Below, piece after piece: positions 1-64,000 of a stretch of DNA of 64,000 nucleotides. How positions within the stretch are numbered: position 1 is the stretch's first letter; each line of letters opens with the position of its first letter. The stretch is from Anagrus nilaparvatae (Eukaryota > Arthropoda > Insecta > Hymenoptera > Mymaridae). The DNA is taken from NCBI GenBank assembly GCA_022575985.1, contig JAKSXM010000272.1, forward strand, positions 28,909,501-28,973,500, read 5' to 3'. The notes beneath the pieces are model-generated. The model had not been told where the DNA came from. It was given only the letters and a program-made list of their open reading frames with translations, and searched no databases. Made by a program: the position numbers and the translations under genes.

Positions 1-688
1 TTTTTAAGTGGTACATCTGCTTAATTAATTAGGTACTTAAAAATCTAATTAATAAGAATAAAAGAATCAAACCTTAAACAAAACGAAAATATCTTAAAAT
101 TAGTCTCTTGAGTAGACTCAGATCCAAATTGAAAACAGTAAAATTGACGAAAAAACATCATTAAAATTTATAACAAAAAAAATAAAACACTTTTGTACAA
201 CAATAATAATAATTGCATTGTAGTTAAGTATATAAAACTATGTATAAGTCGGAATGCCAACTGAACAGTTTAGAAATATAGAACGTGAATTGAGCGTATT
301 ATAGTAAGTTTTTTTTAGTTTCTGATAAAAAAAAAGTAACGTAGCATGTAAATCTGTATGAATTGCAATATAGTAGTAATACTTTTATAAATAAAAAAAA
401 AAAGTGATGGTTGATGTTATAAAAGAGTGAAAGAGGGAGTAAAAGGTATTACTACTTTCCAACGTTGTTGTATTATTGAGGTGGAAGGAGGAGGATAATA
501 ATTTCCGTTTTATTATGTTTGTTTATATATACTGAATAATCCAGATTATTTTTAAAGTACTAAAAATTATTAACAATTTTTATTATAGAATATAGAGGTT
601 AAGGAGCCAAAGGTCACGTGTTGTATATAGGAAATCATGGCAATTTTTTCGTGCATTTGGGAATCTAGGAACCATGACTGAGGTCCAT

Positions 689-858
689 GCTAGCGGCTGA
701 TCCAGAAAATTTCTCAAGAGGGAGTGATTCAGTACAAATTTGAAGTTTTATAAAATCTTTTAAAATTATACAAAATTTTATTAAAAAACATGTTCAATTT
801 TGGTCTCAGGAGCGGGCGATTTGCCCCTCCGCCCCCCTCCCCCCGGATCCACTGCTAG
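689..858. repeat. Small inverted-repeat element, MITE-like
   Basis: The left end reads GCTAGCGGCTGATCC and the right end GGATCCACTGCTAG, an imperfect inverted pair about 14 bp long. The interior includes a C-rich stretch ending in CCCCCGG, unlike the AT-rich surroundings. No target duplication could be identified. Family unknown. Confidence 0.35.
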
Positions 859-2515
859 TCCAAACTAAAAAAAACGCTAGTTGTTTTAAATATATAGAGA
901 AAAATTAATTAAAATATTTAGAGATATCAAGCATGGAAATAAAATTTCCTTAACTTGATTTGCTACAATTTTTAATTTTTTTTATAGTAAACCATACATG
1001 GGAATGAAATTCCCTCAACTTTACTCTGTTTCTTTCCTTTTTTTTGGTGAATCAAATATTGAATTTTCTGTAAAATATCGTTAAAAGCAACATGCTATTT
1101 ACATTGTACAGCTTATCATTCAGGTAAAATATATTTCTAAATAAAATTTCAAAACTATTTACTTTTAGAAAAAAAATTTGCCCTATTGAAAGTACCTGAA
1201 ATACCCTATATATATCGTATCGGTATAGTGTATAAAGCATATATATTGCAAACTAGTTATACATTTCTTTAGTAGTATGTTAGTATATGCCAAAAGAGAA
1301 AGATGAATATTGGACAAGTTTTCTAAAAAAAAAAGAGAAAGAGCTTTCTAAAAAAAGGACTTTGAAAAAAATAAAAATTTGTTTTTTTTAATATACTTAT
1401 CAGTAAATTTGATTCATAATTAATTCTTCATTCATTTATCAAAGGATTTAACCTATTTTTCCTTGTCAACATTCTGTTATACGAGTATAATATGTTTTTT
1501 TCTCATTTAAGCTGCATATTACTGAATGAAATCAAAATGATGAATTCTTCTTCTCGATAAATAGGTCAAAATTTCTTAATAACGATTAATTATGTTTCTT
1601 AATAAAAATTGTTACAGAAAGTTATCTTTCTCTTATATTGTATCCTCGAAAATGAACCTATTAATTCATAACATACCTAACTATTTTTTGTAAAAAATTA
1701 CACGATAAACCTAAAGTTAATAAATTTTTTTTATGTAACAGAAAATATTTAAATACTTTCAGGAGTATAAGTAATTTAAAATCTTAAATTGAAAATGAAA
1801 GCGTTTCATATAATAATAGTTAAAAAAATTTGAATAAAAAATTTTTATAATAGCGAATAACTTTTTTTATGCAAATATTAAAGTTATATTATATTTTTTA
1901 CTTTGTTTTTTTGTGGGAAAAATTTTTTCTTCAACTTTTAATAATCAACGAATAAATAGAGGATTATGTACACGCATTCATTGTTTTAATTAATAAGAAT
2001 GACTTTAATTATTATAAATTAAATTATCTTGAGTATCCGAAAACAAAACTTTTATTTTTTTTAGGTACAAGTTATAATAATTTTTTTATGCCTGTTCATG
2101 CATTAAAAAAAAATTTTCTGCTTAGAACCATCTAAAATGTCAGCTATTTTTGGCTTGGGACAATTTCCGAAAACGATTTTTCAATGAAAAAAAGGAATGG
2201 AAGATGATGTTTTGTAAGAATTAGTAACACTGAAAAGTTGAAAAAATTATTCAAAGGCCCGCAGTAATTACTCCGGAACTTTGAATATTTAAATTCAAAT
2301 GAAAAGATTTCAACTGAAAGTTTTTAAAATACAGATCGTTCTTGGATTAAAGCTAAAAGGGTTTTAAAAATTTATAAAAATATTTTGTCTTGATATTTTA
2401 TCACATTGATAATGTTTTTATTTAATAATTATTAATTTAAAAGTATTATTCTAAACTAGAAACTTTAATTACAAAATTTTCAGGCACATTCATAGATATT
2501 TGAAAAGGGAAACTT

Positions 2516-2650
2516 CCTACTCGGCACATCGGATTAAAAAATATACCTACTCGGCAAATGGGCGTCGGTCCTACTCGGCACATCCATCTTTTCGGATAAT
2601 AAAGATTACTTTACAGATTAATGAAAATACTACATACCAACTCGGCACAT
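2516..2650. repeat. Four copies of a 15-bp CTACTCGGCACATC motif
   Basis: Copies start at 2516, 2546, 2570 and about 2636, with core CCTACTCGGCACATC (third position changes: CAAATG in copy 2, ACCAACTCGGCACATT in copy 4). Spacing is irregular (30, 24 and 66 bp). The motif is GC-rich against its surroundings. An open frame runs through it, but its peptide (SYSAH-type repeats) simply reflects the DNA repeat. Confidence 0.6.
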
Positions 2651-3373
2651 TAAAATTATTTACTACATTTTATATTTTAAATTTTATTTTAGTAAATTAA
2701 TATTTACTATATATATATATATATTATATAATATAATTAATATAAATATTCCCAAGGAAAATTAACGAATGTAGGGCAAACCTGGAGATGTGTTAAGAAA
2801 AATATCTGTAAAACTTTTGTTGTTACCAACTAGAATGCACAGATTCGTAAGAGTACCAAATGTAATAAATCTAATCATTCGCTAGAAAAAAATTTAGAAA
2901 GACACTTTATTTTTAATTCCAATTATATATTTATTTTCTATATATTTATACAAAAATCGAATTTCAGTAAATATCTTTTATATTCTAAGCATTACTTTTT
3001 ATTTACAAGAAAAATGCGCCATCTAGATTTTGAAAACGAAAGTAAATTTATCATGGATTTTAGAAGTATATTTTTAAATAACTCTATGAAGTATGTTAAA
3101 TACCTTCATGAAATTTTTTCTTAGACAAAGTTATTTAGTATAATTTAATTAATTCTTTTAAAATCCAACCAACATTCTTGGAACAACTAAATATGTTGTT
3201 AAATGAAAAAAAAGTTTTATATGATATTGAAAATAATTGGTAGAACCTTAAAAAAAAGTAAAATACATCAAATATGCGTATAATTGACCTGATAACCCTT
3301 TCTGGAGATTAATATTGGAGGTGAGAGGGTGACTTTAGTAAAAAATGAAATACTGTACATTTCAGGCTAAAAA

Positions 3374-3910
3374 TCTTACCTAGTAGGTATTTGGGGTCGC
3401 TCTTCTCATTTCTAAAATCCTTTTTAACCGGGATACCTAGAAAATAAAGTATGAAAATCTGATAGTGATCATTTTTAATGTATAAAAACAATTTTTTTTC
3501 AGTTCCGTGAATTTTTATTTTCAATGACAAAAAAAAACTTTATTATACGTGTAATAACATTTTTAGTTCTGAAAAATTACCTCGGTTTAGGGGTTGATGT
3601 TTACCAAAATCATTCTTTAGGGGCTGCAGGTTAAATGGACTTTAGAAATGAAAAGAGTGACCATAATATCTATTAGGAGGAATTTTTGATGACTCTTACT
3701 GTTTTATAAGTCTTATTGGTTATTTTCAATTCCAAATAAAAACTTTTTTACGTGTATAACATTTTTAGTTGTTTCAAAAATTAATTGAGAATTTATCCTA
3801 CTTTAGGGGTAGATATCTTTTTTTGTAGGGACCGTAAGTGAAAACTGACTCAAAAAATGAAAAGAGTGACCAAAATATACCAGATGAGATTTTTAGCTCG
3901 AAAAATACAA
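3374..3910. repeat. Cluster of a dispersed repeat (core GAAAAGAGTGACC)
   Basis: Three diverged units lie here: one on the minus strand around 3374-3435 and two on the plus strand around 3560-3700 and 3745-3910. The plus units share an ACGTGTATAACATTTTTAG lead-in, a TTTAGGGGT block and the core AATGAAAAGAGTGACC. Related cores recur at about 17200-17260 and 17738-17790. Probably remains of an old mobile element; no coding capacity is seen. Confidence 0.5.
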
Positions 3911-4160
3911 TTTTTCATACCAAAAACTGCTGCTGTCTGCAGACTGTCAGTTAGGCGTTGTAGTAGGTTAAAAGTAATCTCTGGTTAAATCCATAAAATA
4001 AAAGTTAAATTGATAAAATTATAAAGAAATTTAGATTTATACCTATTTTTTTATGTCATTCTTCTTTATGGCTAGAAATTTATTCATAAATAATATAAAA
4101 TTCCACATAACAAAAGTGTCTTCAGGGTTTTTATATTAAATATTTTTTGTTTAACAAGGG

Positions 4161-4456
4161 TAGTATCAACTGTTTCAGAAGCCGATTTGCTTCTAACTTT
4201 AAGGATAGGTTGTTGTAGTTGAAAAAACATCCCCCAATCCCTCAGTTTACGTGCAGGGTTCTATGGTATAAGATAGGGATTTTAGGCTGTATTCTAAAAA
4301 TCTTATAGTATAGATTCCTGCTCTTGTTAGGAGGTCTAATTTCTAAGCCCAGGAGACCCATTCAGATAAACTGAGGGTATAGGGGATGTTTTTTCAACAA
4401 CTACAACCTGTTCTGAAAGTTAGAAGCAAATCAGCTTCCCTTACAGATAACACTCC
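4161..4456. repeat. Imperfect foldback element
   Basis: Arms at about 4181-4256 and 4363-4435 are inverted copies: GATTTGCTTCTAACTTT pairs with AAAGTTAGAAGCAAATC, and GTTGTAGTTGAAAAAACATC with GATGTTTTTTCAACAACTAC. The loop is about 105 bp. Likely a non-autonomous DNA element. Confidence 0.65.
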
Positions 4457-6013
4457 TATTGTAAGTATTAGAATAATTAAAATTGCCTTTTATTCATATT
4501 TTTACTATACATACATCATATTATTTGTAATATCTCATTACTTCATTAAAACCTATCAACACTCAAAGTCTCCTTTGCAAGTGTTAATTATAACACTTGA
4601 TAAAATCTTAAAATATCATAAAAAATAATATTTTTTTTCCAAACATATTATTTAATTTTGCATAATTATGTGAAACTGCACTATAATTTTCAAAAAAAAC
4701 ACCAAACAATAGATTTAAATAATAATTATTTTAAAAAATATAATTAATGTGAATATAATGCACTATTTTTTATTTAAAAACTACTAATATTGCGCAATTT
4801 AATAATTTTAAAGCTGTCATAGGTAGTTAAATTATTTGATTAATGTCTAAAATGAAGAATATGTTTGCAACAATAGGTAATTATACGAAAATGATGAGAA
4901 ATTAAACTAAATTTTTGTTTCTTGCACTTTTTAGGCAATGAACCAGTTAATTCAAATTATGCAAAATTAACAATGATCTAGAAACCTATGAAATTCTAAG
5001 TAATAGTTTTTAAAGGAATTTTTTACTATGTAACCTTTCAAAGTCACATCATTCATAAAAATTATACGAAATTTTAATTAGGTACTCTGCGCTAATAGCC
5101 TGTAAAATATTACCTAATAAATAATTATTTTTGTATATCTAAGCAAACAATTATATAAAAAATTTTTACGAGTCAATTATAACAAACATATAATTTGACA
5201 GATTATAAAAAAATACGATAAGTAACCTAATTAAAAAAGAAAAAAAAATGTATAAAATTATTTTGAAAGAATTAGATTGTAACTATAAAAAACATCAAAA
5301 TATAAGATAATATTTATTTTTTTTTTTTTAATTATTGCAAACTTTTTTATTACAACAGAAGCTTATGTTGTTGTTTTTTTAAGAATAATAGTGAATAAAT
5401 AATAAATGAAAAATTTATGAATATATTTCATGGGTATTAAATAATAAAGATGTTGCATATGGTAATAGACTAAAAAAATGGTCAAAAAATTATTTAAATT
5501 TGATATGCAAAGACGGTCTTCGGTTTTATTTTACTAATTTTATATCTAATTTAAGCATACAAAACCCAAAAATTTTTATAACATTGTTGATTCTAGATAA
5601 ATTTTAAAATTAATATTAATTTTTGTATTTTGCTTTACCATTTAGAGACATAACCATCTACAATAAGTATTCTCTAATTTTAATTCTTGCATAAATAAAG
5701 GAAAATATTGTTAGCTCAAAAATCAAGCATTTTTATTTAATAATATAAGTCATTTCTTAATCAATATTATACTTTGATAGAAGATATGATTCTATAAAAA
5801 TAACGAAATAAAATTAACTTTTGGGTTAACCATACAGTAAATATGCCGAAACGTAATCTGATAAATTTAATTGAATCCTTATTTTTTGTTATAAAAATTG
5901 ATAAATTATTAAGACGAATTTGGAAGATATTTTGATTGTAAATTTCAATGATAATATAATAATTTTTAGATATTTGATATAAAATGAGACATAAAATCTT
6001 GCATGATTTTGCT

Positions 6014-6055
6014 TATTTATACTATTCAAAAGTCATTTCACTTTCGAGAAAAAAA
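6014..6055 (-). promoter_or_regulatory. Bipartite promoter-like module A (box, 12 bp, TATA)
   Basis: Read on the minus strand: TTTCTCGAAAGTGAAATG, then exactly 12 bp, then TATAAATA. Transcription would run toward lower coordinates, starting near 5985-5995. One of the family described in the findings; the function is inferred from geometry only. Confidence 0.6.
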
Positions 6056-6639
6056 TTTTCAAGAATTTTAATGTATTTAATTATATAATTATAACTAAAA
6101 ATATCAAAACAAACTAAAATATTTCTCTTAAATTAAATTATAAATTATTATCATTGACAGAATGATCCATTATGTATGTTTGTTCTTTTTTTATAACAAT
6201 TCCTAACCTAGAAATACCACTAAAGCATAGCAATATTTAAGAAAAAATTTTAAATTCGTCAAGGAATTTAAGAAAATACTTTAAAATTTAGTAAAATATT
6301 TTGTATACCAGTGCATATTAACTTATTCACTCAATGAAATTTTGATATAAAAATTCGAACATAACAAAAAATTAAAAAAAAAAAATTTCTTGCAGATCAC
6401 GCAAAAATCTTAAAAAGATAAATCTAATCTATTATTGTAAAGAAAAAACGTCATTATTACAGCATTTAAAAATTTTCAAAATACATCTTAATTACGGAAA
6501 CAATAAGTTCCATCAAAAAATAACTCATGCATTCAAAAATAAAAAATCTTAAATTGTTTTTTTTTAACCTAATTTTATAAAAAAAAAAAAATTTAGTTTA
6601 AAATATGAAGACTTAATTTTCATATATTACACGCACAAT

Positions 6640-7206
6640 ATTGAATGTATAAAAAGATCCATTGCATAATATTTTGGCTTCGCACCGTCTCGCACGATCT
6701 GCAAAAAGGAAGACCCCCCTTATTGTCTTTGGGAAAAAGTCGAGGTTGTAGTTGTGTTATTTGTTTGTTCATCTTCATACAGTCTTATCTATGAAATTTA
6801 GTGGGAGTTACTTTTTTTTCTTATAATTTGTATGAAAAATCCTTAAATAAGATTGGGAGAAACATATAAATTTTTTTAACCCCTTCTATTTTTTCAGTTC
6901 TAAGAAGAGCGCATCCTCTATATATATTCATCACCACCTTAGAAATTCGTTTTAATATTGTATTATCATCTTAAATTTAAACAAGTGTCTGTGCTTTTTA
7001 AAAAATTTTTCGTACAGCAAATGTGCTTTTTTTCGTTAATTTAAATTCATGAGTTCAATTAGAAAAGACACTGCTGATTAACATATAAAATAGTACTCTA
7101 AGTAAAATCAAGGTGCGTGGATTTGGATTATTAATTATTGTGTCTTTATTTTAAAAATTTATTACATGATTTTTTGTTAAATAATAAAAAATTGATATAA
7201 TTACAG
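6640..7206 (+). promoter_or_regulatory. Candidate promoter and 5' UTR of the CPAP1-like gene
   Basis: A TATAAAAAG box lies at about 6648, followed by a locally GC-rich stretch (6670-6760) unlike its surroundings. A second TATATATA lies at 6920. A plausible UTR donor (CAAG/GTGCGT) near 7112 would pair with the acceptor ATTACAG ending at 7206, directly before the ATG. The start site and the UTR intron are inferred and uncertain. Confidence 0.3.
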
Positions 7207-10200
7207 ATGATTTTAAGATTGTATTTTGTTGGCAGTCTTGTAATAATTGGAATCTTATTTCTATACAGGACAATGGCGGTAAGTATTTATTAAATAAAAA
7301 TTAGATAACCAATTTTTTAAAATAATAAGTACCTTTTTTTTTTGATCTGACACGACTTAAAAAATTTCGTAATTTATAACGAAGATGTTATATCACCTAA
7401 TTCTAATTCAATCCTTTCTTTTTTTTTTTATTAAAATTATGACTGGTTTACATTATAATTTTTCACGATTATAATTTATAACCAGAGAGAACTGATAGAC
7501 ATCGTTATTAAAATTTCTTCACTTGATGATAATTTAACCCTTTTTTTTTATTTATGTTTCTTTTTATATAAAAAAAAAACGATTATCAATAATAAATGTT
7601 TATGCAACTTTATGTGAAATTGGACTATGACGATGAGTGAAAAATGATGATTTACGAAATTATTTTTTCGTGATTTAAATTACTTTTTTCAATTTTTATC
7701 TCACGAAAATTATTATTTACTTTTCAAACAATGACAATATAAGCTTTACTTTTTTTTTTCACATAATATTATCTTTTATTTTTTTTTACCTAGATTTTTT
7801 TTTTGTTTAATTTTATGCATATATGTGAGTGTTACCAAATTTTTGACTAATTAATTTACTTTTCAATAATAAAACCGTGTAAAATTTAACACGTATTTTG
7901 TATGTGTTCTCATATTATTTATTATATACTGCAATATTATGTATTAATATTGTTTTTTTTTTTTTACTTTTTTGTATTTCGTGTTAGTTTTTTATTTTCA
8001 CATAGAATTATATTAAATTTTATTATTGTATTAATTTATTTTTATGTGTGTAATGCTGTGCGTATTAAAAATTTTAATTTAAATATATCGAAATATTCTT
8101 TTTGTGGGTAAATTCTAGATAAAATAGGTGTTTTTTAGGGGTTGATTGTAGATTCAATTATTAAGGGTGCAGTATTATTTTATTTTAAAATTATTTTCAA
8201 AATGGATTTTGCAAAATTTTAAATTTACATGTTTGATTTTTAGCATATACAAAATACTTACAATAATTTTTTTAAAGCTCTAAACTGAAACATTTTTTTT
8301 TCAATTTTAATAATTGCAGTTACTTATCAGTAACTGCAACAAGAAAAATTTTCTTAAAAATATTATTTAAAATTTTTCAATTATGGAGCGTATATTTAAC
8401 AAGATTATAAGTAACAAAACATTTTTTTCTTTAAATTAAGCAAAGATATAAGAAAATAAACGATTTTAAATGAAAGCTTTACTTTGAAAATTTTCGTGAA
8501 AAAAGTGAAATGCCTTAAAAAAATTATATATGCATAAGAAAAATGAAAATTATTTATAATACATTCGTGTATTACAGGTATATGCAAATTTTGAAAAATG
8601 CATACAGTTTACTAATTATGTTACATGCATAAAGAAAATATAGCATAACGTGTGTGAAAAAAATTTTTAGGATATTTTATTGAAAAAATAAAGAATCTGA
8701 AAAATGATGTTATTTATTTTGAGCGTTCATATTATGTTGGCAGAGGTGCAACTTAAATTCAAAGAAAACTAGACTTAAACAAGGTTTATATTTAATTGTT
8801 TAGTTTTAAAATTATTAGATATTTTTTATCGATGCGTGTAAAGTAAGAAGAAAATTATAGACGTGAACACTACGAGATAAACAGATTCGTAAACAATTCT
8901 AATACGAAAAAAAATGCCCAATCAAAATTATCTACTAAACTGAAAATGATGATTTTATTATTTGCAGATCACATAGTGATATAAGTTTTATAAAGTAAGA
9001 ATAAAATTGAACCTCAAAAATGTCATTCGAAGATGAACTTTACACAAAAAATTTTATGAATCTATTTTTCCAACTTACAATAATAATTTAAATATGTTAT
9101 AGCATAGTATGGTATATTAATAAAAATTAAAAATTAATATTATAAACGTCTTATATATAGTATTTAAAATTCATTTCACTTTCGAGAAAAAAAATAATTG
9201 TTATGTATTTTATATTTAAATTTCAAACTGTACAGGTGTACATGTATAACATTATAACCAAATATGTGTAATTATAGCTTTTTGGTAAGAGTGTGAATCT
9301 CGTCAATTTATTATCAGATAATCAATTTTCTAAAATCCTAATAATGACATATTTTGTATCAGAGTCTCGATCACAGTTTAAAAACTTTTCTGTTCCCTTT
9401 GCTCAATCCTCCTGGATTTATAAAAATAAACCACCAAGCTAAATTATTAAAATATGTTAAAGATTTTCTTACTATAAAAAAACCATTCCAATATATTATT
9501 CGTAGTTTTTTATTTTGACATAGAATACTGTTAAATTTTAATATTAAATCACTTTATATTTTTATATGTTTAATGTTGTGGAAATTAAAATTTCAATTTA
9601 AATACATTAAAATATTTATTTTAAGGAAAATTCTAGGTATTTTATAGCAATTAGTTGTAGATTCTATGAAATAATAATTTGTTTCATCATTATTCTTAAA
9701 TAGAATTTTTCTAAATTTTCAAATATCATTTTTAAATTTTTAATTTTTATTTTATGAATTGTATATTTAACAGGTTTACAATTAAAAATATCTTTTTTGT
9801 TTTTTTAATTATTATTATTATTATTATTATTATGAATATTTATTTGCCAACTACAAAATATTTTAACACACTCAATTGTCAATTGTTTACAGAAAGTTAA
9901 TATAATTTACAATATATATAAAATTTTATGTGTACTTAAAACTAAAATTAAAGTTAAATAAAAGAAAAATTTACATTAAATTGATTAATTAATACTGAAT
10001 GGTTTTAATCTATACATAGAATTAAATAAAATAAGAAAAATTTACAATAATACTGAATATTAATCAAAGGTGAAATGTAAATTGTTAACAGTAAATAGTT
10101 AACTAGGTAAACAGTAGATATCAATAATACATAGTCAATTACAAAATATTCTCTAATTTATGAAAGTAAAGTCTGATACTCTTTTTGAAGCGAGAATAGG

Positions 10201-13200
10201 ATGGTAAATCCCTTATACAGGGAGGAATCGAATTCCATAGATTCGCGTACTTTATTTGAAAAGAGTATAGACCCCAGTCAGTCGGTGCTAGATTAACCTT
10301 AAGATCTTTATTATGCAAGAATATACTATGAAACTTAAATAAAAGGTTTTAAATGAAAACTTTACTTTGGAAATTTTAGTGAAAAAAGTGAAATGCCTTA
10401 AAAAAATTATATATGCATAAGAAAAATGAAAATTATTTATAATACATTCGTCTATTACAGGTATGGTAGCATACACTTTGAGATCAATCCTCTTATATAG
10501 TAGAGGAATTTATTACATACCCCTCTATATTTTTACCAAGTCCAGAAAGTGACCAATATTATTGTTGAATTCGCTTTAGTATTGTCTTAACATCATTTGT
10601 TACATATTTAAACCTTTTGGACGAACCCCCTTGGGGGTCAAATTGCCCCATTTAGGGGTCAAAAAAAAAAATTGTTTTTAAGCAATGGGAATCGACTCAT
10701 TTTTTAATTCTAAAAGGAAAATGTAGACTTAAATTTTTCAAAAAAATGCATCCCTTTAAAGTTACAGCCCTTAAAACTCTGATTTTCTTGTTATGAACTC
10801 GTATGAACACTATGCATAAGGGGCGCAATCATAAGATTTTGAAAAAATTAAATTTAAAATAAATGAATCTAATTTGTATTTTATGAACTTTAAGTTAAGG
10901 TTTACGTTTTTATGATCTAATACTATAATATAACCCTTAAAATAGCCCTTTCCCCCCTTCACACGCCTTCAAACCCTTTTAATTCTTTTCTTTCCCACAA
11001 AATTTTTTTAAATCATTTATATAAGATGCTGACATTAAATAGAATTTTCATAGGAAATCGTAATAAATTTTATGAGGAAATCGGGAAATTTCTGGAGGGG
11101 GAAAGGGCTATTTTAAGGGTTATATTATAGTATTAGATCATAAAAACGTAAACCTTAACTTAAAGTTCATAAAATACAAATTAGATTCATTTATTTTAAA
11201 TTTAATTTTTTCAAAATCTTATGATTGCGCCCCTTATGCATAGTGTTCATACGAGTTCATAACAAGAAAATCAGAGTTTTAAGGGCTGTAACTTTAAAGG
11301 GATGCATTTTTTTGAAAAATTTATGTCTACATTTTCCTTTTAGAATTAAAAAATGAGTCGATTCCCATTGCTTAAAAACAATTTTTTTTTTTGACCCCTA
11401 AATGGGGCAATTTGACCCCCACGGGGGTTCGTCCAAAAAGTTTAAATATGTAACAAATGATGTTAAGACAATACTAAAGCGAATTCAACAATAATATTGG
11501 TCACTTTCTAGACTTGGTAAAAATATAGATATATAGGTAAAATATGTAATAAATTCCTCTACTAATAAGTGTATACTTTGAGAATGGTTCGGTGTATACA
11601 TTGAGATATGTATTTTGAGAAGGTGAACTTGTACACTTTGAGAAGTAGGCGTATTTTTTTTTTTAATTAATCTTGAATAATAATACATTTAATAAAATAA
11701 TTTGAGTATAAATTACCAGGTCCATAATGATTTGTATTATTTCGATTGATGCGTTGGCGTTGGACGATAAAAAGAATACTGATTTTAATTTGTGTAATTA
11801 TAATAATAATAGAATTAAAAATAAATAAATATAAACAAAGGAATTAAGCATCGATCTCAAAATATACGGTGTACCGTTCTCAAAGTATACATACATCTAA
11901 AAATTACCTTCTCAAAGTATACACCAAAAAAGATTAATATAAATCGGATTGATCTCAAAGTGTTTGCTACGACAGGTATATGCAAATTTTGAAAAATTCA
12001 TACAGTATACTAATTATATTACATGCACAAAGAAAGCAAAACATAACGTGTGTGAAAAAAATTTTTAAGATATTTTATTGAAAAATTAGGCGAATCATTT
12101 TTATTTTTGGGCGTTCACATGCACGATATTATTAACTTAGGACTGAATTTTTTTTTCTACTACTGAGATATGCAGGCAGAAGTGTAAATCTCAATTTAAA
12201 TTCAAACAAAACTACACTTAAACTAGGTTTTTATTTAATTGCTTAGCTTTAAAATTATCTGATATATTAAATTGGTACGTGTAGAGTAAGAAAAAAATTA
12301 TAGACATAAATGCTACAAGGTAAATAGATTCGTTAGCAATTCTAATATGACAGCAAATACACTTTGCGAAATTGTTCATCAAATGAAAATAATGATTTTT
12401 ACATTATGAGGACCACATACAAACATACGGGAAACGAAAGAATAAGAAAAACTGGTTAACGAAAAAAGTTTGAGGTATCTCTTTTTATTTTTGCAATAAT
12501 AATTTAAATATAACACAGCATCGTAAATTAATAAAAATTAAAATATTAAATCGTAAACATCTTATATATTATATCATTTAAAAATCATTTCATTTTCGAG
12601 AAAAAAAATAATTGTCATGTATTTTATATTTGTATCGCAAACTGCAGATGTAACGTATGCATAGCTCTGTAGACACAGTGTGAATCTCGTCAGTTTATTA
12701 TCAGATAATCAATTTACTATATATCCTAATATTAAAAAGTTTTCGCTTTCTTTTGCTTTATATCCTGGATAAAGACAAAGAAACGATAGAATTAAAACTA
12801 ACAAAAAATGTTAAAGGTTTTCTTACTATAAAAAATCCACCCAATTTTGCTATTCGTCGGGTAAGAATTAACATAATAAATTAATGATATCAGCTTATAT
12901 CTAATTAGTAACAGTTCTATTAAATAAGCAAGTAAATTATTCAGAATTTTTAATTGTAACTCTCGTATTTATAGTATTTGAAACTCATTTTACTTTCGAG
13001 AAAAAAATCAGATCAATAGATTATATCGCAACTCATGCTGCATTATAGAATGTATAACATTTTTATCAGTTCTGCAGCAATGTGTTTATTATTGCGGATA
13101 ATTAATTTTTTTTTTAAACCTGCACTGCGTATAAGAATCAAAAAATTTTCTCAGTAATTTTCCTCGTAATTTTCGAGTAATTTTTGTTCGATGCTCCTGG

Positions 13201-16200
13201 ATTTAGAATCACTAGCCACGATATTAAAACTAATATAACATGTAAAAAATCTATCCCATTATAAAATTTGTCAGACAATAAATAATAATTGCATATTTTT
13301 CTAATTAAAATAAACTTAAAATGACGTTATTACAATGTATATATTGAAAAAATACAGGCATTTACTCAGCAATGCTTTTCTTATAAGCTCTTGACAGACT
13401 TGTAGTCGTTGTAAAATTTTGCTGAGATCATTAGAAATTATTCAAAATTAGCTTAAAAAACTTAATTAACATAATTTTTACCTTAAGCTTCCTCTCCACT
13501 TAGAATTGAAAAATTAATTCTACCTGGTGACAAGACTTTACAAGTATACAACTTTGACAAGTTCTCGAGCAAGTTCCTAAAATATTTCGGGACATTACTA
13601 ATAGTCTTTGTCTGGAATCTGTCTGCATAAAATAACTAAAAATTGCTGTATATTTTAAATAATTTACATGAATTAATTATTGCAAAGAAATAAATAAAAA
13701 ATTTTACTACTCATTCTTTTCAACTATATAATATAAAACATACGATAATAAATACAATTAAACTTAAAAAATCGTGTTGCAACAAAAAATTTTAAAAAAA
13801 TCTACGAAAAAAAAAATAGAAAGAACAATAAATATAATATGCAACAAACAACAACAAACAATAAAAGTTTAACTTTTTGTCAAAAACTTAAAAAAAAAAT
13901 TAACATTGTTCGTACGTACGTCAGTTGCAACAATTTCACTGATGCATGTAAAAAAGTGAATAAAAAAGAAATATATTTAGGAGAGATTGTAAAAACCATC
14001 GAGAAAGATCAAAAACTGTTATATTTGTAAAAAAATAGAGGGAGCGTCATTAAAAATAAATAAAAAAATCCCTCTTAATAATTAAATTCAACAAGTGTGA
14101 AGGTTACAGCATCCTATCACGCAACTTTACAATATTAGCAAATATAAACGTGTGTGTATGGCCATTCATTTTCACCGGAAATTACGACCGTGAATTTGAT
14201 ATTGATTAAGTTAATAAAAAGACAAATCATTACATTTTGAGCATATGTATACTAAAATAGTCTTTTAATTATGTTCAACTTTTAATTACTGATATGTTTT
14301 TGTGATAACGAGTAGATTATGTATCTTTTTACTGGGGTTTAATTGTATGAAAATAATAATATCTTGATTTTATTAAATAGAAAAAAAGTAATTTATAAAA
14401 CAAATAAAAAATCCTTTCTAGGTATGAATAAGTGAACCCAAGCTAAACTTAAGCCCTATCTAATAATCCCGAAAAAATAATCTGGTGCAGAAGGGGTGGT
14501 AAGCAATTTATTTGAAATATGAATCTATTGAGTATAAATATATAATTAAAAATTTTTAAAAATCAGATTATTTCTGAATTGAAAATTTAATTCTGAACCG
14601 TCCGATTATTGACAAAAAAAAGAGTTATTTTTTAAAGAACATTTCTTAATTAATAGAATTTAAAAAAAATATGTATTTTAATTTATTACCCATATAATTA
14701 TAAATGGTAATAAAATGATTAGAAAACTTTTTATAAATTAGAATTAAAATTTTAATACAAATTTATTAAAAATATGTATATTATTAAATTATTTGGTTTT
14801 AATGGTAGCATTGGTCGATCTATAAATTTCATAGACAAGGAAATAAAAATGGGGAATTATTAGAAAATATAATCTACAGTTTGGGATTTAAAATTATAAT
14901 GCTTGGTAAACAGCAGAAAGCCCTTCATCATTTTTATAAATTTAAAGTATCATTTTATTATGTCAATATTGAAGAGAATTACAAAAGTATTTATATAAAG
15001 TGTTATCAGTTAGTGAATTTATCTCCTATATTTATAGTATCAAAAAGTCATTTCACTTTCGAGAAAAATTACTTTAATAACTACAAATATGTAGCATAAT
15101 ACAGTAGATGGATCCATAAATTCCTTATTATAAATAAATAAAAACACATTAAATTTTTACTAAAAACTTATTTTAAAAAATAAAAAAAATCAGTACAGCA
15201 TAAATAAATAAATTTAAATAATTTTCTGTTACAGTGTATTATCTCATACCTTGAATAACACACTATATTACATAAACTTTTTTTTTAACACAAAAACTTT
15301 TTTTTTAGTTATACATTGATTCTCATCTCTTATAAAATAAGTTATTGTTATTTAATTTAAAATACATTAAGTATAAAAAAAAAGAGAGTAATTTTCTTAT
15401 TAGATAAAAATATTTAAAAACACTTTCTTTTCTTTACATACCTATATATATTTAAAATGGAATTTGTAATATTTAAGAAAATTTAATGTCTCTCTTTCTT
15501 CTTGAACCGAATTAATTGTTTAGATTAAATAATATAAAAATTTTTTTTTCGTAATTTAATTACGTATAAATAAATTTAAATAAATTCTCACAGAATAATA
15601 AAAAAAAATGCAATAATAATATCTTATTTTTTTTATCAACAAAAAATACAATCTTTTGTATAATTTAATTAAATCGACGCGTGTGTGTGTGTAGTGTATA
15701 ATAAAAAAAAATATATGTGCATAATCGAAGACAAAAGTTTTTTTTTTATCTATTTTTTATAGTAATAATAAAAAAAAAAAATAGATAGTTATCAATTATT
15801 ATAGGTTATGTTTAATTTATATGCAAAATAAAACAATGAATTTTTAGATTTCCGGTGATACGTTTTTATCGACTGAAAATATTATAGTTGAATAAAAAAA
15901 TTTAGAATTATTAAGTAATTGCATAATTTTAATCTTCGTCAATCATTATTAATCATATTAAATAGCATGCATATTATCATCATAAATATTAATAATTTTT
16001 GATTAAATATTTTTTTCGCACGTTCTATTTTTTTTTTTTTTTTTTATGAAAATTAATATGTTGGAAAAAAAATTATTATTGTTTTTGTTCTTGTGGAAAA
16101 TTATTATTTTAAAGCTCAAGGACTTGATTAATTATGAATATATTAGGATAAATATTTATTAGATTCTTATTTAATTGTTTTTAAGGCTGTTTGAATTGAT

Positions 16201-18890
16201 TTGGTTAATAAATTTTTATCGGTCTAGCTCCAGGCAAAGTTTTTAGAATTCTAATAATGACATAAAAATTTAAATATCGATTATAATTTAAGTAAATAAT
16301 CGTTTTTTTACTATATTAAATAAATAATTTGATTTACTGTTGAATAATGATGAATTACTTTCAACTTATATGTACCGATTTTTTTCTCGAAATCAAAATG
16401 ACTTTCAACTAATATATAAAGACCTACTATTTCGAATAATTATCAAAGTACCATAAAAGTAAATTACTAATTTCACTTATATCAAGATTATAATGATTCG
16501 TTTAATATTACATTAATTTTATTAGTTTCATTATCCATCAAGTAATCGTCTTTACGTTTCATGAAAAAATGTTGACCCATAGTTGTTTCAACACTAAATA
16601 AAATGTTTCTATAAGATACCTACTTTACAACTTCAAATATAATTAATTTCATTGGTTCTGATTCTGGTTCTATTGAAGAGCTGAGAAAGAGAACCAGTGA
16701 TTCAAATTTAAACACCCAAATTGGGAAACAATGAAAAATATGACCGATGTGACATCTATAAATTCAATGCAGATTTTATATCGTAACTAACGTTTGTAGT
16801 TTTTTTTGCTGGTTAGTCCCAGCAAAATTAACAGTCAGTTTCCAGATGACGTGTGGGTCATATTAATTCCCAATAAACTAACAATAAATTATTTTAAAAT
16901 ATTTAAATTTTCTTAAAAAATTAAGTTTTTTCTTTGTTCCCAATCAAGTATAGAATATCTAAAGACCTAAAATCAATAAACATTTTTAAAAAATAAGTAA
17001 CTAAGAAACATACAACTTAACCTAACAACGAATTTTTTTATATAAAAGACAAACCCGACGAATTTTTGATAGATCTTTTAGGGAAATATTTAATTAAATT
17101 AATTAAAATGTTATTATGTTATTAAAATGTTAAATTTTAATTAAATATTCTTGGGAGTTGACAGTTTATTATTCAGACACTGCAGATCAAAACAGGCTTT
17201 TGAAATGAAACGAGTGACCCTAAATATTTAAAAGATGAGATTTTGGCCTGAAATATTAATTTTTTTATTTATTGACAAAGTTCACCCTATCCCCCGCAAT
17301 ATGGCCCCCCAGAAAGAGAAGTCATTACAAGTGTATACTCGTATGATATTTTTTTTAATGTCAAATAAAATTTTTTTTCGGGCAAAAACGTATCAATTTC
17401 TGCAAGATTTATTACAAAAATTCTTTTCTCGCAAATGAAATTAGATTTGAATACTATGTAACAAACTGAAATAACATAAAATTCATAGACAATGAAAAAT
17501 TGATTTAATAAATTATAAATTAACATTTAACACATCATTTCTTACCTAATTTCTTACCTAAATAATACTTTGCTTTAGGGGAAATAGTCTTCTAAGAGCC
17601 GCTTCAGAATCTACTATTTTAACAGAAAAAATGCATATATTTTTATTATTCCTAAATTATACTTTTACAATAATCTTTATCCAAAGATAATCTTTAAGAT
17701 AATCTTAGTTTCTTGGGATAAAGGCAAAAAACAGGCTTTAAAAATGAAAATAGTACCTCAAATATCAATTGAGTGAATTTTGCTTAAAAAGTAACTAGAT
17801 ATGCAAAGTATTAATTAGATAAAGACAAAATGAGTCAGACAATATTAATAGTCTAGGTGCCAGCCATACTAATCACGCCCAAAAATTAAAAAATTAAATT
17901 TCTTTTTCCGAGGATAAAAATAGGTTGTATTTATGTTTTTCGGCTCGCTGAACACGAATCCGGGGTCCGTTTTGCAATTTTCGTGGTCAATTTTTTGTTA
18001 TTAACAAATTATTGCAAAATTGGCCAATAAGTTGACCAAGAAATTGGCCAATTTTGCAATAATTTGTTAATAACAAAAAATTGACCACGAAATTAACAAA
18101 ACGGACCCCGGATTCGTGTTCAGCGGGTCAAAAAACATAAGTACCACCTATTTTTATCCTCGGAAAAAGAAATTTAATTTTTGGGTGTAATTAGTATGGC
18201 TGGAGCCTGTATTATAATATGTATACAGAGTAATAATAAAATGTATCTTAAGTAGATAAAGACGAGTTGTGCCAGACAAAATAAACATTTAGTTTTTAGA
18301 TTAATTAATTAATTAATTCGTTTTTTTTAGCAAATTGATGGTTATACCCCTGGATTAGACTACCCAATATACAACAGTGTACCATTCGGTTTGCCTTTTA
18401 CCTGTCGAGGAAGGATACCAGGTTACTACGCTGATCCAGACACTAGATGTCAGGTAAATACACGAATAGATCATTTTTATAAATTAAAATTTTGCAGTAA
18501 AAAAAATTAATTAACTATTTTTTAATTTAAAAAAAGTACAGTTAAATTAGTTTAGTGAAAGCCATACTTGAAATATAATTAAAGTAAATAATAGTAAATC
18601 TAAGTCTGATATAATTTTTAATAAGATCTAATAAAAATTAAACATAGGTTTGGCATTGGTGCATACCTGGTGGAAGAATGTTTAGCTTTCTCTGTCCAAA
18701 TGGTACTGTTTTCAGTCAAACAACTAGAGTCTGTGATTGGTGGTTTAAGGTAAATTAATAATTGAATTTTTTTACATAAACTTAAATTTTTTCTAATTAT
18801 TCCTTTTTTTAGGTCGATTGCAATGATTCGCCAAGATTTTATTCTATTAACGACGATCTTTATAGAGATGCAAGAGGAAATTACATTTAA
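7207..18890 (+). CDS. Secreted single-domain chitin-binding protein, CPAP1-like (four exons)
   Basis: Exons 7207-7278, 18331-18453, 18648-18749 and 18813-18890 join in phase 0 with GT..AG introns and give 124 residues ending in TAA. Exon 1 encodes a hydrophobic signal peptide (MILRLYFVGSLVIIG... ending near TMA). Residues 49-102 form one peritrophin-A/CBM14 domain with cysteines C49-x14-C64-x5-C70-x10-C81-x12-C94-x7-C102, all within the family's spacing, plus the usual aromatics (YYAD, WHW, CPNGTVF, CDWW). One domain with short flanks fits the CPAP1 class (cuticular proteins analogous to peritrophins), which bind chitin in extracellular cuticle. Intron 1 is about 11 kb and full of repeats and promoter-like modules. 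A polyadenylation signal AATAAA lies at 19191. The exon structure and domain are strongly supported; which CPAP1 paralogue it is cannot be told. Confidence 0.9.
8491..8532 (+). promoter_or_regulatory. Bipartite promoter-like module B1 (plus strand, duplication copy 1)
   Basis: TTTTCGTGAAAAAAGTGAAATG, 12 bp, then TATATATG. The box is a diverged form but keeps AAAGTGAAATG and the invariant 12-bp gap. It faces module B2 at 9152, about 640 bp away. Confidence 0.45.
9152..9195 (-). promoter_or_regulatory. Bipartite promoter-like module B2
   Basis: Minus strand: TTTTTCTCGAAAGTGAAATG, 12 bp, TATATATA. Near-consensus copy in duplication copy 1, pointing toward lower coordinates. Confidence 0.6.
9805..10310 (-). 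mobile_element. 5'-truncated non-LTR retroelement fragment with (AAT)n tail
   Basis: This stretch is missing from the first copy of the tandem duplication, so it is an insertion. Read on the minus strand it ends in GGCAAATAAATATTCATAAT followed by about eight AAT units (9807-9833 on plus), the typical 3' end of an insect non-LTR retrotransposon. The other end (near 10310) is GC-richer and contains no recognisable reverse-transcriptase frame. The exact right border and a target duplication could not be fixed. Confidence 0.55.
10374..10415 (+). promoter_or_regulatory. Bipartite promoter-like module C1 (plus strand, duplication copy 2)
   Basis: Duplicate of module B1: AAAGTGAAATG, the same 12-bp gap, then TATATATG. 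The element at 10465 inserted about 50 bp downstream and now separates it from its partner at 12562. Confidence 0.45.
10465..11971. mobile_element. 1507-bp DNA transposon, 26-bp terminal inverted repeats, 8-bp target duplication
   Basis: The left end GGTAGCATACACTTTGAGAT and the inverted right end CGTAGCAAACACTTTGAGAT agree at 24 of 26 positions over the full repeat. The flanks are ACAGGTAT at 10457-10464 and ACAGGTAT at 11972-11979; the uninterrupted copy 1 (near 8574) has the sequence once, proving the empty site. Inside are a giant foldback (10491-11569) and a tail with several GTATACTTTGAGAA-type subterminal repeats (11570-11960). No coding frame is seen, so it is non-autonomous. An 8-bp duplication fits hAT or P superfamilies, but the termini match neither consensus that I know. 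Confidence 0.85.
10491..11569. repeat. Long near-perfect foldback inside the 8-bp-TSD element
   Basis: Arms of about 465 bp (roughly 10491-10960 and 11092-11569) are almost identical inverted copies, with a loop of about 130 bp. Examples: TCAAATTGCCCCATTTAGGG at 10639 pairs with CCCTAAATGGGGCAATTTGA at 11395. A transcript would form a long double-stranded hairpin. Confidence 0.9.
12562..12608 (-). promoter_or_regulatory. Bipartite promoter-like module C2
   Basis: Minus strand: TTTCTCGAAAATGAAATG, 12 bp, TATAATATATAA. Counterpart of module B2 in the second duplication copy. Confidence 0.55.
12966..13007 (-). promoter_or_regulatory. Bipartite promoter-like module D
   Basis: Minus strand: TTTTTCTCGAAAGTAAAATG, 12 bp, TATAAATA. 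Downstream there is no run of four T from the likely start (about 12940) to about 12835, where TTTTTT occurs, so a Pol III transcript of about 100 nt is conceivable. Confidence 0.55.
15029..15067 (-). promoter_or_regulatory. Bipartite promoter-like module E
   Basis: Minus strand: TTTCTCGAAAGTGAAATG, 12 bp, TATAAATA. A perfect match to the box consensus. The sequence about 25 bp after TATA reads TTCACTAACT. Confidence 0.6.
16379..16420 (+). promoter_or_regulatory. Bipartite promoter-like module F
   Basis: TTTTTTCTCGAAATCAAAATG, 12 bp, TATATAAA on the plus strand. The next four-T run is about 95 bp after the TATA box. Confidence 0.5.
17424..17462 (+). promoter_or_regulatory. Weak module G (decayed TATA)
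   Basis: TTTTCTCGCAAATGAAATT is followed after 12 bp by TATGTAAC. The box is good and the TATA weak, so this may be a decayed copy. Confidence 0.3.
17854..18210. repeat. Foldback element just upstream of CPAP1-like exon 2
   Basis: Arms at about 17860-18028 and 18043-18205 are inverted copies: CCAGCCATACTAAT pairs with ATTAGTATGGCTGG, and GAACACGAATCCGGGGTCCG with CGGACCCCGGATTCGTGTTC. The element is about 350 bp, non-coding, and ends 120 bp before the splice acceptor of exon 2. A GATAAAGAC...CAGACAA stretch occurs on both sides (17818 and 18255). Confidence 0.8.
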
Positions 18891-19882
18891 GTAAAATTTA
18901 ATTATTTAAAAAACCTGTAGATTTTTTTAATACTTAGGCAGTTTTAATTGAAAATTAAAAAAACAAAAAATTTTATTTGAATTTAAGTGCCATTTTTAAA
19001 AATCATTAAAGTTTCCAACATAATCAACTACAGGTATATAAATTGTACTTATAAAAAATTTCATTCATCAATTACACTCCATGTAATTTATGCTTAAAAA
19101 ATAGCAAAAAGTTTAAAAAAAAAAAAGTATAATACTCAATAATTAAAATATGTACATTAAAAAAGTATTCTTAATTAAAAATTATTTAAGAATAAAATTA
19201 CAAAAAGTACAATATGATTTATATTAAATTTGTATTATTAAAAAAAAAAACTTTCATTTTTTATTCCTTCTAGCAAAAATTAAATTAAAAAACATGTTAA
19301 AAAAGTAGATATATATATTACAAATAATATATTTTTCTATAGAGTAAAAAATTAAATAGTCAAAGAAAATCAAAGATAGGAATCGGTCATTGGTAATTTC
19401 TTGGCACAGATTATGGACAATAGAAAGTGAGCGTATTTTTTTATAATAAACAAGTGTGTGTATTATTGTAAAAAATGCTACTTTTTTTTTACGAAGGCAA
19501 ATCTGTCTTTGTCGATCTTTTGTACGGTTATTAAAATTTAAAAAAAAATAATTTTATATATTCATTGACCTAATTGACATAAGATTTTAAATGAAAGTTA
19601 ATTTATGCTATATATATAAGAAATTACAAAATTTAATAAATATTTTAAAATAAAAGACATAAATTTTATATTAAATGACATATTATAATTTTAATATATT
19701 AATTTTTTTTTCAAATAATTAATTTTTTATACGTCGAAAAAATTATTTTTTAGCTTTTTTTATTTCTTAATTTTGTATATTATGTGTATTACTAGTAGTT
19801 AATTTATATTTTATAAATAAATAATTTTATGCTATTGCAGATATCAATTTATTGAATTTATTATTTTAATATTGATGACAGA

Positions 19883-20095
19883 TTATATCAGCGTGTGGTT
19901 AAGTTTCGTTATATGAGACCAGGGTCGATCGTTTAAATTTTGTAATTTTATTTTGAAACATGGAATTTCTACAGGTAGCATGTCCTCGCAGCCTTTTACT
20001 ACTATGTTTGCTTGTTTCAATTTTCTAGCAGCATTTTTATTATATACAAGTTTGACTAGAACAGAAGATGATGGTACTTTACTTATTTTCACCAA
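19883..20095 (-). pseudogene. Retroelement-like coding remnant (possible BEL/Pao piece)
   Basis: A 70-codon open stretch on the minus strand has balanced composition and many residues rare in chance frames here (…KGCEDMLPVEIPCFKIKL…, then RPWSHITKLN). It begins at a non-ATG codon and ends in TAA, so it is a fragment. The P…W-x-H-x-x-x-L pattern near its end recalls the region after the aspartic protease in BEL/Pao polyproteins; this is a weak resemblance from memory. It abuts the hAT MITE at 20178. Its identity needs a protein search (BEL/Pao hits would support it). Confidence 0.25.
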
Positions 20096-20177
20096 TAGTT
20101 GCCATTGTCAATGGTTTGAAAATATAAACAAAAAGTGCACTGTAAAAGATATTGTCCTGTAATTTGTTAGACAGTAC

Positions 20178-20543
20178 TAGTGTTGGGGATAGCGATGCAA
20201 AATATTGCGATAATTTGAATATTCTCAAAGAATATTTATCAATAAAAATTTGACAACGGTTTAATAAAAAATCTGAACCCCCAGAGAGGGATGGAAAAAA
20301 AAAATTCTTGAAAACTTCATGTATTAAAATGGCAATATCTGATTTTCTGCAATTATCGTGAGAAAATAAAAAATTTTGGAAATAATTGCAGTAAATCAGA
20401 TATAGCAAATTTAATACATGAAATTTTCAAGAATTTTTTTTTCCAGCCCTCTTTGAGGGTTCAGACTTTTTATTAAACCGTTGTCAAACTTTTATAATAT
20501 ATTCAAATTATCGCAAGTTTTTTTTGCGCTATACCCATCACTG
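20178..20543. mobile_element. hAT-type MITE with foldback structure
   Basis: Termini TAGTGTTGGGGATAGCG and (inverted) CAGTGATGGGTATAGCG match the common hAT end CAGTGNTGGG. Flanking octamers GACAGTAC (20170-20177) and GATAGCAC (20544-20551) agree at 6 of 8, consistent with an aged 8-bp target duplication. Arms continue inward (TTGACAACGGTTTAATAAAA pairs with the 20466-20488 region). It is 366 bp and non-coding. Confidence 0.8.
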
Positions 20544-20836
20544 GATAGCACTATTACCTAAAGTATAAAGTACCTCGAGTATAAAAAATTAACTATTCTG
20601 ATAATGAATTTATTAACCACCAAATTAGAAAATTATTAGACAGTATTTTTTTACTATATCTAAGCAAATTCAATCAATGTGTAAATAATTAAAATTAAAA
20701 AGGATATCATACTAAATAGGTTCACGTTTAACTATTAACTCTCTTGGTATATTTAAAAATTTTAGCACCTAATCAGTTTTTCTTATCCATTTCTAAAATC
20801 ATCAATTGTAAAATATCCTATCATGTTTGATTCACA

Positions 20837-21142
20837 CACTGTAAAAAGTAACTTTTTTATATTTACAAAAAATTAGAAAATTTTCGAAAAATTAGTAAAT
20901 TTTCGAAAAACTTTGTAAACATTCGAAAAAAATCGTATAATTACTAAATGTAGTATATTAACAAAAAATTCGAGTACTCTCGATTTTTTTTGTGAAATCA
21001 GAATTCTCGATTATTTCGATAATATACTAAATTTAGTAAATTTACGATTTTTATCGAATATTTACAACATTTTTTAAAAATTCACTAATTTTTCGAAAAA
21101 ATTCTATTTTTTGTAAATCTAAGAAAGTTACTTTTTACAGTG
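20837..21142. mobile_element. CACTG-ended MITE, copy 1
   Basis: Ends CACTGTAAAAAGTAACTTTT and AAAGTTACTTTTTACAGTG are inverted. Flanked by CA on both sides. The interior is a chain of TTCGAAAAA / TTTAGTA motifs, itself roughly palindromic. Same family as 24999-25400 and 32657-33620. Confidence 0.85.
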
Positions 21143-22777
21143 CAGATATAAAAACAAATTAAAAGTTTTAATAATCTTAATTTTTAAATCATGTGTTAAC
21201 ATTTGGACATTCAAATTTTTACAATTTTGGCTACTTTGTATAGCGAAAATTTTATTCAAAATTAAAATTATTTTGTAAACATTTTTAAAAAATTCATAAA
21301 AATACAAGTTTATTCACAACGAAAGCAAATTTATGGTAAGAAAAAAACCTGTTTAAAAAAAAAATGAAGAAAATTCCTTTTCAGGCAACATTGAATTACT
21401 GCATAATATCATAATACTCTCTTAAATAACTTCATTTTCACATTCCATTTTTTACTCTAACCCAAGCCTCCGAAGGGGTTAAAAAACACAATTTTAACCC
21501 ATAGCAAAAAACACACTAAAAGAATTAAATCAGTTGCTAAAAACCAAGAAAACTTACTAAATATTTTCATTTTCAAGTAAACAAATTACACATTTTTTAA
21601 AAAATATATGTCAAAATAAATAAAAAAATAGAGAGTGAAAAAAAAAGTGAACATTGTTTCGAGAAATGATAAATATAGGCATCTATGTAAATTACTTTCT
21701 CTACATGCTTTAAAAATAAAGTATAAAATTAAAAATAGCGGAAATAATAGCCAATTTTTAATTATAACACAACTTTATATTTTTCTCTCTAACCCTATAA
21801 AACACTAAATTTATTATATAACAAAGTAATCCCATTTTTTCTTGTAAACTATAATTTTAAACATTTTTTTTTATACATCTAGAAAGTTTAAAATAACAAC
21901 AACGAAGACAAAAAAATTAATTATTATTACATTCTATAAATATAAAAATTTTTTATATCGTTATTTAAATATAGATTGTTAAAATAAAGTTCTCACACTA
22001 AAAAAAATGTAAAAATTTTTAAGTGTCAAAAAATAAAATAAAAAGTAACAAGTTAATAACGTTTTAAACCACAATATCATGTACATTTTTTATATGAAAA
22101 AAATTATTCTGTTTTGTTTTAATATACGATATTATTATATGAAGTAACAAGTTTTTTATTTTTTTTTGAGGTTAAAAGAAAAGTGTCAAAAATAAATGGA
22201 AGATACCGCAAATAATAATATATTATTTTTTTTTTTTTGTAAAAGATATCTTACTTATGTGCAAGTAGCCTTGAATGGAAAAAAAAGGCTCGAGGAAAAT
22301 GAACACTTTTACAGTGAAATGACCTTAAATGGTAAAATTACTGAAAAAATTTCAATTAGAAGTTAAGCAAAGTAATTAAATAAAATATAGCTTTTGATTT
22401 ATGTAACAATGTTTTTTTATTATGTTATTTAGCTAATTTTTTTTTTGGGAATATTTTCGGAGAAATTTTAAATTTTAGTTAGTTTTTTTCATTCTTAGTT
22501 ATATTGGAGAAGCAAAAAATTTTAAATTTAATAATGTCAGCTTCATAATCATGAGGATAATACAGATTTTTCTCGTCGTGCTTAATAATTTTAATTAAAA
22601 TTTAGAAACATAAAATTGTGAAACCAATTCACTTTTATGTAGCATCAAAGTTTGCCGATCAGTCGTGCTGTGCAACTCAAAAAAATACAGTTTTTTGGCC
22701 ATTAACCTCAACACACATTTTTTCTAGCCCTCAAGCGAGTTAAGGAAATTCCGCTCCAAATTTTATGCATAAATTCT

Positions 22778-23092
22778 ATGCTAGGATTCATGGAAGCTAG
22801 ATGAAAGGACCCCAAGCATAATATGATTTCAAGTTATAAATTGAGGAAAATTTTAAATTAATATTATAAATTATATTTTTGCCTTAGATAAAAGATTTTT
22901 AGTGCATGTAGTTTGAAATTTAATTTTTTACGATTATTTAATTAAATAATGCCTATATTAATTACTGAGGCTAAATAATTGAGCCAGACCCAATTTTCCA
23001 GACCCTATTTTGCATGTATAAGAATTTGATTTTGCCTCACTTAACTAACACGGTACTTGGGGTCCTTTCATCTAGCGTCCATGCTAGGATTA
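22778..23092. repeat. Inverted-repeat element with GGACCCCAAG arms
   Basis: CTAGATGAAAGGACCCCAAG (22797-22816) pairs with CTTGGGGTCCTTTCATCTAG (23056-23075), with a further ATGCTAGGAT at both outer edges in direct orientation. The loop is about 240 bp and AT-rich. Family unknown. Confidence 0.7.
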
Positions 23093-23229
23093 ATTAAGTC
23101 AAGGGTGCAATAGTTTTGACACTAGAATGTCACTAGCAGGAGTGCCCAGTAAAGTTGGTAACAGGTAATACAAGATCAAGCTAGTGTCTATAGTTTTTTC
23201 CCTAATTCTTACGATATATTTGGCTTAAG

Positions 23230-23373
23230 GCTAATTCTAGAAATGAAAATGGGGATCGCTGTAGTCGCAACGCATTGCGTAGAGCACAATTTTTCGTCTC
23301 TGCGTATTGTGCTACGGCTGCGCTTGCGGTTACGACCCCCATTTACACTTTACAGCGTTTGTAGAATCAGTCT
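23230..23373. repeat. GC-rich imperfect hairpin
   Basis: Left arm AATGGGG...GTCGCAACGC...GTAGAGCACAA pairs with TTGTGCTAC...GCGGTTACGAC...CCCCATT. The stem is about 60 bp with mismatches, the loop about 18 bp. It stands out from the AT-rich background; probably a small foldback transposon. Confidence 0.65.
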
Positions 23374-24306
23374 CAACCCTTAATTTTGGATTTAGATGGA
23401 ATCAAAATAATCTACTATTAATTTGGATGGAAACTTGAACTAAAAATATTAAACTAAAATTGCCCAAAATTATTTTGATGATTTCTTACAAGCAAACAAT
23501 CTTTAATTATAATCCAGCTTCCAACTGCATAAAATAACATTTTACTATATGTATATGAAATTAAGTAATTAATATATGAATGAATGTAAATAAGCACGTT
23601 TAATCAATAATTAATATGCTTTTAATACGATACACATGAATAAAATGAAATACTGCCTGTCAAATTATGTATGTCATTGTACTATTACAATGCCAAAAAA
23701 AAAGCAAACAAACAATTCATCTTTTCTGAATACTTTCACTATTATAAATAAACTCAATTGATCTTCTATTACAATAGTAAATAAGAAGAATCATATTTCT
23801 CATTTAAATGAATTTGATATTTTTATTAAGAAAAAATTGCGTGGGTTTTTATAAAACAAGTGATTAATTTTAGAAGTAGGTATTATAATTATACTTTCTA
23901 GAAGTAACAATGTATAAAATTGACCATGAACCCATCTTTTTATCTTTTTTTTTTGCTATGTGCATTCAATTATTTTACCGTTAACCCACTTTTTATTATT
24001 TATTTATAATAAATTAATTTTTATTGTAATTAAAAAAAGACGTTATTATATGGCTGCATAATAAATAATTAAATTGTACATGTATGTATATGGGTTATTT
24101 GCAATTTTTTCGAAAAAATTTTTTTTGGTGCTAAAATACAGGTTTTTTTATTTTTGAAAAAAAAAGTTCAATTGGTTCATTAAATAAGATTAAAAAAATA
24201 GTTAGTTTCTGACTCTAATTGAACTTAAACAAAACATTTTCGAATTAAAATATAAATTTGTAAAATTTGAAAATTGCTACAAGTAAGATCTTCATTTAAA
24301 TTACAG

Positions 24307-24378
24307 TGGGCGTATTGCACCCAAGACGGAACAGTTGAATTAAAATACCAATGGTTCCCTATTGTTCCTAAAAATTGA
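24307..24378 (+). CDS. Orphan terminal coding exon; possible alternative last exon of the CPAP1-like gene
   Basis: After the acceptor AAATTACAG, 23 codons are open to TGA: WAYCTQDGTVELK then YQWFPIVPKN. GC content is near 40 %, far above the surroundings, and the residue use looks coding. Read in phase 0 it can be joined to CPAP1-like exon 3 (which ends ...VCDWWFK at a codon boundary), and the cysteine in WAYC would then fall 8 residues after C94, replacing the final domain cysteine supplied by exon 4 (spacing 7). That makes a mutually exclusive 3' exon plausible. Alternatives: last exon of another, unseen gene, or an exon relic. Exon reality is moderately supported; the join is inference. 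Confidence 0.45.
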   Translation, partial: WAYCTQDGTVELKYQWFPIVPKN

Positions 24379-24998
24379 CAATCACCCATATAATTTTTAA
24401 TAAGTTACGTATAAAAAAATATTAACTATATATTATGTGAAAGTAAACTAAGATAAACTAGTAAATTTAAATATTTTTATTATCGAATTTAATATGGCCC
24501 ACTTTCTCAATTTTTTTATATTTAAGTTATGCATATATAAAATTTTTATATTACGAGATTAGATTAATAAAAAATTGGCTTAAAACTTATTCAAATATTT
24601 TTAGAAATTTAAAGTTTTAGATTAAAACAAATAATTATTATTTTTATCAAAAATTCAAAGCTTGTTTTGTTGGGATCGTTTTGTTTAAAAGAATTTTTCA
24701 TCACGATTATGTAGTAAATGCAAAGGATATGAGATCTGTTCTGGAATCTTTATCGATTATACCTAAATATGTAAAAATTAATAGGAAATCTGGAAAATGT
24801 TTGTGCTTATTTGCGAAAAACGTGCTTGTATTTACTCGATTAAACTTGAGTATCCTTATTTCGACCACTAAAATACAATAGAATATTACAGTACTTCGAT
24901 GCCATTAGTTGAGGTAATGATGTACTTATCGAATATTGTAACGATCTTGTAAAATAGGCTAATATAATTTTGAGATTTATTTTTTATTATACAAGATA

Positions 24999-25400
24999 CA
25001 CTGTAAAAAGTAACTTTCTTAGATTTACAAAAAAAATAGAATTTTTTCGAAAAATTAGTGAATTTTCAAAAAATTTTGTAAATATTCGATAAAAATCATA
25101 AATTTACTAAATTTAGTATATCCTTGAAAAATTCGAGAATTCTCGATTTTTTTTGTGATTTTACGAAAAAAGTTGTAAATTCACAACTAATTTTCGGAAA
25201 TTTTCGAAAAAAAATTGAAAATTATCAATTTTCCTTACAAATTCACAAAAAAAAATCGAGAATACTCGAATTTTTTGTTAATATACTAAATTTAGTAATT
25301 ATACGATTTTTTTCGAATATTTACTTTTTTCGAAAATTTACTAATTTTTCGAATATGTTCTAATTTTTTTGTTAATATAGGAAAGTTACTTTTTACAGTG
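24999..25400. mobile_element. CACTG-ended MITE, copy 2
   Basis: CACTGTAAAAAGTAACTTTC at the left, its inverse at the right, flanked by TA on each side. 402 bp, non-coding. Closely similar to copies 1 and 3 through the terminal 100 bp. Confidence 0.85.
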
Positions 25401-25701
25401 TAGGTTTTGTAAATTTTTAATAAATTAAAAACTACAAAATTAGTTTTTGAATAATAAATTTTAAGATTATGGTCGCAGTTGATTATTTTGAGCAAACTTC
25501 AATAGTTCTATTAAATAATAATTAGACCCGAGAAAAATTTTAATAATATTTTGAAAAGATGTCATTTTTTCATTGAAACTACAAAATTGTAAGAAATTAA
25601 TTTACAACTTATTTTTATTCAATGAAACCTCAAATTATTAAAGATATTATCTGAAATGATCAAAATAATTAATAATTTGACGAGAACAGAATTTTCATTT
25701 C

Positions 25702-25846
25702 AACCCTTAAACTGAAAACTCAACACGGAGTTGCAGTGGAATGGCAAAGAGTTGCAAATTTTGGGCAAAAAAAAATACAAAACTCTTTGCAACTCTTTGA
25801 ATCTCCTCTGCAATTCCATGTAAGGTTTTCAGTCGGTCGAGGGTTG
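25702..25846. repeat. Short foldback element (AACCCT ends)
   Basis: ACTGAAAACTCAACACGGAG with GCAAAGAGTTGCAAA on the left is the imperfect inverse of TTTGCAACTCTTTGAATC…GGTTTTCAGT on the right; outer ends are AACCCT / AGGGTT. About 145 bp, non-coding. Confidence 0.6.
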
Positions 25847-27011
25847 TTTTATTTCGGCAAACAAGGTTATTTTTCACAACTAGTAGATTTTAGGAAGCCT
25901 AAAGAAATTTTTTTTTGCAAATTTTTTTTTTCTTTTGAATCGTGGATTAAATTTTCATTAAATTGTGATAATCAATCATATTTAATTTTTATATTTTCCT
26001 CGTACAAAAGTTCAAGCAATAGTTAGCTAATATTTTCCTTAAAATCCTGTTTAAAATACAGCATTGAAAAAATTTTTTTAAGAATACCAATAATTTTTCC
26101 TATTTCTAATAAAAATTTATGCATTTTATATTTCTAAAATTTTATTTAAAAAACACAGTAAAAAAAACGCATAATATTTGTTTAAAACCCGATATATTTT
26201 CACCTGCTAATTATTTTCTTTAACGGAATTTTACAAAATTTAAGTGCTTAAAAATGAAGAAATATTGCAAAAAATAAAAATTTTACGAATTTCACAATCC
26301 ATTTTAAATGTATATCATCTTGTTTACAAAAACATAAATTTTTTTTTATTTTAAACTTGTATTTTTTTTATTTTAGTATGTAAAATTGCCATAAATACCA
26401 ATACAAAAAAAAAAATTAATAAATTTACTTATAAAATGAGAAATTTCACTTTCTGCCGACAGTATTAAGTAAGTATTTATTTAATTCATAAAATATTATA
26501 TTTTTAAATCTGGTTATACTTGAAATTCTTTTTTTTTTAATATCAAAAGATTAATTAATCAATAAAAATTTTACTTTCAATATATTTTACCCATACCGAT
26601 TAACATAATTTTCTAATTTTAATACTTTTTAGTAGGTATATTTATTATTTTTGTTTCCTTTAAATTTTATTAATTAGCTTTTTAATTTATTGGGTTTCAT
26701 TAACTATACTCAGTGTAATTATTAATTAACTTTTTTGTCTAAGTTTAATTACTTAGTTTGCATACACATATCATGAAGCAGAAAATTAATTATCAGCAGT
26801 TTTGTTAATTCAGATCTATACACTGTTTTTACACTTGGTTGCAATATCAGTATTTTATTTACTAGTACTAGTAATTTTTTTGAATAAGGAAAATAATGTA
26901 TAAACACATTTAAATTAAATCATGCACTAGGTCAAATGTTATTTTTTTTCAATTTTGTTGAATTGTTAAAATTAATACAATCCACTTGGCTTAGCGTTTT
27001 GTTATGTTGAA

Positions 27012-27505
27012 AAAACATATACCTATAGTTCGATCTCATAGACCTTCTGGCTCCAAAACAATGAGCTTCGATGTTAAAAAATAGGATTTTTGAGTATTTT
27101 TCCGTATAACACTGTCATCTTGCAACTCGATCAAAAAACTTCTGGTTGGTCTCATTCTTTTATAAGTGACATCTTTCAGATACTCTAAACCGAATTTTTC
27201 TAGTACTAATACCTTTTTTGTAAGACCACACACCAATTTTGGCCGAAAATTGTCATCTGGTTTATTGAAATTAAAGTGAGACAATTAGGTATAAACAATT
27301 CGGTTTATAGCGTTTAAAACTAGACACTTTCACCGAAAGAATGAGGCCAAGAAGAAGTTTTTTGGTTGATTTATAAGGAGGCAGTGTTTTACGGAATAAT
27401 ACCCAAAAATCTCATTTTGTAAAATTTTAACTCGCTGTTTTAGGCCCAGAAAGCTTATGAGATCAAACTATTAAATATCAGGAGTGTTTTTTCAACATAA
27501 GAAAA
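27012..27505. repeat. Degraded inverted repeat
   Basis: The left arm (27012-27155) and right arm (27345-27505) are diverged inverse copies, sharing GATCTCATA, the TTTTTGAGTATT.TTCCGTA.AACACTG block and CAACCAAAAAACTTCT. A related single arm occurs near 32545-32625. An 82-codon frame on the minus strand runs across the left arm; it begins without a good context and is probably a by-product of the repeat. Confidence 0.5.
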
Positions 27506-28784
27506 CCCTCTGCATATTGGGGTCAAGATCTGGCAGATTGAACTTGTATATACTCTTCTTATCAGTCAAAATTTAAAGTTTGCATATTTTCTGCAAATTT
27601 AAGATAGACTCAAAAATTACTTTTTTGTTCTGTGTTTTCTTAGCTTTTTTTCTTAGTTTATCTAAGTGATCATAAAAAAAACTTTGTTTTTATATATGTT
27701 GATAACATAATTTTTTTTTTTTTTTGAATTATACTTTTTGTTTATAAAATCCGAGATTGTCAAAATTTAATCAGATATATGTCAAATAAATATATGTAAC
27801 TAATATTCGCCCATAGTCACTGTTTTGGTCTTAAAAAATAAGTCAATAAAATATTAAAAGACCCAAAAATTTATTTCTGCAACGGTAGGGAGACAAAAAT
27901 AATTTATATATTTGCAATTATTTTTACGTAACTAAAATTATGATTACATGCAAAAATTTTAAATTTATATTTCGAAAATTCCAAGGCTTCAAAGTAGCAT
28001 AGTTGATAAGGATGTGTGGTTAGCCGACCCAAAAATTCGGATACTTTTTGCATGAAAAGGAATTTGTATCCAGGAAAATTTTCGATTCACTCTGTACCTT
28101 CTTCGGAAAATCTCGGGCATTATCTAGAATTTGATCATCTATAACCTAATCTAAAAAAAGCCCCAACTTTTGGGTCCCCAAATAGATATAAATATTTAGG
28201 CGAATTTTAGTCGTATAAATATAATAGTTTATTTCGGTTAATTAAAAAATGCGAAAAACTAATTTCCCAGCCGTGGAAAATCAAAAAAAATAAATATTAT
28301 TACAGAAAACATTGTCAATATTGAATAAAATTGATTATTTTCTTTTTAAAGTAGATAATTTCGAAATATTGATTGATTATAAATTGCATATCTATTGTAA
28401 TAGTACTGGTCAACCGCACGTATCATTCGAATAATTCTTATCCAAACATGATTACCATATTATGCCTCCTTTCGCTTATTGTAAACATATTAAAATGAAT
28501 AAATAATATTTATAAAAAAAAAGAAAAAAGTCTATTTGTTAAATAAAGAAAGTAAGCAAATGTTTTTTATTTCATTCTATAAGTCCCCTTCTTTAACGCA
28601 CCAATGGATCCGTATCTCCCTACTCCTGTTTTTATTGAAAAAATTCTCATAGTCCGTATGGGGCATTCTCATGAACGTTTATATTATAGAAAGCTCAACT
28701 CTTTTTTTTTTAACTTCTACATACATATAAAAAAAATATAATACACTTGGCAAGTTTTTCACTCTTTTATAGAAGAAATCCGCC

Positions 28785-29336
28785 AGTCTAAGGCCGGATA
28801 AAGACGCGTTAATATAACGCGCGCTCTCCTGTATCAATTTTTAAATTACACTAAATTTTCTTTTTTTTAAAACACATAAAGTATACACACAGTGAGAAAA
28901 TTATTGATTGTTTATTTTTTGTTTGAATTATTGTTATTTAAATTTTTTTGAAAAATAAATCTAAAAAAAAAAGGAAAATTGTTTCTTGAATAAAAAAGAA
29001 AAAATATTATAAATAGTTTTTTTTTACACGCGAAAGTCTTGTTTGGTTTAAATCGTCGACGACGTGGAAAGTGCTTTATAACGTTAAACTGTGTTAGAAA
29101 ACTATTTTTTAATAAGTGTTTTATAATTACAATATCATTAATTAAAGAAATAAAAAAAAAATTAAAAAATTGTGTACTGTTTGAAAAATAAACGAATGTT
29201 AAATATTTTGAAAAATTAAGAAAATAAATTAAAATCTGACGTGAAAATCGTCAGTAATTTCACGCATGAAGGATTAAAGTGTAAAAAAGGGTGTCTCGGA
29301 GAGGTGAAGAGTGTAGATTGAGAGAGCGAAAGAAAG
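28785..29336 (+). other. Candidate 5' UTR exon and promoter for the downstream signal-peptide gene
   Basis: The stretch is GC-richer than its neighbours (GACGCGTTAATATAACGCGC, GTCGACGACGTGG) and ends in a good donor, GAAAG/GTTAGT, at 29336. TTTTATAG lies at about 28766 with an initiator-like CCAGTC near 28782. No ATG-led frame is present, as in a UTR exon. The nearest coding acceptor on this strand with a start codon is at 60864, which would imply an intron of about 31 kb holding the CACTA element. Linkage is inference only. Confidence 0.25.
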
Positions 29337-31232
29337 GTTAGTTAATTTATTATACCCACGTGTAACCTAAAAAAAAATTATAAAAAATAAATAACAAGTG
29401 ACTGTCCCTTATGTCATCGTTAACTCGTTACGTTATAAAACAGCAATTCGATGTATTAAAAAAAAAGTGTGCATTCCCAATATATAAAAGTGGTTAAGAA
29501 TTTTTATGTACACCCAATACTTGTTAACACACATAAAAAAGAAAATTGTTATATAAAATTGATCTGACCATGTTTTATGTGCAAAAAAAAACATTTTTAA
29601 GGTGAAAATAAAATGGAAAAAATATTTTTTTTTTTATACGTAATACAAGGAGTTAAAAAGAGGGCGGGGAACACAATGTTTTTATTTTCTGTTGGCTACT
29701 GCAGACTTTCTTTTGAATATAAATTTATAAGAGAAGACCTGATGAGGTTCTTTTTAAGTGAAAATCGCTCGTTTATAAAAAAAAATCACGTGGATCTTTT
29801 AGCTAAAAAATTCTCGTTTTGTCAAATAAATTAAAAACTCAAATAGTCGAAAGATCAAATTTTGAGATAAAAAAACAAGAATTATTAAAACAATACACTT
29901 TCTCAGTATTTTTTTTTTTTTAATTTTGCATAAAAAATCAAGACAAATATTTATAAAAATATTAAGTCTTTGTTTAAAAAAAAAAAAGGATAAGAAAAAA
30001 AAAAGGACTTTCGAATAACAAAAAGTCTCAAGGACGATTTTACAAAAAGATTTCAACACAAAAAATAAATATGATGTATCAATATTTTTTTTTTAAATTT
30101 ATTATATAAATTTTTAATTAATTAATTAATATAATTTCTTAATTTTTATATAATAAATAAAAAAAAGTTGAGTTAGATTAAAAATGGCTAAAAATGGTTA
30201 TTATTATCAATAAAAGAAAAAAAGAAATAGACGTTAATGAGAAACATGTTTTAATAATATTATTATATATCCTGGTAGAAAGGAAATTTATTTTTATGAA
30301 AATAAATAAACTTGTGTGTTTAGGATCTAAATTTAGTTATTAATATTTTTTTTTCTTAAACAATTAATGAAGAAGAAAATGAAAAAAAAAAAAATAATAG
30401 CAATTAAAAGAAGATTAAAAATTAAGATAAATATGTGAATTTAAAAAATTAGATATTAATCTTATTTTTTAAAGAAGATATTTATGATTCAGCTAAAAAG
30501 TTGAAAAAACACTTTCGTTTTTATTGTACATTATTTTGCTTTTTACTTTTTTTAAGAGAAAAATTCTAATTTATGTAAATAATTAATATTTTAATGGGTT
30601 TATTTAGTCGAACTTTGACAGGTACAATAATATAACTTAATTTTATGTGCGAAGAAGAAGAAACGATTACATTAAATTTTCGTATGTACGTCAAATCTTC
30701 GTAATATCTTTAATAATTACATTAATTTTGCACAATATTATAAATTTTTGGTTATATAATATTATTAATAGTGTGTATATTTTATATTTAATTTTTTAGA
30801 TAACACCAAATTTCGACATTTTAATCAAAATATATTACGTTAATGTATTTTGTTTTAGCGAAAATTTGAATTTCATTATTTATTGTGCATAATAATAAAT
30901 TTTTTGTAATAACTTTTTTACACATGTAAAGTTTGATATCATGGATTTATATAATAATTTGTCTGTTTAAATTTATTAAAATAGGTATTTCAATGAATTT
31001 TTTTTTATTTTTTCCAAGATTTTTTCTTACAATGTAATTGTAACGTAATGCGTAAAAAAGCAAGGTTTTAATAATAATTTTTTTCATGTATTCAAATGTG
31101 AAGAGTTAATTAAATAATATCTTCAAATTATCAGCGAGTATGAATTAACAATAAACAGAAATCTTTTTTTTAAAGACCAATCAAAAATTTTAGCTTGTTT
31201 ACAGGTCTTTTTTTCATGCATGTATTAAATGA

Positions 31233-31274
31233 TTTTTTTCTCGCAAATGAAATGATCTTTTGAGAATATATAAG
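31233..31274 (+). promoter_or_regulatory. Bipartite promoter-like module H
   Basis: TTTTTTTCTCGCAAATGAAATG, 12 bp, TATATAAG. A CGCAAATGAAATG-type box like modules I, J and K. Downstream sequence is unrelated to theirs. Confidence 0.6.
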
Positions 31275-31440
31275 CATCTTTACTATTACTAACAATTATT
31301 AAGTTAAAATTTTGAACCAATTAAATATCAAAACTGTCATAACTCTGATAACATAAAATCAACATTTTCCATTTGGAATTTCTCGTTGCGTCTCTTTTGT
31401 CTCATTCAATTTATACTTCTTACTGCCGATTGAATGGAAA

Positions 31441-31647
31441 CTATGTTTCGTATTGCAGCTTCATTGTGATTCCTTTATATAAAAAGGTAATCTCAATTCC
31501 GGATAATGGAAACAACTGTATAGGTAGTTCAGCTTTTTTGCATTTTATGGTTTTTGTAAAGTCCTCCTTATCATGAATACGTCTTTCATAAGTTTTTGAA
31601 CTTAAAAAGATCAAGTTAATGAATCCTTTATGCTTAAATGAAAACAT
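31441..31647 (-). CDS. Possible small hypothetical protein (68 codons)
   Basis: An ATG-led frame on the minus strand, MFSFKHKGFINLIFL then …YERRIHDKEDFTKTIKCKKAE…, has mixed, lysine- and glutamate-containing composition unusual for chance frames in this AT-rich DNA. There is no recognised domain and no upstream promoter evidence. It lies on the opposite strand from module H, 170 bp beyond it. It may be a relic of a longer gene. Confidence 0.2.
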   Translation of the reverse strand: MFSFKHKGFINLIFLSSKTYERRIHDKEDFTKTIKCKKAELPIQLFPLSGIEITFLYKGITMKLQYET

Positions 31648-32430
31648 TAAAATAACTAGATAGTTCCTATAGAGGAATTGTTAATTAATCATTCTAATGA
31701 TAAACTAAATTTACCTAGTATTAATAGTTGACTCGATATAGGCTAAGGGATCTATTATTAACTCTTTCCTTATTTTTCTTTCTTCTAACAACTGAAATCC
31801 AAAATCATTAACAATCTTTAAACTAATCATTTTATTCTTTCTTTTTGAATTAATAACGCCTTATCTTCACCAAGTTTTTTGGTATTGCAGGCATTCTTTT
31901 TGAGTACCTGTTTGAGTAATAAAATTAGTAGTTATTAAGTAGCAACTTGTTTTAGTAATGCTATCTTTTTTTCAAAACTATTGCTAAAAATACTCCAGTC
32001 ACATCACAGTTTTGTGGTTTTTTTTGGCAACCAAATTGATTGAAAAAGGTTTACTAAGGTTTTTTTTGGATCGCTGATTCTGAAAATCAAGGTTTTAAAT
32101 GAGCAAAAATTAAGGATGTTTTTGAAATATCTACAAACTTTAATAAGATTTAGCTCTTTACATGAGTTTTTGTAGCTGCTAATTACGAGATAAAGATTCT
32201 GGACATGGAAAATGGGCCAATCACCGTTAAAATCGAAAAACACCCTTAATGGGGAGGGATTTTCAATATTCGCAAATAATAACAAAATTTTGTCACCAGT
32301 ACGTTTTTTGGGACGCTGATCTCGAATTTTTGGGTCTTGCTTCTAAAATCATAGCGAATATTAAGAAATCACCCCTAAAAAGAGGTATTTTATCTAATTT
32401 AAGGGCTTTTTGAGAATTTTTCACGTTCAG

Positions 32431-32444
32431 CCCCCCCCCCCCCC
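32431..32444. repeat. Homopolymer run of 14 C
   Basis: Fourteen consecutive C residues in AT-rich sequence. No function is evident; its length may be affected by assembly or sequencing error. Confidence 0.8.
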
Positions 32445-32656
32445 AATTCGTGATTTGTCTGGAGTATAATAAGTATTTAGAAAATAATAGTAATCAGAAA
32501 TTATTATCTACGACGCTTGAAACTAAACTCTTGATCAATCAGAAGTTTTTTGGTTGATTCAGAAGGTAATCTAAGAGATCTGATCTACTCTGCGACATCA
32601 GGAGTATTATTGTGATATAAGAAAATTTCCCCATCTTAATATAGTTTTTTAAGATA

Positions 32657-33620
32657 CACTGTAAAAAGTAACTTTCTTATATTAACAAAAAAATTAGAAC
32701 ATTTTCGAAAAATTAATAGATTTTCGAAAAAATTTGTAAATATTCGAAAAAAATCGTATAATTACTAAATTTAGTATATTAACAAAAAATTCGAGTATTC
32801 TCGATTTTTTTTGTAACTTCGCAAGAAAAATTGATAATTTACAATTTTTTTTCGAAAATTTTCAAAAAATAGTTTCAATTGAGTTTAAAACGACCTTGCT
32901 GGACAAATTATAAGGAAAAATTCAAAAAACTTTGATTTTCACTCTTGTCAATATTTCATTCTCAATCTGAGAACCTCTTCAGAACCTTTATTTTTTTAGA
33001 AATAATTTTTTAAATTTACAAAATATTACATTGAAATTTTTTTGAATTACATATATATTTTTTTTAACATACCATTTAAAAAACTTAACTTGACATTTAA
33101 ATATTCTTATGTTCCTATTTTTTAAAAATTACTTAAATGTATAAAACTTATTATTTTAAACATAAAATTCAAAAATTATATGTCTGTACACTGTTAAAAC
33201 TTTTTTTAGACTAAATAATAATTTGTTAATATCTGAGCAATGGTTATTTTTTTAAAAAATTGAGCGTTATTAACTTACATTTTTTTATTTTTTTCTTTTT
33301 TTTAATTGCTTTTCCATCTTATTTTATTATCGTTTGTCCAGCAAGGTCGTTTTAAACTCAATTGAAATTTAAATTATCTGGACGTTCCAAATCCAATTTT
33401 CAAAAAATAGTTGTAAATTTACGAAAAATAGTTGTGGATTTACAACTTTTTTCGTAAATTCACAAAAAAAAATCGAGAATTCTCGAATTTTTCGAGAATC
33501 TACTAAATTTAGTAAATTTACGATTTTTATCGAATATTTACAAAATTTTTTGAAAATTTACTAATTTTTCGAAAAAATTCTATGTTTTTTGTAAATCTAA
33601 GAAAGTTACTTTTTACAGTG
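32657..33620. mobile_element. CACTG-ended MITE, copy 3, interrupted by a nested element
   Basis: Ends CACTGTAAAAAGTAACTTTC and its inverse, flanked by TA on both sides. At 964 bp it is much longer than copies 1 and 2 because another inverted-repeat element lies in its middle (32873-33367). Confidence 0.85.
32873..33367. mobile_element. Nested inverted-repeat element inside the MITE
   Basis: The left end TTTCAATTGAGTTTAAAACG continues through ACCTTGCTGGACAAA and is repeated inverted at the right end (33333-33367): about 35 bp of matching termini. The interior is AT-rich and non-coding. TTTTCAAAAAATAGTT occurs on both outer sides (32860 and 33399), which may be a duplication or part of the host MITE. 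Family unknown. Confidence 0.75.
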
Positions 33621-34004
33621 TATTTATTTGCCAATATTTTTGCTAAAAATTGACTTCTTCATTATAGTTCAATTTTACTACTAATTAAATTAAAAAATTT
33701 TGTTTTATATGAATTTTATCATAAAAAGTAATGGAAAACCACAATGCCATATTGTTTGTTAACATTTTGACTAAAAATTTGACTTCTTTTTTCATTAGTT
33801 TACTGTTTTGAGAATTAATCAATTGTATTCTTTTAGGGAATTTAATATAATTTTAAGATAAATATAATCTATACGTGCACCAATGCATCAAAAAATGAAA
33901 ATATGTAATTCGTGATTAATCTTTCAAGAATAAAATATTCTCTATCAAAGAAGAAATTATAAATATTATCTAGTAGTTTGAAAGAAAAAAAAATTATTTT
34001 GCTA

Positions 34005-34043
34005 TATTTATAATACTGAGAGGACATTTCTCTTTCGAGAAAC
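34005..34043 (-). promoter_or_regulatory. Bipartite promoter-like module N
   Basis: Minus strand: TTTCTCGAAAGAGAAATG, 12 bp, TATAAATA. The only minus-strand module right of 16 kb. Confidence 0.55.
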
Positions 34044-35146
34044 GAAGGCTGCAATAAGAATGACAATAGTTTACAAGTATTATAACGCAGACAAGATAAA
34101 ATAATATTTTGTTATAACCTCGAGTTTAACACAAGTAATAGTGTCTACATAATCACGTCTTATGGGCGACAGGTCCTTAATGTATTCTAATGCGTTCACA
34201 TTCACTTTCAACGCCCGTCAAAGCTGTTGAACCGCGAGAGGACAAAAATTTTATTATACATGTAAAATTTAAAATTAGAGCGTATAATATAAAAGCAAGC
34301 ATTTTACATTGGTATTAATCTTGTAAAAACTTCCTATTATTTTTCTCTCTTTTTCTTATGAAATATTTAAAGGATTTATTTTACAAAATACATTAAAGAT
34401 GAACTGATTTATATTTTTCTAGCATTTATCATTTTTAAAATATTCTCATATTGAATTTCGTAAGATAATTTTGCAATTTTATTTTAGAATTTTTTAACGA
34501 TAAACGAATTTTTTTTTTTTTGCTTTGGATCGAATTACACTGGGAGAAATTACAAATTTAATATTTATTATATACATAAAAAAGAGAATTTTAAAAAGAT
34601 TATAATACATCGATTTTTTTTTATAATTAATTCTCAGAATTTTTACTTTCTCGCGATTACAATATAATTAAAATATATGATTTTTATTTTTTTTAGTTTT
34701 TAAACTTCCGCTTTTAAGTAAACAAAAAATTTTATTTAACTTAATTTTTGAATTAATTTTATATTTATTTAAATTTAAAAAAAAATACCAAACTACAAAA
34801 AAAAAATAAACTTATATAAGAATAATAAAAATATTTTTTGCAAAATAATGAGATTTTTATATGGAAATATTAAAATTTAAAACTACGCATAAAATTTTTT
34901 GTATCTTTGCAGTCGTTAAATTAAATCAAACATATGTTGGAACAAATAAGTTAATAAATTTATTAAACATAAAAGATATCATAAAACGTCAATTAAATTA
35001 TTTAAAAGAACAGTTGTCATAAATAAATAAATAATTTCATAATCAATCACTGGTTATTAATAAAAAAAAAAATAATTATATTGCACAAATTAAGTTTAAT
35101 AAAAAAAGTATCATTTTGAAAGTCATGTTTTTTGTATAAAAGTAAA

Positions 35147-35326
35147 ATGCAAAAGTCTCGTCTAATCATGCAAAAGGAAGCTGGACATTATACGAATTAT
35201 ATACGCCCCGACAGTAAAAATAAAAACAGATTTCACTTTCGATATAAATACTATAATGCTACACTGGTATACGACCTACGATTTCGCAATGATCTTAAAA
35301 AACCCGTGTATAATCGCAACTTTTAA
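35147..35326 (+). CDS. Possible small hypothetical protein (59 aa)
   Basis: ATG-led frame MQKSRLIMQKEAGHY…, rich in Y, R and N (…RFHFRYKYYNATLVYDLRFRN…), with more GC than its surroundings. No signal peptide or known domain. Two further short mixed-composition frames follow: MEDPEISNDLILRE near 35542 and the frame at 36534. They might be relics of one gene, but no splice chain joins them convincingly. Confidence 0.2.
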   Translation: MQKSRLIMQKEAGHYTNYIRPDSKNKNRFHFRYKYYNATLVYDLRFRNDLKKPVYNRNF

Positions 35327-36065
35327 GAGAGTTTTATATATAACAAAGATTAATACGAAAAACGTGAGCAATTATTATTTTTTTTTTTTTTAAATACAAG
35401 AATTTTTTATTAAAAATTTTAAAAAAATAAAAAATTTGTTTCGAATGTTTCAAAATAACGTGTTATATGTGCAAAATCACACGTATATAAGAGACAAAAC
35501 TCGTTATTGCGTTTCAAAATTCAAATTAATCATTTTGTACATGGAGGATCCTGAAATTAGTAACGATCTTATATTGCGAGAATAATATAAAAAGTGTCAA
35601 ATTCAAACTTAAAAATTTGATTCTCATTTGACTAAAATACCCGATGTAGGAAGCTTTATAATTAATTTTAAACATCTATTGTCTAAAATCAAAAATGATA
35701 ATAAAAAAATGTTGTTTTATTGTATTTTACCAATATTAGATTTATTTATTAGATATTTATTTAATTGCGAATATGATCAAATTCGTACAAAAATATTTTT
35801 TGTATATCTATGGGGCAATTGACTTCTTTACCCTTTATATGTAAAACTATGTTTTAAATCACGGGGTAAAATATGGGGTTTGACGTCTGGATACTGACTG
35901 CACTCGCTCGTACATACAACTGTATTCAAGGTCAAAACTAATATTTTGGTCCTTGTTTAAAAAATAGCTATTATGTAATTTTTTTTATTTATATGGTAAA
36001 TTATACTTCTTAAAAATTATAAATATAGATTTTTTACATTATATTATAAGTAATTTATTTTATCA

Positions 36066-36106
36066 TTTTTTCTCGCAAATGAAATGGATTTCTAAGTCTA
36101 TATAAG
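36066..36106 (+). promoter_or_regulatory. Bipartite promoter-like module I
   Basis: TTTTTCTCGCAAATGAAATG, 12 bp, TATATAAG. Sequence on both sides is homologous to module J (for example GATATTTATTTAATTGCGAAT at 35755 and 37870, AACTATTAATTTTA downstream), so I and J are diverged duplicates of a unit extending at least 350 bp upstream. Confidence 0.65.
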
Positions 36107-36533
36107 TACGATATATTGCCTTTTAAAATGAACTATTAATTTTACTGACAATGTAATTTAATCTTAATAATGTATAAAATTAAACAATTTTGCTTAACGA
36201 ATTTTGCCTCTACAGATGTATATGAAATATTTGACTTCATGACTTGTTTCAAATAAAATTATCAATACGCAGTATTTTCCAATTTTTTTTAACAAGTTAA
36301 TTTAGCTCCGCCGATTTACCTTAGCCTGACTAAAAATTTGTATTTAAGTTATCTCAGTCTGTCTCTCACGTTCATAATATTATTTGATAATCCTTATTGC
36401 ATACGAAATTTTGGATTTTCAACAAACATAATATAAATAAAACTAAATAAAATGCTAAAGTCTTACGTTTATTTCACTATTTAAGATCTTCAAATATTCA
36501 AGTCACTTATTTACGAGCTTATTTAAATAAATA

Positions 36534-36671
36534 ATGGATTCGCAAGTTCAATTTACACTTTTAATCGACGTAAAAACCAAGCAAGCTGCAGCTCATAGAA
36601 ATAATATAGACTCGCTTCTAAATTTCCCAACTTTTGAAAATAAGCCCATTTTTGTGAATAAAATGCGATAA
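36534..36671 (+). CDS. Possible micropeptide (45 aa) downstream of module I
   Basis: ATG to TAA frame beginning MDSQVQFTLLIDVKTKQAAA and continuing with mixed composition, including NFPTFENKPIFVNKMR. The base composition is clearly less AT-rich than its surroundings. It starts about 430 bp after the TATA box of module I. No family is recognised; it could be an exon relic. Confidence 0.25.
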   Translation: MDSQVQFTLLIDVKTKQAAAHRNNIDSLLNFPTFENKPIFVNKMR

Positions 36672-37040
36672 TTTAAATTTTTGCTGAAAAATTGTCAAAT
36701 TCAAGCTCTAAATGCTTATTTTGTATTAGTTTTAGTGATTATTCATCTAGACCACGAAAAATCAACCTATATAAACATATAAATTTCTATTAAAAACTTA
36801 GCAGCTCAAAAACTCTATGATATGTCTTCTCATATTTCTACAAATAATTATTTATTTTGCAGAAGAAAAAAAACAGTGCATAATCAAACAGGTAATTTGC
36901 ACATAATAGAATCACATACAGTCAAATACGCGTAAAATTAATTTTCGCTTATTAATATACAATATCAAAAAAAAAATAGAATGTACTTTTCATGCCAATC
37001 ACTTAACATAAATTTATTATAATCAAGAACGTAATAATAT

Positions 37041-37110
37041 GACACAACTCACACACACACACACTCTAAAAAAACAGGATCAATAAATATCGATGCACAC
37101 ACACACACAT
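37041..37110. repeat. Two short (CA)n microsatellites
   Basis: Runs of CA about 16-18 bp long near 37045 and 37096, separated by AT-rich sequence. Confidence 0.8.
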
Positions 37111-38094
37111 AGACCAAACTTCCGAGTATAATATTTAAATATTTGTTTTTTTTTTTTTTATTATTCTTATGCAGTTTATTACAGAGCTTGAATTTCTCAC
37201 GTTTACATGGTAGTTAGCTAATGTACCACAGAATATGATTTTCAAAAGTAATAATAATATAAGGTCTAATTTACATGATATATATTATATTGCGTGTAAT
37301 TAAATTTTTAAAAGTAAAATAAAAAATATAGAGGAAGCTCTCAAAAGAAAACTACCGCTTTTATTATAAATAGGAAATAAATAAAAAAAGTATAATTTTA
37401 TTTATATGCGTTTTATAAGATTATTACGTATCGAGAAAAGATTTTAATGGGCTTTGCATGTCTTATAAATTTTTAAATATAAAAAAAGATAAATATATAT
37501 AAATAATTTTTTTTTTTTTTTTTAATTATTTTAATTAAATTATGCGGTTATTTTTATCATTTGTAAATTAATAATTATCTACTCGGTATAAATGCTCAAT
37601 ACGAGAATCATATCCATTAAAGTGATAAATAATACATTTTAAATTAATTTATTCAATTATTTAAATTACATTGAAGAGTACTTACTAGTATGTATGTTAA
37701 ATAAATAATAAATTTTATTTCTATTAAATCTTTTTTTCTTATAAGTTTTTAAGTGAAGATTTATAAATATTTGATTTATGCAAATTTTTATTTTTAATAT
37801 TAAGTCATTATATAATTATTATTACATAAAATTATATTTACTTTTTTTTAAGGTTAGGAAATTTTTATTAGATATTTATTTAATTGCGAATTTAATCAAT
37901 TTCATATATAGGAATATTTTTAATGTAAGTTTTTGATATTGTAAATTTATAATATTTAACAGTTGTATTTTTATTTTTTTAAGCTTGTTTTATGAGGATT
38001 TTGAATTGTAATAAGGAATAACAAGTATGTCTCCCTCGGATGGTAATTGTATACTCTTTTTGTTGCTAATTTAGCCCTCCTAAATTTTAGAATT

Positions 38095-38133
38095 TATTCT
38101 CGCAAATGAAATACATTTCTAAATATATATAAG
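38095..38133 (+). promoter_or_regulatory. Bipartite promoter-like module J
   Basis: TTATTCTCGCAAATGAAATA, 12 bp, TATATAAG. Preceded by GCCCTCCTAAATTTTAGAATT, a block also seen before modules M and K. The CACTA element inserted about 300 bp downstream, splitting this unit. Confidence 0.6.
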
Positions 38134-38435
38134 TACGAACTATTGTATGTCAATATAAGCGATAAAACTATTAATTTTAAATTTTAATTTGATTAAAATG
38201 TATTTTCATCTATAAGATTAGTTATTTCAGAATTCTTCGTAGAATTTTGTTTCTCTTTTTCAGCTCATTTAGATAATTTAAACTGAAATTGTCAACTTGT
38301 TTCAGTAGATTGAAGGGACTATTTCATGGAGCGTATTCTTTCTAGACTTTAGGTAGAAATAATTAATTATGATTCAAAATTTATTACAATTCTGCTCAAG
38401 CAGAATTATAAATAAATTTTTAGTCATGATTACCA

Positions 38436-38642
38436 CACTGAAAAATTTTTCCGCTTGCCGCAAGCGGATTCCGCTTGCGGCAAGAGGAAAAAATCCTCTT
38501 GCCGCAAGCGGAAATCCTCTTGCTGCAAGAGGAATCCTCTTGCGGCAAGAGGATTTTTTCCGCTTGCCGCAAGCGGATTCCTCTTGCGGCAAGAGGATTC
38601 CTCTTGTGGCAAGAGGATTCTTGTTTTGGCTAAAGGATGGTT
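38436..38642. repeat. Left terminal/subterminal palindrome array of the CACTA-like element
   Basis: Eight copies of CTTGCSGCAAG (one with T and one with TG changes), each inside a 17-bp palindrome of form CCKCTTGCCGCAAGMGG, spaced by AT-rich GATT or TTTTTT linkers. In CACTA elements such repeats are the binding sites of the DNA-binding accessory protein. Confidence 0.9.
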
Positions 38643-39176
38643 TTATTATTTTAGCTATCGTAAAAACTGATAGAGTTAAGTAGATCATTTGGAAAAATTA
38701 GCCTTTCTTATATGAAAATAGAAGAGAAGTTTATAGGAATAGAGGTTTTATCTCGTAAAAACAAATCGATGTTAAAAATATGTGATAATCTAAATATTTC
38801 ATTGATTAAATATTTTATTTTTTAAAATATAAATAACATATTTCATATTTACATTTAAATTTATAGAATAAGAAATAAATAAATAATTAAATAATTTACT
38901 ATAATTTAATTTTGAACATTATAAAAAAAGAATAATCTTTTATTTATGATAATTAAATTTGTATGAATAAACTTTTTTTTTAAATTCAAAACATTGATAA
39001 ATATAAACATGTAAGTAAACATATATAATTTTTAATATTAAAAAAAAAAAACTAATGATTTTTTATTTACGATATTACCCAACAAAATGAAAAAAAGTTA
39101 CTTGAAGTAATTTTTCTTGTTGAAAATTTATTAAAAAAAAAAATTATTACTTAATTAAATGACTTAAATATAACTA

Positions 39177-41531
39177 TTATTTTATATGTTCTTTTAGGTA
39201 ATCATGAATTTCGGTAATGCTAGAATCAAGCAAATTGTCAGATTGTAATTTAATTTTAAAAACATGAATTTGTAGCATTAGCCATATATGATCAGCTTCT
39301 TGAGGGTAGGAAATGTTTAGGAGCATAAATAATTGAAAAATGAAGTTTAAAGCTTCAAAAAAATGTAAAAAAGGCCATAAATATTCATTGAAACTGACCA
39401 GAAAGTTTACGTCATTTAAATCATCGCCTTCTAAAATTACACAAGGTTGAGCTGGATTATTTAATTTCTTGTAGTACTCTGCTCGAGCTGCTACTGCTTT
39501 GACAGTTTCTGTACTATTCTAAAATAATTAAAAAGTAGTTGCTATTAATATATTTATTTAGATTCCTTATTTTAAAAAACATACCTTACTCCATATAAGC
39601 AATGCTTTCTGGATGTCATTCACGCTAACTTTTTTCATTTTATTGTTTATTTTTACTCTATGTCTAATTGGAAATAAATGAGGAAGTAGCATTAAGCGAA
39701 ATCCATCATGGTCATCATTTAAATTTAAATCATTTTCCTCTAAGATATTTATGTAAGTTTTAGCAATGCTATCTCTAATCGATGATTTTCGATAGTTGAA
39801 GACATAGGAAAAAAAGGTTGAAAATGCATTTTCTACATCACGCGAAGCAGATCTGAATTTTTGTGTAAAATCATCTGTTAGCTATTAAGTTAAAAATATA
39901 GATATTAATTTTATAATTTTAAACTGATTAAGAATATGAAATGTCATGATAAAAATTGAATTACCAGTTTAGCACCTAATTCAGATCTTAAAATGGGCCA
40001 TCGTTCTTCGAAAATTTCATCATACTCTTTATTTACGTAAGTAAAATATCTGTATTTTCTAACATTTTTCCAATGTTTTAGTACTTCAGAGTATGGTTGG
40101 CGATGTACCTTTAGCCATTGAATACTTTTTTTTACGTTATCATCTAAAATATAATTCAATTAAAAATTCTTAATTTTATCTTATAATTGACAATAAATAA
40201 GATTATTATTTACCTAATTGTTCATATTCCAACTCTTCCTCTTCAGAAGAATCAGAATCTGATGAAGAATCTTCAATTAGTCCTGTTAAATATTTATTAC
40301 TAATAACTTTATTTTTCCTTAACCTAAAAAGAGTATTCCGCCATTTATTAGCTAATTTCCCGGCGCAATTTTTGCTCTTCACTTTGGAAGGTATAAAATA
40401 AGTATTCTATGCAAAAAATTAAATTAAAACCAAATAAAATTTTTATTTCTAAAATTTGATATACTTATAACAAATAAAGAATTAAATTACCTTATTTTCT
40501 CCTGGAAATACTTCTATCAAAGCACTTGCTAATTTGGCTAGATAATCGTCACTAAAAATAAAAAAATATATGGTTACTAAAATTAGATGATTCAAAAAAA
40601 AAATAGTATTGTATGATTAAATACTTTTAGATTACCTATGTAAAAAAGCTGATCTATTTATAAGAATTTGAACAATATTATCTCTTTCGCCAGGTTGCAA
40701 AGTTTTATTTTTTTCGTAGGCTCCAATAAGGATTTGGCCATCATACGTTTCTTTTATCACTTTTTTAACAACCTTCAAATAATAAAATTTTTTTACTTAA
40801 TAAAATAGGATATAAAATTTTTTTTTAGTTTTTTAATTTTGTTAAAAAAAAAAAAAAAAAAAATAAGTTTAAATGTTTAGTAATATAGTGATAATATAAA
40901 GTAAGCTTAGGTTTATAAAAAAACTTACCTCTGCAGAAACGTTGTTATCATTTATTTGAAACAGATTACTATCAAACACAGGGTAATCAGGTAACGTCTT
41001 TTCAGTTGGCTCTTGCGCATTCTGTTTGAACCTTTTACTTCTGCTATTGTTATTAAACTCATTTTCAGGAACTGGTCTTTTTGATCTGCTACTACTATTA
41101 GTTTCTGATGTAGAATCTTCATCATCCTGATATTTAAATAAAACCAAACAAAAAAATTATTAACAAAACATTTTTTTTAAGCATTTTTGTTTTACTTACA
41201 ATTTCCATTTCCTCGGAAACTTCATTATGATTTACTTCGGCTTTTACACAATTTGATAGATAAACTGCCAATGCGGGACTACATTCAATATTAATGGACT
41301 TATAGTCATCCGATGTAAAATTTAAAATTGAATCACAGGTTAGCCTAGCATCTACGATGAAATGAAAAATTTTAATTGAATATAAATCTTTTAAATGGTT
41401 TGCAGGGTTTGCAAGATTATAAAACTACAAACTACTATGTATTTCCAAGAATTTAACATTTGTTTATTACCTATTATTTTCTTTATTAAATCGTTATTAA
41501 TATTGCATTTTTGCAGTATACTTAGTAGCAT
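39177..41531 (-). CDS. SAM-domain (SAMD3-like) transposon partner protein, nine exons
   Basis: Exons (minus strand, in order) 41531-41471, 41351-41200, 41126-40929, 40772-40636, 40551-40491, 40406-40214, 40143-39965, 39881-39585 and 39518-39177. All introns are GT..AG, 64 to 156 bp, and every join keeps frame, giving 539 aa to TAA. The first 40 residues (MLLSILQKCNINNDLIKKII… then LNFTSDDYKSI) have the helix pattern of a SAM domain. Residues 72-110 are acidic and Ser/Arg-rich; 138-177 hold GQILIGAYEKNKTLQPGERD; 198-228 hold FPGENKNTYFIP and CAGKLANKW; 255-265 are an acidic Ser/Asp/Glu run. This order resembles proteins annotated SAMD3-like in animals, which I recall as companions of the same transposase type. 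It lies 600 bp downstream of the transposase in the same orientation and probably assists transposition; that role is inference. Confidence 0.85.
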
Positions 41532-42133
41532 TTTTATAAAATATTTATTTTTATTAATAAATAATACGTTATAATAAGTTATAATAAGTTATAATCTTGT
41601 AATTTTCTTGTTTCAATTTGTTTAATTGTTAATACTGCACTCGCACGTCAGAAGCACTGCACACACATTATATATTTCGGAGTCGCGGCAATAGTATATG
41701 CTCATATATTTCGGAGTCACTGCTATAGTATATGTTGAGAACTCAATAGAAATAGTTTATGCTTTTAGTGCATATTTTTTTTTTTTTTTTTTAATATAAA
41801 ACACTATAAATTTTTAATTTATTGTTGAATGTATAATATACTGAATTGGATATAATATTGTTCTTTTAATGTTATTCACTTTATATATTATGCGTCCTTG
41901 TTCACTTTTTAATTTTCAAAGTACAAGTTATTGTTTACAAAATTTCTATAACGGGCTTCATTTGAATACCTATGTACACTCGCAAAAGTATAATATACCT
42001 ATATTTTTGCTTTCAACACATTATACCTATGTTAACGAGAACTTGGGCGCGCCTTTGAAATGAATTTATTATACAATTTATAAAAAATCGGTTTAATTCA
42101 AATTAAATGATTTTAATATTATTAAATATAAAA

Positions 42134-44578
42134 TTACAAATCATTAAAAACAATGTAATTAAGCTTATCTTTTAATGACTCATATATTATAGATGGGATT
42201 GAATTTTTAAATTCATTTAACTTTTTTTTAACATATTTATTACTTGGTTCAACACACCAACTATGCAAATGTTCACTGAATCCTATGCAAAACCATTTTT
42301 TAAATAAAACTACAAATTCACCATTAGAGTCTGGTATTATTAACATGATTTCTAAAAAAATTGGGAACCCATGTTCATAATCATCAACAATAAAGCAGTT
42401 TTTTTGGTATTTAAATGCACCATATTTAATCCAATTGACAAGTTTTAAATATGAAGAATTAAATAAAAATTTTTTAAGAATTTTACGGAAATTAGATTCT
42501 AGTTCTTCAATATTCACTTTTATTTCAAGAATCGGGCTGTGTTCTACATCCAAATCCAAAGTCTCAAAATTTTTAAAGTAAAATGCTTGATTTAATTGGA
42601 TTTTCCTTGCAACTGACAAAGCTATATTTCGACGGCTCTTACAATTTCTTGCATATGCAATAATATCTTGGTGTTTTCTTTCAAGTAGCATAGTCGTTAA
42701 GTTTGCTGGTGGGCCTACATTGCTTAATAATTCAGAGGAGTGACTGCTTAAATGATCTTTTATAACCATTTTTCTACTTGGGAAAAGTTTTGCCCTTAAA
42801 CTGAAATATGTGTAGCTTAAGTCAGCAAGTTGAAATTTAATATTTCTAGATAAATCTTTTGAAGAAAGTATATCAAACAAACGTCTTCTAACAAGGAAAA
42901 GTTCCCAAACTTTACATTCTTCTGGGATATTTTCACCTATCAAAAGAGGCAAAAATTTAATAAGTGTCTTCATTTGAGAAGAGTAAAAATTTAAGGTCTT
43001 TTTTTTTAAAGCTTTTTCAGTAATTGTCGGTGGCTTATCCCGCTCTTCCTCTCCATAATCAAAATTCATAATTCTTAAATTTAAAAAATTTAAGTCTATA
43101 AATCTTTTAGATATCCAGTAGTTTATAAATATAGGTATATCATACCTATCTATTCCCAAATACCAGTTGTGAGATACATCTTCATTTGAGTTAACTACTG
43201 GATTAAAATAGTTTAATTGATTATATGAACTTTCTTCATTAATTCCTGTACTTGATACATCATTTTTTATAACATCTTGAGTATAATTTATAGCATTCCT
43301 AAGTAATTTGCTTTCTTCATATAAATATTTAAAAAAATCTTTTTTGTTAATTTTGCAAATTCTACATGGATAATTTGCCGTAAAACCCTCTGTAAAGCCA
43401 TGCACAGCATGAACACCCAGATTATCGCCGAGAAAAAGTGTTAAGACAAAATATATAGTTTCATTTGTACCCTCAACCTCAATATCAATGCCTTTACTTT
43501 CAAGGTCTAAAAGTTCTTCAACAAATGGTAAAAATGTCCGTCTGCTTGAGTAGGCTTCTCTAACTTTAGATTGGAATATCATGGCAGTAAAAATTAACTC
43601 GGGTAACATTTGAATTTCTGGTGGGAAACAAGGTAAAGTGTAATAAACTGCTCCCAATTTATTGTTTTTTTTATGAGGACCAATGCCATTACCAATGTTG
43701 AAATCATCATAATAAGCTGCAATCGGCAAAACATTTTTTCCTTGAAATGCTTTTTTAATATTGATCCATAAACTGCCTTGCATCAAATGCTTGATTCTTG
43801 TTTCATCTGATTTTTCAAGACCAACAATAAACTCTTTAATTTGATTTAACACTCCAGGCTTTTCTAAAAAATTTTTTAATACAGCCTTCACTGAAATGTA
43901 TTGTCCAGTAATAGATTTATGTGCAAGGACTAATTTTTTTTTTGAAGCTAGTAAACCCTTGTTTTTTTTTGTTTGTCTAATTTTTTTTATTTGTATTTCT
44001 TCTGATACTGAAACTGATTCTGGAGGTACATAATTATTGGTCATTTTCAAATTTTTGACTATTTTATTTTCATTATTGAAATTCACCAAAGGGTGCGAAA
44101 GTACACTAATAATTTCTTTTACTTTGGAGTGCGTGGCTGAATTATCAATCTCAACCAAACATAAAATTATGTCAAAAGCTTTTGAAAACGCAGCTCCTGT
44201 TAGCAAATTTGATACTTTTTTAATAGTATCTATAACAGCGGATCGTGGGGCTGCTTTATTTTGATATAATTCTGATATTATATTATCTAGCTCGTTTTTA
44301 AAAATTTTTTTTAAATCGTTTACAAATTCAGTGTGATCAGAAAAAAGCTCTTCTCTTTTATTGGCATCTGTAGCCTTAATAAAATGTCCTTCTTCATGTT
44401 CATATAACTTTGTAACAGTTGCCACTTTTTTTCTGCAATCAACTCTTCCGCAAAAAAAATAATTATAGTCGGTGTATTCATGTTCATCTTTCAAATGTTT
44501 AATGTATAAATTTAACTTATGCGACTCATATGAGCATTGAAAACAAGAAAACATTTTAAATTTGATGTTGAAAACCAC
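42134..44578 (-). CDS. Transposase-like protein with two zinc fingers, 814 aa
   Basis: A single uninterrupted exon. Met1 is in frame, but Met9 (MFSCFQC) may be the true start. Two zinc-finger-like motifs open the protein: C12-x2-C15-x12-H28-x4-H33 and C43-x4-C48-x12-H61-x3-H65. A basic linker (about 198-215) follows. The conserved core has YYDDF (289-293), GNGIGPHKKNNKLGAVYYTL (296-315), LGDNLGVHAVHGF (383-395) and YPCRICK (403-409). This core matches a widespread family of uncharacterised animal proteins known from transposons; D291/D292 and D385 are candidate catalytic acids of an RNase H-like transposase (inference). The C-terminal third is not recognised. Its place between CACTG ends and its intact frame support a functional transposase. 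Confidence 0.85.
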   Translation of the reverse strand: MVFNIKFKMFSCFQCSYESHKLNLYIKHLKDEHEYTDYNYFFCGRVDCRKKVATVTKLYEHEEGHFIKATDANKREELFSDHTEFVNDLKKIFKNELDNIISELYQNKAAPRSAVIDTIKKVSNLLTGAAFSKAFDIILCLVEIDNSATHSKVKEIISVLSHPLVNFNNENKIVKNLKMTNNYVPPESVSVSEEIQIKKIRQTKKNKGLLASKKKLVLAHKSITGQYISVKAVLKNFLEKPGVLNQIKEFIVGLEKSDETRIKHLMQGSLWINIKKAFQGKNVLPIAAYYDDFNIGNGIGPHKKNNKLGAVYYTLPCFPPEIQMLPELIFTAMIFQSKVREAYSSRRTFLPFVEELLDLESKGIDIEVEGTNETIYFVLTLFLGDNLGVHAVHGFTEGFTANYPCRICKINKKDFFKYLYEESKLLRNAINYTQDVIKNDVSSTGINEESSYNQLNYFNPVVNSNEDVSHNWYLGIDRYDIPIFINYWISKRFIDLNFLNLRIMNFDYGEEERDKPPTITEKALKKKTLNFYSSQMKTLIKFLPLLIGENIPEECKVWELFLVRRRLFDILSSKDLSRNIKFQLADLSYTYFSLRAKLFPSRKMVIKDHLSSHSSELLSNVGPPANLTTMLLERKHQDIIAYARNCKSRRNIALSVARKIQLNQAFYFKNFETLDLDVEHSPILEIKVNIEELESNFRKILKKFLFNSSYLKLVNWIKYGAFKYQKNCFIVDDYEHGFPIFLEIMLIIPDSNGEFVVLFKKWFCIGFSEHLHSWCVEPSNKYVKKKLNEFKNSIPSIIYESLKDKLNYIVFNDL

Positions 44579-44917
44579 AGAAAAATTTCAAAAATTCACG
44601 TGTAATCATTTGTTCATATACCTATATTAAACATTTAAAATTTACTATTTTGCTCCAAAATTTAACATAAAAAAACATTAAAACCACTTATTGAAAAATA
44701 TTAATTAAATTTTGTTTCACATAACAGAAAATATATTATACATTTTTAATCTAAAACTTTGTATATTTATAACTAAAGAACGAGAAAAGTAAAAAAATAA
44801 AATATTCACAGAATGCTACCATGATGGTTTGATGATTTTATTATAACCCGAACCTTATATTATAGGGGGCTCTGTAGTAACTTTCGGTGCCTTACTGTCT
44901 TGTTGGTTACGATATTT

Positions 44918-45050
44918 AAGTTGGTATCATTGTTAACAATGCTTTTCTTAAGAGAGAAAGTGGTACCAACCCATTTATACCATTATTGGTCTCACTTGCT
45001 CCCATAAGAATAAGAAAAGTGTACAAAAAATGATACCAACTTAAACACTA
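44918..45050. repeat. Inverted repeat upstream of the transposase gene
   Basis: TTTAAGTTGGTATCATTGTT pairs with the inverse near 45026-45048 (AATGATACCAACTTAAA), and GCTTTTCTTA with AAGAAAAGTG. The loop is about 60 bp and contains GTGGTACCAACC, related to the arm. It lies 340 bp before the transposase start, inside the element, and could be regulatory or an older nested insertion. Confidence 0.6.
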
Positions 45051-45489
45051 TTATGGGCTTCTTTGGTTGCATTTCATGCGGGGTTAAAAATATTTAAAAA
45101 AAAATTCTCGTGTTGTTAATAGTGACTGTGCTTAATTATATATAGTATAAAATCATTTTGTTGATTTTATGAAATATATGTAATTAAAATATTGATTGTT
45201 TTTCATTTGAAAATTAAAATAGAGGATTTACGAGAAGAATTCCTTAAACGTTTTTTTCCTCGTATCAGATTGTTGGCAGAGTTTATTTCCAGTAAATTAA
45301 CTCAATTATTTTTTTATCATTGTGCTTATAAATACAAATTATGAAATAAAAAAAAAATTTTATTAAGTCTATAATTTTATATATACATTTACAATTATAA
45401 TGTTAATGATTAATGAATATTATTAATATTCAAAAAAAAAAATTTTTTTTTTGTATCGCTCGATGATAAGGAGAGAATTTAAAATTATT

Positions 45490-45552
45490 AAAATAATGAC
45501 AACCTTTACGAGCAAAGGTAAAGCTTTTGCTCGTAAAGGTTGTCATTATTTT
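45490..45552. repeat. Perfect 27-bp-arm hairpin in the right end of the CACTA-like element
   Basis: AAAATAATGACAACCTTTAC through GAGCAAA is exactly inverted after a 9-bp loop (GGTAAAGCT). Loss-free arms suggest recent origin or selection. No equivalent is seen in the left end. Confidence 0.85.
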
Positions 45553-45647
45553 AATTATTTTAATTATTTTATAATAATATTGTTAAAGTTTTTCTTCAAT
45601 TTTAACTCTTTATCGGTTTTTATGCTAGTTATTATACAATAAAAAAA

Positions 45648-45829
45648 CCATCCTTTAGCCTAAACAAGAATCCTCTTGCCACAAGAGGAATCCTCTTGCC
45701 GCAAGAGGAATCCGCTTGCCGCAAGAGGATTTCCGCTTGCGGCAAGAAGAATTCCTCTTGCGGCAAGAGGATTTTTTCCTCTTGCGGCAAGCGGATTCCG
45801 CTTGCGGCAAGCGGAAAAATTTTTCAGTG
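45648..45829. repeat. Right terminal/subterminal palindrome array of the CACTA-like element
   Basis: Seven copies of the CTTGCSGCAAG palindrome (first copy CTTGCCACAAG), ending in GCGGAAAAATTTTTCAGTG. The array is about 25 bp shorter than the left one, so unit number differs between the ends. Confidence 0.9.
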
Positions 45830-46076
45830 CAGAGTTCAATTTATTTAATTTTAGTGCACCAAGAATCTAGTAAAAATATGCTCAATGAAATCGATCCTTG
45901 ATTCTGGAGGCATGTTTAATTTGCATGTATAATTTGCAATTTCACCGAAATATTTATTTCAATTACTAATTTTGGGACTTCAAAAATAGCCAATTTAATT
46001 AACATTAAGTAATTCTCTCTCAATCATATGGTAATTCATCTTATTACATGTGGTAGCCCTCCTCAAATTTATAATT

Positions 46077-46118
46077 TATTCTCAAATAATAAATGCATTT
46101 ATAATTATAATTATATAA
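46077..46118 (+). promoter_or_regulatory. Degenerate module M
   Basis: TTATTCTCAAATAATAAATG, 12 bp, then TAATTATATAA. Preceded by the same GCCCTCCT…AATTTATAATTTATT block as modules J and K, so it is a decayed duplicate. Confidence 0.35.
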
Positions 46119-46422
46119 TTAAGAACTGTCACAAGTAACACTGAAAACCTATTTTTGCTTTCAAATATCCTATCCTTGTCGTTTAACACGGGTTCTAATG
46201 ATTAAATGGTCATGCTCATTTTAGTAATCCGCATAACACCTCCATATCTAGTAAATACCTATTTCAATTTGGAAAGGAACAATGAGTTCGTATACAAAGC
46301 ATGCTTCGCATATAAACGCTCGCGTCCCACCCTTTGGTGGTTGTTCCTCACAGATAGGAGCGAAGAGGGTCTATTTTCTTCCTATAAAAAAAAAATCATA
46401 TACCATAAAATTTGTTAATTTA

Positions 46423-46628
46423 TTTTTCTCTACTAGTGGGCAATAATGACTATATTTCAATTTTGTAAAACCACCATTATTGCCGTAAATAGAGAAAAAC
46501 ATTCTGAAACTCGTTTTAGAAATATTTATTGTACTAGATGCGACTACAGTCCCTCGGCGCTACGCGCCTCGGGTTTATAATCCGTCGCATTTGCTAAAAT
46601 AAACTTTTCTAAAACCCGTTTAAGAATG
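46423..46628. repeat. Two adjacent imperfect hairpins, GC-rich loop
   Basis: First hairpin 46423-46499: TTTTTCTCTACTAGTGGGCA inverse to the 46480-46499 side. Second 46500-46628: CATTCTGAAACTCGTTTTAG inverse to CTAAAACCCGTTTAAGAATG, with its own CCCTCGGCG…CGCCTCGGG mini-hairpin in the loop. Probably small foldback elements. Confidence 0.6.
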
Positions 46629-47042
46629 TATTATAATTTAATCATTAAATTTGACGACTTGCTTTCACGTGATACAATAAAACAGGGCTGAACCACTAAA
46701 GTCAGATGTAGTTTGAACAGAACTGAAAATTTTTTATGCTAGAACGAAAAACGTTTGTAAGTAATTTTAATTAAATTTTTTTTTTAATTTAAAAGCGAAT
46801 GTCGTTTAATGTTGGAGTCAATCAGCAAGTGGTACATCGTTATCGACACTGCTTATACACCCTCTGGATCAATATAGCATTTATACGTAGATGGAAATTC
46901 AAATAAATATTTGGCTAATATTTTTTATATTAGTTCCTTGAGGGTTTTATATTATATTGTAGGAAGTAACAATTGAATCTTTTTCTCTAAAAAGTAATCA
47001 TATTATTTTTGTAAGTAATTTTCCCCTCCTACAATTTATAAT

Positions 47043-47082
47043 TTTTTCTCGCAAACGAAATGCGTTTCTAAGTATATATAAC
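47043..47082 (+). promoter_or_regulatory. Bipartite promoter-like module K
   Basis: TTTTTTCTCGCAAACGAAATG, 12 bp, TATATAAC. Downstream there is no run of four T until about 47306, roughly 200 bp, which is notable in such T-rich DNA and would permit a longer Pol III transcript. Confidence 0.65.
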
Positions 47083-47368
47083 TATGAGCTATTATATATA
47101 AACTGTAAACTACTACTTTCATGAATAATTTAATTTAGTAAATATATATGTGTAATATTGAACGTTATAGATTATTATTTCCGAATTATTTATCGGTGCG
47201 TCAAATATTCAAACTATATTCAAATTAAACTCTGTTGCTTTCGTATAAAATTCAATAATCTTCCTTAATGAATGTAATACTTCTTGTTTCTATAGGAACA
47301 AATTTTTAAATTCCTTATTTAGAATTATCTATATTATTAAATCCTGAAATTCTTTATGAATAGTATAT

Positions 47369-47489
47369 TACGACCCATGGCCAGAAAAATAAAGAATGGC
47401 CCAAATCGTACGTAAATTACCTTCCGAGGCGAAGCCGAGGATGGTAAACTGCGATTTGGGGCATTCTTTTTTTATGGCCCAGGGTCGTA
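47369..47489. repeat. 121-bp palindromic element, TACGACCC ends
   Basis: TACGACCCATGGCCAGAAAA and GAATGGCCCAAATCG are inverted at the right as CGATTTGGGGCATTC…GGCCCAGGGTCGTA. The loop has CCGAGGCGAAGCCGAGG. GC-rich foldback of unknown family. Confidence 0.7.
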
Positions 47490-50171
47490 TACGATTTTTC
47501 TGCATCAGTCGCGAGAAAACGCGTCTTTTCCGGACGCGCAGCGGCCGGGAAATACGTGCTTTCTGGCCGCTGACCAGAAAAAACTTTTAACGTTAAGATT
47601 AGTGGTTTTCTCCTTCAGGAATCATTAGTTCATTGTTTTTTAAAACAGAATTTGAACGTAATTTAAATAAAATACTTAACCAAAACCATTCCTTTGACAA
47701 GTATTCTCCGATTTAGCTCGATTGGGACTTTTTGAAACACTACTAAAAAATTGTCTCTAGTAGTTTGATAAATACGACAAATATTCCTTGCGTTAAAAGT
47801 ATATGGGAATTTGAATAAATATTTGTTCGGTTTCTTTAAATATTTTTTTTTTCTAGGCTTCGCCTCAGTTGCTAATTAACGTGCGTTCTGGGACATTCTT
47901 TCTTTTGCTCCCTTGGTTAAAAATGTACTATTTTAAAATCTAAGTTGGTCAAGTTTTTTGTATTCGTACTCGAAACAACTAAAAAATCCGTTATCTAATG
48001 TTTAATGTTCCGTTTGTTTGAATTTTAGTTTTAAGGTTATGTCAATGTAATACTGAACTACATTTTAATAAAACTTACGCATCATTGACATGATAATTTA
48101 TAATATTCAAAACCAATAACAGTAACGTCTAAATTAAAATATTCAGAACAGCGTTAAAAATATAATATAGAAAATCAAAAACCATTAGAATAATAAAAAT
48201 TTTAAATTTTCCACTCGGATAAACAATTATTTTTTAAAAACCAGATTACAAATTATAATGCGGTAAATGATCAAATAAATGTTTCTATATCAGAATAAAT
48301 TATACTTAATTGAATTTTCTTGTTTTTGTTTTTATTAAAGCATCCCTTTATTTTTATATTTTTTTAAAAAAAAGATAATACTTTCATATATACACGCAAT
48401 TATCTTATATACGCTTCTTTATATAAAAAAGTAACTTGTTGCACAATTTTTTCAAGGTCTTTTAAATAAATATAATTTTAAAATAAAAAAAAAAATTTAT
48501 ATAGAAAAAAAAAAAACTTTCAACAACTTTTTCCGGATTATATGTTTGTTATATATATTGAGAACTCAAAGTCACGAAAGCATGAAATCTGATGTATATA
48601 TACATAATAATAATAACAATTTATGTATATGATATCGAAAGTTATTTGTCGTCATTGTTGTTTTCTATTTTTCTTATAAATATGTTAAAATTTAATTGAT
48701 GATAATTTTTTTTTACTGTTTTTACTCAGAATTAAGTAAAATTTTTTAATTATCAATATTATCACCTCTCGTTAAATAGTAAATAGACGAATAAATAGAC
48801 GATTATAATAAAAAAATAAATAATAAATAGACGATTATACTAGTGTTTTTTAGCAAAATAAGGATTTCCGGTATATATAAAATTTCAAATTATAAATAAG
48901 TTGTAATATTTTGTTAAAAAAATTGATCATTTACAATGTCGCGTGCTGCGCATCAATTTTAAAAGTATGAAATTCACCATTGTAGAAATTCAAGACATCC
49001 CACAATATACCTTGACATGAAAAATCATTCGGCATTAAAAAAAAAACAATTCTATTCAAGACCATGAAAATTTTTTATTTTTTATTGTGTATCTTCAATA
49101 AATGACGTTTTAAAAAATACAAATTTTTTTTTTTTTTTAATTTTATAAGATTTTATTAAATACTAGAATAATTTATAGAAAAATTAGTTAAAGTGCTGCC
49201 AATGTCGATGAAAGCCATTTTCCTTTCATGGTAATTTTTTTTTAGTCTTGAGAAGTATGTAGTTGCATTAAGTAACTTGGGTAAAGTCGAACGACTTTCA
49301 TTTTTAATATTATAATTCTAATCAAGTATGTAATTACTTTATTTTATTTTTTTTTTTTACTTTGTTATCTAACTTGAGTAATAAATAAATTTTATTATTA
49401 TAAAAATTATAACTTTGAATATAATTTAGATATGAGTTTAAGTAGTAACAGATGTCTGACTGTATCTACTTATTCTGGCTTTATCTACTTAAAACGAGAG
49501 AATACGAAATGTCATGCTTTAAATTATTGAAAATCAATATTTTTATATACACTGTGAGATTTCTGCTCTTAAATTTTCAATTATTTACTTAAAATTTAAG
49601 TAATTCAAGCACAAAAACCTGACAGTGTACCTGTATAGAATACTAAATGGAAAAATTGGATATTGTAACTCAATAATTAGAATAGTTCAGTCTAATTTAT
49701 TCGTAGACAAGAGATTTTTTATGAATATCAGAGTCGAAAAAATAGCAGAAAATTGATTATAAAATAATTAAATTCTAGAAGCTTACATGCCTATAGCCAC
49801 AAAATTACATTTAATTTGAAAGGTCTAATTTTTTAAAGACATTTTTCATTTAGACCTAACTTTAGTAGTTTGAAAAATTAAAACTAAATTACACAGTAAA
49901 TTGACTAACAAAATACCCTGAATATTCAAAGTAAGTTACACAATCAGATTAAAAATAATATTTATTAAGCTTGTATGAAAAAGTAAACACTTCTTCAAAC
50001 GTAATTCAATACGCACTTTGGATTTGATATAAAATTTCAGTGTAATAAATTTATTACACATGTCGTATTAAATATAATTTTTTAACAAATTCAAGCAAAT
50101 TATTTTTAGTACCTTTTTTCTCAGCATTCATGCTGAAAATTTTATTTGTCTTTGCTTGAGTAATCTTTTTT

Positions 50172-50200
50172 TGGGGGTGGGGGGATATGATCGTGGGGGG
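50172..50200 (+). other. G-rich block with quadruplex potential
   Basis: Runs of 5, 6 and 6 G (GGGGGTGGGGGG, then a spacer, then TGGGGGG) inside an AT-rich region; GGGGGATAT.GATCG occurs twice in tandem. The first six-G run could be split to give four G-tracts. Confidence 0.5.
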
Positions 50201-51467
50201 ATATTGATCGTTCATTAATTACAGAGAAAATCTTTTAAGAATTCTCTTTTTCATATTTTTTGTTTGGCTGTTACAGAAAAAAAAACTAAAACTAAACCTT
50301 CTAAAAACTTGTTCATTATTTGAGCAATAGGGCAAAATATTATGCAAAATTGCCCCATAAATTTGCACCCAACCTTAGAATACCAATAAACCTATAAATT
50401 AAAACTCAATAAAGTCAAAAAAATAAAACCACAGCAGCCATAAAAGTTATAAATATCTCCCCTGGAAAATATAGAATGTAAGTTATAAATAATTTTTAAT
50501 AACTTATTTATATGATATCCTTGTAAATATTTAATATCATATTTCATTATTTAACCTTCAATAAAAAAAAATTTCAAAAGATCACTTATTTCGATTACTA
50601 TAGGTATGTGTGTACAACCTTCTTTTAATAGCAGGTACTAAAAATTCATAAAAAACGTCACTTTCTACTCTTGTAAAAAAAATTTTTTTGTTTTTTAAGA
50701 AGGAAAAATAAAATATGACCCGCGATATGGTAATAAAATTTTTGATTATTGATAATAATTAGATATTTATAGGTTATGTTTAGGCGTTTTTACTTTCTAT
50801 ATAAACGAATGTAATAAAGAAAAATAGATATCGTGTGAAAATTAATTTACAACGCTTAATACAATGTATTTTGTAAAATAGGTGTATTAAATGACAGTCT
50901 AGTTTGTATTCATTATAATAACTTTTTTTATTTTCTATTATTTTTCTTAACTGCAAATATGTCGTAAGAATTATTACCTTCTTTTTTTTTATTTCACCTG
51001 TTCTATAGACAATTGTTATATTTCTATTGTTTTGTTATTTATCTATATGGTCATTTATTTTGAAAGTGGAAGTCCTTTGGTTGTTTAATAAGCACATTTT
51101 TGAGGTGTTAGAAAATGCTTAACTTTGCTATAAATTTACTAAATTTAACAAAATTTGTAAAAATTTTACTGATTGGTTGCGAAATCACTATTCTGTAGTA
51201 TTATTTTATGTATTTTTCTTAGTTCAATGTTGTAAGTTGCTCCTGTATAAAGAAAATTTTCAATGAAAATCGTTAATTTATTTGAAATTCTAAATTGCAA
51301 ATTGACACTTTTTTTTAAATTCTTTAAAAAATATGAATTTTTTTTAATTTATAGTAAATTTACGATTTTTATTGAATATTTATTTAGTAGTTACATATAA
51401 ACTATTTTTCTTGTAAATTATTACTTTTACTATTCAAGAGTAATCAGTAGGGAATTTGAATTTGAAT

Positions 51468-51733
51468 TTTTTTAGCACAATTTTTTTAGAATTTTAGTTT
51501 TAACTAAACATATTAACAAAAAATTTTTTTAGGAAAAATAATTAAAAAAATAAAATAATTTTAAAACACCTTTATTCAATTTTTTTAGCACAATTTTTTT
51601 AGAATTTTAGTTTTAACTAAACATATTAAAAATTTTTTTAGGAAAAATAATTAAAAAAATAAAATAATTTTAAAACACTTTTATTCAATTTTTTTAGCAC
51701 AATTTTTTTAGAATTTTTGTTTTAACTTAACTA
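51468..51733. repeat. Tandem repeat, period about 109-113 bp, 2.4 copies
   Basis: The block TTTAGCACAATTTTTTTAGA starts at about 51471, 51584 and 51693, followed in the first two copies by ATTTTAGTTTTAACTAAACA and the TAGGAAAAATAATTAAAAAA stretch. Copies are nearly identical, so the array is young. Confidence 0.9.
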
Positions 51734-53508
51734 ATCAAAAATCCAGTGAAAAAAGCCTGTTTTAGAAATAAACTCTCATATACCAAATATAAACAGAGCT
51801 TTATATAGTGTGTAAAAAGTATTTATAAATTATTAATTATAAAATAAATACATGATACAGTATCTATCTATAATATTAATATAGGTCGTTTTAGGTCATA
51901 ACTATGTGTAAGAACCATATTATTCATTGAATTTATTATTAAAAAACAAAAAAAATTATATACCAACGATAATAATAATTTATAAATTATTTCATAATAG
52001 AAAATTTATATTGAAATTATGAGTTAATAATATACCTATTAAATTATTCTTAACAATAATCTATAGGCGTTTTTTTGTTTCTGCCTTGCTTAATGCAAAT
52101 TTTATCTCAATTTTATTATTTATCGTAACAACTTTTTGGATAGTTTTATTTTAAATTTAACATAATTTACTTACATAATCGATACCTTTGAGTCATCAAA
52201 ATATCAATTCAGATATAAATCATTTTAAAAATAAGTTTTACGAAAATTTATTAACAAATAGAAGCACATTCAAATTTTTTTTTTTAAAGAGATTTATTCA
52301 TATTGATACGAAGCACACAATTAATAAATAAATTATATTTCATAAAATGAATGCACTATTCAAATAAATTATGCATCTTATGTAATATTCTCGAATATAC
52401 AAATTTCTTATGCATTCACAGAAAGTACATAATGTAATATGAAAGTCATTCACCAAATAAGTGGGCCAACTTATAAAAACGCAGTAGCTTCGTTTAATAT
52501 ACAAAAAAAAATAATAACATTAATGTCTGACATATTTTTTTTTGTAATTAAAAAATTATACACCATGAAATAAGTTAATGTATAGAACCGTTGAAATTGT
52601 GTTACATGAAATGTCACACGTATTTAACTTTTTAATAATCATGTAAGTGATGTTTTTAAATTTACTAATTGTTCTAATTTTTTTTCACTAATAGTTATTT
52701 GTTTACGCTGTTAGAAATTTTGGTTATGATTTTGAGGGTATAGGATACTTTTTTCTAAATTCAAGACCTTAAAGGTCATAGAAATAATAAAACCATATTA
52801 GAATAAAAAATTTTTTTATTTGAATTTTAAGTATGGTTAACAATATAAATGAATAAATTACAAGAGGTAACTGGATTTGATAATTGTAATTTTACAGAAA
52901 TTTAATTAATGCTTAAAATTTTTTTAGATTATTTTTCAAAAAGAAGTTTGGATTATTCATTTCTTGTCTAATTAACTCACAAAAACTAGGTACCTTTTTT
53001 ATAAACGATTTGAAAATTACGATTCTTGAAATAATAAGGTTTCATAAAATTTGTTTTGTAATTATTAAGGATTCAAATAACTAGCATTCTCTCATTTTGG
53101 CAAAAGAAAGAAAATAAATTTGAGTTAAAGACAGAGTGAGACGAAACTCAAACTGTTACCCAAATTTTGATTTAAAAATTAGCATTTCTTAAACATATTT
53201 CTTTGAAAAATTATTGCGGTTTGTAAGATATTTGCATTATCTTACAAATCGCTTGAAATAAAAAAATATGTAAAAAATTTTTTTTTCATTAAAAATGAGA
53301 AAAAATAATTCTTACTTCCATTTAAAAATTAGTTATTTTCAGAAAAAAGTACTCAATGAATGAAGATAGTAAGACATAACAATGATGAGACAACGAGAGG
53401 CGTTACTTTTCAGATTGCCTATTGTTTTAAAATATCAACCTCTGCTGTTTTTCTATCGATTAAAGTGTACTTAAAACTCCCATCAGCTCTAGCCTCCTCT
53501 TGTAAAAT

Positions 53509-54480
53509 TTACAACTTTGAATCAAATACAATGACATTATTAACATTAAATATTAATTTAAATAGTATAACTAACAAGACGCATATGCTTACTATAAATA
53601 AAATAATCAATATTTTCATAAAACATAAAATTTTTAATAAAAGCTTTTCAACACTTTCGTAATAAGGTTTAAAATTATCATAATTATTGTCATTATAACT
53701 ATCTTCGTTATACTGATCATCATAATCATTATAATCTTCTCTATCGTAATCTTTGCTACCTGAATGAGAATCGCCCCAATCATCCCAATTTTCACTTTCA
53801 TTTTCATTATTTACAGCAATTTTGTTATTATTTAGACGTAAATCTTCTGATATTAACGTGAAAAAAAATGCGTAAAAAAATATAATCAATTCTTGAATTT
53901 CATCATATTGTGATATGATATTCTGTTCGTTAACGTAATAAAAATCTGAATAATATTCTCTTAGGTGTTCATGCCAAGTTTCATGGTTCCTGTCTGGATA
54001 AAGATCGTATTTAAATTCGTATTTTCTCCTTTGGAAGCTTTCAACTAAAGCTGTTATTTGTATTATTTCGAATATTTTCAATAATTCGTTTCTTTCTTCA
54101 TCAGTTAACGTGGGTTTATTCAAATATTTTCTTAAAATTGGCTTGTAGTAAAAGGAAATATTGTTAATCATATGATATTTAGAGCATTCTAACTTTCTTA
54201 AATTTTGATGATATTCACAATAATAATAGGTAGTTTTCAATGTAAATTCGTTACATCTTCTATTGTAAATAAATGCTTTGCATGTGTTATTTCTAAGTAC
54301 GTTTGGATAATAAAAATAACAAAAGAATGTGTAATACAAATACTTTAAAAATAGTAAAAATTTATAAAAATCATTAACAATTAATAAATAAAACGTTCTT
54401 ATAAAATTTATTTTTTTATCTATAGCAAATAATATTTTTAAGAACATGTCAAAGTAGTGTTTGATAGTGAATAAACACAA
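53509..54480 (-). CDS. Orphan 323-aa membrane protein with Cys/His motif
   Basis: By far the longest open frame outside the transposon, uninterrupted, minus strand. Met1 or Met12 may be the start. Hydrophobic segments lie at about 25-57, 197-211 and 280-312; the last is the clearest transmembrane helix. Between the first two, C67-x8-C76-x11-C88-x2-H91 (ending YYYCEYH) resembles short CxxxxxxxC…YCxxH metal-binding motifs. Residues 228-270 are an Asp/Asn/Tyr-rich, low-complexity acidic stretch. No signal peptidase site or known domain is recognised and no introns are needed. The 450 bp upstream are unusually GC-rich. A gene seems likely from its length; its function is unknown, and lateral or viral origin is conceivable but unsupported. 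Confidence 0.6.
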   Translation of the reverse strand: MCLFTIKHYFDMFLKILFAIDKKINFIRTFYLLIVNDFYKFLLFLKYLYYTFFCYFYYPNVLRNNTCKAFIYNRRCNEFTLKTTYYYCEYHQNLRKLECSKYHMINNISFYYKPILRKYLNKPTLTDEERNELLKIFEIIQITALVESFQRRKYEFKYDLYPDRNHETWHEHLREYYSDFYYVNEQNIISQYDEIQELIIFFYAFFFTLISEDLRLNNNKIAVNNENESENWDDWGDSHSGSKDYDREDYNDYDDQYNEDSYNDNNYDNFKPYYESVEKLLLKILCFMKILIILFIVSICVLLVILFKLIFNVNNVIVFDSKL

Positions 54481-54930
54481 AAAACGAGGATATTCTTATT
54501 CGGGTTTAGCCTGTTGGCCAAACTCATTTACTGGTGACATAATTTCGAAAATAACTAAGTCCTTTTATTATTCAAATGCTGGTTTATTGACTTATAATAA
54601 TATTGGCCGTGCTTAGATCTCTTAATTAACGGTCTGTTGATTGTTTATAATTTCTAGTGTCAGTCAGATCTGTCTTTCAGGAGCTTTCGTGAGAGCTTTT
54701 AAAGGGTTTGTGCTTGGGGAATTGAGGAGAGGACAATTGCGCGTAATTGGATTAACGCGGAAAATTTAGTGTCCTTAGTAACAGATTCTCCAATCATTGG
54801 TAATTAGTCTGTCAAGCGTATGATGGGGATGGCTTTATTCCCACCTCAAGTACTTCGTGTGAGGTCTTATTATGCACTTTCTTGCACGTGCGGTTTCTCG
54901 GAATGATGGTGCTGATGAAGCATTTTTAAT
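54481..54930. other. GC-rich island upstream of the orphan membrane-protein gene
   Basis: About 450 bp of clearly higher GC than anything nearby, free of long A/T runs. On the minus strand a 14-codon frame, MSPVNEFGQQAKPE, ends about 60 bp before the 323-aa frame begins. On the plus strand a frame around GAFVRAFKGFVLGELRRGQL is open for about 30 codons. Neither is a recognised protein. Could be the promoter and leader of the minus-strand gene, or a captured foreign fragment. Confidence 0.35.
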
Positions 54931-56164
54931 TATAATATCATATTATTTTATTACTGATAATTCTGTCTAGACATAATTCCCGGTAATTTATATTTATTAA
55001 ATTTGTACCTTACAAATTCTGAAATGAAAATAAAAAAATTATGATAAATAGAATTCTGAGTATTAAAAATATAGCCTAGACTAAAAATTTAGTAAGTAAT
55101 TAAAGAAAATAATATCTTACCTTGTAATATTAAAAAAAACCAAATTAAGGTTTTTTGAAATTTAAAGAAATGATATTTCTATTTATATTTTCACTTCTGT
55201 AAAGTTTAAAGTTTGAAATGAAAATAACAAAAATTTTTACCCTATTTTATAATTTTAATTTATTTTAATTAAATTTTCTTTAATTATGCATCAACTTAAT
55301 AAAATAGTAAATATTTATAATTCTTATTATATAAAATTGAATTATTCAAATTTTAAATATGCAGTCGAATAATTAAATAAAAATTATAATCAAAGTCAAA
55401 ATATTTTTTATTTTAATAAAATTTTCTAAAATAGGTCAATAGGTACGTTTTATGAATTCTTTCAAAATGAAAATATCTGTTTACTGTATATGGTCAAATC
55501 ATTAAAAGAAAATTAATTTAATACAATAATTTTAGGAGATGTATATAATGTGTAGATTAGCTGCCTCCAGCCCACTTCGCTTGCCCTAGAAGAGCTTTGC
55601 TCCCCCCCCCCACCGGGGACCACTCCCTTATTCTTGGATTAGCCCAGATAATAGCTGTTTACCTTGCATCATTTTTTATCTGCAGAATTTCTATATGTGC
55701 ATAAAATTTTCTATATCCAAACTTAACTGAAGAAAATATAACAAAATTGTGCCTAAAATATAAAAAATTATCGCTTTCGGTTTTAAAGAATTACCGCTAT
55801 ATTTTACTTCGAATGGTTAGGTACGAAGTATATTTGATAGAAGGGTAACATATCAAATTTTCAATGAGGCAAGATTCCTGGAAAAATCCTATTTTTTAAA
55901 TACTTCAATTTTGAATCTTTTTGATCTTATAAGTACCATTAGTGAGATAAAAAAATTAAACTGTGCATAAAACTGTTTGATTTTTTAAGATTTTGAATAC
56001 TTTTGTATCTTTTTTGAACCCAGATATATAAATTTTCGAAAATTGAACAAATTTTTGGTATTTTATGTCCTTAGGAGGATAGGTATGGGCATTATGAAAT
56101 GTTATCATTAGCAGTCCGTTTAGACAATATTAAAATTTTTCAAGAAAATAATTAAAAGGCGTGA

Positions 56165-56200
56165 TAAAGGCCTCGATAAAGGCCTCGATAAAGGCTTCGG
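56165..56200. repeat. 12-bp tandem repeat, three copies
   Basis: GATAAAGGCCTC repeated three times, the last with TTC instead of CTC. Confidence 0.9.
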
Positions 56201-57118
56201 TTTGCTTACAAGTTATGAATTGACAATTTTAACCTTTAAGTATTGGGATGTTGGAAAACTTTTGGAATACAATATAAATTTGCGAAAATGTCAGTAAATT
56301 ATATATGTCGTTATTTTGTAAATTAATTTCTTAAGTAAGTTTATGTTAAAAAGTAGCTCTATGCAAAATTCGCAGATGGTGCATTTTTCATCAGTTTGTC
56401 AGATAAATGTGCTCTATACAACTCTGTTAAGAAATTTCAAATAAAGCATATATTAATATATTATAAAATTTTCTATACATAAATGAATCTCTGTATCAAC
56501 ATGAAGTGTAAAAAAGGACCTTCGGACACGCAATATTTACACGAGGAAATGAAAGCCAGTTTTGGTTTATATATCTAGTTAAGAAATAATAAAAATGGTT
56601 TTGACGTATAGAAATTTTTTTCATTTTGAAGGCTATCAAGTCTACACTATACACGTAGTCACGTAATAAATATATACTATTATACGTATGTACCTTTATA
56701 GATTATTCCGAAGGCGTAAATTTAAAGCTTTTTTTATGAAAATTGCATGCATAATATTTAGAAGTGTGGTAGACGTTATGATGCAGTAAAATACTCGGTA
56801 AAATAAAAAGACGATCAACCGATATATTAAAAGTCGTACATATTTATTCTATTTTATCAGATTTATTATTAAATTATGCAATAAGCTTGTTTGAGAAGTG
56901 GTTTAGATGTTTCCTTTTTTAAATTATATGCCTTCCTTTTGTATCTTAATTAAAAGAAGAAAATATATATACTTGTATTTTATTTAATTTTAATTTTTTT
57001 AAATAATAGGAAACTAAGAATTATTAGTATAAATGGTTTATTGATTGGTAATTAAACGAAAAGATATTGCCTCAAAAATTAGATAATTATAATATAATAT
57101 CGTAGTATTTGGATAAAT

Positions 57119-57158
57119 TTTTTCTCGTAAACGAAATGATTTCACAAGCTTATATAAA
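57119..57158 (+). promoter_or_regulatory. Bipartite promoter-like module L
   Basis: TTTTTCTCGTAAACGAAATG, 12 bp, TATATAAA. A TCAGT initiator-like pentamer lies 9 bp after the TATA box, and the large foldback begins 60 bp downstream. Confidence 0.6.
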
Positions 57159-57217
57159 GAGATAGTCAGTATTTTTCAACCGAAAGATTATTTTTTAACA
57201 AATTATAACTTAATTAT

Positions 57218-58615
57218 GGGTAGATTTAAATGAAGTGAGTGTGACTTACATGGTCGGGTCTTCAAAACTGCCCCAAAGTGTTTTTTTCTGAAAGTACTAC
57301 CAAAAATAAGTAACCAGCCCAATTTTTAGCCTCCCAGAGCGAAATCTCGATTTTTGGTAGCCATTTTAGTGTTTTTGACTGTCGTAAAAAAAGTAAGAAA
57401 AATGAGTCATAATTTTTTTTATTATTTCTGTAAAAAACTCACATTAGCATGAAAAATTTTTTCTTTTTAAGTCCGGATAGGAAATTTCCCTGGCTATCCG
57501 ATTCCGGGGTCAAAAATTTTTTTTGAGTAGCGCATGCGCGTAGAATCGCTAAGATAGGATGTTTTTTTTCAAAAGTCGATTTCTCAAATGCCTATTAGTG
57601 AAAAATCTTGTAACCAGGCTTAAAATTTTCGTTAAACCTTATATTTTTTGGCAAAAAAAAATTTCGATGGGACACTGCTTTTTGGGAGCTCTAGATAAAA
57701 AAATAGCAGCTTTCAAAACCTCATTTTTTACAAATTTCAAATTTACCGCCAAGTCACGTGACCAATCAAAAATCTGACCAAAAATTTGGATTCCGCGGGA
57801 AATTTTACATAAGGATATATCTTTTCATGTTTTTAAGAGCGTTTATGTTAAAGCGGCGAAAAACAGTGAAATAATAAAGAATTTTCTGAATAATTTTGAA
57901 TAATTTGGAATAATTTAAAAAATAAAAAAATTCCTTAATAAATGAGATATTTTAATCTTTCAATTTAAAATTTCGCTGCTTTAACATAAACGCTCTTAAA
58001 AACATGAAAAGATATACACTTATGTAAAATTTCCCGCGGAATCCAAATTTTTGGTCAGATTTTTGATTGGTCACGTGACTTGGCGGGAAATTTGAAATTT
58101 GTAAAAAATGAGGTTTTGAAAGCTGCTATTTTTTTATCTAGAGCTCCCAAAAAGAAGTGTCCCATCGAAATGTTTTTTTTGCCAAAAAATATAAGGTTTA
58201 ACGAAAATTTTAAGCCTGGTTACAAGATTTTTCACTAATAGGCATTTGAGAAATCGGCTTTTGAAAAAAAACAGCCTATCTTAGCGATTCTACGCGCATG
58301 CGCTACTCAAAAAAAATTTTTGACCCCGGAATCGGATAGCCAGGGAAGTTTCCTATCCGGACCTAAAAAGAAAAAATTTTTCATGCTAATGTGAGTTTTT
58401 TACAGCAATAATAAAAAAAATTATGACTCATTTTTCTTACTTTTTTTACGACAGTCAAAAACACTAAAATGGCTGCCAAAAATCGAGATTTCGCTCTGGG
58501 AGGCTAAAAATTGGGCTGGTTACTTATTTTTGGCAGTACTTTCAGAAAAAAATAATTTGGGGAAGTTTTGAAGACCCGACCATGTAAGTCGCACTCACTT
58601 CATTTAAATCTACCC
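57218..58615. mobile_element. 1.4-kb giant foldback transposon
   Basis: Outer ends GGGTAGATTTAAATGAAGTG and the exact inverse CACTTCATTTAAATCTACCC. Arms of about 645 bp (57218-57863, 57972-58615) are almost identical and contain matching features such as GTCACGTGACCAATCAAAAA and TCCGCGGGAAATTTTACATA. The loop is about 105 bp. TTAT borders both sides (left …TTAT/GGG, right CCC/TTAT), a possible 4-bp target duplication. A 4-bp duplication with GGG ends might suggest Sola- or Chapaev-type elements, but no transposase is present. Confidence 0.85.
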
Positions 58616-60863
58616 TTATAATACTCATCTAAATTTATATCAACTTTTTTGTTTAAAATGCGTTTGTGTTGACTGTGTACATGTTCATCTGTACAGTTGT
58701 GCGAATAAGCCTTTTTCTGATGTGATGTAAATTTTATATAAGCATCATTTAAACTAAAATCTTACCATTGCAAAATTAAACTAAGGCATTTTAATTGATG
58801 ATCTTTAGAAATATAATTATCATTAAAATATTGAAAAGTTATTTAATCTAGTAGTCTTGGAGCACAATTCGATCAGCATTAAAAATTACTCTACCAAAAT
58901 TATCATAAAATTTATTTTTTACACAAAACATAACGCTTTATAAATAATTTGCAAAAGATCCTTAGTTATAATTTTGAAATTATTTTTCTTAAAAGTTTCT
59001 TAAAATTAGCTAAATTATCAGTTCTCATAGTCTTGAAAATAAGTAGCAAAAAATAATTTTAAAAATTATATAACAAAATTTTGTATTCTCAACTTCATCT
59101 TATTGTAATCAATCATTAATTTTTCAGTCGTTAAATTTATTATTGACAAATTAAACAAGTGTAATACTTGATTTACGATCTTAAATAAAAAATTATTACT
59201 CAAAATATAAAATTAGGAAAATATTCTTACATAAGCAATTTTTTCTTTATGCGTTTTAGAAAGTATGAATTTTTCGAGAAAAAAAATTTTATTAATTAAC
59301 AATAAAATAAATATTAATATTTTTCATAACTTGAGAATAATTATTGTAAAAAAAGTGTTATACTTTTTTCTTATTAAATCACGCGATTTATTTATTTATT
59401 CTTTACATTTTTAGTATAAACTTTTTACGAAATGTCTTAACATACGTGTGAGATTCTATTGTTAATTAGAGCAAAACAAAATAATACTTGTACTTATTAT
59501 GATCTTGCAATATTACTTTTTACTTTTTTTTTTTACTTTTTTTTTTCATAAAAAATTAGTATGTTTTTTTAAAAAATTATTTTAAAATTTGTTTACTTTT
59601 GAATATTTGTATACCAATAAAAGTACCACTTGGTAGTACTTTCACTGATTTATTTCTTTTATGAAAACTTAAAAAAACAAATAATTTTTTATGTAAATAT
59701 TAAACGGCAGTCTCTCGACTCTTTGTTAATAAAATTATGTAATTTGTATAAAATTTTAATTTACACAACATAAATAGCATTTTTAAGGATGTATGAGTAT
59801 ATTTTAGTTTCAAAATTATCTTTTTAAATTCAGGAGAATAATTTTCTTGATAGCAGAGGTTACAGAAAAAGGTATCTTTATTCACCTCTGATAAAGAAAT
59901 ATTGTACCTAAAATTTGTTTATAAAACATCAAAATTTTAATTTTGAAAAATTGCCTTTGTGTAGTTCTTAGCTATGAATCAAGTAAATATTTTGGTTTAA
60001 ATTTAAAGACCCCCCATGAGAAATTCCAACAAATATTTCCAGTTGTTAAAAAGCTAACATGTCGTAATAAATGTTCGTACAAAAGCAATTTACATACTAC
60101 AAGTAGTAGTTAATATACATGATTTCACATTCTAAATATGAATAATAAATTTAAAAAATTACACGACATTAAAATATGTCAACATCCTATAATTTACAAA
60201 GAATAATTCAAAAACTAATAACAACGATGTATCAAAAATACATGCTCCAGTAACATATAGAATTTAGTTAATACACACGTCATAATTTTTTACACACACA
60301 CACCTACACACAGTTAAGACTTTCTAATTCTTTGCGAATTCATACATCATTATTGATAGTGTGTGCAATAAAAAGTTATTTTTAGTTAAAGATTTAGATT
60401 AAAAAATTTATTTCGGTTTTGTTTAAAGTTTCAAGAATTTCAATATGTAACAGAAAAAGTTTATGCATGTGTATGTAAAATTTCTTTTAATTATTATAAA
60501 TTATCAGTTACATAAAAAATATCTTTGACATATAAATTATAAAAACTTTTCTTCCTTATAAAAATTTATATCAACTTTTGAATTATTATAAAAAGGTTCA
60601 ATAATTTTTTTTCCTTTTTAACACACGCATTTATAATATAAAATTCATGATTCATTAATCACACGTAAAAAAGAAAATTTTGTAATAAAAAGGAAGTGTC
60701 TTTATACTTGAGCTTTAGAGTTTTTTTTTTTAACGTGTTACGTAAATTTATTATTTATTTTTGCATATTGTAAAGAAAAATTAAATAACAAAACGAGTTA
60801 TACGATGAAAATTTTATTTTTTGTTTTACTGTGATTTTAATTGGTTGTTGTTTTTTGTTTTAG

Positions 60864-60910
60864 ATACAACATGCGGGAGAGGAGGCGATGGCTTCTATTG
60901 ACATTATTTG
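60864..60910 (+). CDS. First coding exon of a secreted-protein gene (partial)
   Basis: A strong acceptor (TTTTTTGTTTTAG) precedes ATACAAC and an ATG at 60871; the exon ends at a textbook donor, TTTG/GTAAGT. It encodes MRERRRWLLLTLFG, a basic start followed by a hydrophobic core, as in signal peptides, and ends in phase 1. GC content is about 50 %, unlike the flanks. No further exon is recognised before the window ends, so intron 2 exceeds 3 kb. The seven bases before the ATG imply an upstream UTR exon. The gene's identity is unknown. Confidence 0.55.
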
Positions 60911-63900
60911 GTAAGTTTATTTTATTGTTAATAACAAGCTAATATTATTGTTACTATAAATTTAAAATTTTTACAAGAATTTGTCATTAAATTAGTAGAA
61001 GCAAATCTTTTTTATTTAACAATGTTTTTAACTTCTTAAGACCGAAATTTTTGAAAACTTCTAAAATTTTGTTGGTTTACAAATTAACAAATGTTTTGAA
61101 ATTTTACATGCAGACGATCAGGAATCTCACGCCAAATTAGCCCAAAAACACCAAAACGTCTGCAAAATAGCTGATTAGAGAATTTTTAATTGTACTTTCG
61201 AAAAAAAATAGTTTTAACCAAATATTATGACCCTTCAATACAATTTAGGCCCAGTTGGCAAGGAACCCCTCATATAAAATTAATAAATTTACAAATTTCC
61301 AAATTTTAATTAAATCTACTCTGATTATTAACAACATTCTTAAAAGTATCGATATTTAAAGTACAGAAAAAATAAATTATTGTTACAACATGCATTAGCA
61401 GACTTAATAACCCGAGCCATAAATAAATTTACACTTGTTAAAATCTTGATATTTATCAAATTTCAATTTACCAGCAGACTATATTCACACCCTTTTTTTA
61501 CTTTGTAATTCGATTATATGCCTTTACAATAGATTAATTATACTAACAGCCAATAAAATATAGTTCATTTATTACTACAGACTTTAATGAAAAAATATTG
61601 CTTATCTCTTTAATCAAATTAATAATAAATAAAAAAAAAATACTCTAATGTATGCAACATACGAATAAATAAACTTTTTAACTGATAAATACTAGTTTTC
61701 TTATCACTTATTTTTATCAAATTGTATGTACGATTGTAAAAGAAAAAAAATAGGAACTACATTAGCAATTAAATTTTAATAAGTTTATGGTGTATTAAAT
61801 TTGATTCAAAAACTGTGATAATAAAATAAAATAATTCAATCGATAATAAAATTTATTAGTTTTGTTTTGAATTCTTTTTTTGTTTGAAGTGATTTTTATT
61901 GCAACAAAAAATTTATTTCAAGAGTGAGACTTGAATATATTTAATACCAACTGTATATTTACGATGTTACAGTTTATTTATAGTAGATATATGGGCTATT
62001 TCGTGTTAATTCAGTAACTTGAGTAAATCATCTGCATAATTCCAGATCTAACTCAAAGATTATCTTTTTACATGAAATAAAATTCCTCCAACAAAAAATC
62101 AAAAAAAATTATTTAGCACTTAATACTTCACATTTACTTGGAGGTTCCATTTAACATAAAAACACCCATATATAATATTTATATTTATTTTTGCATGTAC
62201 TTAAAATGCATCTCAAGTATAAAATATATTTATTTATTCAGAAGAATTCATTGTAAGTACGTAGAATATATTGAAGATCTTGTATATAAAATTTAAATGA
62301 TTTTTATATAAATAAAGAGTTCATCGTCCTTATTTTTCTTATTGTATTTTTTAGTATAATTTTTTAAAGTATATTATTTACATTTATTATAAAAAAGATC
62401 AATGACCGAGAAAATCTGTTTATTTACTTTGTTATTATATGCAATTTAAATATTAGTCATTCAATTTGGATTATAGACTTTTTCGAGTTAAATGGAAGTT
62501 TCGCGTTAAATCACTTCTAAAATATTCGTCATTTTACAATAATAAACTAAATTTATGAAAAATTTTCGCCTAATCACAGTTGCAATTTGAAACAATTATT
62601 TTGTCAGTATTAGGTTACGAGGAAATATAAATAATAAATTGGATTAGATAAAAAAGACAAAAAAAATAAATAAAACATGAAAATTGGAAAACATGTGCAG
62701 CTAGAAATGACTTTTATAAAAATTTACCATAGAACTACTCATATACAAACATAGTTTTCTAGTGATTTATAAACTGTTACACATCTTCTATTGACATTTT
62801 GTTTATAGACATACGTCTAATTTATAGTAATTAGAAATTGTAAACTGTTTGATTAAAAAGATTAAAAAATTATTTATCCTCGAGAGAGAAGCTTTAATTT
62901 ATTATTTTTTAAATTAAATGACAAAAAAAAGTACTTGATTTTTACACAACAAAGTGTGCGGTGAAACAAGAGCGTGTAAATTTTATCATTCATATAAAAA
63001 GAGTTATTTATTATTTTTAAGGGTCTAAATTACGTAATTTTATATATGAAAGATATAAACATTTTCATAATTTTTTTGAGTGTGTGTGTTGTGTTATATG
63101 CATGAGAATTTAACAATCTCTCATTATATTTCAAAAATTTTGTAATAATTAAGTATAAATTGTAATAATATTTAAAGAAAGAGATTTTAATAATAAGAAA
63201 ATAAAAGTTTTAGCTGTATTTGCAATAATATTTTAAACACGATTTTGTACTTTTAAGTTTTTTATTATATTATTATTTATGGTTTTAGATTTTTAGTCAA
63301 ATATACACTACTAAATTTTCAGAGATTTCAATGAAGGGTTAAGACAGTTTCTAGCCAGTCATTCAAATCACCAGAAATTTCTTTACGGTTTTACGAAACA
63401 AATTATAAGTTACCACTTAATCAAATAAATTATTTGTTTAATTATGCAGTTCATTATTTTTGATTGATGAAAAATTTTTTTTCCGGGTTTTAAGATTATG
63501 TTTTGTGATTCTTAAAATTTTAATATATTAATTTAAATATAACGAGACCATTTTACAAAAAGATTTTTAGAATTTTTTATTCTCATTTGTTTATCTAAAC
63601 TTTATTAACTTTTTCTCGTATTTATATCGTTTTAAATTCTTTTTTCATTGTTTTTAGTGTCGAGTTTTTTGTAGAAAACAAAAATTTTAACTAATGTTAA
63701 GCAAAAATGACTTAAGACTATGATTTCAGTTAAAACATTTGATTCTAGAATTTTACTTTATTTTGAATTAAATTTTTACAATAAATTGCCTGTTTCAAAG
63801 ACATTTATTATTCAGTATTCATTTTCTAAGCTCAACAAATCTTTATTTTTTACATATTTTAAACAAAAATTGCTTCTTACCTCAATTTAACATTTTAAGC

Positions 63901-64000
63901 CCATTCTCCATTGCTTAAATAAAAATCAATACACGTGTGCTTTGACTATAGCATTCCGTATATTCAAAGCACATGTGTTTTGATTTTTATTAAATCAATG
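60911..64000. other. Probable intron of the signal-peptide gene
   Basis: AT-rich sequence with no coding exon recognised on either strand. Ends in the hairpin listed at 63909-64000. Confidence 0.45.
63909..64000. ncRNA. Pre-miRNA-sized hairpin (candidate)
   Basis: The arm at 63918-63945 (ATCAATACACGTGTGCTTTG core) pairs over 28 bp with 63964-63991 (CAAAGCACATGTGTTTTGAT core) with two mismatches and an 18-nt loop; weaker pairing extends outward to the window edge. Size and near-perfect stem fit a miRNA precursor, but the many foldback transposons here make a MITE an equally good explanation. Confidence 0.35.

Follow-up and report, generated by a model that had tools for sequence, protein, structure and literature searches.

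A short promoter-like module, in which an 18-bp box is followed after 12 bp by a TATA box, recurs throughout this genome in thousands of copies. The spacing within it is rigid, its copies cluster locally and share little flanking sequence in the loci that were compared, and it resembles the U6 promoters of the same genome. The reading we prefer, and which we consider about evenly balanced, is that this dispersed, genome-wide family represents thousands of snRNA-type promoters, each of which would start its own short non-coding RNA.

The window, by which we mean the whole 64-kb stretch of DNA that was analysed, was scanned on both strands with the pattern TTTCTCGMAARTGAAATG-N12-TATA, allowing up to three mismatches. 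Thirteen matches were found, on both strands, between positions 6018 and 57154 (Table 1), whereas 100 dinucleotide shuffles of the window gave a mean of 0.01 matches and a maximum of one. The 12-bp-spaced pair is thus enriched over shuffled sequence. The original prediction had described at least 14 modules between 6014 and 57158. This family is real, is found on both strands and is far more numerous than was stated there, but it has 13 strong members in that interval, not 14. Two further modules that had been listed as weak (G and M) have no certain counterpart, and the best weak site that we found (at 3012) lies outside the interval.

A weight matrix trained on the 13 window modules gave them scores of 38.4-51.2, which are optimistic because these modules were its training set. 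The next-best sites in the window scored 13.3 (3012, minus strand), 9.2 and 8.1, and no site scored 8 or more in 264 kb of third-order Markov sequence. In the 100 kb to the right of the window, two sites outside the training set scored 35.3 (+162973) and 32.8 (+64048, both in window coordinates); in the 100 kb to the left the top score was 11.4, with nothing near 32.8-35.3.

Table 1. Modules in the window, with mismatches to the scanned pattern and weight-matrix scores
Position	Strand	Mismatches	Score	Remarks
2979..3012	-	4 (box)	13.3	Weak module-like site, doubtful member
6018..6051	-	0	50.1	Box TTTCTCGAAAGTGAAATG + 12 bp + TATAAATA
9156..9189	-	0		Within duplicated segment (partner: 12603 module)
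12570..12603	-	0	40.9	Duplicate of 9189 segment
12970..13003	-	1	48.6	
15033..15066	-	0	48.1	
16383..16416	+	3	43.5	
17425..17458	+	2	42.9	TATG instead of TATA
31237..31270	+	0	49.4	Box TTTCTCGCAAATGAAATG + 12 bp + TATATAAG
34009..34042	-	1	38.4	
36069..36102	+	0		
38096..38129	+	2	39.1	Transposon-like element starts ~290 bp downstream
47045..47078	+	1	51.2	
57121..57154	+	2		1.4-kb inverted repeat starts 64 bp past first T of TATA

Genome-wide, the same pattern with up to three mismatches matched 8,229 times (4,069 + 4,160), compared with 64 matches (39 + 25) for a reversed-pattern control. Along one contig (C1) the exact copies are clustered and one strand predominates. Eight 5-kb samples from elsewhere in the genome contained no module, which is little informative because about 0.7 would be expected at the genome mean. 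A viral origin was rejected, as the module pattern, even when widened slightly, had no exact counterpart in a collection of viral contigs.

When the window was compared with eight other loci, little was held in common outside about 40 bp of module. The exceptions were a repeat pair (L041/L042) that carries its modules at 96-98% identity, a repeat common to the window and one other locus (L046), and a few short matches. Within the window, the segments of the 9189 and 12603 modules are 68% identical across 983 bp, and alignments show that the 36069 module resembles those at 38096 and 47045 immediately past the TATA as well. Homology is otherwise largely confined to the module in the window, the eight loci and 44 downstream stretches, in agreement with the original prediction that box and TATA are conserved while flanks diverge. 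Because so little is shared beyond the module, with no element-length sequence common to the window and the eight loci apart from the one repeat pair, we rejected the idea that the modules are a transposon family. A GC-rich repeat near 47.4 kb was also set aside: it follows modules in L046 and L065 too, yet it occurs in several module-free flank stretches.

To describe the spacing we took 39 box-like matches (up to four mismatches) from the window and its right flank. The TATA started at an offset of 12 from the box in 15 of the 39 and at an offset of 14 in nine, while each of the remaining offsets from 0 to 29 accounted for 0-4 matches. In our reading, the nine offset-14 cases fit TATATA at offset-12 sites. 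The predicted 12-bp gap is rigid in the window and right flank. The gap had also been described as unconserved, and this did not stand: among 44 modules, 42 have a T at spacer position -9, 36 a T at -10 and 41 an A at -4, and 26 carry either C or G at -1. TATA itself is present in 43 of the 44 modules and TATG in the other, a figure that must be read with the fact that modules were selected by a TATA-containing pattern or matrix. Counting 11 bp on from the first T of TATA, the base is G or C in 19 of 24 modules and in 12 of another 20 copies (p 6e-4), or 31/44 when all are pooled.

The U6 promoters of this genome provide a comparison with genuine snRNA promoters. Their likeness to the module was reached in none of 400 column permutations, and that of the box alone in 2 of 600. 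For six non-redundant U6 promoters taken singly, p was 0.07, <0.003, 0.05, 0.03, <0.003 and 0.18; the last is not significantly module-like and those at 0.07 and 0.05 are borderline. A gapped alignment gives C[AT]CG[CA]AA..(T)GAAA as the core common to modules and U6 promoters. At the register of the module, 10-12 of the 18 box positions are mismatched in the 10 U6 promoters, a number that falls to 6-9 when their cores are aligned 4 bp further upstream; none of these 10 loci contains a module weight-matrix match above 3.0. In nine of the 10, the CGCA core stands 29 bp from TATA (the tenth lacks the core), compared with 25 bp in modules. Judged from the alignments, the U6 box therefore appears to be related to the module box but is different, with a core-to-TATA distance 4 bp longer. 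A PSEA unlike the module box upstream of the species' snRNA genes had been named as a point against the original prediction. This is in part what we found for U6, because its box is another sequence at another distance, yet the two remain detectably alike. Thus rigid spacing and U6 likeness favour an snRNA-type promoter, while the box itself is not that of U6. The TATA of the U6 genes precedes the gene by 31 nt in nine of 10 loci and by 30 nt in one, and for this reason we place the expected start of module transcription about 30 bp past TATA.

Downstream of the modules, we looked for a recognizable product. Neither the window nor 200 kb of its flanks contained an Rfam match at gathering score, and the U6 loci contained none except U6 itself; the predicted lack of an snRNA sequence after the modules was thus borne out in the window. 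At E up to 10 there were 19 Rfam matches in the window, none at gathering score, and the best two (E 7e-9 and 3e-7, to microRNA families) were discarded since they lie inside fold-back repeats. Structured short RNAs were rejected as products, as the downstream stretches are slightly less structured than their own shuffles: over 60 nt beginning at the expected start, the mean z was +0.74 (15 modules) compared with -0.05, sd 1.31, in 60 control windows, and the corresponding values were +0.43 and -0.15 for 120 nt and +0.21 and -0.32 for 200 nt. Hairpin RNAs fared no better, the inverted repeats listed being equally dense in the module-free left flank (25/100 kb) and in the window (16/64 kb). Inverted repeats lie 0.4-1.4 kb downstream of the modules at 17425, 12603 and 31237.

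The composition downstream is AT-rich, the bins between +20 and +79 of 44 modules having a GC of 0.17-0.20 compared with 0.27 in random left-flank stretches. No prominent initiator was seen near +31, where the top C/T-A/G step is weak and occurs in 17 of 44 modules. The first TTTT past the expected start comes after a median of 37.5 nt (32 in random sequence) and falls within 66 nt in 31/44 modules (73% of random sequence); the first TTTT is thus not delayed, and no Pol III terminator pattern was seen. Beyond +46, TTTT starts are fewer than in random stretches; AAAA is fewer too, and composition is uncorrected in this comparison. A search for shared downstream motifs used 14 modules, the 12603 module being omitted as a duplicate, in eight scans. 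The best were ACTGACAT at +38 to +200 in seven of 14 (p 1.6e-6, ~0.04 when corrected for 22,865 candidates) and AACTATTA at +38 to +110 in nine of 14 (p 4.0e-6, ~0.05 when corrected for 11,820 candidates). Both fail correction for the eight scans and some of the copies are related, so neither was kept.

The modules might instead be ordinary Pol II core promoters of long non-coding or protein-coding genes, with a dedicated factor site beside the TATA and coding exons that are far away or short. We consider this rather unlikely. A TATA, an upstream site and AT-rich surroundings would suit any Pol II promoter, and the conserved +11 position could be a core-promoter element. However, the 64 kb contain only two stop-to-stop frames of at least 120 aa, one of them within a transposon-like element, no convincing first exon was seen by eye after modules in the stretches read, and Pol II activator sites do not usually occur with fixed spacing in about 8,000 copies. 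It is less probable still, and in our judgement unlikely, that the modules belong to type-3 Pol III genes encoding many short RNAs, with the box as PSEA and a TATA as in insect U6. Insect Pol III promoters are reported to consist of PSEA plus TATA (PMC9841428), nearly every module has its TATA, and a PSEA-to-TATA gap of 12 bp is the Drosophila U6 (Pol III) form, 8 bp being the Pol II form (PMC4227766). On the other hand, the first TTTT is not delayed, there is no downstream structure, and the 4 bp by which the module falls short of U6 in core-to-TATA distance equals the Drosophila difference between Pol II (8) and Pol III (12) (PMC4227766).

Two further explanations seem very unlikely to us. 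One is that the modules mark a chromatin or recombination landmark, such as an entry site, a replication origin or a boundary. Clustering and strand bias on C1 and the AT-rich surroundings would fit such a role, but the rigid TATA spacing and the U6 likeness are promoter features. The other, to which we give marginally less credence, is that they are mobile-element relics or retroposed snRNA-like genes that spread through the genome with their promoter. The L041/L042 repeat pair and the 9189/12603 duplicates would fit this. Outside such pairs, however, the homology of the compared copies is largely module-only, and the spacers vary widely among the 100 exact copies listed. Old relics are also unlikely to have retained a 34-bp core and yet lost all adjoining sequence.

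Among known systems, nematode 21U-RNA loci share AT-rich surroundings with the modules. The letters of the nematode Ruby core differ from those of the module box, and we take the U6 of this genome to be arthropod-like, not nematode-like. The 21U-RNA (type I piRNA) loci have a motif derived from the SNAPc/snRNA element and, in Caenorhabditis elegans, form clusters of megabase size (PMC6436959); more than 15,000 loci are counted in PMC7917550. Each of these loci (Ruby motif) is a promoter for a single transcript, and there are thousands of them (PMC6436959), as we infer for the modules; in both systems very many copies each have their own downstream sequence. They differ in that nematode Pol II snRNA and piRNA loci are described as lacking a TATA box (PMC6436959), whereas the modules have one. 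Insect type-3 snRNA promoters (PSEA + TATA; PSEA + PSEB) are similar in having one box rigidly spaced from the TATA and, through the U6 of this genome, in the shared core. The modules are unlike them in their different box, in a core-to-TATA distance shorter by 4 bp than that of U6 in this genome and in existing in thousands of copies, and in the window no known RNA follows them. The hymenopteran telomerase RNA promoter is a type-3 snRNA promoter that drives a non-spliceosomal transcript (PMC9841428); it serves a telomerase RNA gene, in contrast to thousands of module loci.

Based on these results, we propose a model for the modules as promoters of many short RNAs, in which the factor, the polymerase, the start site and the product are what we infer. 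A SNAPc-like factor may bind the 18-bp box and would be placed rigidly against TBP on the TATA 12 bp away. Together they would direct one polymerase to a start about 30 bp downstream, and each copy would give rise to its own short, unstructured non-coding RNA. If each copy makes its own unstructured RNA, the downstream sequence could diverge freely, with only box, spacer and TATA being kept. The likeliest products would be small-RNA precursors comparable to those of the nematode 21U-RNA (piRNA) system. We also suggest, more tentatively, that an arthropod-like animal may have turned an snRNA promoter, independently of nematodes, into thousands of single-gene piRNA-like units, with the TATA kept, a box unlike that of U6 and possibly a specialized SNAPc variant.

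To our knowledge, motif-dependent small-RNA genes have been described only in nematodes. In the open-licence literature, searches with the module motif strings returned nothing on snRNA or small-RNA promoters by title, and no insect or arthropod counterpart of SNAPc/snRNA-linked piRNA genes appeared by title among the matches listed. About 8,000 copies, with no known RNA gene behind those examined, hint at a large unrecognized set of small RNAs. If the modules are active, gene finders would be overlooking transcription units by the thousand in this genome, which would also offer a natural test of how the choice between Pol II and Pol III depends on the sequence of the box and its distance from TATA. 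Motif-dependent small-RNA genes would then have evolved twice, each time from the same snRNA machinery.

Thirteen matches to the module pattern (an 18-bp box, a 12-bp spacer and a TATA) were found in the window at up to three mismatches, compared with 0.01 expected. Thus, the family claimed in the original prediction is real, but its strong members number 13 and not 14. The window has a GC content of 21-29% in 4-kb stretches and belongs to an assembly of 488.7 Mb in 393 contigs. With a weight matrix derived from the same 13 modules, which are therefore its training set, the window modules scored 38.4-51.2, and the right 100 kb yielded two additional sites, at 35.3 and 32.8. The next best site in the 264 kb scanned reached 13.3, and the left 100 kb held no site near the module level. 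At the weak site 3012 on the reverse strand, a doubtful member, CTAGATGGCGC lies directly upstream of the box.

The box-to-TATA spacing is rigid. Among 39 box-like hits, the TATA followed at an offset of 12 in 15 cases and of 14 in nine, and every other offset occurred 0-4 times. This agrees with the predicted fixed gap of 12 bp, but the gap is not unconserved, as had been proposed. We compared 44 modules: the 13 of the window, two from the right flank, nine from seven other genome loci and 20 of 100 listed exact copies, with locus L041 omitted as a near-copy of L042. The spacer is constrained to T at -9 (42/44), A at -4 (41/44) and T at -10 (36/44), and carries C or G at -1 in 26. A G or C also stands 11 bp past the first T of the TATA in 31 of the 44 (p 1e-10); this preference was first spotted in 24 modules (19/24) and holds in the 20 further copies (12/20, p 6e-4). 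At one genome locus (L055:1-130), two modules of the same orientation, the second slightly altered, lie one after the other in a 130-bp stretch.

Genome-wide, the pattern is in more than hundredfold excess over its reversed control: with three mismatches allowed, it matches 4,069 times on the forward and 4,160 times on the reverse strand, compared with 39 and 25. A uniform spread would place about 1.1 modules in 64 kb, so that the 13 observed correspond to a Poisson p of 1.6e-10, but the window was chosen because many had been seen. Contig C1 carries 71 of the first 100 exact copies listed. The C1 interval from 21.17 to 38.64 Mb holds 67 listed copies, a density of 3.8 per Mb compared with 0.19 per Mb in the part preceding it (p 7e-19), with 58 of these copies in plus orientation (p 7e-10); both p values are overstated because the interval was picked after the list was viewed and because duplication can generate adjacent copies (as in M9189/M12603 and L041/L042).

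A mobile-element family is an unlikely source of the modules, as more sharing of flanks would be expected than BLAST shows between eight fetched loci and the window. In this comparison, little common sequence was found outside the module, as the predicted divergence of the flanks implies; the exceptions were the repeat pair L041/L042, a repeat that L046 has in common with the window, and a few alignments of short length. When the downstream sequences of the 44 modules were compared with one another, 10 pairs matched at E 1e-3 or better, two of them known duplicates.

We found ten U6 genes, with 48 of 60,977 candidates scored and more possible; their sequence looks arthropod-like. Each is preceded by TATATAAG or TATATAAA, at a distance of 31 nt in nine and 30 nt in one. 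Six promoters, all on contig C195, have CGCAAGCGAC(A/G)AAACG upstream, three others have a CACGCA core in common, and L010 is divergent. Farther upstream, most U6 genes have a sequence resembling GCTAGGTGGC that may be a distal element; CTAGATGGCGC at the weak site 3012 may be compared with it.

The predicted U6-type architecture was upheld in part. The box sequence fits poorly without gaps (10-12 of 18 mismatches in the module register, 6-9 with the cores aligned), and a matrix scan of the U6 loci gave no match above 3.0. In gapped local alignment, however, the modules resembled the ten U6 promoters, which are not independent, at a mean of 14.5 compared with 11.0 for column-permuted modules (sd 0.71, 0/400); the box alone gave 12.9 compared with 9.2 against the same non-independent ten (2/600). 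After the near-copies L005, L007, L008 and L009 were dropped, 300 shuffles for each of the remaining six gave p values of 0.07, <0.003, 0.05, 0.03, <0.003 and 0.18. Among 157 flank sequences preceding TATATAA, 9, 1, 7, 2, 1 and 35 scored at least as high, and the highest scorer is itself a module; these controls are lower in GC (0.23 compared with 0.41), a difference from which the shuffles are free. Modules and U6 promoters have in common a core of C[AT]CG[CA]AA with (T)GAAA after it, and the CGCA of this core lies 29 bp from the TATA in nine of the ten U6 promoters compared with 25 bp in modules. In Drosophila, the gap next to the PSEA is 12 bp where a Pol III TATA follows and 8 bp where a Pol II PSEB follows (PMC4227766), the same 4-bp difference. 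On one reading of the alignment, this hints that the modules are spaced in the Pol II manner, with a TATA-like sequence as their second element.

As predicted, no snRNA was recognized after the modules: Rfam gave no family at gathering score in the window or its flanks, and a tRNA search of the window found none. Across the 44 modules, bins between +20 and +79 had a GC content of 0.17-0.20, compared with 0.27 in random left-flank stretches. The 60 nt from the expected start (+31) were slightly less structured than shuffles (mean z +0.74 for 15 modules compared with -0.05 for 60 control windows), an effect weaker at 120 and 200 nt. There was no strong initiator signal near +31, and the first downstream TTTT was not delayed. 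Two stop-to-stop frames of at least 120 aa were found in the window; the longer has 23 relatives of no stated function, those with names coming from two moths and one sea cucumber (27-29% identity). If transcribed from module 57121, the adjacent inverted repeat would yield a long hairpin RNA, but its placement may be due to chance because inverted repeats are common nearby.

Repeats, fold-back elements and frames in the window
Feature	Position	Strand	Remarks
Fold-back element, 1.1 kb	10492-11569		Between modules 9189 and 12603
Fold-back element	17842-18220		Contains a microRNA-family match under its gathering score
Transposon-like element	38421-45829		Inverted GC-rich repeats at each end; an 817-aa frame inside
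817-aa frame, longest of the window	42134-44587	-	Inside the transposon-like element
GC-rich repeat	47360-47950		Recurs in several flank stretches and downstream of modules in loci L046 and L065
328-aa stop-to-stop frame	53509-54495	-	No Pfam match at E 0.1
1.4-kb inverted repeat, 94% over 1412	57215-58618		Begins 64 bp past the first T of the TATA of module 57121

We propose that a SNAPc-like factor on the long box would dock onto TBP at the TATA, and that this docking would need rigid spacing. To our knowledge, few other animal factors impose a rigid box-to-TATA distance. Searching the literature for the module motif strings gave no title on such promoters. According to PMC6436959, the nematode 21U-RNA motif is derived evolutionarily from the SNAPc motif; nematode Pol II snRNA and piRNA promoters lack a TATA, whereas the modules have one. 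The motif letters are also unlike. Thus, the modules are laid out like the nematode 21U-RNA system, but membership in it is not established. The presence of thousands of such putative promoters with free downstream sequence suggests that their putative transcripts would be under no shared sequence constraint, as for nematode 21U-RNA precursors.
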